Shown here: positions 1 to 64,000 of the stretch, one piece after another
Numbering within the stretch: position 1 is the first letter of the stretch
Layout of the letters: the number at the start of each line of letters is the position of its first letter
Source of the DNA: Luteimonas rhizosphaerae
Lineage (GTDB): Bacteria; Pseudomonadota; Gammaproteobacteria; Xanthomonadales; Xanthomonadaceae
Direction: 5' to 3'
NCBI RefSeq assembly: GCF_002849595.1
Contig: NZ_NRQR01000025.1
Coordinates: forward strand, 124,001-188,000
Length of the DNA: 64,000 bases
Program-made: the position numbers and the translations under genes
Notes under the pieces: generated by a model
What the model saw: the letters and a program-made list of their open reading frames with translations, nothing else
Database searches by the model: none
Told to the model about the DNA's origin: nothing

Positions 1-428
1 GTACGTGGATGCCGGGACGGTCGGGAATCCGCTCGTTGATGAAGAGCCCATGCAGGTCCTTGGACCGGGCGCGGTCGTAGCCGATGCGGCGGCGCGCGGG
101 CAGGAATGCCGACAGCAGGTTCGCGCGGGCCGCGACCTGCATCTGCAGCAGCGCGTCGAAGCGGCGGCCGGCGAGTGTGCGGCGCAGCGCACGCATGCCG
201 GCGAGGCCGGTCTTCTTGTCGTAGACGAGGAACTCGACCCCGGGCAGACCGTCGAGCAGGCGCTGCTCGCCCTTGCCGATGACCCAGGTCAGCGCGACAT
301 CGGGCCAGGCCGTGCGCAGCGTGTGGATCAGCGGCAGCACATGGGTCACGTCGCCCAGCGCGGACAGCCGCAGCAGGCACAGGGAACGGGGCGCGGACGG
401 ACGCGATGCTGACAGGGCGTTGGGCACG
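1..428 (-). CDS. Glycosyltransferase family 9 (LPS heptosyltransferase-like), partial
   Basis: The reading frame runs off the left edge, so about the first 142 codons are seen. The N-terminus reads LRLSALGDVTHVLPL, the loop that opens ADP-heptose:LPS heptosyltransferases and related GT-B enzymes of family 9, followed by WVIGKGEQ, DALLQMQVAARANLL and RRRIGYDRARSKDLHGLF, all typical of that family's N-terminal Rossmann domain. The expected role is transfer of a sugar, probably a heptose, to the LPS inner core at the cytoplasmic face of the inner membrane. The start is taken as the GTG at 428 because no in-frame ATG lies between it and the divergent kdkA gene; no clear Shine-Dalgarno sequence is visible. 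The divergent Kdo kinase supports an LPS core role. The acceptor and donor cannot be told from half a protein. Confidence 0.85.
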
Positions 429-447
429 GGCTTGATAGACTCGCGGG

Positions 448-1206
448 ATGACCAGATTCGATCCCAGCGAGAGCCTGACGCCGATTCCGGCGAACGGCCG
501 CGCGGGAGAGTACGGGGCCATTCTGTTCGACGGCACGCAGCTGCGGCAAGCCGATCCCCGCTGGTTCGAGCCCGAACGCTGGGGCGATCGCGCGCAACGC
601 GTCGACGGCAGCGGGCGCGGCGGCGCCTGGTTCATCGAGGCGTCGTACGGCGACTGCGTGCTGCGGCAATACCTGCGCGGCGGCTGGGTCGGGCGCTTCA
701 ACCGCGACCTGCACCTGTGGCGCGGCGCGACGCGGGTGCGCAGCTTCGTCGAATTCCGCCTGCTGCGCGAACTGCTGCGCCGTGATCTGCCGGTGCCGCA
801 GCCGATCGCCGCGAGCTATCTGCGGCGCGGCCTGCAATACAAGGCCTGGATCCTGGTCGAGCGCCTGCCGGACGTGCAGTCGCTGGCCGACCTCATCGCC
901 GTCTCGCCCGCGTCCGCGCCGCTCGAGCAGACCGGCCGGCTGATCGCGCGCTTCCACCGCGCGGGTCTCGATCACGCCGATCTCAACGCCCACAACATCC
1001 TGTTCGACGGCGTTGGCAAGGGCTGGTTCATCGATCTGGACCGGAGCCAGCTGCGGATTCCCGCCACCCGCTGGCGCGAAGCCAATCTCGCGCGGCTCAA
1101 GCGCTCGCTGCTGAAGCTGCGTGGCGCCCGCAGCGTCGAGGACGTGGAAGGCGATTTCGCCCGGTTGCGGCGCTCCTACGACACGCTGTGGAGCCGCGGC
1201 ACATGA
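448..1206 (+). CDS. kdkA: 3-deoxy-D-manno-octulosonic acid (Kdo) kinase
   Basis: A 252-residue protein matching the KdkA/WaaP family of lipopolysaccharide kinases, which phosphorylate the first Kdo of the LPS inner core at the cytoplasmic membrane using ATP. The kinase core is recognisable: GAILFD near residue 24, [19 protein letters not shown] as the nucleotide-binding and lysine-equivalent region, the catalytic loop [12 protein letters not shown] around residue 176, and [10 protein letters not shown] carrying the metal-binding Asp. The C-terminus [18 protein letters not shown] is the conserved family tail. Its length is normal for the family. It begins 19 bases from a divergently transcribed glycosyltransferase and its stop overlaps the start of the next gene (ATGA), so the downstream hydrolase and moaA are probably co-transcribed with it. 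The assignment rests on remembered family sequence; no search was run. Confidence 0.9.
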
Positions 1207-1958
1207 CGGGCTGGGCCTTGCGTTTCCAGGGCGTCGGCAATGCGGCGGCGACCGCGCTCGGGTCGCCGATGGCGACGATCGAACGCGACGGCCAGCCGTG
1301 GTTGACCATCGACTGTGGCAGCGAGGGGCTGACCGCGTACCTCGCGCACTACGGCGCCACGCCACGCGCCCTGTTCGTCACCCATACGCATCTCGATCAC
1401 GTCGGCGGTTTCGAGCGTCTGTTCGGCGCCGCGTACTTCGATCCGGACCTCCGTGGCCGCACCACGCTGTACGTGCCGGCGACCGTGGTTCCGCTGCTGC
1501 ACCGGCGTGTCGGCGATTATCCGAACGTGCTGGCCGAGGGCGGGGCGAACTTCTGGGACGCGTTCCGGCTGGTGCCGGTCGGCGACGCGTTCTGGCACGA
1601 CGGCGTCCGTCTCGAGGTTTTTCCGGTCCGCCATCACTGGCCCGAGACCGCCTACGGCCTGCGCCTGCCGGGCAGCCTGGTCTGGAGCGGCGACACCCGC
1701 CCCGTGCCGGAGATGCTCGCGCGTTTCGCCGATCGCGATGAACTGGTCGCCCACGACTGCGGCCTGCAGGGCAATCCCTCGCACAGCGGCGTCGAGGATC
1801 TCGAGCGCGACTACGCCCCCGCGCTGCTCGCCCGTTGCGTGCTCTACCACTATGCATCCACGGCCGACGGCGATGCGCTGGCCGCGCGTGGGCATCGGGT
1901 CGCGCGTCCCGGCGATGCGCTGGCGCTGGCGGCACCGACGCCGGGCCTGCCCGCATGA
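1203..1958 (+). CDS. MBL-fold metallo-hydrolase (RNase Z-like)
   Basis: This 251-residue protein carries the metallo-beta-lactamase metal motif [10 protein letters not shown] near residue 60, a later His cluster VRHHWPET and the Asp-containing WSGDTRP, then HDCGLQ, which together form a two-metal site. The order is that of RNase Z and phosphodiesterase-like members of the superfamily, but it lacks enough of the RNase Z exosite region to call it a tRNA 3'-processing enzyme. The start was chosen at 1203, where ATG overlaps the kdkA stop in an ATGA, rather than the ATG 15 bases upstream. Its own stop overlaps the moaA start the same way, so kdkA, this gene and moaA look translationally coupled. 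Substrate unknown. Confidence 0.8.
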
Positions 1959-2977
1959 ACGCCCTGCTCGCGCCGACCGGCACGCCGCTCGATCGCCTGG
2001 GTCGCCCGCTGCGCGACCTGCGGCTGTCGGTCATCGAGGCCTGCAATTTCCGCTGCGGCTACTGCATGCCGGCCGATCGGGTGCCCGACGACTACGGCTT
2101 CGACCAGGCCGGCCGCCTGTCCTTCGACGAGATCGAAACCCTGGTCCGCGGCTTCGCGCGCGTCGGCATGCACAAGCTGCGCCTGACCGGCGGCGAGCCG
2201 CTGCTGCGCAAGGGCCTGCCGGATCTGGTCGCGCGCCTCGCCCGCATTCCCGGCATCGACGATCTGGCGATGACGACCAATGCCTCGCTGCTCGCCCGCC
2301 ATGCGCAGGCCCTGCGCGACGCCGGCCTGCAGCGGCTGACCATCAGCCTCGACGCGCTCGATCCCGCGCTGTTCCGGCAGCTGTCGGGCGGCCGCGGCGA
2401 GATCGACGACGTGCTGGCCGGTATCGACGCCGCCGAGCGTGCGGGCTTCGGGTCGATCAAGTTCAACTGCGTCGTCCAGCGCGGCATCAACGACCACGAA
2501 GTCGAACGCATGGCCGCGCATTTCCGCGGCAGCGGGCATGTCGTGCGCTTCATCGAGTTCATGGACGTCGGCACCTGCAACGGCTGGGATCGCGAACGCG
2601 TGGTGCCGTCGCGCGAGCTGCGCGACCGCGTGCATGCACGCTGGCCCTTGCACGCGCTGGACGCGCAGTACCGGGGCGAAGTCGCCGAGCGCCACGCGTT
2701 CGACGACGGCGCCGGGGAGATCGGCTTCATCAGCTCGGTCACCGCGCCGTTCTGCGGCGACTGCCAGCGCGCCCGCGTCGCCGCCGACGGCACCCTCTAC
2801 ACCTGCCTGTTCGCCGCGGGCGGCCAGGCGCTGCGGCCCTGGCTCGCGGAGGGCGAGGCGGCGTTTTCCGAACGCCTCGCGACGCTGTGGACCCGGCGCG
2901 CGGATCGCTACAGCGAACTGCGCGGCAGCCCGCGCGCGCCGCGCCGCCACGTCGAGATGTTCCTGATCGGCGGTTGA
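1955..2977 (+). CDS. moaA: GTP 3',8-cyclase (molybdopterin biosynthesis)
   Basis: A radical SAM enzyme of 340 residues that, with MoaC, turns GTP into cyclic pyranopterin monophosphate, the first step of molybdenum cofactor synthesis in the cytosol. The SAM cluster motif CNFRCGYC lies near residue 30, followed by [12 protein letters not shown] (the SAM-binding GGEP). The second 4Fe-4S cluster ligands are in the C-terminal part, in [12 protein letters not shown] and LYTCLF. The protein ends in FLIGG; the terminal Gly-Gly tail is required in known MoaA proteins. Start at 1955 overlaps the previous stop as ATGA. The partner moaC begins 226 bases downstream on the same strand. Length and motifs are complete. 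Confidence 0.95.
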
Positions 2978-3203
2978 GCGAGGACGGTGCGCTACGGAGC
3001 GTGAGCGGCCTGCGTTTCGGCCCTGCAGACGGCCGCAGCCGATCCCGGACGTCGACGACCACGACGCGACTCCGGTCTGCCGCGCGACAGGATCTGCCGC
3101 ATTCCAGCCGGAAGCGGCGTCCGCAACGCACTGCGTTCCGCCGCGTCGAGGCAGCGGCCACACCGGTGCCGGTACCATCCGGGTTTTCCGCTGGTCCGCT
3201 GCA
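2978..3203 (+). other. Intergenic region between moaA and moaC
   Basis: These 226 bases separate moaA from the moaCDE block. No conserved coding frame, terminator hairpin with a T run, or recognisable molybdenum cofactor riboswitch could be made out by eye. It presumably holds the moaC promoter, but no good pair of hexamers stands out. Confidence 0.5.
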
Positions 3204-3728
3204 ATGTCCCCATCTCCCCGTTCCAAGGTGTTGACCCACCTCGATGCCACCGGCCGTCCGACGATGGTCGACGTGTCCGGCAAGGCCGTCACCGCGCGCG
3301 CCGCGACGGCCGAGTGCAGGGTGCGGTTTCCGGTCGATGTCGCCGCGCAGCTGCATCGCAGCGGGCTGAAGAGCGCGAAGGGCGGCATCGTCGATACCGC
3401 GGTGATCGCCGGCACGATGGCGGTCAAGCGCACCCACGAGCTGATTCCATTCTGCCATCCGCTGCCGATCGACGGCATCCACCTCGCCATCGACTGGCAC
3501 GACACGCGCACGCTGCGGATCGACTGCACCGTCAAGACGGTGCACCGCACCGGTGTCGAGATGGAAGCGCTGACCGGCGCCACCGTGGCCGCGCTGACGG
3601 TCTACGACATGTGCAAGGCGCTGTCGCACGCGATCGTGCTGGGGCCGGCGAAGCTCGTCGGCAAACGCGGCGGCAAGCGCGATGTCGGCGCGATCGCCGC
3701 CAAGCCTGCCAGGGAGACCCTGCGATGA
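3204..3728 (+). CDS. moaC: Cyclic pyranopterin monophosphate synthase
   Basis: A 174-residue MoaC, which converts the MoaA product 3',8-cyclo-7,8-dihydroguanosine triphosphate into cyclic pyranopterin monophosphate. Diagnostic stretches are [18 protein letters not shown] at the N-terminus, [19 protein letters not shown] near residue 70, [23 protein letters not shown] near residue 115, and the lysine-containing KRGGK near the end. The start at 3204 has no obvious Shine-Dalgarno sequence, but homologues begin at about this point. The stop overlaps moaD in an ATGA, so moaC, moaD and moaE form one translational unit. The C-terminal ten residues extend a little beyond the E. coli protein. Confidence 0.95.
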
Positions 3729-3967
3729 CCGATGTCCGCCTGCTGTATTTCGCCAGCCTGCGCGACCGCGCCGGCAGCGCCGGGGAGACGCGCCAGACCA
3801 CCGCGACCGATCTGCGCACGCTGTATGCCGAACTGCAGACCCTGCACGGTTTCACGCTGCCGGTCGAGCGGCTGCGCGTCGCCGTCGACGGCGCGTTCGC
3901 GCGCTGGGACGATCCGGTCCGCGAGGGCAGCGAGATCGCCTTCATTCCACCCGTCAGCGGAGGCTGA
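3725..3967 (+). CDS. moaD: Molybdopterin synthase sulfur carrier subunit
   Basis: An 80-residue ubiquitin-fold protein that carries a C-terminal thiocarboxylate used by MoaE to form the molybdopterin dithiolene. It starts [17 protein letters not shown] and ends [10 protein letters not shown]; the terminal Gly-Gly is the site adenylated and thiolated by the MoeB/MPT sulfur system. Length fits the family (about 80). It overlaps moaC by four bases and is followed after one base by moaE, its partner subunit. Confidence 0.93.
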
Positions 3968-3968
3968 G

Positions 3969-4427
3969 ATGACGACATCCGCATGCGATACCCGCGCCTT
4001 CCGGCTCGCCGATGCGCCGTTCGAGATCGCGCCGCTGCGGCGGCGTCTGCTGGACGACAGCGCTGGCGCCTATGCCAGTTTCGAGGGCTGGGTGCGCGAC
4101 CACAACGACGGCCGTCCGGTGCACGGGCTGCGCTACGAATCCTACGTCGCGCTGGCGGAGACCGAAGGCGCCGCCGTGATCGAGGAAGCGCGCACGAAGT
4201 TCGCGCTCACCGGTGCGGCCTGCGTGCACCGCGTCGGCGATCTCGCGATCGGCGACCTCGCGGTCTGGGTCGGCGTGTCGGCCGCGCATCGCGGCGCCGC
4301 GTTCGACGCCTGCCGCTACATCATCGACGAGATCAAGGCACGCGTGCCGATCTGGAAGCACGAGCGCTACGCGGACGGCGATACGACGTGGCTGCATCCG
4401 GACACCACGCCGGAGCGCGAAGCGTGA
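3969..4427 (+). CDS. moaE: Molybdopterin synthase catalytic subunit
   Basis: A 152-residue MoaE that uses the MoaD thiocarboxylate to insert two sulfurs into cyclic pyranopterin monophosphate. Family landmarks are GAYASFEGWVRDHNDG near the N-terminus, LRYESYVALAE, HRVGDLAIGDLAVWVGV, AAHRGAAFDACRYIIDEIKARVPIWKHE, in which the KARVPIWKHE stretch holds the active-site lysines. Start at 3969 lies one base after the moaD stop. The end overlaps the next gene's GTG start as GTGA, which ties the following lipoprotein to this operon. Confidence 0.95.
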   Translation: MTTSACDTRAFRLADAPFEIAPLRRRLLDDSAGAYASFEGWVRDHNDGRPVHGLRYESYVALAETEGAAVIEEARTKFALTGAACVHRVGDLAIGDLAVWVGVSAAHRGAAFDACRYIIDEIKARVPIWKHERYADGDTTWLHPDTTPEREA

Positions 4428-5491
4428 GCGGCGGCCGACGTTTCCGCGCACCTAGCGCGCTGCTGCTCGCCGCGGCCCTGCTCACCGCCTGCGCGCACGC
4501 GCCGGTCACGCCGGAGTCTGCCACCGGTCGCGCGTCCATGGGCGACACGCTGCTGGTCGGCAACAAGTCCGCCGACACCGTCTGGCGGCTCGATCTCGCC
4601 ACCGGCGCGCGCTTGGCCGAGATTCCGAGCGGCGCCGGGCCGCACGAGATCGCCGTATCCGCCGACGGTCGCACCGCTTTCGTCACCGATTACGGGCGCG
4701 ACACGCCGGGCGCGAGCCTGACCGCGATCGACCTCGTGGATCATTCGACGCGGACGCTGTCGCTGGGCGTCCATCGCAGTCCGCACGGCATCCGCCTGCT
4801 GCCCGACGATGCCGGCGCGCTGGTGACGACCGAGCGCAGCGAGTCGCTGGTGCGCGTGGATCCGGCTGCGGGCACCGTCACCGATGCGATCGCGGTGGGC
4901 GCCGGCACCGGCCACATGGTCGCGCTGTCGCGCGACGGCCGCGTGGCCTACGTCAGCAAGATCGCCGCCGGCACCGTGGCGCGCATCGATCTGGCGACGG
5001 GCACGAAGACCCGGGAGCGGCCCGCGGGGCAGGGCGCCGAAGGCATCGAGGTCGCACCCGACGGCACCGTCTGGGTAACCAACCGCGCCGACGACACGGT
5101 GACCGTGCACGCGCCCGACACGCTCGACATCGTCGCGACCCTGCCGAGCACCGGCTTCCCGATCCGCGTCGTGTTCACGCCGGATGGCCGCCACGCCCTG
5201 GTGACGAATGCGACCGCGGCGACCCTCGCGGTGTTCGATGCCGCGACGCGCGCGCCGATCGCCACGGTCGATCTGATGCCGCCGGATGCCGAGTTGCGCG
5301 AGACGATGCTCGGGCGCGGTGCGCTGCCGATCGGCGCGATCGCGGATCCGGCGCGACCGCGCGTCTACGTCGCGATCAGCGGCGCCGACCGGATCGCGGT
5401 CGTCGACACCGGCAGCTGGACCGTGCAGGACTACTGGGCGACGGGGCGCGAGCCGGATGCGTTGGGCCTCGTGCCTGCGGGGGTGGAATGA
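4424..5491 (+). CDS. YVTN beta-propeller lipoprotein
   Basis: A 355-residue predicted lipoprotein: the N-terminus SALLLAAALLTACAH has a hydrophobic core ending in a lipobox-like LTAC. The mature part is a run of beta-propeller repeats of the YVTN/surface-layer type: VGNKSADTVWRLDLATGARLAEIPSG, then AVSADGRTAFVTD, YVSKIAAGTVARIDLATG, VTNRADDTVTV and VVFTPDGRHALVTNA, each about 40 residues. Such proteins bind ligands or act as dehydrogenase-like periplasmic modules; no active site can be named. GTG was chosen as start because it overlaps the moaE stop as GTGA and gives a full signal peptide. Linkage to a molybdopterin operon hints at a periplasmic or redox role but that is inference only. Confidence 0.8.
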   Translation: MSGGRRFRAPSALLLAAALLTACAHAPVTPESATGRASMGDTLLVGNKSADTVWRLDLATGARLAEIPSGAGPHEIAVSADGRTAFVTDYGRDTPGASLTAIDLVDHSTRTLSLGVHRSPHGIRLLPDDAGALVTTERSESLVRVDPAAGTVTDAIAVGAGTGHMVALSRDGRVAYVSKIAAGTVARIDLATGTKTRERPAGQGAEGIEVAPDGTVWVTNRADDTVTVHAPDTLDIVATLPSTGFPIRVVFTPDGRHALVTNATAATLAVFDAATRAPIATVDLMPPDAELRETMLGRGALPIGAIADPARPRVYVAISGADRIAVVDTGSWTVQDYWATGREPDALGLVPAGVE

Positions 5492-6039
5492 GGCCGACGC
5501 CGCGCAAGGTCGCGGTGCTGCTGGTCGCCACGCTGCTCGGCGCCTGCAGGACGACGCCGGCGCCCGCGCCGGCGCTGCCGAACCTGGGCGAGGTGGGCAG
5601 CGAGCTGATGCAGCCTGCCGCCGGTGCCACGCGCATGGCGCTCGATCCCCGGCAACGCTTCGTGTTCCCGAACCTGATCCCGCCCGTCGGACTGCCGACC
5701 TACCCGGACGCGCTGTTGCCACTGCGGCTGGCGCCGGTGACGGTCTGCGTCGACGCGGTCATCGGCAGCGACGGCCTCGTCGCCGATGCGCAGCCGCGCG
5801 TCGAGGACTGCGACGATGCGTCGCTGCCGCAACGCGCGGCGTTCGAAGCGGCATCGCTCGCCGCGGTCCGGGGCTGGACGTACGCCCCGGCCCTGATCTG
5901 CCGCGCGCCTGAGGATTTCGATGGCGACGATGCGTGCCTCGCGGAGGGCGTCGTGGAAACGCCGACCGCGGTGCGGCTGTCGTACCGGTTCCATTTCAGC
6001 CAGCGCGACGGCGTGCCGCGGGTGGAGCGTGGGGAATAG
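5488..6039 (+). CDS. Lipoprotein with TonB C-terminal-like domain
   Basis: A 183-residue predicted lipoprotein with signal KVAVLLVATLLGAC and the lipobox cysteine near residue 20. The rest resembles the C-terminal domain of TonB-family proteins: YPDALLPLRLAPVTVCVDAVIGSDGLV, then a helix AAFEAASLAAVRGWTYAPALIC and a closing strand TAVRLSYRFHF. It lacks the N-terminal membrane anchor and proline-rich spacer of a true TonB, so it is unlikely to energise receptors. Its ATG overlaps the stop of the preceding beta-propeller lipoprotein as ATGA, making it the last gene of the moa transcription unit. Function unknown; the domain call is from sequence pattern and is moderately sure. Confidence 0.7.
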   Translation: MRPTPRKVAVLLVATLLGACRTTPAPAPALPNLGEVGSELMQPAAGATRMALDPRQRFVFPNLIPPVGLPTYPDALLPLRLAPVTVCVDAVIGSDGLVADAQPRVEDCDDASLPQRAAFEAASLAAVRGWTYAPALICRAPEDFDGDDACLAEGVVETPTAVRLSYRFHFSQRDGVPRVERGE

Positions 6040-6367
6040 GACGCGGACGGCGCGTGGATGGAGGACCGAGGTCTCCGCCGCGCGGGAATGACGGGTTGCT
6101 GGGGCGGGGACTGAGCCAGCGCGGCCGCCGGCATTGCGGCGGCATTGCGGCGGCTCCGGTCCGGACCCGCACGGGACCCGATTGCAGCGCGTGTGCCCGC
6201 GCGCCGTCGTCCCTGCGAAGGCGGGGACGGCAACTCACTTTGCAGACTGGTCAGCGGCCTTTCGCGGCATTGCCGGCGTCGCGTCACCGGGCAACGCCTG
6301 ACGCGCACCGGCGGCGCAAGAGGTTCGCGACTGCATCGCATGTTCGGGGCGTCCGCGCCCATCGACC
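6040..6367. other. Convergent intergenic region, no gene
   Basis: This 328-base gap lies between two convergent genes. No credible coding frame was found. It contains one clear hairpin (6205-6232, listed separately) and, near 6080-6095, a fragment resembling one arm of the same type of element (GCGGGAATGACGGG). Confidence 0.6.
6205..6232. repeat. REP-like palindrome with GAAG loop, possible bidirectional terminator
   Basis: The core 6209-6228 reads GTCCCTGC, GAAG, GCGGGGAC: an 8-pair stem (one G-T pair) around a four-base loop, extended by two or three more pairs on each side. The arrangement CCCTGCGAAGGCGGGG is the common xanthomonad intergenic palindrome type. It sits between convergent genes and could end both transcripts; no T run follows it. 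Confidence 0.6.
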
Positions 6368-7849
6368 TCACACCGGATCGCGGATCACCAGCAGCCGTTC
6401 CTCGGTCATGTCCTGGATCGCGTAGCGCACGCCCTCGCGGCCGATGCCCGAATCCTTGATGCCGCCATAGGGCATGTTGTCGACGCGGAAGCTCGGCACG
6501 TCGCCGACGATCACGCCGCCGGCTTCGATCCGGTCCCAGGCGCGCATCGCGTGCGCGAGGTTGCCGGTGAACACGCCCGCCTGCAGGCCGAAATCGCTGT
6601 CGTTGACGCGGGCGATCGCGGCATCGAAATCCTCGACCGGTTCCAGCAGCGCGACCGGCCCGAACACTTCCTTGCGGTAGAGGTCGGCGTCGCGCGGCAC
6701 CTTCTCCAGCAGCGTCGCGGGGATGATGTTGCCGTCGCGCGCGCCGCCGGCCAGCACCCTGGCGCCGCCCTTGCGGGCCTCGGCGATCCAGCCTTCGATG
6801 CGATCGGCGGCGTCGCTGTCGATGACCGGGCCGACGAACGTCTTCTCGTCGCGCGGATCGCCGGTGCGCAGGGCGGCGACCGCTTTCTTCAGCTTGCGGC
6901 GCAGCGCATCGTGGATGTCGACGTGCGCGTAGATGCGCTGCACGCCGATGCAGCTCTGGCCGGACTGGTAGTAGGCGCCGAACACTAGGCGCTCGACGAC
7001 ATGGTCCAGGCTCGCGCCCGGATCGGCGTCGACGATGCAGGCCGCGTTGCCGCCGAGTTCCAGCGTGACCTTCTTCTTGCCGGCGCGGGCCTTGAGGTCC
7101 CAGCCGATCAGGCCGCCGGTGAAGCTCAGCAGCGCGATGCGCTCGTCCTCGGTCAGTGCGGCGGCATCGTCGTTGCTGCAGGGGATCACCGAGAACGCGC
7201 CCTTGGGCAGGTCGGTCTCGGCCAAGATCTCGCCGATGATGATCGCGCCGATCGGCGTCTTCGCCGCCGGCTTCAACACGAAGGGGCAACCGGCCGCGAT
7301 CGCCGGCGCGACCTTGTGCGCGACGAGGTTCAAGGGGAAGTTGAACGGCGTGATGAAACTGCAGGCGCCGATCGGCACGCGCTTGACCATGCCGCGGTAG
7401 CCGCGGGTGCGCTCGGAGATCTGCATCTCGACCGTTTCGCCCTCGATGCGCGTGGCCTCGCCGGCGGCGATGCGGAAGGTGTCGATCAGCCGCGTGACTT
7501 CGCCGCGCGCGTCCTTGATCGGCTTGCCCGCCTCGATGCACAACGCGAGCGCGAGTTCCTCGAAGCGCTCCTGGAAGCGGCGCACGCAGTGGTCGAGCAC
7601 GTCGCGGCGCTTGTCCGGCGGGAAGTCCGCCATCGCGCCGCGGGCCTTGTGCGCGGCGACGATCGCCTTGCGGATCGCCGCGGCGTCGCCCATCGCCACG
7701 CGCGTGGCGACCTTGCCGGTGTACTTGTCGAGCACGTCGAGATCGGTGTTCGCGGCGACGGCGACGTTGGCGAGGTAGTACGGATAGCTGCGCGCGAGGC
7801 GTGGGCCTGTGGCCGCGCGCTTGCCGGTCTTGGAGGTCTGCTTGGCCAT
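6368..7849 (-). CDS. NAD(P)-dependent aldehyde dehydrogenase family protein
   Basis: A 493-residue member of the aldehyde dehydrogenase superfamily. The catalytic thiol is in GQSCIGVQRI near residue 300 and the general-base Glu in VTLELGGNAA near 265; the Rossmann part includes ITPFNFPLNLVAHKVAPAIAAG and LKPAAKTP, and the C-terminal YGGIKDSGIGREG is the usual oligomerisation stretch. An unusual N-terminal 20 residues rich in Lys, Arg and Thr precedes the domain. It lies 37 bases after an acetolactate synthase-like gene on the same strand, so the two may act on related short-chain aldehydes or ketoacids. Substrate cannot be assigned; GapN-like or lactaldehyde dehydrogenase-like roles are both possible. 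Confidence 0.85.
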   Translation of the reverse strand: MAKQTSKTGKRAATGPRLARSYPYYLANVAVAANTDLDVLDKYTGKVATRVAMGDAAAIRKAIVAAHKARGAMADFPPDKRRDVLDHCVRRFQERFEELALALCIEAGKPIKDARGEVTRLIDTFRIAAGEATRIEGETVEMQISERTRGYRGMVKRVPIGACSFITPFNFPLNLVAHKVAPAIAAGCPFVLKPAAKTPIGAIIIGEILAETDLPKGAFSVIPCSNDDAAALTEDERIALLSFTGGLIGWDLKARAGKKKVTLELGGNAACIVDADPGASLDHVVERLVFGAYYQSGQSCIGVQRIYAHVDIHDALRRKLKKAVAALRTGDPRDEKTFVGPVIDSDAADRIEGWIAEARKGGARVLAGGARDGNIIPATLLEKVPRDADLYRKEVFGPVALLEPVEDFDAAIARVNDSDFGLQAGVFTGNLAHAMRAWDRIEAGGVIVGDVPSFRVDNMPYGGIKDSGIGREGVRYAIQDMTEERLLVIRDPV

Positions 7850-7886
7850 GAGGGACTCCGGTCGAGAGGAAGGGGGAGGCGAGGCC

Positions 7887-9533
7887 TCAGTCGACGGCCG
7901 CGCTGCGGCGCGGAATCTCGTCGTTGAGCAGCGCGTCGTCGCGGCTGTAGTCGATCGCGAGATCGATCAGGTCGACGCCGGGCGTGTCGAGCGCGGTGCG
8001 CAGCATCGTGCGGAATTCATCAGGTGTGGACGGCCGGTGTCCGCGCGCGCCGTAGCTCTCGGCATAGCGCACGAAGTCGGGGTTGCCGTAGTCCATGCCG
8101 AAGTTCGGATAGTCCTCGTGCGCCTGCTTCCACTTGATCATGCCGTAGGCATCGTCGCGCAGCACCAGCACGGTGATGTCGATGCCAAGGCGCACGGCGG
8201 TTTCCAGCTCCTGCGAATTCATCATGAAGCCGCCGTCGCCGCAGACCGCGAGCACCTTGCGGTCGGGGTGCACCATGCGCGCGGCGATCGCCGACGACAG
8301 GCCGGCGCCCATCGTCGCCAGCGCGTTGTCCAGAAGCAGAGTGTTCGGCGCGTGGCAACGGTAGTTGCGCGCGAACCACAGTTTGTACAGGCCGTTGTCG
8401 AGGCAGACGATGTCCTCCGGCGCGAGCGCCTCGCGCACGCTGGCGACCAGATGCGGGATGCGCACCGGGAAATGCGCATCGGCCGCGAGTTCGCGGATGT
8501 CGGCGCACAGCGCTTCGCGCACGCGGTCGAAGAAGGCGAAGTCCCAGTGCGGCTGCGGCTCCAGCGCTTCGGTGATCTGCCAGACGGCGTTGGCGATGTC
8601 GCCGATGACCTCGATCTGCGGGAAATAGACCTGGTCGACATCGGCGCTGGAGTGGTTGACGTGGATCACCGTGCGCGCGCCGTCGCGCATGAAGAACGGC
8701 GGCTTCTCGATGACGTCGTGGCCGATGTTGATGATGCAGTCGGCCGCGTCGATCGCGCGGTGGACGAAATCCTTGTCCGACAGCGCGGCATTGCCCAGCC
8801 ACAGCGGCCCGGTCTCGTCGAGCACGCCCTTGCCCATCTGGGTGCTGAAGAACGGGATGCCCAGCTTGTCGACGAAGGCGCGCAGCATCTTCGCGGTCGT
8901 CTTGCGGTTGGCACCGGCGCCGACCATCAGCAGCGGATGACGGGCGTCGCGGATCGCAGCGACCGCGTGGGCCACCGCCTTGTGCTCGGCCAGCGGGCGA
9001 CGCGCGTAGGAGCGCGGCAGCAGCCGCGCGTCGGTGTCGTCGCCGGCGATGTCCTGCGGCAGTTCCAGATGGGTCGCGCCGGGGCGCTCCTCCTCAGCCA
9101 GCCGCACGGCTTCTCGGACCCGTGCGGGAATGCTGTCGGCGGAGACCAGCTGGCGCGTGTACTTGGTCAGCGGCCGCATCATGTCGACCGCGTCGATGAT
9201 CTGGAAATGGCCCTGCTTGCTGGTGCGGATCGGCTTCTGGCCGGTGATCATCAGCATCGGCATCGCGCCCAGCTGCGCATAGGCCGCCGGTGTCACCAGG
9301 TTGGTCGCGCCGGGACCGAGCGTCGACAGGCACACGCCGACGCGCCCGGTCAGGCGCCCGTAGGTCGCGGCCATGAAACCGGCGCCCTGTTCGTGGCGGG
9401 TGAGGACGAGGCGGATCTCGGACGTGCGCAGCGACTCGAGCAGGTCGAGGTTTTCCTCGCCGGGGATGCCGAAGACGTACTCGACGCCTTCTGCTTCGAG
9501 GGCGGAGACGAACAGGTCGGAGGCCTTGGTCAT
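7887..9533 (-). CDS. Thiamine diphosphate-dependent acetolactate synthase-like enzyme
   Basis: A 548-residue ThDP enzyme of the acetohydroxyacid synthase/oxidase group. The N-terminal domain has VFGIPGEENLDLLESL and the cofactor-activating Glu in LTRHEQGAGFMA near residue 47; STLGPGATNLVTP follows. The C-terminal ThDP motif is CGDGGFMMNSQELETAVR through RDDAYGMIKW. No FAD-binding regulatory subunit gene is adjacent, and the absence of ilvC or ilvN nearby suggests a catabolic or stand-alone role rather than branched-chain amino acid synthesis. Start at 9533 is the ATG of MTKASDLFVSALEAEG, which matches the family N-terminus. It precedes the aldehyde dehydrogenase by 37 bases on the same strand. 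Reaction is inferred from family only. Confidence 0.82.
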   Translation of the reverse strand: MTKASDLFVSALEAEGVEYVFGIPGEENLDLLESLRTSEIRLVLTRHEQGAGFMAATYGRLTGRVGVCLSTLGPGATNLVTPAAYAQLGAMPMLMITGQKPIRTSKQGHFQIIDAVDMMRPLTKYTRQLVSADSIPARVREAVRLAEEERPGATHLELPQDIAGDDTDARLLPRSYARRPLAEHKAVAHAVAAIRDARHPLLMVGAGANRKTTAKMLRAFVDKLGIPFFSTQMGKGVLDETGPLWLGNAALSDKDFVHRAIDAADCIINIGHDVIEKPPFFMRDGARTVIHVNHSSADVDQVYFPQIEVIGDIANAVWQITEALEPQPHWDFAFFDRVREALCADIRELAADAHFPVRIPHLVASVREALAPEDIVCLDNGLYKLWFARNYRCHAPNTLLLDNALATMGAGLSSAIAARMVHPDRKVLAVCGDGGFMMNSQELETAVRLGIDITVLVLRDDAYGMIKWKQAHEDYPNFGMDYGNPDFVRYAESYGARGHRPSTPDEFRTMLRTALDTPGVDLIDLAIDYSRDDALLNDEIPRRSAAVD

Positions 9534-9634
9534 CGTGCGGATGCTCCCGTGACGTGACGGCCAAGCATGCCAGCCCGGTCGTGAGCGACAGGCGAGGGGA
9601 CGCGGAACGCAGCGTCGCGCGGATGCTGCCCGGA

Positions 9635-10990
9635 TCAGGTGGGCCGGTCGCCCGCGTCGGCGTCGACCCGCAGCCGCAACGTGCCGTCGGCGAGCCGCGC
9701 GTCGACGCGGTCGCCGGGCGCGACATCGCCGACGCGGCGGACCACGCGGCCATCGTCGCGCTGCAGGATGCTGTAGCCGCGGGCGATCGTCGCCAGCGGG
9801 CTGACCGCTTCCAGCGAGCGGGCGAGGCCGCGCAGATGCAGGGCATCGCGCTGCAGGCGACGCGCCAGCGCGGCCTGCGGGCGCGGGCGCAATGCCTCGA
9901 GCCTTGCGCGCAGCTGCTGCAGGCGACGCCCCGGCGCGGTCGCGCGCAGCACGGCGTCCGCATGCCGCACGCGCGCCTGGCGTTGCTGGAGCTGGGCGGC
10001 GAGCGCCGCGCCGAGCCGGCGCAGCGCATCGTGCTGGCGCAGCCGCAGTGCATCGAGGCGCGCCTGCGGGCGCAGCGCCTGCAGACGCAGGCCGGCGCGG
10101 TCGAGCCGCTGCATGCGCGCCTGCAGGCTGCGCAGCTGCTGACTTTCGAGCTGGCGCTGCAGCTGGCGCACGCGACCGCGCAGATCGATCCGGTCGGGTG
10201 TCAGCAGCTCCGCCGCGGCCGACGGCGTCGGCGCGCGCAGATCGGCGGCGAAATCCGCCAGGCTGAAGTCGGTCTCGTGGCCCACCGCCGAGACGACGGG
10301 CACCGGCGACGCGGCGATCGCACGCGCCAGCGCTTCGTCGTTGAAGGCCCAGAGGTCTTCCAGCGAGCCGCCACCGCGGGTCAGCAGGATGGCGTCGTAG
10401 CGGCCGCTGTCGCCGGCGCGCTGCAGCATCGCCGTGATCTGCGCCGCGGCGCCGCTGCCCTGGACCGGCACCGGCAGGATGTCGACATCCAGCAGCGGGA
10501 AACGCCGCCCGAGCACGCTGACGACGTCGCGAACCGCGGCGCCCGAGGGCGACGTGATCACCGCGAGCCGGCGCGGGAACAGCGGCAGTTCGCGCTTGCG
10601 CGCCGGATCGAACAGGCCTTCGGCCTGCAGCCGCGCCTTGAGCTGGTCGAACGCGCGGCGCAGGGCGCCTTCGCCGGCTTCCTCCAGCGTGTCGAGGATC
10701 AGCTGGTAGTCGCCGCGCGCCTCGTACAGCGTGACCCGGCCCCGCGCCAGCACCTGCATGCCGTCGCGCGGCTGGAACTGCAGCCACTGGCTCTTGGGCT
10801 TGAACAGCGCGCAGCGCACCTGGGCACGCGCGTCCTTGAGGGTGAAATACAGATGCCCCGATGCCGGGCGCGAGACGTTGCCGAGCTCGCCTTCGACGAA
10901 CACCAGCGGGAACGTGTCCTCGAGCAGCCCGCGGGCCAGGGTGTTGAGCTGGGAGGGCGTGAGGACTTCGCCGGTGACCGCTGCATTCAT
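9635..10990 (-). CDS. xseA: Exodeoxyribonuclease VII large subunit
   Basis: A 451-residue XseA, which with XseB degrades single-stranded DNA from either end. The N-terminal OB fold is seen in [21 protein letters not shown] and [17 protein letters not shown]; the catalytic domain contains [31 protein letters not shown] and [30 protein letters not shown] long Leu/Gln/Arg-rich coiled-coil region follows and the end [12 protein letters not shown] matches the family. Length equals E. coli XseA. Start at 10990 ([14 protein letters not shown]) fits homologues. xseB is not in the window. A TonB-dependent receptor lies divergently upstream. Confidence 0.95.
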
Positions 10991-11319
10991 GGGCACAGCA
11001 TAACGCGGGGCCTGTTGATGGCCGTCGGCGATGGCGGCGGGAACGGCGCCTCGCGCTGGCGCATGCTGCGGCGCTGCGGCGACGGGCCGTCGTCGCTGAC
11101 GCCGCGCCGGTGCGAGGCGACGCGGATCCTTCGCCGCGTCCGGGATGAGCGCCTGGTGGCGAGCGTCCCCGACCCTGGCGCGGCACGGGTTGAGGACGCT
11201 CGGCGAGCCATGCACGGGCGGCGCTCGCCCACGCCTTCCGCAAATTGCGACATTCCGTCGCATTCCGGCCATGCGGTGGCGGTGCTTGAATCTGCGGCCA
11301 TTCCCGACCGCCCCCGCCG
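10991..11319. promoter_or_regulatory. Divergent promoter region between xseA and a TonB-dependent receptor
   Basis: This 329-base gap must drive both genes. No Fur-box-like palindrome could be found, although the receptor is of siderophore type. Near 11245-11266 the motif GCGACATTCC is followed at once by GTCGCATTCC, an imperfect direct repeat; the same TGCGACATT word recurs in an inverted repeat upstream of rpsF. No hexamer pair stands out. Confidence 0.4.
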
Positions 11320-13512
11320 ATGTCGCCACACCGCCTGTCCCTGGCCTGCGCCGCCCTGCTGTCGATGGGTGCGGGTCCCGCATTCGCCGCGCAGGCGGAG
11401 TCCGCCACGGCCGATTCCGAAGGCGACCGTCCCGTAGCGGTGACCCTCGACCGCGTCGACGTGCGTGGACAGCGCCATGCTCAGGTCGCGCGTCCCGGCG
11501 CCGGCTCGCGCTTCGCGCTCGATCCGCTGCAGACACCGGCCTCGGTCTTCGACATCGGGCGCGCGACCCTCGACGCGCGCGGCGTGCGCGACACCCAGGA
11601 CGCGCTGTTCGGCATTCCCGGACTCGTCGTCGCATCGCCGCCCGGCCACGGCAACGCGGTGACCTGGCGCGGATTTTCCGGCGCGCAGATCACCCAGCTC
11701 TACAACGGGATCGACGTGCAGTACGCGTCGATCGCGGCGCGTCCGGTCGATGCCTGGATCGTCGACCGGGTCGAGGCCATCGGCGGACCGTCCAGCTTCC
11801 TCTACGGTGCCGGCGCGGTCGGGGGTTCGATCGACGTGATCACCCGCACCGCGTCGCTGGCGGGCAACCGCGGCGGCGGCATGCTCGGGGTCGGATCGCA
11901 CGGCCGCCGCATCGCGGCCGGCGGCTTCAATCGCGTGCTCGGCGACCACGCGCAGCACGCGGTGCAGGTCGATGCGGGCGTCACCACGGGCGACGGCTGG
12001 GCCGAACGCAACCGCCGCGATGCCTGGACGGTCGCCGCGTCTTGGCGCAGCGAACTCGCCCCGGGCCTGACCCACCTGCTGGCCGTGGAAGCGCAGGACG
12101 AAGACAGCCGTCGGCCCTACTGGGGCACGCCGGCGGTGCAGGGCGACGAGGGGCGCCTGCGGATCCTGCCCGGCACCGGTACGCGCAACTACAACGTCGA
12201 CGACGGCGTCTACCGGCAGGACGTGACCTGGGCGCGGTCGGTGCTGGAATGGCAGGCATCGGCGCGCGGCACGCTGCGCCAGACGCTGTACCGCTACGAC
12301 GCGCAGCGCGACTACCGCAACGTCGAGAGCTACCGGCTGACGCCCGGCGCGGACGCCGTGATCCGCTCGGGCGTCCTGCAGCAGCGACACGTGCACGACG
12401 TCGTCGGCAACCGGCTCGACTGGACCTGGGACGGGGCGCTCGGCGCGCTGCCGTCGCAATCGAACGTCGGCGCGGAACTCGCCTACAACCGGCAGACGCG
12501 GTATCCGCAGTCGATCGGCGGTGATGTCGATACGGTGCCGCTGGCTGCGTCCGCGCCGGGCCGCTTCTTCGACATTCCCGGCACCAGTGGCGTCTACACC
12601 CCCGATCGCACGAACCGTCTGCGCACGCGCGCGCTGACGCTGGAGAACCGCACGGCCTTCACGCCGCGGCTGTCGCTGCTGACGGCGCTGCGGCACGAGC
12701 GCATCGACGTCGATGTCGAGAACCATCGCGCGGTGACGCCGGCCAATCCGCTGCGCTACCGCACCGGCTACGCGCCGACGACCGGACGCGTGGGCCTGAA
12801 CGTCGCGCTGCGCGACGACGCGAGCGTCTATGCGCAGCTCAGCACCGCGGCCGATCCGCCGGCCGGCATCCTGTCGACGGCCAACGCCGGCACGCTGCGC
12901 GATTTCGACCTCAGTCGCGGTCGCCAGGTCGAAGTGGGCGGCAAACGGCGCTTCCTCGACGGACGCGGCAGCGCGACGCTGGCGGCGTACCGCATCGTGC
13001 GCGACGACCTGGCGATCGCCGATCCGGGGAATCCGGGGCAGACGCTGCCCGTCGGCCGGCAATCCGCGCGCGGCGTCGAGGCGACGCTCGCGTTCGCGCC
13101 GACGACAGCCTGGTCGATCGAGGGGAATCTCGGCTGGGTCGATGCCACCCTGGACGATTTCGTCGAGACGGTCGACGGCATCGCGGTGTCGCGCGCGGGC
13201 AACCGGCCGACGAACACGCCGGCGCGGGTCGGCAACCTGTGGCTGCGCGCTGCGCTGTCCGAGTCGTGGTCGGCCGGTATCGACGTGCGCGCGGTCTCGT
13301 CGCGGCAGGCGAATGCGGCCAATACGTTCTCGACCGCGGGTTATGGCCTGCTCGGCGCGCACCTGCAGTGGACGCCGGTCGCAGGCACCGCGCTCATCCT
13401 GCGTGGCCGCAATCTGGCGGACCGCCGGTACGTCGCCCACGCGATCGGGACCGACATGGTCTACCTCGGCGCGCCGCGCAGCGTCGAACTGGAACTGCGT
13501 ACCGGCTTCTAG
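11320..13512 (+). CDS. TonB-dependent outer membrane receptor
   Basis: A 730-residue outer membrane receptor. It has a signal peptide ([20 protein letters not shown]), a plug domain with [47 protein letters not shown] and [30 protein letters not shown], and a long beta-barrel ending with [10 protein letters not shown] and a terminal Phe (ELRTGF), the sorting signal for BAM-dependent insertion. A TonB-box-like segment is near VTLDRVDV. It resembles siderophore receptors of the FhuA/FepA type. It is alone: no ferric reductase, PepSY or sigma/anti-sigma genes flank it, so the ligand is unknown. Energy would come from TonB-ExbBD encoded elsewhere. Confidence 0.88.
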
Positions 13513-13687
13513 CACGGAGCGGCAAACGCAGCGTCCGCACGATGCGGGCCCCTGCACACAGGAGCGCCCCCCGGGCGCGACGGACCAGCCTCGGCCAGTA
13601 AGTCGCTTGCAATCCGAGGGCGTGTCCGCCCCTCGACCGTCGTTGCAACGGGCCCGGCACCACGCGTCTCCGCGACGGCGCTCCGCC
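13513..13687. other. Convergent gap with a small hairpin
   Basis: Between the receptor and the response regulator, which converge. At 13564-13578 the bases GCGCCC, CCC, GGGCGC form a six-pair GC hairpin, without a T run. It might slow transcription from either side; nothing else was recognised. Confidence 0.35.
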
Positions 13688-14251
13688 TCAATCGACCGGC
13701 TTGCGCTCCGGTCCCGGCCGCTTGGCGAGCTTGCGCTGCAGTGAGCGGCGGTGCATGCCGAGCAGGCGCGCCGCGGCGGAGATGTTGCCGTCGGTCTCGC
13801 CGAGCGCCTGCTGGATGTGCTCCCACTCCAAGCGGTGCAGCGGAATCATCGTCGGGTTGTCGGCGCCCGGCGCCTCGTCGGCGTCGCCGCCGGCCTCGTC
13901 TCTGGCATCGGACTGCAGCAGTCGCACGATGGCGTCGGCCGACACCGGCTTGGGCAGGTAGTCGTCGGCGCCGCGCTTGATCGCCTCGACCGCGGTCGCG
14001 ATGCTGGCGTAGCCGGTGACCAGCACGATGCGCATGTCGCTGCGGATCGCGCGCAAGGGTGCGACCAGATCGAGACCGGAGTCGCCGCCCAGTTTCAGGT
14101 CGACCAGCGCGAACGCGGGCAGCAGGGTGCGCGCGGCCACCAGCGCCGAGGCGGGGTCGGTCGCGGTCTCGCAGTCGATGCCGCGGCGCTGCAGGGCGCG
14201 GCGCAGTGCGTCGAGGTACAGCGGGTCGTCGTCGATCAGAAGACCGGTCAT
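13688..14251 (-). CDS. RegA/PrrA/ActR-type response regulator
   Basis: A 187-residue two-domain regulator. The receiver domain shows LLIDDDP with the acidic pocket, ALVDLKLGGDSG with the phosphorylatable Asp near residue 52, VLVTGYAS and the Lys in DDYLPKPV. The short C-terminal domain is a Fis-like helix-turn-helix, WEHIQQALGETDGNISAAARLLGMHRRSLQRKLAKRP, which is the hallmark of the RegA/PrrA/ActR family rather than of OmpR or NtrC types. These regulators control respiration and other redox functions. A four-proline linker found in Rhodobacter RegA is not evident; a Gly/Asp/Ala-rich linker is there instead. It overlaps the sensor gene by four bases, so both are one operon and translated together. 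Confidence 0.88.
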   Translation of the reverse strand: MTGLLIDDDPLYLDALRRALQRRGIDCETATDPASALVAARTLLPAFALVDLKLGGDSGLDLVAPLRAIRSDMRIVLVTGYASIATAVEAIKRGADDYLPKPVSADAIVRLLQSDARDEAGGDADEAPGADNPTMIPLHRLEWEHIQQALGETDGNISAAARLLGMHRRSLQRKLAKRPGPERKPVD

Positions 14252-15483
14252 CGGCGCGTGGCTCCATCGGTGGGGGCGGTGACGCTGATCGGCACGCGGA
14301 AGCGCACGCGCGCGCCGCCGCCTTCCGCGTCCTCGATGTGCAGGTCGCCGCCGAGCTGTTCGATCGCCGCATGCGACAGCGCCAGGCCCACGCCCAGCCC
14401 GTCGGGCTTGGTGCTGCGGAACAGCACCGGCAGGAACGAGGCCTCGCCGTCGAAGGCGGGACCGTAGTCGCGGATCTCGCCGACCAGCATGCCGTTGCGC
14501 TGCTGCAGGTCCAGGTCGACCTGGACGCGCCCGTTCTGTTCGCTGGCATCGGCAGCGTTGTTGAGCAGGGCGAGCAGCAGATGCCCGATCGAGCGGTCGA
14601 TGCGGCGGTCGCCATCGACGTCGCCGCTGCGGTGCAGGCTGATCGCGGGCCGCACCAGCTGCCAGTGTTCGAGCACCCGGCCGAGGTCGACCGTGGTCGG
14701 CGCCGAGGGATCGGCGGGATCGGCCAGCGAGCGCACGCGGTCGCGGCAGGTGTCGACGAGCCGGCGCAGGGTGCGCGCATCGTCCGCGGCATCGTCGGGA
14801 CGCCCGCGCGGATCGAAATCGTCGAGCAGCAGGGTCATCGTGCCGAGCGGGGTGTTGAGTTCGTGCGCCACCGAGGCGGCGTGGGTGGCCAGCGCGAGGA
14901 TGCCCTCGTTGCGGGCGAAACGCTCGCGCAGCGCCGAGAGCTCGTGCTCGCGCTGGTCGCGCGCCGCGGCCAGTCGCGTCAGGAAATAGACTACCAGCGC
15001 GACCGACACCAGGAAGTTCACCGCCATGCCCAGCAGGTGCAGGTCGAAGTTGCCGCGATGCACGTGCGGCAGCGCCTGGCCGAAGGCGACGGCGAGCAGA
15101 TACCCGGCGACGCACGACAGCGCGGCGGCGATCGCCCAGCGCAGCGGCAGCGCCAGCGCGGTCAGCGCGATCGGCAGCAGGAACAGCGACGCGAACGGAT
15201 TAGCGATGCCGCCGGTCCAGGCGATGAGCCAGGCCAGCACCGCGGTATCGACGAGGCTGTGGGCGAAGGCCTCCGCGGGGCGGGCATCGCGACCCCGCGC
15301 CAGGCGCAGGTGCACGACCAGGTTGAACACCGCCAGCAGGGCCACGCCGGCCCACAGCGGCCAGCCGGGCAGGGCCATGTCGAGCACGTGGCGCGCCAGC
15401 AGGATCGTCGTCGTCTGCGCACCGACGGCGACCCAGCGGAGCGTGTAGAGCGTCCTGACGAGGGTCGTGGCGGGTGGCTGCAT
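14248..15483 (-). CDS. RegB/PrrB-type redox sensor histidine kinase
   Basis: A 411-residue kinase with six hydrophobic segments in the first 170 residues. Between them lies TGGIANPFASLFLLP, the GGxxNPF heptapeptide that binds ubiquinone in RegB, which supports a quinone-sensing role. The H-box is HAASVAHELNTPLGTMTLL, then LLLALLNNAADAS (N box), EIRDYGPAF (G1) and STKPDGLGVGLALSHAAIEQLGG (G2). The redox cysteine known from Rhodobacter RegB near the H-box is not apparent here. It lies upstream of and overlapping the regulator gene. The likely input is the redox state of the quinone pool; cyoABCD in this window is a plausible but unproven target. Confidence 0.88.
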   Translation of the reverse strand: MQPPATTLVRTLYTLRWVAVGAQTTTILLARHVLDMALPGWPLWAGVALLAVFNLVVHLRLARGRDARPAEAFAHSLVDTAVLAWLIAWTGGIANPFASLFLLPIALTALALPLRWAIAAALSCVAGYLLAVAFGQALPHVHRGNFDLHLLGMAVNFLVSVALVVYFLTRLAAARDQREHELSALRERFARNEGILALATHAASVAHELNTPLGTMTLLLDDFDPRGRPDDAADDARTLRRLVDTCRDRVRSLADPADPSAPTTVDLGRVLEHWQLVRPAISLHRSGDVDGDRRIDRSIGHLLLALLNNAADASEQNGRVQVDLDLQQRNGMLVGEIRDYGPAFDGEASFLPVLFRSTKPDGLGVGLALSHAAIEQLGGDLHIEDAEGGGARVRFRVPISVTAPTDGATRR

Positions 15484-15644
15484 CGTGCGTGCATCCTAGT
15501 GCACCGTGCTGTGGGCCGCCTGCGACGCTGTGTCGCAGGCCGTCGCCGGCGTGTCGCCAGTCCAGTCATGCGGGCATGGATCGCGGATGAAGGCGGACGG
15601 CCGTGCACGCGGCCGGCACCGCCAATGCGGGCTAAAATGCGGGG
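15484..15644. promoter_or_regulatory. Divergent promoter region between the redox sensor gene and ispG
   Basis: 161 bases drive the regulator pair to the left and ispG to the right. Just before ispG, GCGGGCTAAAATGCGGGG contains TAAAAT at about 15631-15636, a good -10 candidate for ispG, although the distance to the start codon (15645) is very short, which would suggest a leaderless or nearly leaderless message. Confidence 0.4.
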
Positions 15645-16928
15645 ATGTCCGCCCAGCCCCAGCCCTGTCTGTCCGAACCGGTCGCGCTGCCCGACTTCGG
15701 CCCCGCGTCGCGTCGCGCCACCCGCCAGGTCCGTGTCGGCGGCGTCGCGCTCGGCGGCGACGCGCCGGTCGTCGTGCAGTCGATGACCAACACCGACACC
15801 GCCGACATCGCCGGCACCGCGAAGCAGGTCGGCGAGCTGTGGCGCGCCGGCTCCGAGCTGGTGCGCATCACCGTCAACACGCCGGAGGCCGCGGCCGCCG
15901 TACCGCGGATCGTCGAGCGGCTGGCAATGCAGGGCATCGAGGTCCCGATCATCGGCGACTTCCACTACAACGGACACCAGCTGCTGGCGGGCGAGCCGGC
16001 CTGCGCCGAAGCGCTGGCGAAGTACCGGATCAACCCGGGCAACGTCGGCTTCGGCAAGAAACGCGACACCCAGTTCGCCCAGCTCATCGAGTTCGCGATG
16101 CGCTACGGCAAGCCGGTGCGCATCGGCGCCAACTGGGGCTCGCTGGACCAGTCGCTGGCCGCCACGCTGATGGACGAGAACGCCCAGCGCGCGGTGCCCT
16201 GGGATGCCGGCCGGGTGCTGCGCGAGGCGCTGATCCGCTCGGCCGTCGATTCCGCCGAACGCGCCGTCGAGCTCGGTCTCGGCCGCGACCGCATCGTGCT
16301 GTCGGCCAAGGTCAGCGGCGTGCAGGAACTGGTCGCGGTCTATCGCGACCTGTCGGCGCGCTGCGATTTCGCGCTGCATCTGGGCCTGACGGAAGCCGGC
16401 ATCGGCAGCAAGGGCATGGTCGCGTCCAGCGCCGCGCTGGCGATCCTGATGCAGGAAGGCATCGGCGACACGATCCGCATTTCGCTGACGCCCGAGCCCG
16501 GCGCGTCGCGCACCAAGGAAGTCGTCGTCGCCCAGGAACTGCTGCAGACGATGGGCCTGCGCGCGTTCACGCCGATGGTCACCGCCTGCCCCGGCTGCGG
16601 CCGCACGACGTCGGAGTTCTTCCAGGAACTGGCCGGCGTGGTCCAGGACCACGTGCGCGAGAAGATGCCCGAGTGGAAGGTCACCCACCCGGGCGCGGAG
16701 AACATGACGCTCGCGGTGATGGGCTGCGTGGTCAACGGCCCGGGCGAATCGCGCCACGCCAATATCGGCATTTCGCTGCCGGGTACCGGCGAAGCACCCT
16801 CGGCGCCGGTCTTCATCGACGGCGAGAAGGCGATGACGCTGCGCGGGGAGAACATCGCGCACGAGTTCGTCGCCCTCGTCGACGAGTACGTCCACCGCCA
16901 TTACGGACGCGCCGCGGATGGCCGTTGA
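15645..16928 (+). CDS. ispG: 4-hydroxy-3-methylbut-2-enyl diphosphate synthase
   Basis: A 427-residue IspG (GcpE), the 4Fe-4S enzyme that reduces methylerythritol cyclodiphosphate in the non-mevalonate isoprenoid pathway. The N-terminal TIM-barrel portion has [41 protein letters not shown] and [10 protein letters not shown]; the C-terminal cluster domain has [16 protein letters not shown] and [20 protein letters not shown] with the three cysteine ligands. Length is near normal. The C-terminus overlaps the start of the PAP2 phosphatase gene by 11 bases, so the two are likely co-transcribed and could share a link to undecaprenyl phosphate metabolism (inference). Confidence 0.96.
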
Positions 16929-17592
16929 GGAATCGCGGCCGGTCGAGGCCGCGCACGAGACGCAGAGCTTCCTGCAGGTCCACGGCTTCTGGCTGGCGCT
17001 GTTGTTCGTCGGCGTGCTGCTGCCGATGTGGGGCTTCCTGGAGCTGGCCGACGAGGTCCACGAGTCCGAGGCCTTCGCCTTCGACGAGCCGGTGCTGCGT
17101 TTCGCCCAGGACGTGGCCCACGATGGCTTCGACCGGGTGTTCCTGTTCTTCTCGGAAATCGGCTACGCCTGGGGCGTGGTCCCGGGCGGCATCCTGCTGG
17201 TCGTCGGCCTGCTGATCGCGCGGCGGTATCGCAAGGGCCTGTTCGCCGCCGTCGCGCTGGGCGGGTCGGGCCTGCTGAACATGGGCACCAAGCAGCTGTT
17301 CGCGCGCGAGCGGCCCAGCCTGTGGGACTCGATCGCGCCGGAGCCGACCTACAGCTTTCCCAGCGGCCACGCGATGGGTTCGATGTCGCTGGCGCTGGCG
17401 CTGGTGCTGCTGGTCTGGCCGACGCGCTGGCGCTGGCCGACGGTCGCCGCGATGGCCGTGTTCGTGCCGATGGTCGGGCTGTCGCGGATCTATCTGGGCG
17501 TGCATTACCCGTCCGACATCATCGCCGGCTGGCTGGCGGCGTCGGTCTGGGTCATCGGCGTGTATCTGGTGGTGTTCCGCCGGCGGAGGTGA
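16918..17592 (+). CDS. PAP2-family membrane phosphatase
   Basis: A 224-residue integral membrane protein with about six hydrophobic segments. All three phosphatase motifs are present: KQLFARERP (KxxxxxxRP) near residue 122, [10 protein letters not shown] near residue 143 and [12 protein letters not shown] (SRxxxxxHxxxD) near residue 191. Members dephosphorylate lipid phosphates such as undecaprenyl diphosphate or phosphatidic and phosphatidylglycerol phosphate at the inner membrane. The start overlaps the end of ispG by 11 bases, which is the isoprenoid pathway that feeds undecaprenyl phosphate; this makes an undecaprenyl-diphosphatase role attractive but unproven. It is followed by a gap with a long inverted repeat. 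Confidence 0.88.
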
Positions 17593-17616
17593 GTCGCGGC
17601 GGGGCTGATCCCGATG

Positions 17617-17689
17617 CCCTGTCGGTGCGCGCTCGCGCGCGACCGGTCCGTGGGAACGCCACATCGCGCGCACACGCGCGCCGACAGGG
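17617..17689. repeat. Long inverted repeat between convergent genes
   Basis: The arms CCCTGTCGGTGCGCG (17617-17631) and CGCGCGCCGACAGGG (17675-17689) are complementary over 14 of 15 positions, with the one mismatch a G-T pair, separated by 43 bases. It lies between convergent genes. A diverged element with the same short blocks in the same order lies at 57648-57707 on the other strand, so this may be a dispersed intergenic element. Confidence 0.6.
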
Positions 17690-17729
17690 GGCTGGACACG
17701 CGCCTGTGCCGCCTGGCGGCTGCCGCGGC

Positions 17730-18263
17730 CTAGACCGGCAATCTGATATCCGACAGCTTCCACTGGATCCCCGAACGCGTCAGCACGAAGACGATCGGGC
17801 GGTCGCGGTCGTCACGCACGGTCGCGGTGAAGCGCGAAGGCGAGTGGTAACGGAAATGCGCGTCCTCCAGCGGGTCGGTGCGGGTCGCGGCCTCGTCGGC
17901 CGTCGACAGGGGCGCGCCGCCGGCCAGGCTCCAGACCCGCCGGCCGCGCATCAGTGCGCTCAGGCCGACCGGCGTCACCATCATGTCCACGCCTGTGCCG
18001 ACCGCGCTGCCGGCCAGGCGCAGGCCGATGGCGCCGAGCAGGCTGGACTGCAGGTCCGGTCCCACTTCGCGCACCATGGCGTCGTTGAGCTGCAGGCGCA
18101 GGCTGCTGCGCAGCGCCGGGAAGTCGACCTGCCGCGACAGGGCGCGCGAGTCGTCGGCCTGCACCGCGGTGCGGATCGCGTGGATGGTCAGGAACGGACC
18201 GGCGGCCGTGTAGGCCAGCAGCAGCACCAGGGCGATGGCGGAGAGCCAGGCGTATTTCTTCAT
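17730..18263 (-). CDS. DUF2939 family protein
   Basis: A 177-residue protein beginning with a single hydrophobic segment (YAWLSAIALVLLLAYTAAGPF), then TIHAIRTAVQADDSRALSRQVDFPALRSSL, which is the conserved start of the DUF2939 family. The rest is globular with a conserved close RSGIQWKLSDIRLP. It is probably anchored in the inner membrane with the domain in the periplasm. The family has no known activity. The start at 18263 gives the expected short N-region (MKKYAW). It is separated from the upstream gene by 118 bases and appears to be a single-gene unit. Confidence 0.75.
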   Translation of the reverse strand: MKKYAWLSAIALVLLLAYTAAGPFLTIHAIRTAVQADDSRALSRQVDFPALRSSLRLQLNDAMVREVGPDLQSSLLGAIGLRLAGSAVGTGVDMMVTPVGLSALMRGRRVWSLAGGAPLSTADEAATRTDPLEDAHFRYHSPSRFTATVRDDRDRPIVFVLTRSGIQWKLSDIRLPV

Positions 18264-18381
18264 GGCGCCGGAACCGGGCAGACGGGAGAGCGCTGATTGT
18301 CCGATGGCCGCTGCGCCGACGGATGAACGGCGCGCGCCGGGCGGACCTGCACCCGACGCCCGCGTACATGCGTGCGCGAGC

Positions 18382-19068
18382 TCAGAATTCCAGGTCCAGC
18401 GCCGCGCACAGGTAGTCGACGAACGGCCCCAGCGTCGCCAGGTCGCCGGCAATCGTCTGCCGCAGTTTCGGGCCGGTCATCGTGTCGTCGTCGAGCGTGC
18501 GCCAGAACACCCAGTTCTTGTGCTTGAGATCGTCGATGAACTCGAAGTCCGCCGGGAATCCCCGCGGCGGCCGCACCAGCATCTCGCTGGTCTCGAACTC
18601 GAAGCGGCGGCGCAGCTTCGGTTCGTGCGCGGCGGCCTTCCAGCTGCCCGGGTTGTCGACGATGAACTGCCGCAGCTTGCGCTGGGTCGGCGGCTCGGGG
18701 TGCCACATCCCGGCGCCGACGAAACTCTGGCCCGGCTGCAGGTGGATGTAGAACGACGGCGCGGGCACTTCCCGGCGGCGCGCGTGGAACAGCCGCGCGC
18801 CCTGCCAGTTCTTGTACGGCGACTTGTCGTTGGAGAAGCGCGCGTCGCGGTAGATGCGGAACAGCGAGCCGCCCTGGGTGCGCGGATCGGCGCGGAACTG
18901 GTCGCTGACCGCGGCAAGGTCCGGCTGCAGGTCGGTGATCAGCTGCAGGAACGGCTGCCGCACGTGCGTTTCGTACTCGGCCTTGTGCGCGGCGAACCAG
19001 GTCTTGTCGTTGTTGCGGGCCAGCCCGCGCAGGAACTTGAAGCTCTTGTCGCTGAAATACGTCGTCAT
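18382..19068 (-). CDS. DUF2461 (TIGR02453) family protein
   Basis: A 228-residue cytosolic protein: FKFLRGLARNNDKTWFAAHKAEYE at the start, then FRIYRDARFSNDKSPYKNWQGARLF, SFYIHLQPGQSFVGAGMWHPEPP and a C-terminus with GFPADFEFIDDLKHKNWVFWR. These are the conserved stretches of the DUF2461 family, whose function is not known. Its ATG overlaps the stop of sbcB (ATGA), so it is translated with exonuclease I, which could hint at a nucleic acid link but is weak evidence. Confidence 0.82.
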   Translation of the reverse strand: MTTYFSDKSFKFLRGLARNNDKTWFAAHKAEYETHVRQPFLQLITDLQPDLAAVSDQFRADPRTQGGSLFRIYRDARFSNDKSPYKNWQGARLFHARRREVPAPSFYIHLQPGQSFVGAGMWHPEPPTQRKLRQFIVDNPGSWKAAAHEPKLRRRFEFETSEMLVRPPRGFPADFEFIDDLKHKNWVFWRTLDDDTMTGPKLRQTIAGDLATLGPFVDYLCAALDLEF

Positions 19069-20522
19069 GCGGGAACCGGGTCGGTCAGCTGCGCCTGCAG
19101 ATCGCGGCCCCAGTCGCCGAGGGCATCGAGCAGCGCGTGCGTGTGGAGGTCGCCGGGATTGTCGAGGCGCAGCGCGTCGATCTGCGTGAAGTAGGCCTCG
19201 AAATCCTGCTCGGCCTGCGTCGAGCCGGGCGCATGCCGCGCGCGGCGGTAGTTGTTCCAGCGCAGGCGCTCGTTCGGCGTCAGTGTGTCGGGCCAGTTGC
19301 GCGCGCGGTACCGGAACAGCAGCTCGGGCAGGCGCGGATCGCTGAACCCGAACTCGCGCGAGCCCAGCTGGGCCGGCGCGGTCGCGCGGACCTCGGTGAT
19401 GCGGCGGCGGTCGCCATCGCCGATGAAGCCGTCGTACAACGAGCCGTCGACGTCGGACGGCGCGTAGTCGCGCTCGATCGCGTAGACGCGGCGGATCTTC
19501 TCGGCCAGCGCCGGCCCGGCGGCGCGCAGGCGCGCGGCACGCGTCTCGATCAACGCCGCGTCGATCGCCAGGCGCTCCAGGTCCGGGACACGCAGGTGGT
19601 CCCAGGCGACGAGCGCCGGGCAGCGGTTGCTGTGCACTTCCTTCAGCGGCACGCGGCGCACGCCCTCGGGCAGATCCTGGCTGCGCACGAACAAACGCGC
19701 GGCAATGGTGTCCGCGTCGAGGTCGAGCAGCGCGTCGGGGTCTTCGTCGAGATCGAACACGATGATCCGGCTGTCGATCTTCGGATGCCGCGCCAGCGGC
19801 AGCACCGGCGCCGCACACAGGCGCGACGCCGGATAGCGCTGCGAGACGTGCAGCACCGGCGTCATCGCGATGGTGTCGAGCAGGCTCGCGGCGAAGCGCT
19901 TGTCGCGCAGCCTCAACGCGTAGTCCCACAACCGGGGCTGCGCGTCGCGGAACCTGCGCGCGATGCCGATCAGCGCGCGCACGTCCGACAACGCCTCGTG
20001 CGCGTCGCCCTGGCGCACGCCGTTGGCGTCGGCCAGATGCTCGAGCTTGAACGAGGTCGCGCCGTCCTCGCGCTTCGGCCAGACCAGGCCCTCGGGGCGC
20101 AACGCATGCGCGAGCCGCATCACGTCGAGCAGGTCCCAGCGCGAATTGCCGCCGCGCCATTCGCGCTCGTAGGCATCGTGGAAATTGCGGAACAGGCCGA
20201 AGCGCACGAACTCGTCGTCGAAGCGCAGCGAGTTGTACCCCAGCGTGCAGGTCTTCGGTCGCGCCATTTCCTCGAAGATGCGCGAGAACGCGTCGGCTTC
20301 GGTCACGCCGTCGCGCAGCGCGCGTTGCGGCGTGATGCCGGTGATCAGCGTCGCGATCGGCGACGGCAGCAGGTCGTCGGCGGGCCGCACGAACAGATCG
20401 ATCGGCGCCTCGATCTCGTTGAGCGCGGCGTCGGTGCGGATCGCCGCGAACTGGGCGATGCGCGTGCGGCGCGGATCGGCGCCGAAGGTTTCGAGATCGT
20501 AGAAGAGAAAACTGTCAGTCAT
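19065..20522 (-). CDS. sbcB: Exodeoxyribonuclease I
   Basis: A 485-residue exonuclease I, a 3'-to-5' single-strand DNA exonuclease of the DnaQ superfamily that works with SSB in repair and recombination. The DEDDh motifs are visible: FLFYDLETFGADP (Exo I), LGYNSLRFDDEFVRFGLFRN (Exo II) and GDAHEALSDVRA (Exo III with His and Asp). The C-terminal SH3-like and helical parts with FGFSDPRLPELLFRYRARNWPDTLTP match the family. Start at 20522 gives MTDSFLFYDLETFG as in homologues. Its start region is duplicated upstream (see the repeat and the decoy frame). It is downstream of kmo by 209 bases and overlaps a DUF2461 gene. Confidence 0.95.
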   Translation of the reverse strand: MTDSFLFYDLETFGADPRRTRIAQFAAIRTDAALNEIEAPIDLFVRPADDLLPSPIATLITGITPQRALRDGVTEADAFSRIFEEMARPKTCTLGYNSLRFDDEFVRFGLFRNFHDAYEREWRGGNSRWDLLDVMRLAHALRPEGLVWPKREDGATSFKLEHLADANGVRQGDAHEALSDVRALIGIARRFRDAQPRLWDYALRLRDKRFAASLLDTIAMTPVLHVSQRYPASRLCAAPVLPLARHPKIDSRIIVFDLDEDPDALLDLDADTIAARLFVRSQDLPEGVRRVPLKEVHSNRCPALVAWDHLRVPDLERLAIDAALIETRAARLRAAGPALAEKIRRVYAIERDYAPSDVDGSLYDGFIGDGDRRRITEVRATAPAQLGSREFGFSDPRLPELLFRYRARNWPDTLTPNERLRWNNYRRARHAPGSTQAEQDFEAYFTQIDALRLDNPGDLHTHALLDALGDWGRDLQAQLTDPVPA

Positions 20523-20677
20523 AAGCGGTGCTGATGGCGTGTCATTGCAGCAAGCCGTTGCGACGGCCTCATCGCTGGCGCGAACGGCAGCGTGTCGAGG
20601 CGCGATCGTAGAACAGAAAACTGTCGGTCATGAGCGGTGCTGCTGGCGTGTCGTCGGGGCGAGCGGTTGCGCCGGCC
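20495..20677. repeat. Imperfect tandem duplication of the sbcB start region
   Basis: Segment 20495-20568 is repeated at 20604-20677, an exact offset of 109 bases. By direct comparison the first 49 positions differ at 4 and the next 25 at 8, about 84 percent identity over 74 bases. The first copy contains the real sbcB start codon; the second carries a matching ATG at 20631. Confidence 0.85.
20569..20631 (-). other. Decoy 20-codon frame from the duplicated sbcB start
   Basis: Reading from the duplicated ATG gives MTDSFLFYDRASTRCRSRQR and a stop. The first nine residues are identical to exonuclease I and the rest is unrelated, so this is a relic of duplication. It ends 46 bases before the true start codon. 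Whether it is translated as a leader is unknown; neither start has a clear Shine-Dalgarno sequence. Confidence 0.6.
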
Positions 20678-20731
20678 GCGGCCCGGGCGCGACGGCGCGC
20701 GCCGCGGTCGCGCGGTCGACGGCGGGCCGCA

Positions 20732-22111
20732 TCACGCCGGATCGTCCTGCAACGGCGTCAGCCTGGCGACGACGTCGGCGTCCACCGCGGCCCAGTCGAT
20801 CGTGTCGAGACCGCCATGCCCCGCGGTCGCGCGCGCGAGGATGCCGCGCTGGATCTCGGTCCGCGCCAGGGCGACGGAATAGGGGATGCGCATGAAGGTG
20901 ACCATCGCGTAGTGCGGGATGAACCGGCCCGGATGCCGGTCCTGCAGTTGCAGTTCCAGCGCGCGCTGCAGCAGGTAGTCGGCGTCGTCGACGCGGTCTC
21001 GCATCTCCAGATAGTTGTCGAGCGCCATCTGCTGGATCGCGGCGGCATCGGGCTTGCGCTGCGCTTCGAATGCGGCGAACGCGACGGCGAGCTCGTCGTG
21101 CGCGTCGAGCTGGTCGGCCAGCGCCACGCAGTCCTCGAACGCGCAGTTCATGCCCTGGCCGTGGAAGGGCACCATCGCGTGCGCGGCGTCCCCGAGCAGC
21201 ACCGCGCGGCCGTCGAGATGCCAGCGGTCGAGGTACAGCGTGCCCAGCTGGCCGACCGGATTGGCCGTCCAGTCGGCATCGAATCCGGGAATCAGCGCCA
21301 GCGCCGACGGGAAGTCGCGTGCGAACAGCGTGCGCGCTGCAGCGGCATCCTGCAGCTGGTCGAACGCCGGGCCGCCCTCGGCCGCGTCCGCGGTGTGCGG
21401 CAGGAACAGCGTGACGGTGAAGGTGCGTTCGTCGTTGGGCAGCGCGATGCACATGTAGTGGCCGCGCGGCCAGATGTGCAGCGCGTTGGGCTCGATCCGG
21501 AACCCACCATCCGCGGTCGGCGGAATCTCCAGCTCCTTGTAGCCATGGTCGAGGAAGGCGCTGCGTTCGCCGAGATCGGTCTCGCGGCCCATCGCCGCGC
21601 GCAATGCGGATCCGGCGCCGTCCGCGCCGACCAGCGCGTCGAACGAGGCGACGTGGCGGCTGCCGTCACGCGGATCGACGAAGCAGGCCCGGCCCGCGTC
21701 GAAGTCGACGTCGGCCAGGCCGCGGTCGAAATGCAGCCGCGCGCCGGCGGCGTCGGCCAGGTCCAGCAGCACCAGGTTGAGATCGCCGCGGTGCACCGAC
21801 CAGATGACCTCGCTGTCGTCGCGGCCGTAGCGCTGCAGGACCGGCGGCGCATCGCCGACGTGCACCATGCGGCCGCGCATCATGATCGCGTGGTGCATCA
21901 CCGCGTCATCGGCATCGGCCTGGCGCAGCGCATGGCGACCGCGCTCGGCCAGTGCGAGGTTGATCGAGCGGCCGCCGGCGTAGCCGGCCACGCGCGGATC
22001 GCCGCGCTTCTCGAACAGATCGACGTCCCAGCCGCGCTGGCGCAGCAGGATGCCGAGCAGGGCGCCGGCGAGGCCCGCGCCGATGATCGTCAGATGGCGC
22101 CTGGCGGTCAC
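20732..22111 (-). CDS. kmo: Kynurenine 3-monooxygenase
   Basis: A 459-residue FAD monooxygenase that hydroxylates kynurenine to 3-hydroxykynurenine in tryptophan breakdown and de novo NAD synthesis. The dinucleotide fold is LTIIGAGLAGALLGILLRQRGW at the N-terminus; GYAGGRSINLALAERGRHALRQA, DDSEVIWSVHRGDLN, DGAGSALRAAM and GDAAHAMVPFHGQGMNCAFEDC follow, all strongly conserved in KMO. Length is normal and nothing appears missing. GTG at 22111 is taken as start because it overlaps the ancestral kynU stop (GTGA) and matches where homologues begin; there is no nearer ATG. It sits directly after kynU on the same strand. Confidence 0.94.
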   Translation of the reverse strand: MTARRHLTIIGAGLAGALLGILLRQRGWDVDLFEKRGDPRVAGYAGGRSINLALAERGRHALRQADADDAVMHHAIMMRGRMVHVGDAPPVLQRYGRDDSEVIWSVHRGDLNLVLLDLADAAGARLHFDRGLADVDFDAGRACFVDPRDGSRHVASFDALVGADGAGSALRAAMGRETDLGERSAFLDHGYKELEIPPTADGGFRIEPNALHIWPRGHYMCIALPNDERTFTVTLFLPHTADAAEGGPAFDQLQDAAAARTLFARDFPSALALIPGFDADWTANPVGQLGTLYLDRWHLDGRAVLLGDAAHAMVPFHGQGMNCAFEDCVALADQLDAHDELAVAFAAFEAQRKPDAAAIQQMALDNYLEMRDRVDDADYLLQRALELQLQDRHPGRFIPHYAMVTFMRIPYSVALARTEIQRGILARATAGHGGLDTIDWAAVDADVVARLTPLQDDPA

Positions 22112-23354
22112 TGCGGCCCGCCGTCGCGCCACGCGGCGACCGCGCGCGCGAAGCGCAGCACGTCGGCGTGGGTGTTGTAGAGCGGCACCGGCGAGATGCG
22201 TGGTCCGAGAGGAATTCGAACAGTGCGCGGCCCTGCGCGCGTCCACCGCGCACGCGCAGCGAGAGCTGGGCGCCGCGACGCGCCGGCAGGGCCGGCGTGA
22301 CGATCGCGAGCACGTCGTCGAGTTGCGCGCGGATCAGCGCCTCCAGGTAGCCGGTCAGGAGTTCGGACTTGCGGCGCAGCGCGGGCATGCCGGCGCGCGT
22401 GAACAGGTCCAGCGAGGCGCGCAGCGGCGCCAGGCCCAGGATCGGCGGGTTACTGAGCTGCCAGCCGTCGGCGCCGGGCGTGGGCTCGAAATCCGGGCCC
22501 ATCTGGAACCGCGTCGCCTGGTCGTGGCCCCACCAGCCGGCAAAACGCGGCCGGTCGGTCCGCGCATGGCGCGCGTGCACGAAGGCGCCGGCGACCGCGC
22601 CCGGTCCCGCGTTGAGATATTTGTAGTGGCACCAGACTGCGAAATCGGCGCCGCTGTCGTGCAGCTGCAGCGGCAGGTTGCCGACCGCATGCGCGAGATC
22701 GAACCCGACGACCGCGCCGGCGGCGTGACCCAGTCGAGTGATCTCGGCGAGGTCGAAGGCCTCGCCGGTGCGGTACTGCACGCCGGGCCACAGCACCAGC
22801 GCGAGCCGGTGGCCGTGTTCGGCGATCGCGGCGCCAATCGCGTCCGCGCCGAACAGCCCGTCTTCGCCGGGCGCCACCTCGATCAGATCGGTCGCCGGAT
22901 CGAAGCCGTGGAAGCGCACCTGCGATTCCAGCGCGTAGCGGTCCGACGGAAACGCGCCGGCCTCCATCAGGATCGCCGGGCGCTCGGCGGTCGGGCGGTA
23001 GAAGCCGACCAGCAGGAAATGCAGGTTCGCGGTCAGCGAATTCATCGCCACCACTTCTTCTGGTTGCGCGCCGACGACCTCGGCCAGCTGCGCGCCGAGC
23101 AGCGTGTGGTAGGTCATCCACTGCGAATTGCCGCGGAAGTGGCCTTCGACGGCTTCCATCGCCCACTTGTCGAGCACGTCCTCGACCTCGGCGCGGGCGC
23201 CACGCGGTTGCAGCCCCAGCGAATTGCCGACGAAATAGGCCTGCTCGACGTGGCCGAACTTCGGAATCAGGAAGTCCGCGCGCAGGGCGTGCAGCGGATC
23301 GGCGGCGTCGGCGTGCGCGGCGTAAGCGTCGGAGAACAGCTCGGAAACGGTCAT
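22108..23354 (-). pseudogene. kynU: Kynureninase with an internal deletion and frameshift
   Basis: Codons 1-385 read as a good kynureninase: QAYFVGNSLGLQPRGARAEVE, GHFRGNSQWMTYHTLL, the PLP lysine in CHYKYLNAGPGAVAGAF, FAGWWGHDQATRF and GAQLSLRVRGGRAQGRALFEFLSDH. Then near 22198-22200 the frame changes: the expected C-terminus ISPVPLYNTHADVLRFARAV and AAWRDGGPQ is encoded in another frame, ending at 22108 overlapping kmo as GTGA. Between the two pieces the family has about 13 residues of the type GVLxDWREPDVIR that are absent, including the Arg known to pair with the substrate carboxylate. The loss is one base over a multiple of three, so the in-frame product gains an unrelated tail into kmo. 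In the pathway it would make 3-hydroxyanthranilate. Real mutation or sequence error cannot be told here. Confidence 0.88.
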
Positions 23355-23430
23355 CGGTCAATCCGGAAACGGAGGGAGGCGCGGCATCGGCGCGAGGCGC
23401 CTGCGCACGTTGAAACGACACGCGGCGGCA

Positions 23431-24450
23431 TCACGCGAACCGCGACGCCGGCAGGCCCAGCCAGTCGAGCGCGGTGCCGTGGTAGAGCCGGGCGCGTGCG
23501 GCGTCGTCGAGGGGGATCTCCTCGATGCCGGCGCCCGGCACCTGCTCGCCGAGCGGGAAAGGATAGTCGGTGCCCAGCATCACCCGGTCGACGCCGCAGG
23601 TGTCGAGCAGGTACTGCAGCGCGCGCGGATCCGCGACCCAGGAATCGAAATACAGCTGGCGCAGGTAATCGCGCGGATTGTGCGGATTGTCGGTCGCGAC
23701 CAGGTCCGGCCGCATGTTGAAGCCGTGCTCGATGCGTCCGATCGTGTACGGAAAACTGCCGCCGCCGTGGGCCATGCAGATCTTCAGCTTCGGCAACCGC
23801 TGCAGCACGCCGCCGAACACCAGGCAGCAGGCGGCGCGCGACTGTTCGGCCGGCATGCCGACCAGCCAGGGCAGCCAGTATTTGGGCATCGAATCGGTGC
23901 CCATCATGTCCCAGGGGTGCACCAGCACCGCGGCGCCGAGATCCGCCGCCGCCTCGAAGAACGGAAACAGCTCGGGCGCATCGAGGTTCCAGTCGCCGAC
24001 ATGGCTGCCGATCTGCACGCCCTGCAGACCCAGCTGGTCGACGCAGCGTTCCAGTTCCTGGACCGCGAGCCGCGGCGACTGCAACGGCACCGTGCCGATG
24101 CCGGCGTAGTGGCGCGGATGCGCGGCGACGGTTGCGGCCATGTGGTCGTTGAGCGCCTGGTGCAGCTCCAGCGCGTGCTGCGGCTTCGCCCAGTAACTGA
24201 ACATCACCGGCACGGTGCTGATGACCTGCACCTGCACGCCGAAGCGCGCGTAGTCGTCGATGCGCTCCTGCGCGTCCCAGGTCTTGGACCAGATCTCGCG
24301 GAAGAAACGCCCGTCCTTGTAGATCCGGTGGCGTCCGTCCTCGGTGTGATGGATCACCGGAAAGCGGGTCTCGCCGTACCGCGTCGCCAGGTCCGGCCAG
24401 TCGCGCGGCAGATAATGGGCGTGGATGTCGATCTTCAGCATGCCGGTCAT
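23431..24450 (-). CDS. 2-amino-3-carboxymuconate-6-semialdehyde decarboxylase
   Basis: A 339-residue amidohydrolase-superfamily enzyme (ACMSD). It removes CO2 from the unstable ring-opened product of 3-hydroxyanthranilate, diverting carbon from quinolinate and NAD toward complete breakdown. The zinc site starts with KIDIHAHYLP (HxH), followed by GVQIGSHVGDWNLD, VLVHPWDMMGTDSM, CMAHGGGSFPYTIGRIEHGFNMRPDL and MLGTDYPFPLGEQVPG, which supply the remaining His and Asp ligands. Start is uncertain between the ATG at 24450 and that at 24441 (MLKIDIH); neither has a clear Shine-Dalgarno sequence. It lies between kynU and a small secreted-protein gene in the kynurenine cluster. Confidence 0.92.
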   Translation of the reverse strand: MTGMLKIDIHAHYLPRDWPDLATRYGETRFPVIHHTEDGRHRIYKDGRFFREIWSKTWDAQERIDDYARFGVQVQVISTVPVMFSYWAKPQHALELHQALNDHMAATVAAHPRHYAGIGTVPLQSPRLAVQELERCVDQLGLQGVQIGSHVGDWNLDAPELFPFFEAAADLGAAVLVHPWDMMGTDSMPKYWLPWLVGMPAEQSRAACCLVFGGVLQRLPKLKICMAHGGGSFPYTIGRIEHGFNMRPDLVATDNPHNPRDYLRQLYFDSWVADPRALQYLLDTCGVDRVMLGTDYPFPLGEQVPGAGIEEIPLDDAARARLYHGTALDWLGLPASRFA

Positions 24451-24498
24451 CGTAGTCGACCGGACCGCAGCGATCACGCCGCGGGTGCACAGCGCGGT

Positions 24499-25146
24499 TC
24501 AGGGCGTGGCGGGCGACGCGCGTCGCGCCTGGCGCAACTGTTCGATCGTCGGCGGGTCCGGATGCACGGATTGGCCCATCGATGCGGCCATCTCCGCGAC
24601 GCGGGCCTGTGTCTCGGCGAGTGGCGGCACGCCCATGCGCGCGCGCTCGGCATCGTCCACGGCGTCTTCCGCGACCGGGAACAGGAAGAAGCCGACCGCA
24701 TCGCCCTTGAACTGGGTGCCGTACCACTGCGGCTGCAACTGCGTGGTCAGGATCCGGTCCCAGGAGGCGGCGACCAGCCAGCGATACCGCATCTCGTCGG
24801 GCACCCGCGTGGACGCGACCGTCGCCAGCGCGTGCGCGATCCGGATGTCCTCGAGGCCCTGGCCGTGCTGGAACACCATCGCCGCGTGGTAGTGGTCCGG
24901 CGCGGTGCGCAGCGCGCCGTCACGCATCAGCGTGAGCACGCGTTCGCGGCGGCCGGCGTCCTCGCGCGACACGATCGACCAGTCGATGTCCGCCACCTTG
25001 CGGGCGTCCTGGTCCTCGCGGTACAGCGTCGCGAGTTCGGCGTTGTCCGCGTTGCCCGCGTCGGCGCTGTCCACGTCCCGGGCCTGCAGCGGCGCGCGCG
25101 TGGCGATCAGGCAGCACAGCAGAAACAGCAGCAGGGGTCGATGCAT
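24499..25146 (-). CDS. Exported protein, DUF6624-like
   Basis: A 215-residue protein with a signal peptide (LLLFLLCCLIATRAPLQARD). The mature part shows a D-rich segment ATLYREDQDARK, then VLTLMRDGALRTAPDHYHAAMVFQHGQGLEDIRIAHALATVA and RYRWLVAASWDRILTTQLQPQWYGTQF. That layout, with the HAAMxFQHG and AHxLA signatures, is the one I associate with the DUF6624 family, whose function is unknown. It is inserted between the 3-hydroxyanthranilate dioxygenase and the ACMSD gene on the same strand, 32 bases after the former, so it is likely co-transcribed with the kynurenine genes; no enzymatic role in that pathway is evident. Confidence 0.65.
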   Translation of the reverse strand: MHRPLLLFLLCCLIATRAPLQARDVDSADAGNADNAELATLYREDQDARKVADIDWSIVSREDAGRRERVLTLMRDGALRTAPDHYHAAMVFQHGQGLEDIRIAHALATVASTRVPDEMRYRWLVAASWDRILTTQLQPQWYGTQFKGDAVGFFLFPVAEDAVDDAERARMGVPPLAETQARVAEMAASMGQSVHPDPPTIEQLRQARRASPATP

Positions 25147-25178
25147 GCGTACGCTCCAGTCCCTTGGATCGTCGGGTC

Positions 25179-25727
25179 TCAGGTGATGTCCGCCTGCGAG
25201 TCCGCCTGCAGCTCGTAGCGGCTGGGGCGGGGATTGAGATGGCCGCAGGCCTGGCAGGTACGCAGCGCGTCGTCGCGGTAGAAGCGTTCGAACACCCGGA
25301 AGAAATCCTGCTCGATGTCGTCGAGATGGAAATACTCCTCGTAGACCTTGGCGTTGCAGCGCTCGCAGAACCACAGCAGGCCATCGTCCTCGTGCGGCAG
25401 GCGCCGGCGTTCGATGACCAGGCCGATCGAGCCCGGCCCGCGCTGCGGCGAGTGCGGCACCCGCGGCGGCAGCAGGAAGGTCTCGCCGGCGCGGATGGGG
25501 ATGTCGCGGACGCGGCCGTCTTCCTGGATCCGCAGCGTCATCTCGCCTTCCAGCTGGTGGAAGAATTCCGGGCCTTCCTCGAAGTGGTAGTCGGTGCGCG
25601 CGTTGGGGCCGCCGACGACCATGACGATGAAGTCGCCGTCGTAGATGCACTTGTTGCCGACCGGCGGCTCGAGCAGGTGGCGGTGCTCGTCGATCCACTT
25701 CTGGAAATTCAGCGGGGCGGGAATCAT
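25179..25727 (-). CDS. 3-hydroxyanthranilate 3,4-dioxygenase
   Basis: A 182-residue cupin that opens the ring of 3-hydroxyanthranilate to 2-amino-3-carboxymuconate semialdehyde using non-haem Fe(II). The start [23 protein letters not shown] is the family signature; the metal site is in [18 protein letters not shown] and [10 protein letters not shown]. The C-terminal half has the two CxxC pairs of the bacterial type, [14 protein letters not shown] and [16 protein letters not shown], forming a rubredoxin-like second iron site. The start at 25727 overlaps the stop of the RidA gene as ATGA; the upstream GGGGGAG, eight bases before the ATG, comes from an intergenic repeat. Complete in length and motifs. 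Confidence 0.94.
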
Positions 25728-26308
25728 GGGCGCTTCTCCCCCTCTCCCGCCTGCGGAAGAGGGCCGGGGTGAGGGTTCGTGGATAGAACGGCATTGGTAT
25801 GCACGTTGGGCTGCGCCCTCACCCCACCGTCGGCGTCGCCGACGGTCCCCCCCTCTCCCGCGGTGCGGGCGAGGGACGTCGGTTCGCGGCCTGCGGCCGC
25901 GATGCATTTGAGCTCGATAGCGATCGGTGTCGGCAGGGCGGTGATACCGAGCGTCGTCCGGCACGGCGCGCTGGCCGGGTCGGGGAAGTAGTCGGCCCAC
26001 ACGGCGTTGTAGGCGGCGAAATCGCCGGCCATGTCGGTCAGGTAGACGGTGACGTCCACCAGGTCCTCCCAGCGCGCGCCGCTGGCGTGCAGTACGGCGC
26101 GGACATTGGCGAACACCGCATGTGTCTGCGCGGCGATGTCGTGCGCGCGCAGAGCGCCGTCGGCATCGACGACGTTGCCCGGCACGGCATCGGTCGCCGG
26201 ATCGCGCGGGCCGATGCCCGACAGCAGCAGCAGATCGCCGACGCGGCGCGCATGCGGATACGCGCCGACGGGCGTCGGCGCCTGCGACGCGTGGATGGCG
26301 TCAGCCAT
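25724..26308 (-). CDS. RidA-family deaminase with a repeat-encoded C-terminal tail
   Basis: Residues 1-141 form a normal RidA/YjgF domain: [27 protein letters not shown] at the start, [20 protein letters not shown] in the middle, and [27 protein letters not shown] with the conserved Arg. In this context it is probably 2-aminomuconate deaminase, which acts after ACMSD and a semialdehyde dehydrogenase, as NbaF does in the 2-nitrobenzoate pathway (family knowledge). The remaining 53 residues, including [18 protein letters not shown], are encoded by intergenic repeat elements and are not part of any RidA domain. The frame stays open through the repeats and its stop overlaps the next gene. It overlaps the carbonic anhydrase end by eight bases. 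Confidence 0.82.
25734..25878. repeat. Two inverted intergenic repeat elements inside the ridA 3' end
   Basis: The first element (25734-25775) and the second (25816-25878) both consist of CTCACCCC-type and CCCTCTCCCGC-type blocks, facing opposite ways. The second includes a 21-base near-perfect palindrome at 25826-25846 with 10-pair arms ACCGTCGGCG and CGCCGACGGT. Such elements commonly occur between genes and yield [13 protein letters not shown]-like peptides when translated, exactly as here. Confidence 0.75.
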
Positions 26309-26975
26309 CGCGCCGGCCCCGCGCGGCCACCGTCGCGACTTCGGCCACCGCCGCCTCGTAGGCCGGGCCGATGGCGTCATACGACCCCACCTGCATGCCG
26401 AGTTCGCGCACGCGGCCGTCGCCCACGGCGTAGACCCAGCCGTGCACCGTCAGCGTCTGCCCACGCGCCCAGGCGTCGCGGACCACGGTGGTCTGGCAGA
26501 CGTTGAGCGCCTGCTCGATCGCATTGAGTTCGCACAGCCGCGCGTGGCGCAGCGCGGGATCCTCGACCGACGCCAGCAGGCCGGCATGCTTGTGCGCGAT
26601 GTCGGAGACATGCCGCAGCCAGTTGTCGACCAGCCCGACGCGGGCCCCGGTCATCGCCGCGTGCACGCCGCCGCAGCCGTAGTGGCCGACCAGCAGGATG
26701 TGCTCGATCTGCAGCACGTCGACGGCGAACTGGATCACCGACAGTGCGTTGAGATCGCCGTGCGACAGCACGTTGGCGATGTTGCGGTGGACGAACACTT
26801 CGCCCGGATCGAGACCGAGGATCTGGTTGGCGGGCACGCGCGAATCCGAACAGCCGATCCACAGGTATTTCGGCGCCTGCTGGTTCTCCAGCCGGTGGAA
26901 GAAATCCGGGTCCTCGGTGACGGCGCGCTCGGCCCAGTCGCGATTGCGTTGCAGGAGGTTGTCGAGTTCACCCAT
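26301..26975 (-). CDS. Beta-class carbonic anhydrase
   Basis: A 224-residue zinc enzyme interconverting CO2 and bicarbonate. Zinc ligands are in WIGCSDSRVPANQILG (Cys-Asp-Ser-Arg near residue 42) and VGHYGCGGVHAAM (His and Cys near residue 100); GEVFVHRNIANVL lies between. Length and pattern match the bacterial Can type. The start is the ATG at 26975 (MGELDNLLQRNRDWAER), which fits the family; the frame stays open further upstream but without homology. It is the first gene of the leftward block and overlaps ridA by eight bases, so it may be co-transcribed with the kynurenine genes, two of which release CO2 or consume oxygen; a role in trapping ACMSD-derived CO2 is only conjecture. Confidence 0.93.
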   Translation of the reverse strand: MGELDNLLQRNRDWAERAVTEDPDFFHRLENQQAPKYLWIGCSDSRVPANQILGLDPGEVFVHRNIANVLSHGDLNALSVIQFAVDVLQIEHILLVGHYGCGGVHAAMTGARVGLVDNWLRHVSDIAHKHAGLLASVEDPALRHARLCELNAIEQALNVCQTTVVRDAWARGQTLTVHGWVYAVGDGRVRELGMQVGSYDAIGPAYEAAVAEVATVAARGRRDG

Positions 26976-27115
26976 GGTGCGATTATTCCAGAGACGGGCC
27001 GGGGGGCTCCGGCCGGGAGGCATGCGCGTCGCAACGGAGCGTGTCGGCGACGGCGATGGATCGGACCGGGGACCGGTCGCGACGGGGTGTCAGCTTAACC
27101 GAGGCGGTCGCCGGA

Positions 27116-27925
27116 TCAGTGCTGGCAGCCGGGGCACCAGTACAGGCGCCGCGCGGCGATCCGCTCGTTGACGACGGTGCCGTCGCAGCGCGGGCACGGC
27201 AGGCCTTCGCGCTCGAACACGCGCAGCTTGAAGATCGCTTTCGTGTGTTCGAGGTAGTCCTTGTCCGGCGGCACCTGGGCGCGGTGCTTGGCGCGATAGC
27301 TGCGGCGCGGCACGTCGAGCAGGGCATTGGCAAGGCGGCGCCGCTCGCCGGCGGCGAGGTCGCCCGCCGTGCGGTGCGGCGACATCTTCGCCTGGTAGAG
27401 CACCTCCGAGCGGAGGTAGTTGCCCATGCCGGCGGCGAAGGCCTGGTCGAGCAGCAGCACCGCCAGCGCCCGCCGCGCGAACGCCGGGGCCTGCATGTGC
27501 GCGACCAGGGCCGCGGCGTCGACGGCCGGGTCCAGCACGTCCGGGCCGAGCTTGGCGAGATAGGGCTGGGTGTCGAGCGCGTCGGTCTTCCACAGCGACA
27601 CCGACGGCGCCGCGTACAGCGCGGCCGCGCCGCGCGCCGTCACCAGCAGCACCCGCGGCTGGGCCTCCGAGGTGAGGGCATCGACATCGTCGACGATCCG
27701 CCAGAACCCCAGCAGATGGTTGTGCGAGTACAGCGTCCAGCCGCCGTCGACCGCGGTCAGCATCGCCTTGCCGCGCGCCTGCACGGCGAGCACGCGCTTG
27801 CCGCGCAGCACACGTCGGCGCCGCTGCAGCGCGGGATCCTTGAAGCGCACGTCGACGAGGAGCTCGCCCGCCAGTGCGGCGGCGAGCTGGTCGGCGGCGT
27901 AGTGGATTTCGGGGCCTTCGGGCAT
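27116..27925 (-). CDS. nei: Endonuclease VIII (DNA glycosylase of the Fpg/Nei family)
   Basis: A 269-residue base-excision repair glycosylase/AP lyase. It begins MPEGPEIHYAADQLAAAL, with the catalytic Pro-2 and Glu-3, has the Lys-containing VLAVQARGKAMLTAV, and the helix-two-turn-helix region LLLDQAFAAGMGNYLRSEVLYQAKMSP. The C-terminal zinc finger is CPRCDGTVVNERIAARRLYWCPGC. The MPEGPEI start and residue pattern favour Nei, which removes oxidised pyrimidines, over MutM (which starts MPELPEV). It is downstream of an SDR gene by 69 bases on the same strand and about 140 bases upstream of the carbonic anhydrase start. Confidence 0.9.
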   Translation of the reverse strand: MPEGPEIHYAADQLAAALAGELLVDVRFKDPALQRRRRVLRGKRVLAVQARGKAMLTAVDGGWTLYSHNHLLGFWRIVDDVDALTSEAQPRVLLVTARGAAALYAAPSVSLWKTDALDTQPYLAKLGPDVLDPAVDAAALVAHMQAPAFARRALAVLLLDQAFAAGMGNYLRSEVLYQAKMSPHRTAGDLAAGERRRLANALLDVPRRSYRAKHRAQVPPDKDYLEHTKAIFKLRVFEREGLPCPRCDGTVVNERIAARRLYWCPGCQH

Positions 27926-27994
27926 CGCGGCATCAGAGCAGCGCCCTCGTGGCGGCGACGTGAGGCGTGCAGCCGGGGAGCCCGGGCTGCGATT

Positions 27995-28780
27995 TCAGAT
28001 CGACGCCATGCGCCCGCCGTCGACGGCCAGACTCACGCCGTTGATGTAGGCCGCCGCCGGCGCGCACAGGAACGCGATCACGCCGCCGGTTTCGGCAGGC
28101 GTGGCGAACCGGCCCGCCGGCACGTTCGCGCGCATGGTCGCGAGGATCTCGTCGGCGCTCTTGCCGGTCGCCGCGACGCGGTCCCGCACGATCTGGTCGA
28201 TGCGGCCGGTCTCGGTGTAGCCGGGCAGCACGTTGTTGACGGTGATGCCGTCGGGCCCGAGTTCGCGCGACAGGGTCTTGGCCCAGCCCGCGACCGCGCC
28301 GCGGATGGTGTTCGACACGCCGAGGCCCGCGATGGGCTCGCGCACCGAGGTCGAGACCACGTTGACGATGCGGCCCCAGCGCGCCGCGCGCATCGCCGGC
28401 AGCACCGCCTGCACCAGCACCTGCCCAGCGAGCAGATGCCGCTGGAAGGCGTCGGTGTACGCAGCGAGCGGCGCGGTGTGCGCGGGGCCGCCCGGCGGCC
28501 CGCCGGTGTTGTGGATCAGGATCTGCACCGGCTGCGCGGTCACATGCGCGGCGACCGCGGCCTGCAACGCCGCCGCATCGGCCATGTCGACGGCGAGGAC
28601 ATGGTGCGGCTGGCCGCGCGGACGGGGCAGCGCATCGGCCACGGTCTGCAGCGCCGCGTCGCGCCGCGCGAGCACGGTGACCGACGCGCCGAGCAGCGCG
28701 AGTTCGTGCGCGGTCGCGCGTCCGATGCCGTCGGACGCACCGCAGACCAGAGCGTGGCGGCCTTCGAGATCGAGATCCAT
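27995..28780 (-). CDS. SDR-family oxidoreductase with altered catalytic motif
   Basis: A 261-residue Rossmann-fold protein with the SDR cofactor motif GASDGIGRATAHE and the NNAG-equivalent LIHNTGGPPGG. The catalytic Ser is in VNVVSTSVREPIAG, but the usual YxxxK is replaced by SNTIRGAVAGWAK: Asn or Ser stands where Tyr would be and Arg where Lys would be, as in a divergent SDR subfamily that I recall as FabG-like. Oxidoreductase activity is therefore doubtful without another proton donor. The end AAYINGVSLAVDGGRMAS is a normal SDR close. A GGAG Shine-Dalgarno precedes the start by eight bases and the upstream PaiB-like gene ends one base away. Confidence 0.85.
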   Translation of the reverse strand: MDLDLEGRHALVCGASDGIGRATAHELALLGASVTVLARRDAALQTVADALPRPRGQPHHVLAVDMADAAALQAAVAAHVTAQPVQILIHNTGGPPGGPAHTAPLAAYTDAFQRHLLAGQVLVQAVLPAMRAARWGRIVNVVSTSVREPIAGLGVSNTIRGAVAGWAKTLSRELGPDGITVNNVLPGYTETGRIDQIVRDRVAATGKSADEILATMRANVPAGRFATPAETGGVIAFLCAPAAAYINGVSLAVDGGRMASI

Positions 28781-28781
28781 G

Positions 28782-29420
28782 TCAGGACTCCGGTGGGAAT
28801 GACGGTGCCAGCCCGGCGCGCATCAGCGCGGCGATGGCGCGGGCGTCGTCGTCGGCCTGCGCATCGAGGGCGGCGACGACCGACGCGCGGTTCGCGTCGG
28901 GATGGTTCTGGCTCAGCTTGCGGGTCAGCTCGGCGGCGTGCACGCGCAGGCGGAACCCGACGATGCCGCGCAGCTGGCGACGCTCGCGCGGATCGGTGTG
29001 GTCGTAGCGCCAGGTGCCGCCGACGGTCGGCTCGAAGCGCTCCGCGGTGCGGGCGACGAGCGCGCCCAGCGCCTCTTCGTCGTCGACGCGTTCGATGTGC
29101 ACCCGCAGGTGCGCGACGACGTAGTTCCAGGTCGGCACCCGCGCGTGTTCGTGCTTGTCGGGATACCAGTCCGCCGACAGATACGCGTGCGGGCCGTGGA
29201 CCAGCACCAGCGCCTCGTCGCCGTCGCGCGCCTGCGGGTTCGCGCGTGCCCAGTGGCCTTCGAGCAGCAGCGCAGCGCCGTCGCGCCGGGCCAGCACCGG
29301 CAGGTGGCTGGCATCGGGCACGCCGTCGCGCACCGTCACCAGGGTCACGAACGGGTGGGCCACCAGCAGCGCATCGAGCAGCGCCGGATCCGGCTCGACG
29401 AAGGCGCGCGGCGTGGCCAA
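28782..29420 (-). CDS. PaiB-like FMN-binding protein
   Basis: A 212-residue split-barrel protein matching the PaiB/FMN-binding negative regulator family: TPRAFVEPDPALLDALLVAHPF at the N-terminus, VPDASHLPVLARRDG, GHWARANPQARDGDEALVLVHGPHAYLSADWYPDK and VPTWNYVVAHLRV, ending in a helix with GIVGFRLRVHAAELTRKLSQN. PaiB was described as a transcriptional regulator in Bacillus but homologues are better seen as flavin/haem-like split-barrel proteins; the physiological role is unclear. The start is placed at the TTG at 29420 because homologues begin at this position and no ATG fits. It lies between a hypothetical gene and the SDR gene, closely packed. Confidence 0.78.
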   Translation of the reverse strand: MATPRAFVEPDPALLDALLVAHPFVTLVTVRDGVPDASHLPVLARRDGAALLLEGHWARANPQARDGDEALVLVHGPHAYLSADWYPDKHEHARVPTWNYVVAHLRVHIERVDDEEALGALVARTAERFEPTVGGTWRYDHTDPRERRQLRGIVGFRLRVHAAELTRKLSQNHPDANRASVVAALDAQADDDARAIAALMRAGLAPSFPPES

Positions 29421-29433
29421 AGGCGCGCTGGCG

Positions 29434-29733
29434 TCAGGCGCGTGCGCCGAGCGACTGCACCATCCGCTCGCGCAGCTGGGCGTCGTCGTCGGCGTCGGGC
29501 GGCGCCAGCTCCTCGAGCGTGAAGCCGCGCTCCAGCGCATCCTCGGCATCGAGGCCGTCGAACGAGACGAAATCCGCGTCGAGCAGCATGCCGCGCGCGG
29601 TGTCCTCGCTGTCGTAGACCAGGGTATTGCCGTCGCTGTCGAACACCTGGGCGATGCCGGTGTCGAGCACACGCAGACGGGCCCAGATCACGGTGCGGCC
29701 GAGCATCGCCAGCCACCATTCGTCATGCGTCAT
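29434..29733 (-). CDS. Conserved hypothetical acidic protein
   Basis: A 99-residue protein, MTHDEWWLAMLGRTVIW at the start then a strongly acidic segment DSEDTARGMLLDADFVSFDGLDAEDALERGF and LEELAPPDADDD. The codon pattern and a strong AAGGAG Shine-Dalgarno eight bases before ATG 29733 support that it is real. I do not recognise a domain. It lies 13 bases upstream of the PaiB-like gene and 16 bases downstream of a small membrane protein gene, in one leftward unit. Confidence 0.65.
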   Translation of the reverse strand: MTHDEWWLAMLGRTVIWARLRVLDTGIAQVFDSDGNTLVYDSEDTARGMLLDADFVSFDGLDAEDALERGFTLEELAPPDADDDAQLRERMVQSLGARA

Positions 29734-29749
29734 GGATCGCTCCTTGGGA

Positions 29750-30052
29750 TCAGGGCGCCAGTGACCACAGCCACAGCACGCCACAGGCGGTGAGGGCGGC
29801 GAGGATCACGATCAGCGAGATCCGCGCCGGGGTCGCGAGGCCGGTGAACTGGCGATCGGGCACCTCGCGGTAGCCGCCCGCCAGCAGCCAGCGCAGGGCG
29901 GCCGGCTTGAGGAAGGGACTGTCGCCGAAGTGTGCGTGCACCTCGGGATGGCGGTCGCGCAGGTGCACCAGCGACAGCGGCCAGAAGATCACGAACGCGG
30001 TGAATCCACCGATCGCGACACCGAAGAAACACAGGGCGAGGAACAGGATCAT
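29750..30052 (-). CDS. Small membrane protein
   Basis: A 100-residue protein with two hydrophobic segments: MILFLALCFFGVAIGGFTAFVIFWPLSL at the N-terminus and ISLIVILAALTACGVLWLWSL at the C-terminus, joined by a loop with HLRDRHPEVHAHFGDSPFLKPAALRWLLAGGYREVPD. Both ends of the loop are rich in charged residues. The start is the ATG at 30052. No family was recognised. It is the first gene of the unit that continues into the acidic hypothetical protein and PaiB-like gene, 123 bases from the end of asnS. Confidence 0.6.
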   Translation of the reverse strand: MILFLALCFFGVAIGGFTAFVIFWPLSLVHLRDRHPEVHAHFGDSPFLKPAALRWLLAGGYREVPDRQFTGLATPARISLIVILAALTACGVLWLWSLAP

Positions 30053-30175
30053 GGGACGTCGGGACCGGCCGCGGTGGGGGCACCGGTCCACGCGAAGGCG
30101 CGCGGACGAAAGGTGCGTCGACGCAATACGTGCACCGAGGCATCAGAAGGGAGCGATGAACCCGTCATCCGAGGG

Positions 30176-31576
30176 TCAGTACTCGGCCTGGCCCGGCGCG
30201 CGCGGGTAGGGGATCGCGTCGCGGATGTTCGACAGGCCGCAGACGTAGACGATCAGGCGTTCGAAACCGAGCCCGAAGCCGGCGTGCGGCACCGTGCCGT
30301 AGCGGCGGAAATCGCGGTACCAGCCGTAGTGCTCGCGATCGAGACCGAACTGGTCCATGCGCGCATCCAGCACGTCGAGCCGTTCCTCGCGCTGCGCGCC
30401 GCCGATGATCTCGCCGATGCCCGGCGCCAGCACGTCCATCGCCGCGACGGTCCTGCCGTCGTCGTTGAGGCGCATGTAGAACGCCTTGATGTGCTCGGGA
30501 TAGTTGGTCACCACGACCGGGCGGCCGACGTGCTGCTCGGTCAGCCAGCGCTCGTGCTCGGTCTGCAGGTCCAGGCCCCATTCGACCGGGAACTCGAACT
30601 TGTGGCCGGACTTGCGCAGCAGCTCGACCGCATCGGTGTATTCGATGCGCTCGAACGGCGCATTGACGAACCCTTCCAGGCGCGTGACCGCGTCCTTCTG
30701 CACGCGCTCGGCAATGAAGGCCATGTCGTCGGCGCGCTCGTCGAGCACTGCGCGGAACAGGTACTTGAGGAATTCCTCGGAAATGCGCGCGTTCTCGGCG
30801 AGATCGGCGAACGCGATCTCCGGCTCGATCATCCAGAACTCGGCCAGGTGGCGCGTGGTATGGCTGTTCTCGGCGCGGAAGGTCGGGCCGAAGGTGTAGA
30901 CCTTGCTCATCGACAGGCAGAAGGCTTCGACGTTGAGCTGGCCCGACACCGTCAGGAACGCTTCCTTGCCGAAGAAATCGCGCGTGAAGTCGACCTTGCC
31001 GTCCTTGCCGATCGGCAGGTTCGCCAGGTCCAGCGTGGAGATGCGGAACATCTGGCCCGCGCCTTCGGCATCCGACGTGGTCACGATCGGCGTGTTGATC
31101 CAGAAATAGCCGTTCTCGTGGAAGTACCGGTGCGCGGCCTGGGCCAGGCAGTGGCGGATGCGGGTGACCGCGCCGAACAGATTGGTCCGCGGGCGCAGGT
31201 GCGCGACCTCGCGCAGGAATTCCAGCGAATGCGCCTTGGGCTGGATCGGATAGGTCTCCGGATCCTCGACCCAGCCCACGACCTCGACCGTGTGCGCCTG
31301 GATCTCGAAGCTCTGGCCCTGGCCCTGCGACTTCACCAGCGTGCCCGACGCGACGACCGAGCAGCCGGCCGTCAGCCGCTTCACTTCGGCCTCGTAGTTG
31401 TCCAGCGTGTCCGGTGCGACGACCTGGATCGGCGCGAAACACGAGCCGTCGCTGACATTGACGAAGCTCAGCCCCGCCTTCGAGTCGCGACGGGTACGCA
31501 CCCAGCCGCGGACGGTGACTTCGCCGCCTTCGGGGATGTGCCCGGCGAGGGCCTGTTGGACGCTGATCGTGGTCAT
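30176..31576 (-). CDS. asnS: Asparaginyl-tRNA synthetase
   Basis: A 466-residue class IIb synthetase that attaches Asn to tRNA-Asn. The OB-fold anticodon domain is [27 protein letters not shown]; the catalytic core has [18 protein letters not shown] (motif 1), [27 protein letters not shown] (motif 2) and [29 protein letters not shown] (motif 3 with the Arg). [18 protein letters not shown] is also diagnostic. Length is identical to E. coli AsnS and nothing is missing. Start at ATG 31576 ([13 protein letters not shown]). It diverges from the A-type carrier gene across a 142-base promoter gap. Confidence 0.97.
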
Positions 31577-31718
31577 GCCTTGAATCCTGGAAATCCGAAC
31601 CGATACACGGGACGCCACAGTCTACCGGACCGGATCGCCGGTCCATCGTCGGCGGATCACCGGTCCTTTGCCGGTCGCGGTCAGCTGCCGGTCCGCGACC
31701 CGGGAGTACACTTGCGCC
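31577..31718. promoter_or_regulatory. Divergent promoter region of asnS and the A-type carrier
   Basis: 142 bases between the two divergent start codons, with several CCGGT words (for example CGCCGGTCCATC and CACCGGTCCTTTG). No clear operator or hexamer pair was identified. Confidence 0.35.
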
Positions 31719-32060
31719 ATGTCCATCGCACTCGCACCTGCCGCCCTCGAACGTGCCCGCCGCTTCCTCGCCGCCAGTCCCGGCGCGCTCGGCCTGCGTT
31801 TCGGCGTGACCAAGACCGGCTGTTCCGGCTGGGGTTACATCGTCGACCTGGCGCATGCCGAAGAACCCGGCGACAGCATCAGTGAGCAGGACGGCGTGCG
31901 CATCTACGTCGACGCCAAGAGCCAGCCGATCGTCGACGGGACCGAGATCGACTTCGCGCAGAAGGGCCTGAACCAGGAGTTCGTGTTCCGCAACCCGAAC
32001 GCCGCGGCGGCCTGCGGCTGCGGCGAGAGCTTCACGACGGACGCCACCAAGGCGTTCTGA
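31719..32060 (+). CDS. A-type iron-sulfur carrier protein (IscA/ErpA family)
   Basis: A 113-residue protein that carries Fe-S clusters to target apoproteins. The three conserved cysteines are present in the normal places: GVTKTGCSGWGYIVDL near residue 35 and NAAAACGCGESFTTD at the C-terminus. Length (about 107-115) is normal. It lacks the extra features that distinguish ErpA from IscA, so the exact member cannot be stated. ATG at 31719 gives MSIALAPAALERARRFL, the expected start. It stands alone, with no isc or suf genes around; these are presumably elsewhere. Confidence 0.85.
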   Translation: MSIALAPAALERARRFLAASPGALGLRFGVTKTGCSGWGYIVDLAHAEEPGDSISEQDGVRIYVDAKSQPIVDGTEIDFAQKGLNQEFVFRNPNAAAACGCGESFTTDATKAF

Positions 32061-32163
32061 GCGCGACCGCCGGCAAGCGCACCAGCGCGCCGGAAGCATT
32101 CGAGACACGCCCTGACGATCACGTGCCACGCCGCTGGCATGCGTCGAGACGTGCGATGCCGGC

Positions 32164-32967
32164 TCAGTGGCGGCCGCGGCCCCGGACGGGTGCGCGGTCG
32201 TGTGGATCCGCCCCGCCACCGCCGCGTGTGCGCGATCGCAGGAATTCGCTGCGGACCACCAGCACGATCGCCAGCAGGGCCAGCAGCGCCATGCCGAACC
32301 AGGTCAGCGCGTAGCCGAGATGGTGGTTGCGGAACTGCACCACGGTCATGCCGGGCACCGGCCAGTTGCCGGTGTCGAGACGGTCCTGCGCATCGACGAA
32401 GAACGGGGCCACCGGACCGGGCACGTCGCGCGCGGCGCTCAGCTCGCCCGGCGCGCGGACGTACCAGCGATCCTCGGCTGGCACGTTGTCGCGCAGGAAC
32501 AGGCCGGCCCGTTCGGGCAGCCGCAGCAGGCCGGTGACGGTGACCGTGTCGCGCGCATCGACCCGGGCGCGGGACCCGGCATCGCGATGCGCGTTGTCGA
32601 CGAAGCCGCGGTTGATCCAGACGGTGCCGTCCGCCGTCACCAGCGGCGTCATGATCCAGTAGCCGGGGCCGCGCGCGGTCGCGGCGTAGACCGCGACTTC
32701 CTGGGCGTGCAGCAGCCGTCCCGCGAGCGCCACGCGGCGGTATTCGTCCGCGGCCTCGGTGATGCGGTGCCAGTCCGCGCGTGCGGGCGGCGCGACGGGA
32801 GGCGCCTGCACGCGCGCGTCGACGCGTGCGATCAGATCGCGCTTCCAGCCCAGCCGTTCGACCTGCCACACGCCGAGCGAGACGAACCCGGCCAGCGCCG
32901 CGACCAGGAACGCCAGCAGCGCCCAGCGGCGGGCCGGACGTGCGGTCGGGCGGGGCGTGGTGGCCAT
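32164..32967 (-). CDS. SURF1-family protein
   Basis: A 267-residue membrane protein with two transmembrane segments, LLAFLVAALAGFVSLGVWQVERLGWK near the N-terminus and YALTWFGMALLALLAIVLVVRSEFL near the C-terminus, and a periplasmic loop with GRLLHAQEVAVY and WIMTPLVTADGTVWINRGFV. These are family signatures of SURF1, a factor in haem-copper oxidase assembly. It lies 25 bases downstream of cyoD on the same strand, so it is the last gene of the cyo unit and would assist its assembly. The C-terminus is Arg/Gly-rich. Confidence 0.9.
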   Translation of the reverse strand: MATTPRPTARPARRWALLAFLVAALAGFVSLGVWQVERLGWKRDLIARVDARVQAPPVAPPARADWHRITEAADEYRRVALAGRLLHAQEVAVYAATARGPGYWIMTPLVTADGTVWINRGFVDNAHRDAGSRARVDARDTVTVTGLLRLPERAGLFLRDNVPAEDRWYVRAPGELSAARDVPGPVAPFFVDAQDRLDTGNWPVPGMTVVQFRNHHLGYALTWFGMALLALLAIVLVVRSEFLRSRTRGGGGADPHDRAPVRGRGRH

Positions 32968-32992
32968 CGCGTCGAAAAAACGGTCGGCGCCG

Positions 32993-33385
32993 TCAGGGCG
33001 CCGAGCGCATCTGCTCGGGCGAGACCGGCATCATGTTGGTGTCGAGGTGGTGCATGACCCACAGCGAACCCACCAGGGCGATCAGGATGACGATGCCGGT
33101 GAAGAGCAGCGACATGAGGATCCAGCCGCCTTCCGATTTCCGGTTCATGTGCAGGAAATAGACCATGTGCACGACGATCTGCACGGCGCCGAAGCCCATG
33201 ATCAGCGCCACGGTCCAGACGCGGCTCTCCAGCACCTCGCCCATGACCAGCCAGAACGGGATCACCGTCAGGATCACCGACAGCACGAAGCCGATGACGT
33301 AGTCGCGCATCGAGCCGTGGCCGTGCGCGTCGTGCGCGGGCTCGTGGGCGGGGTGGTGCGCGCGGTTGTTGACGTCGGTGCTCAT
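32993..33385 (-). CDS. cyoD: Cytochrome bo ubiquinol oxidase subunit IV
   Basis: A 130-residue membrane protein with three hydrophobic segments: [47 protein letters not shown] and [29 protein letters not shown]. The [17 protein letters not shown] stretch is diagnostic of CyoD. An N-terminal His-rich tail precedes the first helix. Its start overlaps the cyoC stop as ATGA. It stabilises the haem-copper oxidase. Confidence 0.93.
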
Positions 33386-34035
33386 CCCACGACTCCCATC
33401 AGGTACACATACGAGAACACGCCGATCCAGATCACGTCGAGGAAGTGCCAGAACATCGACAGGCACATCAGGCGACGGTTGTTGGCAGCCGTGAGGCCGT
33501 GCTTCTTCAGCTGGAACACCAGCGTCACCAGCCAGATCAGGCCGAAGGTCACGTGCAGGCCGTGGGTGCCGACCAGGGTGAAGAACGACGACAGGAACGC
33601 GCTGCGTTGCGGCGTCGCGCCCAGGTGTGCCAGGTGCTGGAACTCGTAGATCTCGATGCCGAGGAACGCGAGGCCGAACAGGCCGGTGACCAGCAGCCAG
33701 CCGATGGTGCCCTTCACGTTGTGCTTGTACGAGTTCAGCATCGCGAACCCGTAGGTGATCGACGAGAACAGCAGCATGAAGGTGGCGACGAGGATCAGCT
33801 TGAGGTCGAACAGGTCGGCCGGCGACGGACCCGCCGCATAGTTGCGGCCGATCACGGCGTGGGTGGCGAACAGGATCGCGAAGATCAGGCAGTCGCTCAT
33901 CAGGTACATCCAGAACCCGAGATTGGTGCCGGTTTCGGGATGGTGCTCGTGCCCGTCGTCGTGCGCGTGCGGGTCCTCGATCACGTGGTAGACGCGTTCG
34001 GTGGTGCCGGTGGTGGTGGGGATCGTCTGTGCCAT
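33382..34035 (-). CDS. cyoC: Cytochrome bo ubiquinol oxidase subunit III
   Basis: A 217-residue membrane protein with five hydrophobic segments, such as [82 protein letters not shown] and [22 protein letters not shown]. The pattern is that of CyoC (haem-copper oxidase subunit III). An N-terminal acidic/His-rich tail lies in front of the first helix. It begins two bases after the cyoB stop and overlaps cyoD. Confidence 0.95.
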
Positions 34036-34037
34036 GG

Positions 34038-36053
34038 TCAGAGCGCCTGCTGCGCGAGATCGCGCGTGCGTTGTTCCTCGGTTGCCGTCACTTCTTCGGC
34101 CGGGATGTAGTACTCGCGGTCGTAGTTGAAGGTGTGCTTGATCGATGCGGCGATCAGGCCGACGAACGACACCGCCACCAGCCACCAGATGTGCCAGATC
34201 AGGGCGAACGCCAGCACCGTGCTGATCGCCGACAGGACCACGCCCGCGCCAGTGTTCTTGGGCATGTGGATCGGCACGAAGCCCGATGTCGGCCGCACGT
34301 AGCCGTGCCGCTTCATGTCGTCGTAGGCGTCGATGCCGTGCACGACGGGCGTGAACGCGAAGTTGTAGGCCGGCGGCGGCGACGACGTCGCCCATTCCAG
34401 CGTGCGCCCGTTCCACGGATCGCCCGTCGTATCGCGCAGCGCCTTGCGGTTCCGCACGGCGACGACGATCGACAGGATGAAGGCGGCGATGCCGATGGCC
34501 ACCAGTGCCGCGCCGATCGCCGCGATGACGAAGAACCAGTGCAGCGAGGTGTCCTCGAACTGGCTCAGGCGACGGGTCACGCCCATCAGGCCCATGATGT
34601 AGAGCGGGGTGAACGCGACCCAGAAGCCGCTCAGCCAGCACCAGAACGAGACCTTGCCCCAGAACTCGTCGAGCTTGAAGCCGAACGCCTTGGGGAACCA
34701 GTACACCATGCCCGCGAACAGGCCGAACACGACGCCACCGATGATGGTGTTGTGGAAGTGCGCGACCAGGAACAGGCTGTTGTGCAGCACGAAGTCCGCC
34801 GGCGGCACGGCCAGCAGCACGCCGGTCATGCCACCGATGACGAAGGTGAACATGAAGCCGATCGTCCACAGCATCGGCACGTCGAAGCGGATGCGGCCTT
34901 TGTACATGGTGAAGAGCCAATTGAAGATCTTCGCGCCCGTCGGGATCGAGATGATCATCGTCGTGATGCCGAAGAAGGCGTTGACGCTGGCGCCCGAGCC
35001 CATCGTGAAGAAGTGGTGCAGCCACACCACGTACGACAGGATCGTGATCACCGCGGTCGCGTACACCATCGACGTATAGCCGAACAGGCGCTTGCCCGAA
35101 TAGGTCGCGACGATCTCGGAGAAAATGCCGAAGGCCGGCAGCACCAGGATATAGACTTCCGGGTGGCCCCAGATCCAGATCAGGTTCACGTACATCATCG
35201 GATTGCCGCCGAGATCGTTCGTGAAGAAGTTGGTTCCCACGTAACGGTCCATCGTCAGCAACGCGAGCGTCGCCGTCAGGATCGGGAACGAGGCGACGAT
35301 CAGGATGTTGGTGCAGAGCGAGGTCCAGGTGAAGATCGGCATGCGCATCAGCGCCATGCCCGGCGCGCGCATCTTGACGATCGTCACGATCAGGTTGATG
35401 CCCGACAGCGTGGTGCCCACGCCCGCCACCTGCAGCCCCCACAGGTAGTAGTCCATGCCGACGCCCGGACTGTAGTCCGCGCCCGATAGCGGCGGGTACG
35501 CCAGCCAGCCGGTGCGTGCGAACTCGCCGACGAACAGCGACAGCATGATCAGCACCGCGCCGGCGGTGGTCATCCAGAAGCTGAAGTTGTTGAGGAACGG
35601 GAACGCCACGTCGCGCGCGCCGATCTGCAGCGGCACGATGTAGTTCATCAGGCCGGTGACCAGCGGCATCGCCACGAAGAAGATCATGATCACGCCGTGC
35701 GCGGTGAAGATCTGATCGTAGTGGTGGGCGTTGAGATAGCCCTCGCCGCCGCCCGAGGCCATCGCCTGGTGCAGCCGCATCATCACCGCGTCCGCGAAGC
35801 CGCGCAGCAGCATCACCAGCGCGAGGATGCAGTACATGATCCCGATCTTCTTGTGATCGATGCTGGTGAACCACTCCTTCCAGAGATAGCCCCACAGCCG
35901 GTACTTGAACAGCAGCGCCAGCAGGCCGAGGCCGCCTAGGACGGTGCCGACGAAGGTCGCGCCGACGATCGGGTCGTGGAAGAAGGCCAGCGCATCGAGC
36001 GAAAGTCGCCCGAACACCGGTGAATCGAGTTGGCCCTGGGAGGCTACGGACAT
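34038..36053 (-). CDS. cyoB: Cytochrome bo ubiquinol oxidase subunit I
   Basis: A 671-residue haem-copper oxidase that oxidises ubiquinol, reduces oxygen to water and pumps protons at the inner membrane. Diagnostic stretches are [92 protein letters not shown] (Cu-binding His and the cross-linked Tyr, K-channel), [11 protein letters not shown] (Cu-B His pair) and [17 protein letters not shown] (haem ligands). [13 protein letters not shown] at the C-terminus marks the bo type. All helices appear complete and it matches E. coli CyoB in length. It follows cyoA by 46 bases. Confidence 0.97.
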
Positions 36054-36099
36054 GGGGGGTCTGCCTGGTACTGGATGTCGGTCTTGCGTCTGCGAAGGA

Positions 36100-37299
36100 T
36101 CAGCGGCGGGTGCCGCCGTCCTCGTCCGGCTCGGCAGGTGCGCCCTGCGAAGTCGGTGCCTGTTCCGGGGTGCGCGGCTGCGCGCCCTCGTTGTCGAGTC
36201 CGCCGGCCGGCGTCGGCGCCGGGGCCGCTTCGCCCGGTTCCGCGGCGCGCGGCTGGTGGCCCTGCGGTTCGTCGTCGCTGCGCGCCTCGCGGCCGCTGTT
36301 CGGGAACGTCGCGCCGGGCGCTTCGATCGCCTCGTCCGCATGGCGGTTGTCGTAGCGCAGGCGGTCGAAGTTGTCGCGGCTGTCGACGCCGCCACCGCCG
36401 GCCATGTCGATGTGCATCATCTCGTGCATGCACATGGCATCGGGCGCGACGCACATGTTGAGGATGGCGTCGTAGAGATCCGCGTCCACGTTCGCGAAGT
36501 AGCGCACCGGCTCGCGCTCGGACGGCTTCTCGATCTGCATGTAGCCCTCGCGATCGAGGGAATCCTCGGACGCCTGCGCCTTGGCGACCCACGCATCGAA
36601 GCCGGCCTGGTCGAGGCCGAGGAAATCGAAGCGCATGTGCGAAAAACCGTCGCCGCTGTAGTTCGCGGAGAAGCCCTTGTAGGTGCCTTCCTCGTTGATC
36701 ACCGCGTGCAGCTTGGTCTGCATGCCGGCCATCGCGTAGATCTGGCCCGCGAGCGCCGGCACGAAGAACGAATTCATCATCGACGCCGAGGTGATCCGGA
36801 ATTCGATCGGCGTATCCACCGGCGCGGCGAGTTCGTTGATCGTCGCGATGCCCTGCTCGGGATAGAGGAACAGCCACTTCCAGTCGAGCGCCACCACTTC
36901 GACCACCAGCGGCTGCACGTCGGCGGGCACGTCGCGGTTGGCGTCGATGCGGTCGAGCGGGCGGTAGGGATCGAGCTTGTGGGTCGCGATCCAGGTGATC
37001 GTGCCCAGCACCAGGATGATCGCCAGCGGCGCCGACCAGATCACCAGTTCGAGACGGGTCGAGTGGTGCCAGTCGGGCGCGTACTCGGCGTCCTTGTTCG
37101 ACGCGCGGTATTTCCACGCGAAGAAGAACGTCAGGAAGATCACCGGCACGATGATCAGCAGCATCAGCCCGGTCGAGACCAGAATCAGGTCGCGCTGCTG
37201 CATGGCGATGTCGCCGGAAGGTCGCATGACGACCCAGTCGCAGCCCGACAGCAGCAGGGCGACCGAGAGCAGCGCGATGGCACGGAGGATGGGGATCAT
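36100..37299 (-). CDS. cyoA: Cytochrome bo ubiquinol oxidase subunit II
   Basis: A 399-residue lipoprotein subunit. The signal [22 protein letters not shown] ends in the lipobox LSGC. Two transmembrane helices follow ([24 protein letters not shown] and [24 protein letters not shown]), then the periplasmic cupredoxin-like domain with [33 protein letters not shown] and [44 protein letters not shown] Pro/Glu/Gly-rich C-terminal tail extends about 80 residues beyond the core, longer than E. coli CyoA. ATG at 37299 gives a proper signal peptide; no strong Shine-Dalgarno is seen. First gene of the leftward cyo operon. Confidence 0.94.
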
Positions 37300-37475
37300 G
37301 GGGAAGTCGACAACGGAGAAGAAGAACTTGACGGGGAGGACACGGAAAGGGCGGTAGCGTGCGCGCGCCGCGGCCATGAACGGCCTGCTGCTGCGCGCCT
37401 TGCCTGCGGTACCGGTTTCGGGCGCACAATGCGGCGCATATTATCCATCCAAACGACACCGGAGAGCGCGCGCAG
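37300..37475. promoter_or_regulatory. Divergent promoter region of cyoA and an MFS gene
   Basis: 176 bases between cyoA and the rightward transporter. For the transporter, TATTAT at 37439-37444 is a good -10 candidate, but no good -35 lies 16-18 bases upstream (TTTCGG is the nearest). No RegA-type or FNR-type palindrome could be identified for the cyo side. Confidence 0.35.
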
Positions 37476-38795
37476 ATGAGTGGAACCGCACAAGAAGGCA
37501 CCACCGGACTGGACGAGGCCCCGGAGAACGACAGCACCGAGATTTCGCCGGGCAGGATCGCATTGCCGGTGGTGATGGGCCGGACGTCGGAATTCTTCGA
37601 CTTCTTCGTCTACGGCATCGCCTCGGTGCTGGTGTTCCCGTATCTGTTCTTCCCCGACAGTGACCCGGTCCAGGCGACGATGAAGTCGTTCGCGATCTTC
37701 TCGCTGGCATTCATCGCCCGTCCGATCGGCTCGATCGTGTTCATGGCGGTGGACCGCAACTTCAGTCGCGCTGCCAAGCTGATCGGTGCGCTGTTCCTGC
37801 TGTGCGGCTCGACGATGGCGATCGCCTTCCTGCCGAGCTACGCGCAGGTCGGCATGCTCGCACCGGTACTGCTGGCGGTGTTCCGCTTCGGTCAGGGTCT
37901 CGGCTGGGGCGGCGCCTGGGACGGTCTGCCGTCGCTGCTGTCGCTGAGCGCGCCGGCCAACCGCCGCGGCTGGTACGCGATGGTGCCGCAGCTCGGCGCG
38001 GCGCTCGGCTTCATGCTCGCCAGCGGCCTGTTCCTGGTCTTCACCCGCTGGCTGACGCCCGAGGATTTCCTCGCCTGGGGCTGGCGCTTCCCGTTCTTCG
38101 TCGCGCTGGCGTTGAACGTCGTGGCTCTTTTCGCGCGCCTGCGTCTGGTGATCACGCCCGAGTTCGCGCAGCTGTTCCAGGCCAAGGAACTGCAGCCGCG
38201 CCGCATCATCGAGACCGTGCGCACGCATCCGCGGCAGGTCTTCGTCGGCGCGCTGATCCCGCTGGCCAGCTACGCGATGTTCCACCTGGTGACGATCTTC
38301 CCGCTGAGCTGGGCGACGCTGTTCAGCGACCACGACGCGTCCGATTACCTGGGCAGCCTGTTCCTCGGCGCGGTCATCGGCGGGCTGGGCATCATGCTGT
38401 CGGGCCTGCTGGCCGACCGCATCGGCCGTCGCGGGCAGCTGGCGATCGCGGCGATCCTGATCGCGATCTTCAGCTTCTTCGCCGCGCCGCTGCTGGGCAG
38501 CGAGACCACCGGTGGCCGTACTGCCTACGTGGTCATCGGCTTCGCGCTGCTGGGCCTGTCGCTGGGCCAGGCGAGCAACGCGATCGCCTCGCGTTTCGAA
38601 AGCATCTACCGCTACACGGGCGCCGCGGTGACCTCGGACATCGCGTGGCTGCTCGGTGCCGGCTTCGCACCGCTGGTCGCGCTGGGTCTGTGCAGCAAGT
38701 TCGGACTGGAATACGTCGGCTACTACCTGCTGTCGGGTGCCGTCGTGACGCTGGCCGCACTCGCCTTCAGCCGCACGCTCGAGACCGTGCGCTGA
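37476..38795 (+). CDS. MFS transporter (metabolite:proton symporter type)
   Basis: A 439-residue protein with about twelve hydrophobic segments. The start PVVMGRTSEFFDFFVYGIASVLVFPYLFFP and the segment FIARPIGSIVFMAVDRNFSRAAKL, RFGQGLGWGGAWDGLPSLLSLSAPANRRGWYAMVPQLGAALGFML, and the central loop VRTHPRQVFVGALIPLASYAMFHLVTIFPL are typical of the MHS subfamily, which imports organic acids or osmolytes such as proline or betaine, or alpha-ketoglutarate. No specific substrate can be assigned. The N-terminal 25 residues are acidic. It is a single-gene unit, divergent from the cyo operon. Confidence 0.83.
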   Translation: MSGTAQEGTTGLDEAPENDSTEISPGRIALPVVMGRTSEFFDFFVYGIASVLVFPYLFFPDSDPVQATMKSFAIFSLAFIARPIGSIVFMAVDRNFSRAAKLIGALFLLCGSTMAIAFLPSYAQVGMLAPVLLAVFRFGQGLGWGGAWDGLPSLLSLSAPANRRGWYAMVPQLGAALGFMLASGLFLVFTRWLTPEDFLAWGWRFPFFVALALNVVALFARLRLVITPEFAQLFQAKELQPRRIIETVRTHPRQVFVGALIPLASYAMFHLVTIFPLSWATLFSDHDASDYLGSLFLGAVIGGLGIMLSGLLADRIGRRGQLAIAAILIAIFSFFAAPLLGSETTGGRTAYVVIGFALLGLSLGQASNAIASRFESIYRYTGAAVTSDIAWLLGAGFAPLVALGLCSKFGLEYVGYYLLSGAVVTLAALAFSRTLETVR

Positions 38796-38998
38796 CGGCA
38801 CGGCCCGTCCCGGACGGGCGACACGGTATGAGGGCAGGCAGGCGTGCACGGTCTGGCGGATTCCTGTCCGCCGGTCGCCGGCGGCACTGAGGGCGTCTCG
38901 TCTCGAAGGAGGCGCGGCGTGCTGCCGGAGCGGGGCAGGGCGTCGTCGCCGGGACGTCGTCGGCACCGGGCCGCACGGACGGGCGCCCATCCGGCGCC

Positions 38999-39050
38999 TG
39001 CGACATTGAAGCATTCGCTTGATGTGGTGAGACTGCGACCGAATGTCGCA
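38999..39050. promoter_or_regulatory. Inverted repeat upstream of the rpsF promoter
   Basis: Arms TGCGACATT (38999-39007) and AATGTCGCA (39042-39050) are perfectly complementary over nine bases and 34 bases apart. It lies about 35 bases before the candidate -35 box. The word TGCGACATT also occurs at 11246-11254 in front of the TonB receptor. Function unknown. Confidence 0.4.
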
Positions 39051-39084
39051 CGGCTCCCGCCGGCACGCGCCGGAGCGGGCCGCC

Positions 39085-39113
39085 TTGTCCGGCCGTGCAG
39101 GATCTGTGACAAT
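39085..39113 (+). promoter_or_regulatory. Candidate sigma-70 promoter of rpsF-rpsR-rplI
   Basis: TTGTCC at 39085-39090 and GACAAT at 39108-39113 are separated by exactly 17 bases and each match the consensus at about four of six positions. Transcription would start near 39120, about 113 bases before rpsF. Confidence 0.5.
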
Positions 39114-39232
39114 AGCCGGCTCCCTCGCGCCCGTCGCCTGGGAGCCCTTGCTCCACCGCATCGCCGATGCCGGGGAGCTATCCGGGCCGCCGCCGCGTTC
39201 GCGGCGCGGTCGATACCCGAAAGGAAACCAAC

Positions 39233-39679
39233 ATGCGTCATTACGAAGTCGTGTTCCTGGTCCATCCGGACCAGAGCGAGCAGGTGCCTGCGATGATCGA
39301 GCGCTACAAGTCGCTGATCGAAGGCGCCGAAGGCACCATCCACCGCCTGGAGGACTGGGGTCGTCGCCAGCTGGCCTACCCGATCAACAATCTGGTCAAG
39401 GCCCACTACGTCATGTTCAACATCGAAGTCGGCCAGACCGCCCTCGACGAGCTCGTCGAAGCGTTCCGCTTCAACGATGCCGTGCTGCGCCACCTCGTGG
39501 TCCGCCGCGACGAGGCCGACACCGAGCAGTCGCTGATCATGAAGAACAAGGACGACAAGGGCGACAAGCCCGACCGCCCCGAGCGTCGCCGCCGCGACGA
39601 AGACGGTGACAGCACCGGCAGCGACAACGATGCCGACGGCGACACCGACAAGTCCGACAACAACGCCGAAGCCGCCTGA
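39233..39679 (+). CDS. rpsF: 30S ribosomal protein bS6
   Basis: A 148-residue S6, which binds with bS18 to the central domain of 16S rRNA. The core [61 protein letters not shown] and [18 protein letters not shown] is complete. A long C-terminal tail of Lys, Asp, Glu, Gly and Asn, about 45 residues, is common in this family of bacteria. AAGGAAA precedes the ATG at 39233. It is followed by rpsR after 11 bases. Confidence 0.96.
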
Positions 39680-39690
39680 GGATCACGCAC

Positions 39691-39921
39691 ATGTCCAAGT
39701 TCTTCCGCCGCCGCAAGTTCTGCAAGTTCACCGCCGAGGGCGTCAAGGAGATCGATTACAAGGATCTCAACACCCTGCGCCAGAACCTCACCGAGAACGG
39801 CAAGATCGTCCCGAGCCGCATCACCGGTACGAAGTCGCGTTACCAGCGCCAGCTGGCCACGGCCGTCAAGCGCGCGCGTTTCCTCGCGCTGATTCCGTAC
39901 ACCGACAACCACAACGTCTGA
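39691..39921 (+). CDS. rpsR: 30S ribosomal protein bS18
   Basis: A 76-residue S18, [27 protein letters not shown] followed by [42 protein letters not shown], which is complete. Partner of S6 in the 30S subunit. It follows rpsF closely and precedes rplI by 145 bases; priB, often placed between rpsF and rpsR in enterobacteria, is absent. Confidence 0.97.
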
Positions 39922-40066
39922 CGCGACGCCGCGTCCGCGTGGCACGCGCTCCGGCGCGGGTCGTGCGGACAGTGGCGCGGTCGGGTCGATCACCGTCCAT
40001 TCGGACAGCAAACCGGTTGTGTCGCGCGCGTCCGCGTCGCGGCACTAACGAATACGGAGCAACACC

Positions 40067-40519
40067 ATGCAACTGATTCTTCTGCAGAAGGTCACCAATC
40101 TCGGCAACCTCGGCGACAAGGTCAACGTGAAGCCGGGCTACGGCCGTAACTTCCTGGTGCCGCAGGGCAAGGCCGTGCCGGCGACCCCGAAGAGCATCGC
40201 CGAGTTCGAAGCGCGCCGCGCCGAGTACGAAGCCAAGGCCCAGTCGCAGCTCGACGAGGCGCAGCAGCGCCTGGCCAAGCTGGAAGGCGCCAGCGTCACG
40301 ATCTACGCGAACGCGTCGACCGAAGGCAAGCTCTATGGCTCGGTCGGTCCGCGCGAGATCGCGCAGGCGCTGACCAAGGCCGTCGCGCCGGTCGAGAAGT
40401 CGGAAGTCGTGCTGGGTGAAGGCGCGTTCCGCAACACCGGCGAATTCGATGTCGTCGTGCACCTGCACGCCGATGCCGAGACCACCGTCAAGGTCGTCAT
40501 CGAAGCCGAACCCGCCTGA
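40067..40519 (+). CDS. rplI: 50S ribosomal protein bL9
   Basis: A 150-residue L9 with the N-terminal rRNA-binding domain [37 protein letters not shown], the central helix [26 protein letters not shown] and the C-terminal domain [19 protein letters not shown]. Length is standard. It ends with a terminator hairpin 22 bases downstream, so rpsF-rpsR-rplI form one operon. Confidence 0.97.
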
Positions 40520-40541
40520 TCCCACCGGATCCTGGCGGTTC

Positions 40542-40574
40542 ACGACGGGCGCCGCGAGGCGCCCGTCGTCGTTT
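40542..40574 (+). terminator. Rho-independent-type terminator after rplI
   Basis: A perfect 12-pair stem, ACGACGGGCGCC (40542-40553) and its complement at 40558-40569, closes a GCGA loop and is followed by CGTTTG with only three Ts. It is placed 22 bases after the rplI stop. The weak T run makes it less certain as an intrinsic terminator. Confidence 0.75.
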
Positions 40575-40620
40575 GCGGGCCGTGCCCGTCGCGCCCGGCG
40601 AGACGCCGGCGCGCTAGAAG

Positions 40621-40673
40621 TTACCCACCGCTGGCCGCGGCTTATCCACAGCTTGTGGGGTCGCGTGTCCACA
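40621..40673 (+). promoter_or_regulatory. Cluster of DnaA-box-like sites upstream of dnaB
   Basis: TTATCCACA at 40642-40650 is a perfect consensus DnaA box. On the same strand TTACCCACC (40621-40629) and GTGTCCACA (40665-40673) match it at seven of nine positions. Start-to-start distances are 21 and 23 bases, about two helical turns. The cluster lies 91-143 bases before dnaB. Confidence 0.6.
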
Positions 40674-40763
40674 GGCGCCGGGTCTAGCATCGACCGCCGT
40701 TGCGCCATCACAGCGGCGCGCCACCCGCCGGGTCAGGCGCGCCTCGCGAGGAACCGTTCCACC

Positions 40764-42125
40764 ATGTCCGCACGCCCCGAATACCGTCCCGAGCACCGCA
40801 CCGACGCACGCGTCGAACAGCTGCGCATTCCGCCGCAGTCGGTCGATGCGGAGCAGGCGGTGCTCGGCGGCCTGATGCTGGTCCCCGATTCCTACGACCG
40901 CATCGCCGACATGCTGGTGCCGGACGACTTCTACCGCCGAGACCACCAGAAGATCTACGCCGCGATCCAGGAACTGGCCGAGAAGAACAAGCCCTTCGAC
41001 GCGGTGACCCTCGGCGAATGGTTCGAATCCAACAACCTGTCGGAACTGGTCGCCGGCGGCGCCTATCTCGGCGAGCTGGCCAGCACCACGCCGTCGGCCG
41101 CCAACATCCGTGCCTATGCGGAGATCGTCCGCGACAAGGCGATCCTGCGGCAGCTGATCGAGGTCGGCACCGAGAACGTCAACGACGGCTTCCAGCCCGA
41201 TGGCCGCGACAGCAGCGAGATCCTCGCCAAGGCCGAGCAGCAGGTCTTCAAGATCGCCGAAGCCGGCTCGGCGGGCCGCACCGACTTCACCGCGATCAAC
41301 AAGGCGATGGCCGACGCCTTCGACGTGCTGCAGACGCGCTACAACAACGGCGGCGGCGTGACCGGCCTGCCGACCGGCTACACCGAGTTCGACGAGATGA
41401 CCGCCGGCCTGCAGCCGACCGACCTGCTGATCCTCGCCGCGCGTCCGGCCATGGGCAAGACGACCTTCGCGCTCAACATCGCCGAATACGCCGCGATCAA
41501 GACCAAGAAGGCGGTCGGCGTGTTCTCGATGGAAATGTCGGCCAGCCAGCTCGCGCTGCGCCTGATCTCGTCGAACGGCCGCATCAATGCGACCCGCCTG
41601 CGCACCGGCCAGCTCGAGGACGAGGACTGGAGCCGGGTCAGCGGCGCGATCCGCATGCTGAAGGAAACCAAGATCTTCATCGACGACACGCCCGGCCTGT
41701 CGCCGGACGTGCTGCGCGCCAAGTGCCGCCGCCTCAAGCGCGAGCACGACCTCGGCCTGATCGTCATCGACTACCTGCAGCTGATGGCGGTGCCGGGCAA
41801 CAGCGAGAACCGCGCGACCGAGATCCTCAACGTGCCGGTGATGGCCCTGTCGCAGCTCAACCGCTCGCTGGAAACGCGCGCCGACAAGCGCCCGGTGATG
41901 GCCGACCTGCGCGAATCGGGCGCGATCGAGCAGGACGCCGACGTCATCGTCTTCATCTACCGCGACGACTACTACAACAAGGAAAACTCGCCCGACCAGG
42001 GCCTGGCCGAGATCATCATCGGCAAGCAGCGTAGCGGCCCGACGGGCTCGCTGAAGCTGAAGTTCTTCGGCGAGTACACCCGCTTCGACAACCTGTCGCA
42101 CGATTCGATCGGCAGCTTCGAGTAA
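40764..42125 (+). CDS. dnaB: Replicative DNA helicase, with a 13-residue internal gap
   Basis: A 453-residue DnaB, the hexameric helicase that unwinds DNA at the replication fork and is loaded by DnaA and its loader. The N-terminal domain (PQSVDAEQAVLGGLMLVPDSYDRIADML) and RecA-like domain are clear: ILAARPAMGKTTFALNIA (Walker A near residue 230), LIVIDYLQLM (Walker B near 335), and ALSQLNRSLETRADKRPVMADLRESGAIEQDADVIVFIYRD. However, between NRATEI and LNVPVMALSQLN the family has about 13 extra residues of the type SEISRSLKALAKE, a conserved helix. Here they are absent, in frame, at 41825/41826 (residue 354), and the total length is shorter than E. coli DnaB (471). An essential helicase without this helix is doubtful. 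ATG at 40764 fits homologues. Confidence 0.93.
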   Translation: MSARPEYRPEHRTDARVEQLRIPPQSVDAEQAVLGGLMLVPDSYDRIADMLVPDDFYRRDHQKIYAAIQELAEKNKPFDAVTLGEWFESNNLSELVAGGAYLGELASTTPSAANIRAYAEIVRDKAILRQLIEVGTENVNDGFQPDGRDSSEILAKAEQQVFKIAEAGSAGRTDFTAINKAMADAFDVLQTRYNNGGGVTGLPTGYTEFDEMTAGLQPTDLLILAARPAMGKTTFALNIAEYAAIKTKKAVGVFSMEMSASQLALRLISSNGRINATRLRTGQLEDEDWSRVSGAIRMLKETKIFIDDTPGLSPDVLRAKCRRLKREHDLGLIVIDYLQLMAVPGNSENRATEILNVPVMALSQLNRSLETRADKRPVMADLRESGAIEQDADVIVFIYRDDYYNKENSPDQGLAEIIIGKQRSGPTGSLKLKFFGEYTRFDNLSHDSIGSFE

Positions 42126-42181
42126 GGCGCGCGCCTGCGCTTGCAGGCAAAATGGCGGGCCCTCCTGCGCGTCCCGCCCGC

Positions 42182-43270
42182 ATGTCCCGCCCGATCACCG
42201 CGACGATCCACACCGATGCGCTGCGCCACAACCTGCTGGCGATGCGCGCGCGTGCGCCCGGCCGGCGGCTGATGGCGATGGTCAAGGCAGACGGCTACGG
42301 CCACGGCCTGGAGACCGCGGCGCTGGCGCTGCGCGGTGCCGACGCGTTCGGCGTCGCGGCGATCGAGGACGCGGCGCGGATCCGCGCGGTCGGGCTCGAA
42401 CAGCCGATCCTGGTGCTGTCGGGCTTCGACAATGCCGGCGACCTCGACCAGCTGCGCCGCCTGCGCGCCGAGGCGATCGTCCACCACGCCGCGCAGCTCG
42501 ACATGCTCGAGCAGACCGACGGCGCGCCGATCCGGGTGTGGCTGAAGATCGACACCGGCATGCACCGGCTCGGCTTCGCGCCGGCTGCGGTGGCCGAGGC
42601 GCACACGCGGCTGCGCCAGGCGCGCGGCGTGACCGGCGACATCGTGCTGATGACGCATTTCGCCAGCTCAGACGAGTTCGACCCGGGGGCGCCCAACGCG
42701 CTGCAGACGCCGGCGCAGCTGCGCGCGTTCGCCGCGGCGACCGCGGGCCTGGCCGGGCCGCGGTCGCTGGCGAATTCGGCGGCGGTGCTCGGCTGGAGCG
42801 ATGCGCACGGCGACTGGATCCGGCCCGGTGGTGCGCTGTACGGCATGTCGGTCGTGGCGGGCCGTACCGGCGCGGATTTCGGCCTGCGCGCGGCGATGAC
42901 GTTCGAGACCCGGCTGCTGGCCGTGAACCGCGTGGCGCGGGGCGAACGCATCGGCTATTCCGCCACCTGGGAAGCGCCCGAAGACATGCCGGTCGGCATC
43001 GCCGCGGTGGGCTATGGCGACGGGTATCCGCGACTGGCGCCCGCCGGCACGCCGGTGCTGGTCAACGGACGGGCGGCGCGCGTTGTCGGGCGCGTGTCGA
43101 TGGACCTGATGACGATCGACCTGCGCGGACAGCCCGATGCCCGCGCCGGCGATCCGGTGACGCTGTGGGGCGATGCGCTGCCCGTGGAGCAGGTCGCCGA
43201 CGCCGCCGGCACGATTTCCTATGCGCTGACCTGCGGCATCACCCGGCGCGTGGCCTTCCGCACCGACTGA
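42182..43270 (+). CDS. alr: Alanine racemase
   Basis: A 362-residue PLP enzyme that makes D-alanine for peptidoglycan. The PLP lysine is in MAMVKADGYGHGLETAALAL near residue 40; RVWLKIDTGMHRLGF, THFASSDEFDPG, GWSDAHGDWIRPGGALYGMSV and ERIGYSATWEAPEDMPVGIAAVGYGDGYPR (catalytic Tyr) follow. The C-terminal beta domain has VGRVSMDLMTIDLRG and EQVADAAGTISYALTCGITRRV. Start is the ATG at 42182 rather than the one 30 bases upstream, because it matches homologues. It follows dnaB by 56 bases and may share its transcription. Confidence 0.95.
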   Translation: MSRPITATIHTDALRHNLLAMRARAPGRRLMAMVKADGYGHGLETAALALRGADAFGVAAIEDAARIRAVGLEQPILVLSGFDNAGDLDQLRRLRAEAIVHHAAQLDMLEQTDGAPIRVWLKIDTGMHRLGFAPAAVAEAHTRLRQARGVTGDIVLMTHFASSDEFDPGAPNALQTPAQLRAFAAATAGLAGPRSLANSAAVLGWSDAHGDWIRPGGALYGMSVVAGRTGADFGLRAAMTFETRLLAVNRVARGERIGYSATWEAPEDMPVGIAAVGYGDGYPRLAPAGTPVLVNGRAARVVGRVSMDLMTIDLRGQPDARAGDPVTLWGDALPVEQVADAAGTISYALTCGITRRVAFRTD

Positions 43271-43288
43271 GCCGTGCTGCGCCCGCGC

Positions 43289-43744
43289 TCAGTCGCGCGG
43301 CTGCACGTGCACCAGGCGGAACTCGACGATGCCCGACTGGCCGGGCTGCACCGGCACGCGGGTGTCGGTGACGAAGCGCAGGCTGCCGTCGGGCATCGAC
43401 ACCGACGCGTGCAGGCCGTACATCCCGTTCTCGCGCAGCTTCGCGCGTTCGACCGGCAGGGTGAAATCGTAGGGCCCGGCGCCGACTTCGATCTCGCGCG
43501 ACGCGATCACCGCGTCGGGCGTATCCGCCAGCTGGTCGTCGATCAGCTGCACGCGCAGCGTCGACCCCTCCGGCATCAGGATCTTCTCGAGGTACATCGC
43601 GCGTCCGCGCACCATCAACGTGCCGCTGTCGGCGGGCATCAGGGTGTCTCCAGTGGAGGGTGCCGCCGGGCCGGCGACGGGCGACTGGCAGGCGGCCAGC
43701 AGGGACGCGGCGCACAGCAGCAGCATCAGGCGGATCGCGGACAT
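43289..43744 (-). CDS. YbaY-like lipoprotein
   Basis: A 151-residue predicted lipoprotein: signal LMLLLCAASLLAACQS with lipobox LAAC, then a single beta-rich domain VRGRAMYLEKILMPEGSTLRVQLIDDQLADTP, VIASREIEVGAGPYDFTLPVERAKLRENGMYGLHASVSMPDGSLRFVTDTRVPV. The pattern of a short double-psi-like beta domain after a lipobox resembles the YbaY/type II secretion pilot-like family. Role unknown; probably an outer membrane or periplasmic structural protein. It is a single gene converging on alr. Confidence 0.75.
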   Translation of the reverse strand: MSAIRLMLLLCAASLLAACQSPVAGPAAPSTGDTLMPADSGTLMVRGRAMYLEKILMPEGSTLRVQLIDDQLADTPDAVIASREIEVGAGPYDFTLPVERAKLRENGMYGLHASVSMPDGSLRFVTDTRVPVQPGQSGIVEFRLVHVQPRD

Positions 43745-43805
43745 CGGAGGCTCCGGTTGCGGACGGGCGGGGCGACCATCCTACGCGCGGGACGGCGCGC
43801 GGCCC

Positions 43806-44672
43806 TCAATCCGGCGGCGTGCGGCGCGGCACCAGCTCGACATGGACGCCGAAATGATCCGACGGCCAGGTGCCGTCGGCGCCGGGCGTGTCCAGCACGA
43901 GGCGCGCATCGCGCACGTCGAACCGGCCCGGCTGCACGAACACCAGATCGATGCGCGAGCCGATCTCGAAGTAGTGCGGGTTGAGCGTGGTGACAGCTGT
44001 TGCGTCCGCGTCGGGGTGGACGACGCCGTAGGCATCGACATAGCGCCCTGCAAGTGGCGCCAGCTCGGGCGTCGTCACCGCCGCATTGAAATCGCCGAGC
44101 AGCACGACCGGCGCGGCGTCAGCGGTGCGGTCGATCACGGCGAGCACGTCCTGCACCTGGCGTGCGCGCGTGTCGCCACCGAACTGGCCGGCGTGCAGGT
44201 GGGTGAAGTAGACGTTCAAGGGCTGTCCGCGGATCTCGAGCCGGGCGTGTCCCATGCTGCGCGAGTCGGCGGCCGGCTCCAGGCGCGACTGCGACATCGA
44301 CTGAGGAGCCTCCCGTGTCAGCAGCGCGTTGCCGTAGCGGTGCGCCTGGCCCTCCGGATCGAGCGAGACGAAGTGCACGTGGTAGCCGAGCGCCGCGCCG
44401 ATGGTCTCGGCCTGGTTCGGCAGGGTTCCGGTCTGCAGCACTTCCTGCAGGGCGATGACGTCGGGGTCGAGCGCGCGCAGCCCGGCGAGGATCAACGGCA
44501 GGCGCTGCGGCCAGCGGTCGCGGTCGTGGTAGAGGTTGAGGGTGACGAACGACACGGGCGTCTCGGTCGTCGCTGCCGCCGTGTCGCGATGCGGCGCGCG
44601 TCCCGCGCACGCCGCGAGGACCAGGCCGAGCAGCAACGCGACCAGCGTGCGGGAAGCGGTCAGGCGCGTCAT
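43806..44672 (-). CDS. Endonuclease/exonuclease/phosphatase-family lipoprotein
   Basis: A 288-residue predicted lipoprotein (LVALLLGLVLAACAG) with a DNase I-like fold: FVTLNLYHD, LDPDVIALQEV with the metal-binding Glu, VYFTHLHAG, VVLLGDFNAAV (Asp-Asn), and PSDHFGVHVEL (Asp-His). These motifs define the EEP superfamily, which includes nucleases and sphingomyelinase- or phosphoinositide-type phosphodiesterases. Being exported, it may act on extracellular nucleic acid or phospholipid headgroups; nothing further can be said. It overlaps the stop of the upstream M14 peptidase gene by four bases. Confidence 0.85.
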   Translation of the reverse strand: MTRLTASRTLVALLLGLVLAACAGRAPHRDTAAATTETPVSFVTLNLYHDRDRWPQRLPLILAGLRALDPDVIALQEVLQTGTLPNQAETIGAALGYHVHFVSLDPEGQAHRYGNALLTREAPQSMSQSRLEPAADSRSMGHARLEIRGQPLNVYFTHLHAGQFGGDTRARQVQDVLAVIDRTADAAPVVLLGDFNAAVTTPELAPLAGRYVDAYGVVHPDADATAVTTLNPHYFEIGSRIDLVFVQPGRFDVRDARLVLDTPGADGTWPSDHFGVHVELVPRRTPPD

Positions 44673-46480
44673 TCGGGCGCGGCCTCGACACGCAGCACGG
44701 GATAGAGGTTGTAGCGCGTGTCCCAGGCGCTGTGACGCCGGTAGAAGAAGTCGAGCCGGGCCGCGGGATCGGCCGCGAAGGCCGGGTCGTCGCGCAATCG
44801 CGTCTCGAACGCGCTGCGCACCGCGGGATCGCCGGCGAGCATCTCGCGCGCGACGGCTTCGGCCACGTAGTCCTCCATGTACTCCTTGCGCTCGAAGTGG
44901 ACGTTGAACCGGCCCCAGGCCGCGAGCGAATCGGGCGCCTGCGGTTCCAGCAGGGCGGCGACGAGACGCGCCTTCGGCTGCGCGATCGGCACGTACAGCG
45001 CGCCGGCGGCGACGTCCTGCGTGTCCTCGTGCCAGGCGCCGTCGAGCGCCAGGCGCTGGTGGCCTTCCATCGAGCCTGCCCCCAGGCGGGTGCTGTCGGC
45101 GCGGAACGCGCGCACGTCCAGTGCCGCATGCGCGGTGGCGAGCGTGCGGACGTCGATGCCGTGCTGGCGCAGCTTCTCGCCGACCCAGGCCGCATGCGCG
45201 GCCGGCACCAGATAGCCGCCGCGTGGCAAATCGGTGGTCAGCGACGGCGTGATGGTGTCGCGCAGCGGCACCCGCCAGACCTGCGGTGTGGTTTCGTCGT
45301 AGCGCGTCATCGACGCGCCCGACACGTCCGACGGCGTGCGCGTGTAGGCATAGCCGCGGAAATCGATCATGCGCGCGTGATCCGTCGCCTGCCAGGCGAG
45401 CGGCACGGTGCTGCCGCCGAGCGCCGCGGCGCGCGTGTCGGCTGCGCGCGCGATGGCCAGCCAGTCGCGGCCGTGCGCGGCGATCTGTTCCAGCACCGAC
45501 ACCACGGTATTGCGGGTGATGCGCACGCGGACCGGATATTCCTTCCACGAGTGGGTTTCGACCAGCATCGCCAGGCGGTTGCGCAGCGGGATGTAACCGG
45601 TCGAGAACCGAGGCGGCGAGACCCCGTCCTCGAAACCCGACGCCGGGTTGTCGGATTCGAGGAAGGACGGATAGAACGGCAGCGGCAGCGAGCCCTGCGC
45701 GGCGAGATCCTCGATAACCGCGTCGCGGAAGCGGCGACCGACGCTGCGCAAGGCATCGTCGCCGGCGTGCAGGGGCTCGACCTGGATCGCGATGTCGTGC
45801 TCGAACTGGGCGCCATTGGTTGCGTGCAGGTCGATGTAGGCCAGCGGGTCCCAGGCCTCGACCAGGGCCAGCATCGCCTGCATCTCGGGCGCATCGGCCT
45901 TGGCGTAATCGCGGTTGAGATTGAGGTTCTGCGCGGTCGTGCGCCAGCCCATCTCGCGCGGCCCGCGCTGGTTGGGCCGGTTCCAGGCCGCGAAGCGCTC
46001 GTGGCCGTCGACGCTGAAGACCGGCACGAACACCCACACCAGATCGTCGAGCACGCCGGGCGCGGCGGTGCCGTCGAGCACCTCGCGCAGCGCGAGGAAG
46101 CCCGCGTCCTTGCCGTCGACTTCGCCGGCGTGGATGCCGCCCTGCACGAGGACGACCGGCAGGCCTCGGCGGCGCGCCTCGCCGGGGTCCATCGCGCCGG
46201 TACGGGTCACGATCAACGCCTGCATCGGCCGGCCTTCCGGACTGGTGCCGAAGCGGGTGCAGCGCACGGCATCGGGATGGCGCCGGGCGAAGGTGTCGCA
46301 CAGCGCGACGACCTCGTCGTAGCGGCCGGTCTCGACGAAGCCACTGCGCTCGGCCACGGTCACGCGCGGATCGTCGTCGGCGCTGGCGGGCAGGGCGGCG
46401 GCCAGCGCGCAGGCGGCCAGCAGGGAGGCGAAGCGTCGGGATACGGTCACGGCGTGTCCGGGGGCGGGCAGGGCGGCCAT
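44669..46480 (-). CDS. M14-family zinc carboxypeptidase, exported
   Basis: A 603-residue exported metallopeptidase. After a signal peptide (FASLLAACALAAALPASA) the zinc site appears as VQGGIHAGEVDGKDAGFLAL (HxxE) near residue 130, with VWVFVPVFSVDGHERF, QRGPREMGWRTTAQNLNLNRDYAKAD and PLAYIDLHATNGAQ (second His), and ETHSWKEYPVRVRIT near the C-terminal catalytic Glu. The M14 family releases C-terminal amino acids. The start could be the ATG at 46480 or the GTG at 46450; the latter gives a shorter signal peptide. The downstream nuclease-like gene overlaps it. Confidence 0.85.
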   Translation of the reverse strand: MAALPAPGHAVTVSRRFASLLAACALAAALPASADDDPRVTVAERSGFVETGRYDEVVALCDTFARRHPDAVRCTRFGTSPEGRPMQALIVTRTGAMDPGEARRRGLPVVLVQGGIHAGEVDGKDAGFLALREVLDGTAAPGVLDDLVWVFVPVFSVDGHERFAAWNRPNQRGPREMGWRTTAQNLNLNRDYAKADAPEMQAMLALVEAWDPLAYIDLHATNGAQFEHDIAIQVEPLHAGDDALRSVGRRFRDAVIEDLAAQGSLPLPFYPSFLESDNPASGFEDGVSPPRFSTGYIPLRNRLAMLVETHSWKEYPVRVRITRNTVVSVLEQIAAHGRDWLAIARAADTRAAALGGSTVPLAWQATDHARMIDFRGYAYTRTPSDVSGASMTRYDETTPQVWRVPLRDTITPSLTTDLPRGGYLVPAAHAAWVGEKLRQHGIDVRTLATAHAALDVRAFRADSTRLGAGSMEGHQRLALDGAWHEDTQDVAAGALYVPIAQPKARLVAALLEPQAPDSLAAWGRFNVHFERKEYMEDYVAEAVAREMLAGDPAVRSAFETRLRDDPAFAADPAARLDFFYRRHSAWDTRYNLYPVLRVEAAPE

Positions 46481-46640
46481 GATGCCTGCCCGGCGGGACG
46501 CAACCCAAGCCACAGCGCGTGCGGTGGCGGCGAGCCGCCGGGTCGGCCGGCACTTGCCGCGTCCGACGCGCTGCGCTAGCCGTCGGCGCGCTCGCGCGAT
46601 CGGGTACGCTTCGCCGCTTCGCACCCTGTCCGGACCGCCG

Positions 46641-48260
46641 ATGACGACTGCGCCGACCCCCGTGGGCAAGATGCCCCGCCAGATCTCCTACATCATCGGC
46701 AACGAAGCCTGCGAGCGCTTCAGCTTCTACGGGATGCGCAACATCCTGGTGCCGTTCCTGATCAGCTCGGTATTGCTGGGCTACCTGCCGGCGGGGCCGG
46801 ACCGCGACGGCGCCGCGAAGGACATCTTCCACACGTTCGTGATCGGCGTGTACTTCTTCCCGCTGCTCGGCGGCTGGCTGGCGGACCGCTACTTCGGCAA
46901 GTACCACACCATCCTGTGGTTCTCGCTGATCTATTGCGCCGGCCATGCGTGCCTGGCGGCGTTCGAGAACAACGCGACCGGCTTCTACACCGGCCTGTTC
47001 CTGATCGCACTGGGGTCCGGCGGCATCAAGCCGCTGGTGGTCTCGTTCTGCGGCGACCAGTTCGACCAGACCAACAAGAGCAAGGCGAAGGTGGTGTTCG
47101 ACGCCTTCTACTGGATCATCAATTTCGGTTCGTTCTTCGCGTCGTTGCTGGCGCCGCTGTTCCTGCGCCACTACGGGCCGGCGGTCGCGTTCGGCATTCC
47201 CGGCATCCTGATGTTCATCGCGACCTTCGTGTTCTGGCTGGGCCGCAAGCAGTACGTCAACGTGCCGCCGTCGCGACACGATCCCCACGCGTTCTTCGAG
47301 GTCGTCAAGACCGCGCTGCGCACCGGCCGACAGGGCGAGGGCAGGCCCGGCCTGGTGATCGCGGTGCTGGGCGTCGTGGTCGCGACGCTGATGCTGGCGC
47401 TGTGGGCCCTGTCGGCGACGGTATCGCTGCCGTGGTGGCCGACCGATTTCGGTTTCGTCATCACCGCCTGTCTGGCGCTCGGCGTGATCATCGGCCTCGG
47501 CGGCTGGGGCGCGTCGGTGCAGCTCGAGCGCGCGCGCGGCGCGCATCCGGACCTCGCCGTCGACGGCGTGCGCGCGGTGCTGCGGATCCTCATCGTGTTC
47601 GCGCTGGTCACGCCGTTCTGGTCGCTGTTCGACCAGAAGGCGTCGACGTGGATCATCCAGGGCCGGGAGATGGTGATCCCGCATGGCGCGGCGTGGTGGC
47701 CCAGCTGGCTGATCCAGGACGCGGCGCAGATGCAGGCGCTGAATCCGCTGCTGGTGATGCTGCTGATTCCGTTCAACAACCTGGTGCTGTATCCGGCGCT
47801 GCGCCGGCTGGGCTTCGAGCCGACCGCGCTGCGGCGCATGGGCTGGGGCATCGCGACTTCCGGCGTGTCGTGGATCGTCGCCGGTGCGCTGCAACTGTGG
47901 ATCGACGGCGGCGAGCAGGTCTCGATCGCCTGGCAGTCGTTGCCGTATCTGCTGCTGACCTTCGGCGAGGTGCTGGTGTCGGCGACCGCGCTCGAGTTCG
48001 CGTACAGCCAGGCGCCGCACGCGATGAAGGGCGTGATCATGGCGTTCTGGTATCTGACCAGCACCTTCGGCAGCCTCTGGGTGCTGTTGACCAACGCCGG
48101 CGTGCGCAACGACACGGTGACCGGCTGGATCGCCGTCAGCGGGCTCAGCGAGAACGCGTTCCTGATGTTCTTCTTCGCTGCATTCGCCTTCGTCGCCGCC
48201 GCCGCGTTCGCCGCCTACGCGCGGCGGTACCCGATGCAGGACAATTACCGCGTCGCCTGA
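46641..48260 (+). CDS. POT-family proton-dependent oligopeptide transporter
   Basis: A 539-residue membrane protein of the PTR2/POT family, importing di- and tripeptides with protons. The characteristic start ISYIIGNEACERFSFYGMRNILVPFL (ExxERFxYY-like) is followed by GVYFFPLLGGWLADRYFGKYHTI, GSGGIKPLVVSFCGDQFD, VFDAFYWIINFGSFFASLLAPLFLRHYG (the PTR signature) and a C-terminal half with PFWSLFDQKASTWIIQG. About fourteen hydrophobic segments. It lacks a nearby peptidase other than the divergent M14 gene, 160 bases away on the other strand. Confidence 0.92.
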   Translation: MTTAPTPVGKMPRQISYIIGNEACERFSFYGMRNILVPFLISSVLLGYLPAGPDRDGAAKDIFHTFVIGVYFFPLLGGWLADRYFGKYHTILWFSLIYCAGHACLAAFENNATGFYTGLFLIALGSGGIKPLVVSFCGDQFDQTNKSKAKVVFDAFYWIINFGSFFASLLAPLFLRHYGPAVAFGIPGILMFIATFVFWLGRKQYVNVPPSRHDPHAFFEVVKTALRTGRQGEGRPGLVIAVLGVVVATLMLALWALSATVSLPWWPTDFGFVITACLALGVIIGLGGWGASVQLERARGAHPDLAVDGVRAVLRILIVFALVTPFWSLFDQKASTWIIQGREMVIPHGAAWWPSWLIQDAAQMQALNPLLVMLLIPFNNLVLYPALRRLGFEPTALRRMGWGIATSGVSWIVAGALQLWIDGGEQVSIAWQSLPYLLLTFGEVLVSATALEFAYSQAPHAMKGVIMAFWYLTSTFGSLWVLLTNAGVRNDTVTGWIAVSGLSENAFLMFFFAAFAFVAAAAFAAYARRYPMQDNYRVA

Positions 48261-48289
48261 CCGGCCACGTTCCCGAGGATGCAAGCGCG

Positions 48290-48904
48290 ATGAATTTCGG
48301 ACCCATGACCCTGCTGCTGATCGCCGTGACCGTGCTGGTCTCGTGGCAGGCGTTCCAGAAGCCCAAGCTGCTCGGCCGGCTGATCCTGTGGCCGCCGGCG
48401 ATCGACCGGCACCGCCAGTACGACCGCCTGCTGACGCACGGCTTCATCCATGCGGACTGGCAGCACCTGCTGTTCAACATGATCACGCTGTTCTTCTTCG
48501 GCGCCGGGATCGAGCGTGCGTTCGCGCCCTACATCGGGCCGGTCGGCTTCGTGCTGTTCTATCTGTCGGCGATCCTCGTCGCGATCCTGCCGACCTACCT
48601 GCGGCACCGGCACGATCCCAACTACCGCAGCCTCGGCGCGTCCGGCGCGGTCTCGGCCGTGCTGTTCGCGTCGATCCTGATCAATCCCTGGTCGCTGCTG
48701 CTGGTGTTCTTCATCCCGATGCCGGCGATCGTGTTCGGCGTGCTCTACATCGGCTACAGCATCTGGATGGACAAGCGCGGCGGCGACAATGTCAACCACA
48801 GCGCGCATCTGTGGGGCGCCGGCTACGGCATCCTCTTCACCGTGATGATGGAGCCGCGCGCACTCGGCGCCTTCCTCGAACGCCTGTCGTCGCCTTCGTT
48901 CTGA
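48290..48904 (+). CDS. Rhomboid-family intramembrane serine protease
   Basis: A 204-residue membrane protein with six hydrophobic segments. The catalytic Ser is in SLGASGAVSAVLFASILI (GxSG) near residue 116 and the catalytic His in DNVNHSAHLWGAGYGILFTV near 170; the N-terminal loop THGFIHADWQHLLFNMITLFFFG is the rhomboid Leu-rich loop with the helix-3 conserved His/Asn pair. Both catalytic residues are in place, so it is likely active. It sits 29 bases downstream of the peptide transporter and may be transcribed with it. Substrates unknown. Confidence 0.9.
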   Translation: MNFGPMTLLLIAVTVLVSWQAFQKPKLLGRLILWPPAIDRHRQYDRLLTHGFIHADWQHLLFNMITLFFFGAGIERAFAPYIGPVGFVLFYLSAILVAILPTYLRHRHDPNYRSLGASGAVSAVLFASILINPWSLLLVFFIPMPAIVFGVLYIGYSIWMDKRGGDNVNHSAHLWGAGYGILFTVMMEPRALGAFLERLSSPSF

Positions 48905-48995
48905 GGCGTGGCGGTCGAGCGTGCAGCGCCGATCACCGGGCGTGCATGGAATGCGTGATAAGCCTTGGGGCACATCCCACCGATGGAGTGCATCC

Positions 48996-49997
48996 ATGGC
49001 CGTGACCCGCGCGAAAGCGACCTCCCTGCTCAACGCCACCGAAATGGGGCTCTACGACGCCAGCCGCGCCAACGCGCTGCGCGGACATTCCGAAGCGCAG
49101 CTGGCCCGACTGGTCATCCGTGCACGCACTGCACGCGATCGCGCCCGCGATCTCGAGAAGCGCCAGAAGCTGGCGCTGCGCAAGCAGACCGGCAGCAAGA
49201 CCGGGCGTAGCGGACAGGCGAACGCACGCTCGGGCGAGAAGGCGGAACTGCTCGGCGACATCCTTCAGCGCCTCGACGCGCAGCACAAGGAAACGGCCAA
49301 GGCGGCGCGCACGGAGCGCCGGACAGCGGGCGCTGCGAACGCCTCGAAGGTGAGCGCGAAGAAGCCGGCGGCGAAGAAGGCCCCGGCCAAGAAGGCGACC
49401 ACGAAAAAGGCCGCTCCGAAGAAGGCGACGAAGAAGACCACGACGACAACGTCAGCGACGCCTGGGTCGACTTCGAAGAAGGCCATCGCGAAGAATGTCC
49501 CGGCAAAGAAAGCCGCCGCCAAGAAGGCACCAGCGAAGAACGCCGTCTCGACGTCCGCCACGAAGCGGGGCGCGAGCAGCAAGACCGCGGCGACCAAGAG
49601 GCCCGCAAGAAAGGCGACGGCAAGCAAGACGGGCGACGGGACCAGCGCAACACGCCAGGCGACCAAGCCTGCGGCGCCGGTGTCCCGGGTAGCGACAACC
49701 GCGAGTGCCCGCAAGGCGGCCACCGGCAAGACGGGCGGCATTTCCCCCAAGAAGGCGCTGGCCAATACCCGCAAGCTGCTCGATCAGCACAATGCCGAAG
49801 CGCGCGCGCCCAAGCCGTGGCAACAGATCGATGAGGGCAGCACGAGCATGCCGGCACCTGGCTACCAGTCCACGCAGGCGGCGCAGAAGGCGCAGGAACT
49901 CCATGCGGCCGAAAGTCGCCTGGCCTCGATCCAGGGCAGCGTCAGTACGCGAGACCGCAAGAACCAGGGCAAACGCGATCACCGCAACGAGAGCTGA
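48996..49997 (+). CDS. Lys/Ala-rich histone H1-like protein
   Basis: A 333-residue strongly basic protein. Residues 1-110 form a conserved-looking helix-rich N-terminus (AVTRAKATSLLNATEMGLYDASRANALRGHSEAQLARLVIRART). The middle, about residues 120-265, is a low-complexity run of KKAPAKK, KKAAPKK, KKATKK and similar words, resembling bacterial H1-like proteins and AlgP that bind DNA. The C-terminus returns to normal sequence with ALANTRKLLDQHNAEARAPKPWQQIDEGSTS and AAESRLASIQGSVSTRDRKN. Nucleoid association is likely; it is not related to HU or H-NS. The internal repeats may vary in copy number. ATG at 48996 has a clear AT-poor upstream region without a strong Shine-Dalgarno. Confidence 0.8.
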   Translation: MAVTRAKATSLLNATEMGLYDASRANALRGHSEAQLARLVIRARTARDRARDLEKRQKLALRKQTGSKTGRSGQANARSGEKAELLGDILQRLDAQHKETAKAARTERRTAGAANASKVSAKKPAAKKAPAKKATTKKAAPKKATKKTTTTTSATPGSTSKKAIAKNVPAKKAAAKKAPAKNAVSTSATKRGASSKTAATKRPARKATASKTGDGTSATRQATKPAAPVSRVATTASARKAATGKTGGISPKKALANTRKLLDQHNAEARAPKPWQQIDEGSTSMPAPGYQSTQAAQKAQELHAAESRLASIQGSVSTRDRKNQGKRDHRNES

Positions 49998-50022
49998 GGC
50001 GGGCGGTCGCCCCACCGTCGGA

Positions 50023-50042
50023 GCGCCGGCACGCGCCGGCGG
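50023..50042. terminator. Hairpin between convergent genes, possible terminator
   Basis: GCGCCGGC (50023-50030), an ACGC loop and GCCGGCGG (50035-50042) pair at seven of eight positions. It lies 25 bases after the histone-like gene and just before the end of a convergent small gene. No T run follows, so termination is a guess. Confidence 0.4.
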
Positions 50043-50048
50043 TCCCAC

Positions 50049-50216
50049 TCAGTGCGGGGCGTCGCCGGAACCCGCGTAGGCCTGCCGCAGGCGCTCGTGG
50101 ATCAGATGATCGAGCTGGGCACATTCGGTGCTGTCGCTTTCGCCCAGACGCACGAGTTCGCACAGGCGTTCGAGCGCGTCCTGCGAATCGGTGGACCGCC
50201 TGTCTCCGTCACCCAT
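50049..50216 (-). CDS. Small hypothetical protein
   Basis: A 55-residue acidic protein, MGDGDRRSTDSQDALERLCELVRLGESDSTECAQLDHLIHERLRQAYAG in outline, likely a single helical hairpin. The frame has plausible codon use but no family was recognised. It is convergent with the histone-like gene. It may be real but could be spurious. Confidence 0.4.
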   Translation of the reverse strand: MGDGDRRSTDSQDALERLCELVRLGESDSTECAQLDHLIHERLRQAYAGSGDAPH

Positions 50217-50448
50217 GGCACGCTCCCGCGCTGGTTCTGCATCAGGTCGATGCACATGAACGCCGCAGGTTCCGTGCCAGAGCAGGGGCGCCGCCGCGCC
50301 GAGCGGGGTGCCGGAGCGCGTCCGCGATCTGCCGCATTCCGGCGCCTCGACGTGACGCGGTGCGTCAAGATTCCCGACCCGGTCGCGGCGTGGCAGCCGC
50401 CATCGCGTCCCGGTTTTCTCTCCCGATCCATTTGAAGGAATCCACCCG

Positions 50449-50718
50449 ATGCCAGATCCCGAGATCCGCCACGACGCCTCCCATCACCTCTTCGAACTCG
50501 AGGACGACGGCCATCGTGGGCACCTGGAATACCGCGTCGGAGGCGGTGCACTGGACATCCTGCACACGATCGTCGAACCCGCGATCGGCGGCCGCGGCCT
50601 GGCCGGCCGGCTGGTCGAAGCCGCTCGTGCGCACGCGACTGCGGCAGGATTGCAGCTCACCTCGAGCTGCACCTACGCCTCCGATTACCTGGACCGGCAC
50701 CCGGACGCTTCGCCCTGA
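50449..50718 (+). CDS. GNAT acetyltransferase, YjdJ-like
   Basis: An 89-residue protein with the acetyl-CoA pocket of short GNAT proteins: LDILHTIVEPAIGGRGLAGRLVEAARAHATAAGLQL, with the RGxA-type loop GGRGLAG near residue 50, then TSSCTYASDYLDRHPD. This is the size and order of the YjdJ group, whose acceptor is unknown. GAAGGAAT lies nine bases before ATG 50449. It is followed by a long leader in front of the cold-shock gene. Confidence 0.8.
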   Translation: MPDPEIRHDASHHLFELEDDGHRGHLEYRVGGGALDILHTIVEPAIGGRGLAGRLVEAARAHATAAGLQLTSSCTYASDYLDRHPDASP

Positions 50719-50991
50719 GGAACTGCACACAACCACGGATCGTGCCAGCCTCGCGTATTCACAATTTTTTCCTGAATTACGGTATTGTTCGCGAACTGTT
50801 CAAGGCCGGGATCACGGTACATCGTGGCTCCGATGCGGTAGATCCAACCGCTGTACGGCCGGTTTCCGGTCGGGACGATCCGCTCCATCGCTTTCGCGTT
50901 ACCCCTTGCTCGACAGTCGCGGCACCACGTCACCCAAAACAGACGGTGGCTGCCGTGTTCCCATGACCAAACTGCTTCAAGGAGTAACACC
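50719..50991 (+). promoter_or_regulatory. Long AT-enriched leader and promoter region of the cold-shock gene
   Basis: 273 bases without a gene. The part 50756-50790 is unusually AT-rich for this window (CACAATTTTTTCCTGAATTA) and contains TTCACA (50758-50763) and TATTGT (50783-50788), 19 bases apart, a weak promoter candidate. About 200 bases would then be an untranslated leader, as is usual for cspA-type genes, which often regulate translation through leader folding. No fold was computed. Confidence 0.5.
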
Positions 50992-51201
50992 ATGAGTGAT
51001 CGTCAGAGCGGCACCGTCAAGTGGTTCAACGATGCCAAGGGCTTCGGCTTCATCACCCCGGAAAGCGGCCAGGACCTGTTTGTCCACTTCCGCTCGATCC
51101 AGGGCACCGGCTTCAAGTCGCTGCAGGAAGGCCAGAAGGTCACCTTCAAGGTCGTCCAGGGCCAGAAGGGCCTGCAGGCTGACGAAGTGCAGCCCGAGTA
51201 A
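50992..51201 (+). CDS. Cold-shock protein (CspA family)
   Basis: A 69-residue nucleic-acid-binding OB-fold protein: [31 protein letters not shown] contains RNP1 (KGFGFI) and RNP2 (LFVHF), and the rest, [23 protein letters not shown], completes the barrel. Acts as an RNA chaperone or transcription antiterminator. Length is standard. It has its own long leader and a strong terminator, hence a single-gene unit. Confidence 0.95.
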
Positions 51202-51222
51202 GTCGCCGCACACGTTGCACGG

Positions 51223-51256
51223 AAGGCCCCGGACGGAAACGTCCGGGGCCTTTTCT
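51223..51256 (+). terminator. Intrinsic terminator of the cold-shock gene
   Basis: A perfect 12-pair stem AAGGCCCCGGAC (51223-51234) and GTCCGGGGCCTT (51241-51252) closes a GGAAAC loop and runs into TTTTCT. It starts 22 bases after the stop codon. This is the best intrinsic terminator seen in the window. Confidence 0.9.
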
Positions 51257-51598
51257 ATGGCGGGGTGCCGCGCTTGCTCGGGAAATAACAGGCGCGAGTT
51301 TGGCCCGGGCGGGGGGCGGGACTGCTGTCCATGCCGCTGCGCACGGGGCCCGAACGTAGACCTGTGGTCGGCACGCGCATGCCATCGATTCCTCGCCGCA
51401 ATCCGCGTCCGAGCGTGCGGCCCTCCGCTCCGATCGGTCCAGCGGCGCTTGCCGGGTCCGTCCTAGACCGTTGGCTTCGAGCGAACCGGTTTCAACAGCT
51501 GCGACAGGCCTGCGCTCGTCACGGAAGCGGCACAGCCGCATCGTTATTTTTTCATTCGAATTCGCGTTGGACGCCGCACCGCGGCAAGGATCCCTGTC
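51257..51598. other. Intergenic region, no gene recognised
   Basis: 342 bases between the cold-shock terminator and a lipoprotein gene. No conserved frame, hairpin or repeat was noticed. An AT-rich patch near 51541-51570 (CGTTATTTTTTCATTCGAATTC) may be the downstream promoter. Confidence 0.5.
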
Positions 51599-52420
51599 AT
51601 GAAACGGATGTTGTTGTGCCTGCTGTCGCTCGCGCTCGTCGCGTGCCAGCGGGACGTCCCGCCGGCGCCCGCGCAGGCGCCGGTCGCCGATACGTCGCCC
51701 GACCCGTCGGACATCGCGCCGCTGCCGGACGCCGTGCCCGAGCTGAAGGACGTCGTGGAGATGGACGCGCGCTACATCATCGGCATCACCTATCCGCCGG
51801 AGTCGAACCGCTATCCGGGCCTCGCCGAGGCGCTGCACCGCTACGCCCAGTCGGCGCGCGACGAGTTGATGGAAGCGGTGTCGGGCGCCGAGCTGCAGCC
51901 CGGCGCGATGTACGACCTGTCGCTGAGTTTCAGCGTCGTCGCCGACACGCCCGAGGTGCTGGCGATCGCGGCGGACGGCAGCACCTACACCGGCGGCGCG
52001 CACGACAATCCGCTGATCGAACGCTTCTTCTGGCTGATCGACGACGAGACCCTGCTGCGGGCCGACGACCTGGTCGGCGACACCGGCGACTGGTCGGCGA
52101 TTTCGGGCTACGTGCGCGAGCAACTGCACGCGGCGTTGTCGCAGCGGATCGACGCCGACGAGATGGCGCCCGAGGAGCGGAGCCGGCTGATGCGATCCGC
52201 CGGCAAGATGATCGACGAGGGCTCGGAGCCCGATGTCGAGAACTTCCAGCAGTTCGAACCGATGCTCGGCGCCGGGGGCAAGCTGGCCGGCCTGCGCTTC
52301 GTGTTCCCGCCCTACCAGGTGGGCCCGTATTCGGACGGCATCCAGACCGTCGAGGTCCCGGCGGCGGTGCTGCTGCCGCACATCGCCGAGCGCTATCGCG
52401 GCCTGTTCGTCGGCGGCTGA
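51599..52420 (+). CDS. Lipoprotein with DUF3298/PdaC-like domain
   Basis: A 273-residue predicted lipoprotein: signal MLLCLLSLALVACQ with lipobox VAC, a Pro/Ala-rich linker, and a domain of the DUF3298 (RsiV/PdaC C-terminal) kind: SLSFSVVADTPEVLAIAADGSTYTGGAHDNPLIERFFWLIDDETLLRADDLV, then FEPMLGAGGKLAGLRFVFPPYQVGPYSDGIQTVEVPAAVLLPHI. The STYTGGAH and FPPYxVGPYxDG motifs are the recognisable part. The domain occurs in anti-sigma factors and peptidoglycan deacetylases, but alone it has no assigned function. The ATG at 51599 follows a weak AAGGAT Shine-Dalgarno. Confidence 0.75.
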   Translation: MKRMLLCLLSLALVACQRDVPPAPAQAPVADTSPDPSDIAPLPDAVPELKDVVEMDARYIIGITYPPESNRYPGLAEALHRYAQSARDELMEAVSGAELQPGAMYDLSLSFSVVADTPEVLAIAADGSTYTGGAHDNPLIERFFWLIDDETLLRADDLVGDTGDWSAISGYVREQLHAALSQRIDADEMAPEERSRLMRSAGKMIDEGSEPDVENFQQFEPMLGAGGKLAGLRFVFPPYQVGPYSDGIQTVEVPAAVLLPHIAERYRGLFVGG

Positions 52421-52435
52421 GCGCCCGGGAATGCC

Positions 52436-53302
52436 TCAGCGTTCCGGGGCAAGCGCGTCGCTCAGTGTGTCGCCGGTGTCCGCATCGAGCTTCAGCGTGG
52501 CGATCGCGTCCGCACGGGTGACGCCGCGCGTGAGGATGGCGAGCGGGAGGCCCGCCTCGGCTGCCATCCGGGCGAAGCGGTAGCCCGAATACACCATCAG
52601 CGACGAGCCGACGACGAGCACCGCATCGCTGGCCTGCAGCGCCTGCTGCGCCTGCAGGAAGCGCTCGCGCGGCACGTTCTCGCCGAAGAACACGACGTCG
52701 GGCTTCAACAGCCCGCCGCAACGCGGGCAGTGCGGCGGGCGGTACTGCGCTTCGGCTGCGGCCGCGATGTCGGCGTCGCCATCCGGCGCGTGGAGCGCGG
52801 CGCCCGGCGTCCAGTCGGGATTGGCGTCGCGCATCCGCGGCTGCAGCGCGTCGCGGTGCTCGCGATGCGCGCAGGACAGGCAGCCGACCCGGTCCAGCCG
52901 GCCGTGCAGATCGATGACGGCCTGGCTGCCGGCCGCCTGGTGCAGCCCGTCGACGTTCTGGGTCAGCAGGGTGCGGACGATGCCCTGGCGCTCCAGAGCG
53001 GCGAGCGCGAGATGCGCGGCATTCGGGCAGGCGGCCGAGAACCGCGGCCAGCCGACATGGCTGCGCGCCCAGTAGCGCCGGTACACCGTGGGATCGGACA
53101 CGAATGCCTGCCAGGTCACCGGTGCCGGTCGCTTCCATGCACCGGCTGCGTCGCGATAATCGGGAATCCCGGAACCGGTACTGACGCCGGCCCCGGTCAA
53201 GGCGAACACGCGACGATGCGCACCGAGCCAATCGCGCAGGTGGGCGGCCGCGCCGCTGCCGGTATCTGCGGTGGAGACGGGTTCGACGGAGGCGGTCAGC
53301 AT
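52436..53302 (-). CDS. Sirtuin NAD-dependent protein deacylase
   Basis: A 288-residue Sir2-family enzyme that removes acyl groups from lysines using NAD. Motifs: LTGAGVSTGSGIPDYRD (NAD), LLTQNVDGLHQAAGS (catalytic region), IDLHGRLDRVGCLSC with the His base, and the second zinc pair CPRCGG, then LLKPDVVFFGENVP and VLVVGSSLMVYSGYRF. The zinc quartet (CxxC and CxxC) is intact. The specific acyl preference is not visible. It lies 76 bases from the M3 peptidase gene, which is on the same strand. Confidence 0.93.
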   Translation of the reverse strand: MLTASVEPVSTADTGSGAAAHLRDWLGAHRRVFALTGAGVSTGSGIPDYRDAAGAWKRPAPVTWQAFVSDPTVYRRYWARSHVGWPRFSAACPNAAHLALAALERQGIVRTLLTQNVDGLHQAAGSQAVIDLHGRLDRVGCLSCAHREHRDALQPRMRDANPDWTPGAALHAPDGDADIAAAAEAQYRPPHCPRCGGLLKPDVVFFGENVPRERFLQAQQALQASDAVLVVGSSLMVYSGYRFARMAAEAGLPLAILTRGVTRADAIATLKLDADTGDTLSDALAPER

Positions 53303-53378
53303 CCGGCCATGCTACGCGCGCCCCAACGAAAACGCCCGGTCGAAACCGGGCGTCGTCTTCGTCACTGCGCGGTGCGGT

Positions 53379-55583
53379 TTACTGCGTCGCGTCCGCCGGA
53401 TCCGGCGCGAGACCGCGCTTGATCAGCAGCGGCTCGATCTTCGGCTCGTGGCCGGTGAAATCGACGAACAGCTGCTTGGCATCCTTGCTGCCGCCCTGCG
53501 ACAGCAGCGTGCTGCGGAAGCGGTCGCCGTTCTCGCGCGTCAGGCCGCCGTTCTGCTCGATCCACTGGACGGTGTTCGCGTCCAGCACTTCCGACCAGAT
53601 GTAGGCGTAGTAGCCGGCCGCGTAGCCACCGTTGATGTGGCTGAAGTACGGCGTGCGGTAGCGCGGCGGCACCGGCGCGTAGTCGAGGCCGGCGGCCTTG
53701 AGCGCGGCGGCTTCGGTGGCCATGACCTCGGATCCCGAGGGCAGCTGGTCGGCCGGCAGCTGGTGCAGGTACTGGTCGAGCATCGCCGAGCCCAGGTATT
53801 CCGTGGTCGCGAAGCCCTGGTTGAACTTGGCGGACGCCTGCACCTTCTCCAGCAGCTCGGCCGGCATCGGCGCGCCGGTGCGGTAATCCTTGGCGTAGTT
53901 CGCCAGCACTTCCGGCCAGTCGGCCCACATCTCGTTGACCTGCGACGGGAACTCGACGAAGTCACGCGGCACGCTGGTGCCGCTGAAGAACGGGTACTTC
54001 ACGTCCGAGAACATGCCGTGCAGCGAGTGGCCGAACTCGTGGAACATCGTCGTCACTTCGTCCCAGGTCAGCAGCGTCGGCTGGCCGGCCTGCGGCTTGG
54101 GGATGTTCTGGTGGTTGGCCGTGACCGTCAGCGTGCCTTCCAGCTCCGACTGCGACACGTACGAGTTCATCCACGCGCCGCCACGCTTGGAAGCGCGCGC
54201 GTAGGGATCGTAGATGAAGATCGCCAGCTGGCTGCCGTCTTCGTTGAAGACGTCGTAGGTCCAGGTGTCGGGGTGGTACTTCGGCAGGTCGGTCCGCTCG
54301 GGGAAGGTCAGGCCGTAGAGCTTGGTCGCAGCGAAGAACACGCCATTCTCGAGCACGTTCTTCATCTCGAAGTAGGGCTTGAGCTGCGCGTCGTCGAAGC
54401 TGTACTTGTCCTGGCGGACTTTCTCGGTGTAGTAGGCCCAGTCCCACGGCTCGAGCTGGAACGTCGGCTCGCCCTTGGCCGCCTGTTCTCGGTCGATCAT
54501 GGCCTGCAGTTCGGCGGCTTCGAGCTTGGCATTGGCGACGGCGGCCGGTGCCAGCTGGCCCAGCATGTCGTTGACGGCCTCGACGGTGCCGGCGGTCGAA
54601 TCCTCGAGGATGAAGGTCGCCTGGTTCGGGTAGCCCATCAGGTTCGCGCGTTCGGCGCGGAGCTTGAGGATCTCGGCGATGACCTCGGTGTTGTCGTACT
54701 GGTTGCCACGGCTGCCGCGGGCGACGGAGGCCTTGTGGATGCGCTCGCGCAGCTCGCGGTTGTGGATCTGCGGCAGGGGCGGCTGGCCGGTGGTGTTGAG
54801 CAGGGTGATGACGTACTTGCCCTCGAGGCCGCGCGACGTCGCTTCTTCGGCGGCGGCGGCGATCTGGCCTTCGCTCATGCCATCGAGCTCTTCGACGGTG
54901 TCGACGACGACGGCCGAATCGTTGACTTCGTTGAGCACGTTCTGGCTGAAGGTCGTGCCGAGCTTCGCCGACTCGGCGTTGATGCGGCGCATCTCGTCCT
55001 TCTGCGCTTCGGTCAGGTTGGCACCGGCGCGGACGAACATGGTGTGGTAGCGCTCGACGAGGCGCTGGCCCTCGGCGTCGAGGCCCAGGTCACCGACGTT
55101 CTTGTAGAGCGTGTCGACGCGGGCGAACAGCGCCGGGTTGAGCATGATCGCGTCGCGGTGCGCGGCGAACTTGGGCGCGTAGTCGGCGTCGATCTTCTTG
55201 CGGGCGTCGTTGGTGTCGGTGCCGTTGAGGGCGCCGAAGATGCGACGGGCACGCGACAGGACTTCACCGGACGTCTCCAGCGCGATGATCGTGTTGTCGA
55301 AGGTCGGCGCTTCGGGATTGTTGGCGATCGCCTCGATCTCTCGCAGGTTTTCGGCCATGCCCGCATCGAACGCCGGCGCGAAGTGCGCGTCCTGGATCTG
55401 GTCGAAATGGGGATAGCGGAGGTCCAGCGTGCTCTCGACGAACAGCGGATTGTCGGAAGGCTGGCGGTCCGACATCGACGTGCTGGCGGCGGGCGCCGGG
55501 GTGCCGGTGGACTGGGCGAAGGCGGGCAGCGCGGAGACGGCGAGGGCGGCGCACAGGGCGGCGGCGAGCGGGTGCTTCAGCAA
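53379..55583 (-). CDS. M3-family peptidyl-dipeptidase (Dcp-like), exported
   Basis: A 734-residue thimet-type zinc peptidase. Catalytic HEFGH is in TTMFHEFGHSLHGMFSDVKYP near residue 520, followed by the downstream Glu in GTSVPRDFVEFPSQVNEMW. The M3 helices DAIMLNPALFARVDTLYKN, YHTMFVRAGANLTEAQKDEMRRINAE and the C-terminal MSHINGGYAAGYYAYIWSEVLDA fold are complete. A signal peptide (KHPLAAALCAALAVSALPAFA) predicts export. The start is a TTG at 55583 because a GGAGAG Shine-Dalgarno lies five bases upstream and it leaves a normal signal peptide. It cleaves dipeptides or short peptides in the periplasm. Confidence 0.92.
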   Translation of the reverse strand: MLKHPLAAALCAALAVSALPAFAQSTGTPAPAASTSMSDRQPSDNPLFVESTLDLRYPHFDQIQDAHFAPAFDAGMAENLREIEAIANNPEAPTFDNTIIALETSGEVLSRARRIFGALNGTDTNDARKKIDADYAPKFAAHRDAIMLNPALFARVDTLYKNVGDLGLDAEGQRLVERYHTMFVRAGANLTEAQKDEMRRINAESAKLGTTFSQNVLNEVNDSAVVVDTVEELDGMSEGQIAAAAEEATSRGLEGKYVITLLNTTGQPPLPQIHNRELRERIHKASVARGSRGNQYDNTEVIAEILKLRAERANLMGYPNQATFILEDSTAGTVEAVNDMLGQLAPAAVANAKLEAAELQAMIDREQAAKGEPTFQLEPWDWAYYTEKVRQDKYSFDDAQLKPYFEMKNVLENGVFFAATKLYGLTFPERTDLPKYHPDTWTYDVFNEDGSQLAIFIYDPYARASKRGGAWMNSYVSQSELEGTLTVTANHQNIPKPQAGQPTLLTWDEVTTMFHEFGHSLHGMFSDVKYPFFSGTSVPRDFVEFPSQVNEMWADWPEVLANYAKDYRTGAPMPAELLEKVQASAKFNQGFATTEYLGSAMLDQYLHQLPADQLPSGSEVMATEAAALKAAGLDYAPVPPRYRTPYFSHINGGYAAGYYAYIWSEVLDANTVQWIEQNGGLTRENGDRFRSTLLSQGGSKDAKQLFVDFTGHEPKIEPLLIKRGLAPDPADATQ

Positions 55584-55776
55584 GAGGACTCTCCAGTGGA
55601 CTTGACTCCCTAGGCTAGCCGATCGGGCGTGAGCACGACCCATGCCAGAAGGCCCGTACGCAAATCGCGTTCGAGATCATGGATTTGAGCCGATGTATTC
55701 AAGTGGATTGTGACGCTGCGATCGCTTCCGGGCCGGGAAGCGGCACAATCGCGGCTCCCCGCTCGAGGCCCGGCCG

Positions 55777-56262
55777 ATGACCACGCTCCACGATTTCAGC
55801 ATCACCACGCTCGATGGCGCGCCGCTGCCGCTCGCGGGGTACCGGGGCCAGGTCGTGCTGATCGTCAACGTCGCCTCCCGCTGTGGTTTCACGCCCCAGT
55901 ACGCAGGCCTGCAGCAGCTGTGGCAGGACTACCGGGAGCGTGGTCTGGTCGTGCTGGGCTTCCCCTGCGACCAGTTCGGCCACCAGGAACCCGGCGACGC
56001 GGCCGAGATCCGCGCGTTCTGCTCGCTGCGATACGCCGTCGACTTCCCGATGTCCGCCAAGATCGACGTCAACGGCGCCGGCGCCGATCCGCTGTGGGCC
56101 TGGCTGAAGGCCGAGAAGGGCGGCTTCCTCGGTCTCGACGCGATCAAATGGAACTTCAGCAAGTTCCTCGTCGGCCGCGATGGCCGGGTGCGCCGGCGCT
56201 ATGCGCCGACGGTCGCGCCCGACGCCCTGCGGGCCGACATCGAGGCGGCGCTCGCCGACTGA
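55777..56262 (+). CDS. Glutathione peroxidase-type thiol peroxidase
   Basis: A 161-residue peroxidase of the GPx/BtuE family. The catalytic Cys is in NVASRCGFTPQYAGLQQLW near residue 36, Gln in LGFPCDQFGHQEPGD near residue 70 and Trp in IKWNFSKFLVGRDG near residue 130, the usual catalytic triad. Reduces hydroperoxides with thioredoxin or glutathione. Complete in length. Divergent from the M3 gene by 193 bases and convergent with the universal stress protein gene. Confidence 0.93.
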   Translation: MTTLHDFSITTLDGAPLPLAGYRGQVVLIVNVASRCGFTPQYAGLQQLWQDYRERGLVVLGFPCDQFGHQEPGDAAEIRAFCSLRYAVDFPMSAKIDVNGAGADPLWAWLKAEKGGFLGLDAIKWNFSKFLVGRDGRVRRRYAPTVAPDALRADIEAALAD

Positions 56263-56293
56263 CGGGCGGGCGGGCAATGCCGCTGCGCAGCGC

Positions 56294-56716
56294 TCAGCGG
56301 ACGATCGTCACCGGGATCGAGGTCTGGGCGATGACCTTGCTCGACACCGAGCCCAGCAGCACGCCCTTGACCGCGCCGCGGCCGTGCGAGCCCATCACCA
56401 GGAGGTCGACCTTGCGCTTGGCTGCGACCGCCAGGATGGTCTCGGCGATCTCGCCTTCGGCGCGGACTTCCTCGACCGGCACCTGGGTGCGGCCCAGCGC
56501 CTTGCGCGCGATCTTCAACGCGTGCTCGTGGTTGTCGGCGTGGTAGCTCTGCACCGCTTCCTTGCCGATACGGCGCTCCACGCCGGGGAAGATCGGCGGA
56601 TCCACGTGCAACACGGCGACGCTGGACGCCGTGGCGGATTGCTTGGCGAGCTTCAGGGCGAACTTGAGGGCCCGCGAACTGATGTCGCTGCCGTCGACGG
56701 TGACGAGGATCTTCAT
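56294..56716 (-). CDS. Universal stress protein (UspA family)
   Basis: A 140-residue Usp domain. It starts KILVTVDGSDISSRALKFALKLAKQ and ends in the ATP-binding motif LLVMGSHGRGAVKGVLLGSVSSKVIAQTSIPVTIVR, whose G-2x-G-9x-G-(S/T) pattern is intact. ATG at 56716 gives the normal start. Usp proteins respond to starvation and oxidative or membrane stress; the partner is unknown. It converges on glutathione peroxidase. Confidence 0.94.
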   Translation of the reverse strand: MKILVTVDGSDISSRALKFALKLAKQSATASSVAVLHVDPPIFPGVERRIGKEAVQSYHADNHEHALKIARKALGRTQVPVEEVRAEGEIAETILAVAAKRKVDLLVMGSHGRGAVKGVLLGSVSSKVIAQTSIPVTIVR

Positions 56717-56761
56717 GGGCCGCTCCGGTGGAAGTCGCATCGAGTGTACGGCCTGCGTCGG

Positions 56762-57556
56762 CTATTTCTCGACGAACGCCCGCTCGAACACGTAGTGCCC
56801 CGGCGTGCCGATGCGGGGCGCGGCCTCGAAGCCGCGGCGATCGAGCAGCTGGCGGAAATCGGCCAGCATCTGCGGGCTGCCGCAGATCATCGCGCGGTCG
56901 TGGGCGGGGTCGAGCGGGGGCAGGCCGAGGTCGGCGGCCATGCGGCCGCTGTCGAGCATCTCGGTCAGGCGGCCGCGATGGTCGCGCCCGGCGAACGCGA
57001 AGGGCTCGCGGGTGACCGCCGGGTAATACAGCAGCTTCTCGGCGATCTGCTCGCCAAGGAACTCGTGCTGCGGCAGTTCGTTGACGATGTAGTCGCGGTA
57101 GGCGAGATCCCGGGCCGTGCGCACGCCGTGGGTCACGACAATGCGTTCGAAACGCTCGTAGGTCTCGGGATCCTTGATCAGCGACAGCCACGGCGCGAAG
57201 CCGGTCCCGGTGCCGAGCAGGTACAGGGTCCGGCCCGGCAGCAGGTCGTGCAGCAGCAGCGTGCCGGTCGGCTTGCGGCCGATCAGCACCTCGTCACCGG
57301 GACGGATGCGCTGCAGGCGCGAGGTCAGCGGCCCGTTGTCGACCTTAATGCTGAAGAACTCCAGCTGCTCCTCCCAGTTCGCGCTCGCGATCGAATACGC
57401 GCGCAGGATCGGCTTGGCCTCGGTCTGCAGGCCGATCATCACGAACTGGCCGTTGTCGAAGCGGAAGCCGTCGTCGCGGGTCGTGGTGAAGCTGAAGTAA
57501 TCGTCCGTCCAGTGACGGACATCCAGCACCGTTTCGGTGCCAAAGGCAGCGGACAT
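56762..57556 (-). CDS. fpr: Ferredoxin/flavodoxin-NADP reductase
   Basis: A 264-residue FAD enzyme that transfers electrons from NADPH to ferredoxin or flavodoxin. The FAD-binding site is FENGQF-like RFDNGQFVMIGLQ and LRAYSIASANWEEQLEFFSIK; then LLGTGTGFAPWLSLIKD, VTHGVRTARDLAYRDYI, and MICGSPQMLADFRQLLDRRGF; the C-terminus VFERAFVEK is identical in pattern to the Azotobacter-type Fpr. ATG at 57556 gives MSAAFGTETVLDV. A 19-base inverted repeat lies 42 bases upstream of the start and may be its operator. Confidence 0.94.
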   Translation of the reverse strand: MSAAFGTETVLDVRHWTDDYFSFTTTRDDGFRFDNGQFVMIGLQTEAKPILRAYSIASANWEEQLEFFSIKVDNGPLTSRLQRIRPGDEVLIGRKPTGTLLLHDLLPGRTLYLLGTGTGFAPWLSLIKDPETYERFERIVVTHGVRTARDLAYRDYIVNELPQHEFLGEQIAEKLLYYPAVTREPFAFAGRDHRGRLTEMLDSGRMAADLGLPPLDPAHDRAMICGSPQMLADFRQLLDRRGFEAAPRIGTPGHYVFERAFVEK

Positions 57557-57597
57557 AAGGGGAGGGTGTCGAACAGAAGGCGCCATCATACCAGAGC

Positions 57598-57616
57598 GAT
57601 GAGAGCGGTTCTCATC
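57598..57616. promoter_or_regulatory. Perfect 7-5-7 inverted repeat upstream of fpr
   Basis: GATGAGA, GCGGT, TCTCATC forms a perfect seven-base inverted repeat around a five-base centre, 42 bases upstream of the fpr start and on its promoter side. It resembles an operator for a dimeric regulator, with about nine of nineteen positions in common with the classical Fur box; the regulator is unknown. Confidence 0.45.
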
Positions 57617-57647
57617 TCGATGGGTTCCGGTGCCCCCGGTCGCGCAG

Positions 57648-57707
57648 CGCGCTCGTGCGCGATGGGGTAGCGGGACGGATCACGCCGGCGCGCACATGCG
57701 CACCGAC
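57648..57707 (-). repeat. Diverged copy of the intergenic element at 17.6 kb
   Basis: Read on the minus strand this has GTCGGTGCGC (57698-57707), GCGCG, TCCGT and CATCGCGC (57657-57664) in the same order as the forward element at 17621-17685. The stretches between are different, so it is either an old repeat copy or coincidence in GC-rich DNA. Confidence 0.4.
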
Positions 57708-57719
57708 GCGATCCCGCGA

Positions 57720-59320
57720 TCAATGCGGACCGCGCTCCTCGTCCGGCTTCGCCCGCTTGTCCCCGAGCAGGGCACTGAGCACGATCGCGATGCCGAGCCC
57801 GGCGCCCGTCACGAACAGCAGCAGCGCGATCGCCGGGTACCCGAGCAGGCGCGGACCGCCCTCGTTGTCCATCATCAGCGCCGACGCGAGGATCAGCGCG
57901 GCGGTGACGATGCCGGCCGCGATGCGGTTGGCGATCTTGTGCATGCTTTCGAACAGGTGCGATTCCTCGAGCCCGGTCAGGCGGACCCGCAGCCGGTTCT
58001 CCGACAGCAGCGACAGCACGTTCGACACCTTGCGCGGCGCGTCGCGCACCAGCTCCTGCATGTCCATCATCTCGCTGGCGAGATTGGCCGGCGACAGCGA
58101 CTTGCGCAGGCGCTGGCGCATCATGTTCTGCAGGTGGTCCTCGACGACCCGCTTCATGTCGAGCTCGGGGTCGAGCACCTCGACCACCGCAGGCTCATCT
58201 CCGGCGCCGTGCGCAGGCCGCAGGCCGTCGCCATGCGCACCAGGTCGAGCATCAGCCGGCCTTCCGACTGGCCGGTGACGCCTGAGCGCGCGGCGTAACG
58301 GGCGACCATCTGGCCGACATCGCGGTAGTAGCGCTCCTCGTCGAAATCCTCCAGGCGCGTGCCCAGGGCGATGCCCTCGGCGGCGACCTGCTCGCCACGG
58401 CCGTCGACGGCGGCGAACAGCAGTTTCAGCAGTCGCTCGCGGGTGCGCGGCGGCACGTGCGCCACCATGCCCAGATCGAGCAGCGCCAGGCGACCGTCGC
58501 GGGTGTAGAGCAGGTTGCCCGGGTGCGGGTCGGCGTGGATCTCGCCGTGGACGAACACCTGGTCCAGATAGCCGTGCAGCAGCGCCGTCGCGACCGGCAC
58601 CATGTCGTGCTCGGTGCGCTGCAGGCCGGTGATGTCGGTGACCTTGGTGCCCTTGACCAGCTCCATCGTCAGCAGACGCGGCCGGGTCAGGTCCCAGATC
58701 GGCTTGGGCACGAACAGCATCGGGTAGTCGGCGAAATGGGCGTCGAACCGGTCCAGGTTCTCGGCCTCGATGCGATAGTCCAGCTCGGCCAGCAGGGTGC
58801 GGCGGAACTCGTGCACCCAGTCGGCGAAGCGGATGCGCCGGCCGATGTCGGTGACGCGATCGACGCCCCCGGCCAGGCGCGCCAGCGAGTCGAGATCGTC
58901 GCGGATCTGATCGATGATGCCCGGCCGCTGCACCTTGACCGCGACCTCGCGTCCGTCGCGCAGCGTCGCCCGGTGCACCTGCGCCAGCGACGCGCTGCCC
59001 AGCGGGGTCTCGTCGAAGGTGTCGAAGACCTTGCTGATGCGGACCGCGACGTCGTCCTGCATCCGCTCCAGCGCGGCGAGGTAGGCCGGCGGCACCATGT
59101 CGGGCCGGGTCGACAGCGCCTGGCCGATCTTGATGAAGGTGGGGCCCAGCGCTTCGAGATCGTCGACGAAGGCCTCCGGCTTGCCGTCCTCGGTGGTGTC
59201 CGCATCGCCTATGGCGGCGGCATCCGCGTCGAAGCCGCTGAGGACGCCCGCCTGGCGGTACTTGATGAGGAAGCGCAGGATCTGGGCATTGCGCGCGATC
59301 GCGCGGCTGGTCTCGGTCAT
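57720..59320 (-). pseudogene. ubiB: UbiB/ABC1-family kinase-like protein, broken by two deletions
   Basis: The 5' half reads as UbiB, an atypical kinase needed for ubiquinone synthesis: IKIGQALSTRPDMVPPAYLAALERMQDDVA, SASLAQVHRATLRDGREVAVKVQRPG, FVHGEIHADPHPGNLLYTRDGRLALLDLGMV. Two gaps break it. At 59044/59045 (residue 92) about 16 residues expected between QDDVA and VRISKVFDTF are missing in frame. Near 58190 (residue 377) a 28-base loss, 1 mod 3, removes LLGKTLLNLD-type codons and shifts frame; the tail from AVVEVLDPELDMKRVVEDHL to the two C-terminal membrane helices is in another frame and ends at 57720. As read, the product stops at 58154. The start at 59320 has a GGAG eight bases upstream. 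See the deletion findings. Confidence 0.88.
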
Positions 59321-59561
59321 CGATGGCACTCCGTTCGTGGCCGCCAGCCTACGCAGGCAGGCGTCAACGGCGACTCACGGGATCGCAGGTGGTGGGCGTC
59401 GCAACGGATCGACGTTGCACGAAGGGAGTCGCGCACACTCCTATAGGCGACGATCGCCTTCGTCTTCAGCACCGCGATTGTAAGAGCGCGCTCGCGCGAC
59501 ATGCCTCAGCTCAAACGCGCGTGCGCGTGACGTCATCCGATCGGACACCCGCGCAAGCCCG
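59321..59561. other. Intergenic region between the ABC exporter and ubiB
   Basis: 241 bases between the ubiB start and the end of the ABC exporter, both on the minus strand and transcribed away from it to the left. No conserved frame was accepted; a short GC-rich frame on the plus strand looks spurious. The ubiB promoter must lie here but was not identified. Confidence 0.4.
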
Positions 59562-61370
59562 TCAGCGATATCCTGCCGCCTGCAGCTCGAACAGCTCGGC
59601 GTAGCGGCCGCCCTGGGCCATCAGTTCGGCATGCGTGCCGCTGGCCTCGATGCGCCCCTGCTCCAGCACCAGGATGCGGTCGGCCATGCGCACGCTGGAG
59701 AAGCGGTGCGAGATCAGGATCGCCGTGCGCTCTTCCGCGGTGGGTTCGTCGAGGATCATCACCTGTGCCTCGCGCATGTAGGCGCGGGCGATGGCGATCT
59801 TCTGCCACTGGCCGCCGGACAGGTCGACGCCGGTCTTGAAGCGGCGGCCGATCAGCTGGTGGTAGCCGTCGGGCAGGCCGGCGATGAGGTCGTCGGCCAT
59901 CGAGCGCCGGGCGGCGTCCTGGATGCGCGACGCATCGCCCATGGCCTCGATGCGGCCGACGCCGATGTTCTCGCCCGCGGTCAGGTGGTAGCGCACGAAG
60001 TCCTGGAAGATCACGCCGGTGTTCGCGCGCAGCGCGTCGAGGTCGTACTCGCGCAGGTCGCGGCCGTCGAGCAGGATCCGGCCCTCGTCGGGGTCGTACA
60101 GCCGCGCCAGCAGCTTCACCAGCGTGGTCTTGCCGGCGCCGTTCTCGCCGACCAGGGCCAGCACTTCGCCGGCCTGCAGGGTGAAATCGAGATGCCGCAC
60201 CGCCCAGCGCTCCGCGCCGGGATAACGGAAACCCACGTTCTCGAACACGAAGCCGGTGCGGATCGGTTGCGGGAACGGCACCGAATCGGCGGGTGACGTG
60301 ATCTCGGGTTCGATCGCAAAGAACGAGAACAGATCATCGAGATACAGCGCCTGGCCGGCGACCTGCGAGAACCCGACCAGCAGACTTTCCAGCAACTGGC
60401 GCAGTCGGCGGAAGCTGCCGGCGAGGAAGGTCAGATCGCCGATCGTGAAATCGCCGCGCACCGTGCGCCAGGCGATGTAGGCGTAAGCGACGTAGTAGCC
60501 CAGGGTGCCGAGCGCGGCCAGCAGCGTGCCCCAGATCGCGCGCCGTCGTGCCAGCGAGCGGTTGGCCAGGAAAAAGCCGTCGGCGAGCGTGCGGTATCGG
60601 TCGATCAGGAACCGGTGCAGGCCGAAGATCTTGACCTCTTTCGCCGTCTCCAGACTGGCGCCGGTCTGGCGCACGTATTCCAGCTGGCGGCGCTCGGGCG
60701 TCCACTGGAAGTTGAGCGTGTAGCCGAGCGCGTTGAAATGCGATTCGCCGATGAAGGCCGGGATCAGCGCGATCGCCAGCAGCAGGATCAGCCACGGCGC
60801 GTAGACCATCAGGCCGATGGCGAAACTCACCACCGTGATCGCATCCTGCACCTGGCCGAACAGCTGGCCCATCAGGTTCATGCGACCCATCGTCTGCCGG
60901 CGCGCGCGGTCGAGCTTGTCCTGCAGCTCGGGATCCTCGAAATCCTCGAGGTCGAGCGTCGCCGCGTGTTCCATCAGACGCACGCTGGTCGCGTTGGTGA
61001 ACAGCTCCGACAGCAGATTGTCGGCGTAGCTGACCATGCGCCCGAGCAGATCGGAGCCGATCGCCAGGCCGAATTCCAGCGCGAGCAGCCAGGCCAGATG
61101 ATCGAGCGCGCCGCCGTTCCACGCGGTGGCGAGATCGTCGAAGGCGATGCCCGCGCCGACCAGGCGGATCGCCTCGTCGATGATCAGCTTGCCGATGTAG
61201 AGCATCACCACCGGCAGGAACGCGCGGACCAGGCGCAGGCCGAGACTCAACAGGGTGAGGCCACGACTGGTGTGCCAGATCATGCGCAGGAACGGGCGCA
61301 GGTTGCGCAACGCGTCCAGTCGTTCGCGGAAGCTCGGCGTGGCGGATGCAGTCCTGTGCGCAGGGGTCAT
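59562..61370 (-). CDS. ABC exporter (permease-ATPase fusion) lacking its D-loop segment
   Basis: A 602-residue half-transporter with six transmembrane segments in residues 30-330 and a nucleotide-binding domain. Walker A is LVGENGAGKTTLVKLL near residue 395, Q-loop IFQDFVRYHLTAGENI, signature LSGGQWQKIAIARA, Walker B VMILDEPTA near residue 541, then H-loop ISHRFSSVRMADRILV. Between EPTA and the H-loop the family has about 18 residues starting (S/A)ALD (the D-loop); here EPTA is followed directly by EERTAILISHRFS. The break is in frame at 59735/59736. Loss of the D-loop would impair ATP hydrolysis by the dimer. The rest is complete, resembling lipid or peptide exporters. Substrate unknown. Confidence 0.9.
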   Translation of the reverse strand: MTPAHRTASATPSFRERLDALRNLRPFLRMIWHTSRGLTLLSLGLRLVRAFLPVVMLYIGKLIIDEAIRLVGAGIAFDDLATAWNGGALDHLAWLLALEFGLAIGSDLLGRMVSYADNLLSELFTNATSVRLMEHAATLDLEDFEDPELQDKLDRARRQTMGRMNLMGQLFGQVQDAITVVSFAIGLMVYAPWLILLLAIALIPAFIGESHFNALGYTLNFQWTPERRQLEYVRQTGASLETAKEVKIFGLHRFLIDRYRTLADGFFLANRSLARRRAIWGTLLAALGTLGYYVAYAYIAWRTVRGDFTIGDLTFLAGSFRRLRQLLESLLVGFSQVAGQALYLDDLFSFFAIEPEITSPADSVPFPQPIRTGFVFENVGFRYPGAERWAVRHLDFTLQAGEVLALVGENGAGKTTLVKLLARLYDPDEGRILLDGRDLREYDLDALRANTGVIFQDFVRYHLTAGENIGVGRIEAMGDASRIQDAARRSMADDLIAGLPDGYHQLIGRRFKTGVDLSGGQWQKIAIARAYMREAQVMILDEPTAEERTAILISHRFSSVRMADRILVLEQGRIEASGTHAELMAQGGRYAELFELQAAGYR

Positions 61371-61534
61371 CCGGAGATTGTGCGCGATCCGGGGCCACGG
61401 GTGATGTCGACGGTGCCGTGGACCGGAGTCACGGCGGTGCGCCAGCCTGTGCGCGGCGCGCAGGTCTCACAGCTGGCGGCCGATACGCAGTGTCCTTGCG
61501 GCCCAGAACTGCCGGGGACGCACCGGCGGCGTGG

Positions 61535-63619
61535 TCACGCCAACGGCGTGGGTCTCGCCAGCGCGTAGCCCTGCGCGTAATCGACCCCGATCTCGCGCAG
61601 CCGGGCCACGATCTGCTCGTCCTCGGCGAACTCGGCGATGGTGCGCAAGCCCATCACGTGGCCGATGTGGTTGATCGCCTCGACCATGGCCTGGTCGATC
61701 GGGTCGACCAGGATGTCGCGCACGAAGGCGCCGTCGATCTTGAGGAAGTCGACCGGCAGATGTTTCAGATAGGCGAAGGACGACATGCCGCTGCCGAAAT
61801 CGTCGAGGGCGAAGGCGCAGCCCATCCCTTTCAGTTCCGCCATCAGGACCGATGCCTGCGCCAGGTTCCCGATGGCGGCGGTTTCGGTAACTTCGAAACA
61901 GATCCGGGCCGCGTCCACCCCGCTGCACTCGAACGCGGCGCGGACGTCGTCCGCCATCGCCTCGTCGGCCAGGGAGGCGCCGGACAGGTTGATCGCGAAC
62001 ACGCTGTCCGTGTCGTCGCCGTCCCGGGCCAGGCGCGTGAGAACGGTCCGGATCACCCAGCGGTCGAGCGTGGGCATCAGGCCGTAGCGCTCGGCGGCCG
62101 GGATGAAGGCCATCGGCATCACGATGCTGCCATCGGTATCGCGGAGCCGCAGCAGGACCTCCCGATGCAGGATCCGGCCGTCCTGCAGGGAATAGATCGG
62201 CTGCGCATGCAGCAGCAGGCGGTCGTCTTCGAGTGCGCGGTTGATGCGGCCGATCCACTCCATCTCGCCGTGCCGGCGCGCGAGTGCCTCGTCCTGCTGC
62301 CGGTACGTGTACACCCGGTTGCGTCCACGGTCCTTGGCGACGTAGCAGGCGGCGTCGGCTGCACTGAGAATCTCCATCGGCGTCATGCTGGCGTCGCTGA
62401 AATCGACCTGGCCGATGCTGACCGCGACAGGAAAGCGCTTGTCTTGCCAGCTGAAAACGAGGTCGGACGCCGCGCGGCGCAGTGCATCGGCCGTTGCACT
62501 CGAGTCGTCGGGCGCGCTGTCTTCGAGCAGCACGCCGAATTCATCGCCGCCCAGCCGCGCCAGCACGTCGGTCCTGCGCAACGAGGCCTTGAGCACCGTC
62601 GACACCTGGCGCAACAGCTCGTCCCCGGCCGTGTGGCCGCAGGTGTCGTTCACCACCTTGAACTGGTCCAGGTCCAGATACAGCAGCGAGTGTCGCGAGC
62701 CGTGCTGGCACGCGCTCTGCAGTGCCGCACGAAGCCGCTGGTCGAATTCGTTGCGGTTGACGAGTCCGGTCAGCGGATCGTGCAGCGCCTGGTAGCGGAT
62801 CTCCGCCGCCATGCGTCGTGACGGCGACACGTCCCGGAACGCGATCACTGCGCCGCCCGGCCGCGCGCCGCGATCGGCGAGCGGCGCGACCGATCCTTCG
62901 ATGGAGAACACCTCGCCGTCGCGCCGGACGAGCAGGGTGCGGTCACCGAGCTGGCGCGCGACATCGCTGCCGACGGCGCTCGCGATCAGCTCGCGCACGT
63001 CCGTGGCGGCGTCTTCGTCGACGAACTGCAGCACATCGCTGCAGGGGCGTCCCAGCGCTTCCTCGTGCCGCCAGCCCGACAGCTGCTCGGCCGCCTCGTT
63101 GAGAAAGGTGATGGCGCCATCGGCGTCGGTCGTGGCGACGCCATCGGCGATCGATCGCAGGGTGGTCTGCGCCCATTCCCGCTCGTTCGACAACGCGTCT
63201 TCGGCGCGCTTGCGCGGACTGATGTCGCGGAAGAAGCCGACGAACAGGCGCCGACCTTCGATCTCGATGTCCGCGAACGAGATATCGACCGGAACGTCCC
63301 GGCCATCGGCGCGGATCGCGACGATCTCGGTCGCCCGCCAATCCAGGGTGCGGAGGCCGCTGTCCAGATACCGGCGCACGCCGAGACGATGCGCCTCGCG
63401 ATGATGCGGATGCTGGAGGATCTCGAGGTTCTGGCCGACCAGCGCGTCCGGCTCGTAACCCAGGACCTCGCGCACGGCTGGATTGGCCGAGACGATGGTG
63501 CTGTCGACGTCGAGGATCAGCACGGCATCCGTCGTCGTTTCCCACAACGTGCCGTACAGCTGCTCGACCTGCCGCCTGAGCGGACGGAACGGAGGCGACG
63601 CCAGTGGCGTGGTGGTCAT
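61535..63619 (-). CDS. PAS-PAS-GGDEF-EAL cyclic-di-GMP protein
   Basis: A 694-residue multidomain protein. Two PAS domains (about residues 15-135 with NPAVREVLGYEPDALVGQNLEIL and 145-260 with NEAAEQLSGWRHEEALG) precede a GGDEF domain: HDPLTGLVNRNEFD, the active-site RLGGDEFGVLLE intact, and an RxxD inhibitory site (RRTD) five residues upstream. The EAL domain shows EVL in place of EAL (HREVLLRLRD), then ALDDFGSGMSSFAYLKHLPVDFLKIDGAF, INLSGASLADE and FEVTETAAIGNL, with most metal ligands. It thus likely makes cyclic-di-GMP and possibly also cleaves it. No signal peptide or membrane segment: a cytosolic sensor. ATG at 63619 was chosen because upstream frame is not conserved. Confidence 0.9.
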   Translation of the reverse strand: MTTTPLASPPFRPLRRQVEQLYGTLWETTTDAVLILDVDSTIVSANPAVREVLGYEPDALVGQNLEILQHPHHREAHRLGVRRYLDSGLRTLDWRATEIVAIRADGRDVPVDISFADIEIEGRRLFVGFFRDISPRKRAEDALSNEREWAQTTLRSIADGVATTDADGAITFLNEAAEQLSGWRHEEALGRPCSDVLQFVDEDAATDVRELIASAVGSDVARQLGDRTLLVRRDGEVFSIEGSVAPLADRGARPGGAVIAFRDVSPSRRMAAEIRYQALHDPLTGLVNRNEFDQRLRAALQSACQHGSRHSLLYLDLDQFKVVNDTCGHTAGDELLRQVSTVLKASLRRTDVLARLGGDEFGVLLEDSAPDDSSATADALRRAASDLVFSWQDKRFPVAVSIGQVDFSDASMTPMEILSAADAACYVAKDRGRNRVYTYRQQDEALARRHGEMEWIGRINRALEDDRLLLHAQPIYSLQDGRILHREVLLRLRDTDGSIVMPMAFIPAAERYGLMPTLDRWVIRTVLTRLARDGDDTDSVFAINLSGASLADEAMADDVRAAFECSGVDAARICFEVTETAAIGNLAQASVLMAELKGMGCAFALDDFGSGMSSFAYLKHLPVDFLKIDGAFVRDILVDPIDQAMVEAINHIGHVMGLRTIAEFAEDEQIVARLREIGVDYAQGYALARPTPLA

Positions 63620-63754
63620 CGGATGTCGCTCCTGACAGCCCGGAAGGTCGCGTCGAACGCGTGCTCCCGTGCCGTCGGCCGAAGCCGCCCGGACCGGGAG
63701 TGGAGCGGTACCTGAAGTTACACTATCGGCCCCCAGCCAGAGGCCTTGAGCGCC

Positions 63755-64000
63755 GTGACCCAGATCCGCCAGGAAGACCTGATCCAGTCCGTCGCCGACG
63801 CGCTGCAGTACATCAGCTACTACCACCCGGTCGACTACATCAGGAACCTCGCCGCCGCCTACGAGCGCGAGGCCTCGCCGGCCGCGAAGGACGCGATCGC
63901 GCAGATCCTGATCAACTCGCGCATGTGCGCCGAAGGCCACCGGCCGATCTGCCAGGACACCGGCATCGTCTCCGTGTTCCTCGAGATCGGCATGTCGGTG
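63755..64000 (+). CDS. Class I fumarate hydratase, partial
   Basis: The gene begins with a GTG at 63755 and runs off the right edge after 82 codons. It reads IRQEDLIQSVADALQYISYYHPVDYIRNLAAAYEREASPAAKDAIAQILINSRMCAEGHRPICQDTGIVSVF, which is the N-terminal domain of the oxygen-sensitive 4Fe-4S fumarases of class I. The cluster Cys is in ICQDTG. It converts fumarate to malate in the TCA cycle. AGAGGCC lies about nine bases before the start codon. The presence of an iron-sulfur fumarase is usual in this family; nothing more can be judged from the visible part. Confidence 0.93.
   Translation, partial: MTQIRQEDLIQSVADALQYISYYHPVDYIRNLAAAYEREASPAAKDAIAQILINSRMCAEGHRPICQDTGIVSVFLEIGMSV

Follow-up and report, generated by a model that had tools for sequence, protein, structure and literature searches.

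Five short gaps in kynU, dnaB, ubiB and an ABC exporter gene of Luteimonas rhizosphaerae, very probably part of an assembly-wide class of short omissions

The window, meaning the whole stretch of 64,000 nucleotides that was analysed (G000:C31:124001-188000), belongs to an assembly (G000) that totals 3,643,456 bases over 34 contigs, with completeness rated at 100% and contamination at 0.06%. The nearest named relatives are Luteimonas and Lysobacteraceae isolates. The window was compared with the congeners G007, which consists of one contig, and G008, both collinear with much of it. The original prediction that one segment each is absent from kynU, dnaB and an ABC exporter gene, and two from ubiB, was borne out by a three-way comparison of these assemblies, the missing lengths being 37, 39, 54, and 28 and 48 nt, respectively. 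The flanks of all five gaps were clean in alignments against relatives.

The kynureninase gene kynU (ORF 21906..23354, minus strand) carries a 37-nt frameshifting gap at junction 22198..22199, located by alignment to G008 and G007. Past this junction the ORF runs in the wrong reading frame, and NCBIfam model TIGR01814 covers only residues 13-385 of its 482. The replicative helicase gene dnaB (ORF 40416..42125, plus strand; NF006443/TIGR00665) is 13 codons short, with an in-frame gap of 39 nt placed at 41826..41827 by alignment to the same two congeners, both of which (G007 and G008) read SEISRSLKGLAKEL at that junction. The listed dnaB ORF begins some 114 residues ahead of where the family match starts, and the true start probably lies further in. 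No second DnaB was found in a PF03796 search of the genome, so that the single dnaB is the damaged one.

The remaining three gaps were located by alignments to relatives and congeners. Two lie in ubiB (ORF 58154..59329, minus strand), where a 28-nt frameshifting gap at 58189..58190 gives the ORF an early end and a 48-nt in-frame gap at 59044..59045 shortens it; the TIGR01982 score of this ORF is 273 bits, below the cut-off of 487.55. The ABC exporter ORF (59562..61370, minus strand; PF00005), whose top NCBIfam match is TIGR02203 (MsbA), under its cut-off, is without the 18 codons immediately past the DEPT motif. This 54-nt in-frame gap is real as originally described, with its position corrected from 59736 to 59734..59735.

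In the 75,127 bases aligned to both congeners, exactly five gaps of 10 nt or more were specific to G000, each of the same length against G007 as against G008. The same test returned a single G008-specific gap, of 12 nt, and no gap specific to G007. Because 46,930 of these bases lie within the window and the other 28,197 on the remainder of C31, this result alone is silent on whether the loss is local or wider.

Relatives sharing the gaps had been proposed as a sign of natural variation, and for the ubiB and exporter gaps none was found among the alignable loci of 80 named relatives; gaps common to relatives were thus ruled out for these two genes. Both ubiB pieces were present in 10/10 named relatives aligned, and the exporter piece in 7/7. 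Across the 80 loci, the 28-nt ubiB piece was carried by 79 (in the remaining one the two sides could not both be aligned), the 48-nt piece by all 80, and the 54-nt exporter piece by every one of the 24 alignable loci, the other 56 being not alignable. An all-against-all gap scan was then run on these loci together with 18 kb of the window, covering 700,841 bases for which three or more comparators were available. A stricter form of the scan missed both ubiB gaps, and the flank identity thresholds were loosened to 0.70 and 0.65. The loosened scan recovered the three window gaps (ubiB 28 and 48 nt, exporter 54 nt). At a flank identity of 0.70 the only other lineage-specific gaps of 15-80 nt, over about 687 kb, were one of 16 nt in L056 (near 9562) and one of 27 nt in L078 (near 14040), and at 0.65 three in-frame gaps of 15-21 nt were added in L003, L006 and L041.

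The survey was extended to 1,278,132 bases of G000 (window included) against 1,420,000 congener bases. Of the G000 bases, 635,923 aligned to one or both congeners, and about 625 kb were comparable. Flanks were required to be at least 76% identical, and gaps with a further net gap in their 40-column flanks were removed. Frameshifting gaps of 15-60 nt numbered 12 in G000 vs 1 in G008 (528,556 aligned bases), 10 in G000 vs 0 in G007 (334,263 aligned bases), and 0 vs 0 between G008 and G007 (255,528 aligned bases); G008 had one additional frameshifting gap longer than 60 nt. After merging, 30 distinct G000 gaps of at least 15 nt remained, and 25 once in-frame gaps shorter than 25 nt were removed. 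The five in-frame gaps thus dropped (15-21 nt) appear natural, since G008 itself has five in-frame gaps of 15-24 nt. Also dropped were those admitted only by other flank thresholds, namely a 28-nt gap in a slyD-like gene, a 33-nt gap in secF, and the gaps at C10 57926, 74025 and 75403.

The search for similar gaps elsewhere in the assembly, which had been suggested as a check, was therefore positive, with 25 gaps (five of them in the window) or 4.0 per 100 kb; extrapolated to the full assembly, this is about 146 (Poisson range 94-215). Thirteen of the 25 were covered by both congeners, and nine of these 13 were above threshold in both; at the 28-nt ubiB gap G007 and G008 were in agreement in the three-way comparison. 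Against G007, cysS (C15 242078) and the event at C31 213799 failed the gap test, the extra piece in cysS being visible by hand in a broken alignment and that at C31 213799 being doubtful on the same reading. There were no Ns in the 1,278,132 G000 bases. Gaps of 1-2 nt were no commoner in G000 (10) than in G008 (10), which indicates that the rest of the assembly is apparently accurate. Larger size differences between collinear blocks went in both directions. Locus L189, mapped against G000, gave no match.

Comparison of the other contigs showed that the losses are not limited to the four genes of the window. Family searches with the intact congener proteins named recA, dxr, bamA, cysS and mnmG among the affected genes, together with genes for a Pit-type phosphate transporter, SpoU-type and Methyltrn_RNA_2 methyltransferases, a gamma-glutamyltranspeptidase, an SBF-family transporter and an amino-acid permease. 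From reading of the sequence, a TonB receptor (two gaps), two M13-type peptidases, a molybdopterin oxidoreductase and slyD are putatively affected as well; the slyD candidate had no Pfam match at 1e-10. For recA, bamA, dxr and mnmG, each event was scored against a single congener, the other having no aligned stretch at that site. The bamA break (29 nt) was confirmed independently of the congener, as the BamA family model matched in two pieces (positions 1-239 and 250-727) lying in different frames, the second half forming an open frame of 624 aa. The other bamA match in the genome, on C7, scored 127 bits, below the 297 cut-off, so that the damaged bamA is the only one above the cut-off. In Gram-negative bacteria, dnaB, bamA, dxr and cysS are essential genes.

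The gaps were indifferent to reading frame. The net frame was shifted in 16/25 events, in 14 of the 23 that are 25 nt or longer (P 0.66 in a binomial test against 2/3), and in 14/21 of these longer gaps with the TonB receptor set aside; two-thirds frameshifting is the expectation absent selection on frame. Among gaps of 4-14 nt in the congeners, 17/19 were multiples of three (four comparisons summed). The affected genes contained 14 stops in 13,531 in-register codons, counted over 24 event rows in which two genes appear twice; C25 92555 received no ORF. Eleven distinct stops were located, seven of them ahead of the likely start as we read it, two at the final codon and two internal. One of the internal stops is codon 377 in the TonB receptor gene; the other is codon 149 in the gene at C15 248006, whose strand assignment is doubtful. 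Little of the further decay expected of natural pseudogenes was seen, and the second half of bamA is open.

These observations bear on the reading that takes the sequence at face value, in which the sequenced strain itself would have undergone true deletions through mutation and ordinary pseudogene formation. The blunt junctions with 0-3 nt of microhomology are compatible with end joining, as in deletions by the NHEJ pathway. True deletions of that kind face selection in essential genes, whereas the G000 gaps ignore both frame and essentiality: the only dnaB and the only bamA above cut-off are hit, along with dxr and cysS, and the downstream parts of the genes are mostly still open. With the class nearly absent from the two congeners and from the loci of 80 named relatives, this reading is very improbable.

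The 25 gaps had a mean length of 36.0 nt (s.d. 10.4, range 17-60 nt). Twenty distinct frameshifting gaps were 4 nt or longer, and their lengths deviated from a fitted exponential (bootstrap P 0.003), as did those of the 17 that reach 15 nt (P 0.0008); only three of the 20 were of 4-14 nt. These lengths do not fit N-free joining over random coverage gaps, from which exponential lengths with many short gaps would be expected. Poor contig ends were rejected. Flank identity did not drop toward the junctions, being 83-93% per 5-base step out to 40 bases from the break, with 87% and 89% in the five bases adjoining it.

The peaked, bounded lengths suit a physical process better than they do random coverage gaps, and one such process would be loss of segments from library molecules (for example by a polymerase skipping hairpins or passing between repeats), followed by faithful assembly. 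Hairpin-prone GC-rich sites had been offered as the cause, and this is not supported by the data. Folding of the missing segments against their surroundings gave a mean z of 0.02 over 24 events, 11 of them below zero, which is no hairpin excess, and the GC content was 0.67 in the segments against 0.68 in the flanks, by which GC extremes were rejected. Direct repeats, also proposed for checking, did not exceed chance: microhomology at the junctions was 0-3 nt, with a mean of 1.03 over 36 alignments, in which an event aligned to G007 as well as G008 is entered twice, vs 0.83 for cuts placed at random in C31 (P 0.17). No base preference was visible by eye over eight positions at each end of the 25 events. 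The remark that three of the five window segments contain GCGGT or its complement did not hold for the segments of G008, one of which has it, with about one expected. A library or amplification artefact, as one kind of artefact, is unlikely.

Frame-blind, bounded and motif-less cuts also resemble a mechanical operation, such as editing or file processing of the genome copy after deposition. The congeners G007 and G008 come from the same collection and are without the class, and alteration at that stage is quite improbable.

Two further readings would give the pattern a biological or partly biological origin. In one, a cellular process would cut out chromosomal segments of about 36 nt, the missing information being supplied by other genome copies or by repair at the RNA level. 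The peaked size, the blunt joins and the presence of essential genes among the targets are what such a process might produce, but almost nothing similar was seen in the congeners and no sequence signal was visible by eye at the boundaries. The assembly also had no match to a degenerate pattern written for the dnaB stretch that is missing, a weak test in that the pattern matched only 5/16 DnaB loci. Cellular excision is scarcely credible on this evidence. The broader proposal of a cellular or library-level process removing blunt segments of about 36 nt (17-60) at about 150 places, with full copies kept elsewhere, is extremely improbable.

The preferred reading is that the five gaps form part of a class of short omissions distributed across one assembly, and that the organism itself is without these losses; this is held with high confidence. 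A common cause acting on a bounded size class, and an artefact, had been proposed from the window, and the proposal was strengthened by the wider survey. The losses are almost confined to one assembly (the ubiB and exporter gaps absent from the alignable loci of 80 relatives, the class near zero in G007 and G008), they are blind to frame, and they damage the sole dnaB and the one bamA above cut-off, single-copy genes whose essentiality is background knowledge. It is therefore the sequence, rather than the organism, that appears to be without the pieces, and full-length genes would be present in the cells. Pieces of about 36 nt (17-60) would have been omitted regardless of frame or sequence, with the two sides abutted directly. 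The step at fault is less certain; most likely, contigs or reads flanking a short unread stretch would have been joined end to end without Ns. The peaked gap length is the one observation that a plain coverage-gap artefact leaves unexplained.

Assembly and scaffolding errors of draft genomes resemble the present gaps in being found in one assembly only, in ignoring frame, in striking essential genes and in leaving the neighbouring sequence clean. The usual errors in draft genomes are 1-nt indels, repeat collapses and gaps of Ns, and these differ from the peaked, N-free losses of 17-60 nt seen here. No description of such a loss was found in a literature search of titles and the beginnings of abstracts. 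The Kastor report (PMC12007338) deals with errors that fragment genes in long-read assemblies and ascribes them to higher read error rates. These errors are like the present ones in that frameshifts in a single assembly are exposed by comparison of relatives, and they differ in that G000 is without an excess of 1-2 nt gaps.

An assembly rated 100% complete can accordingly hold an estimated 150 or so broken genes that resemble biology, having no Ns, clean edges and sometimes an intact frame. Annotation or gene-loss studies based on G000 would wrongly list recA, bamA, dnaB and other genes as pseudogenes. The proportion of clean lineage-specific gaps that shift the frame provides a cheap check for assemblies of this kind.

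Gaps of 25 and 42 nt lie 310 bases apart in one TonB-receptor-like gene (G000:C29:60447 and 60757; locus L232). They are net in-frame, the sequence there is less conserved, and the gene has an internal in-register stop; as the two gaps restore the frame, the gene may merely have diverged, and its gaps may reflect natural divergence rather than the same artefact. Three pairs of gaps lay within 1 kb of each other, where 0.86 would be expected (P 0.05), and there was no significant clustering at 3 or 8 kb; the 1-kb result was not relied on because this possibly natural pair is included. Gaps of 17 nt (G000:C15:32076) and 35 nt (G000:C25:92555) lie in two different M13-peptidase-like genes, which is probably a coincidence.
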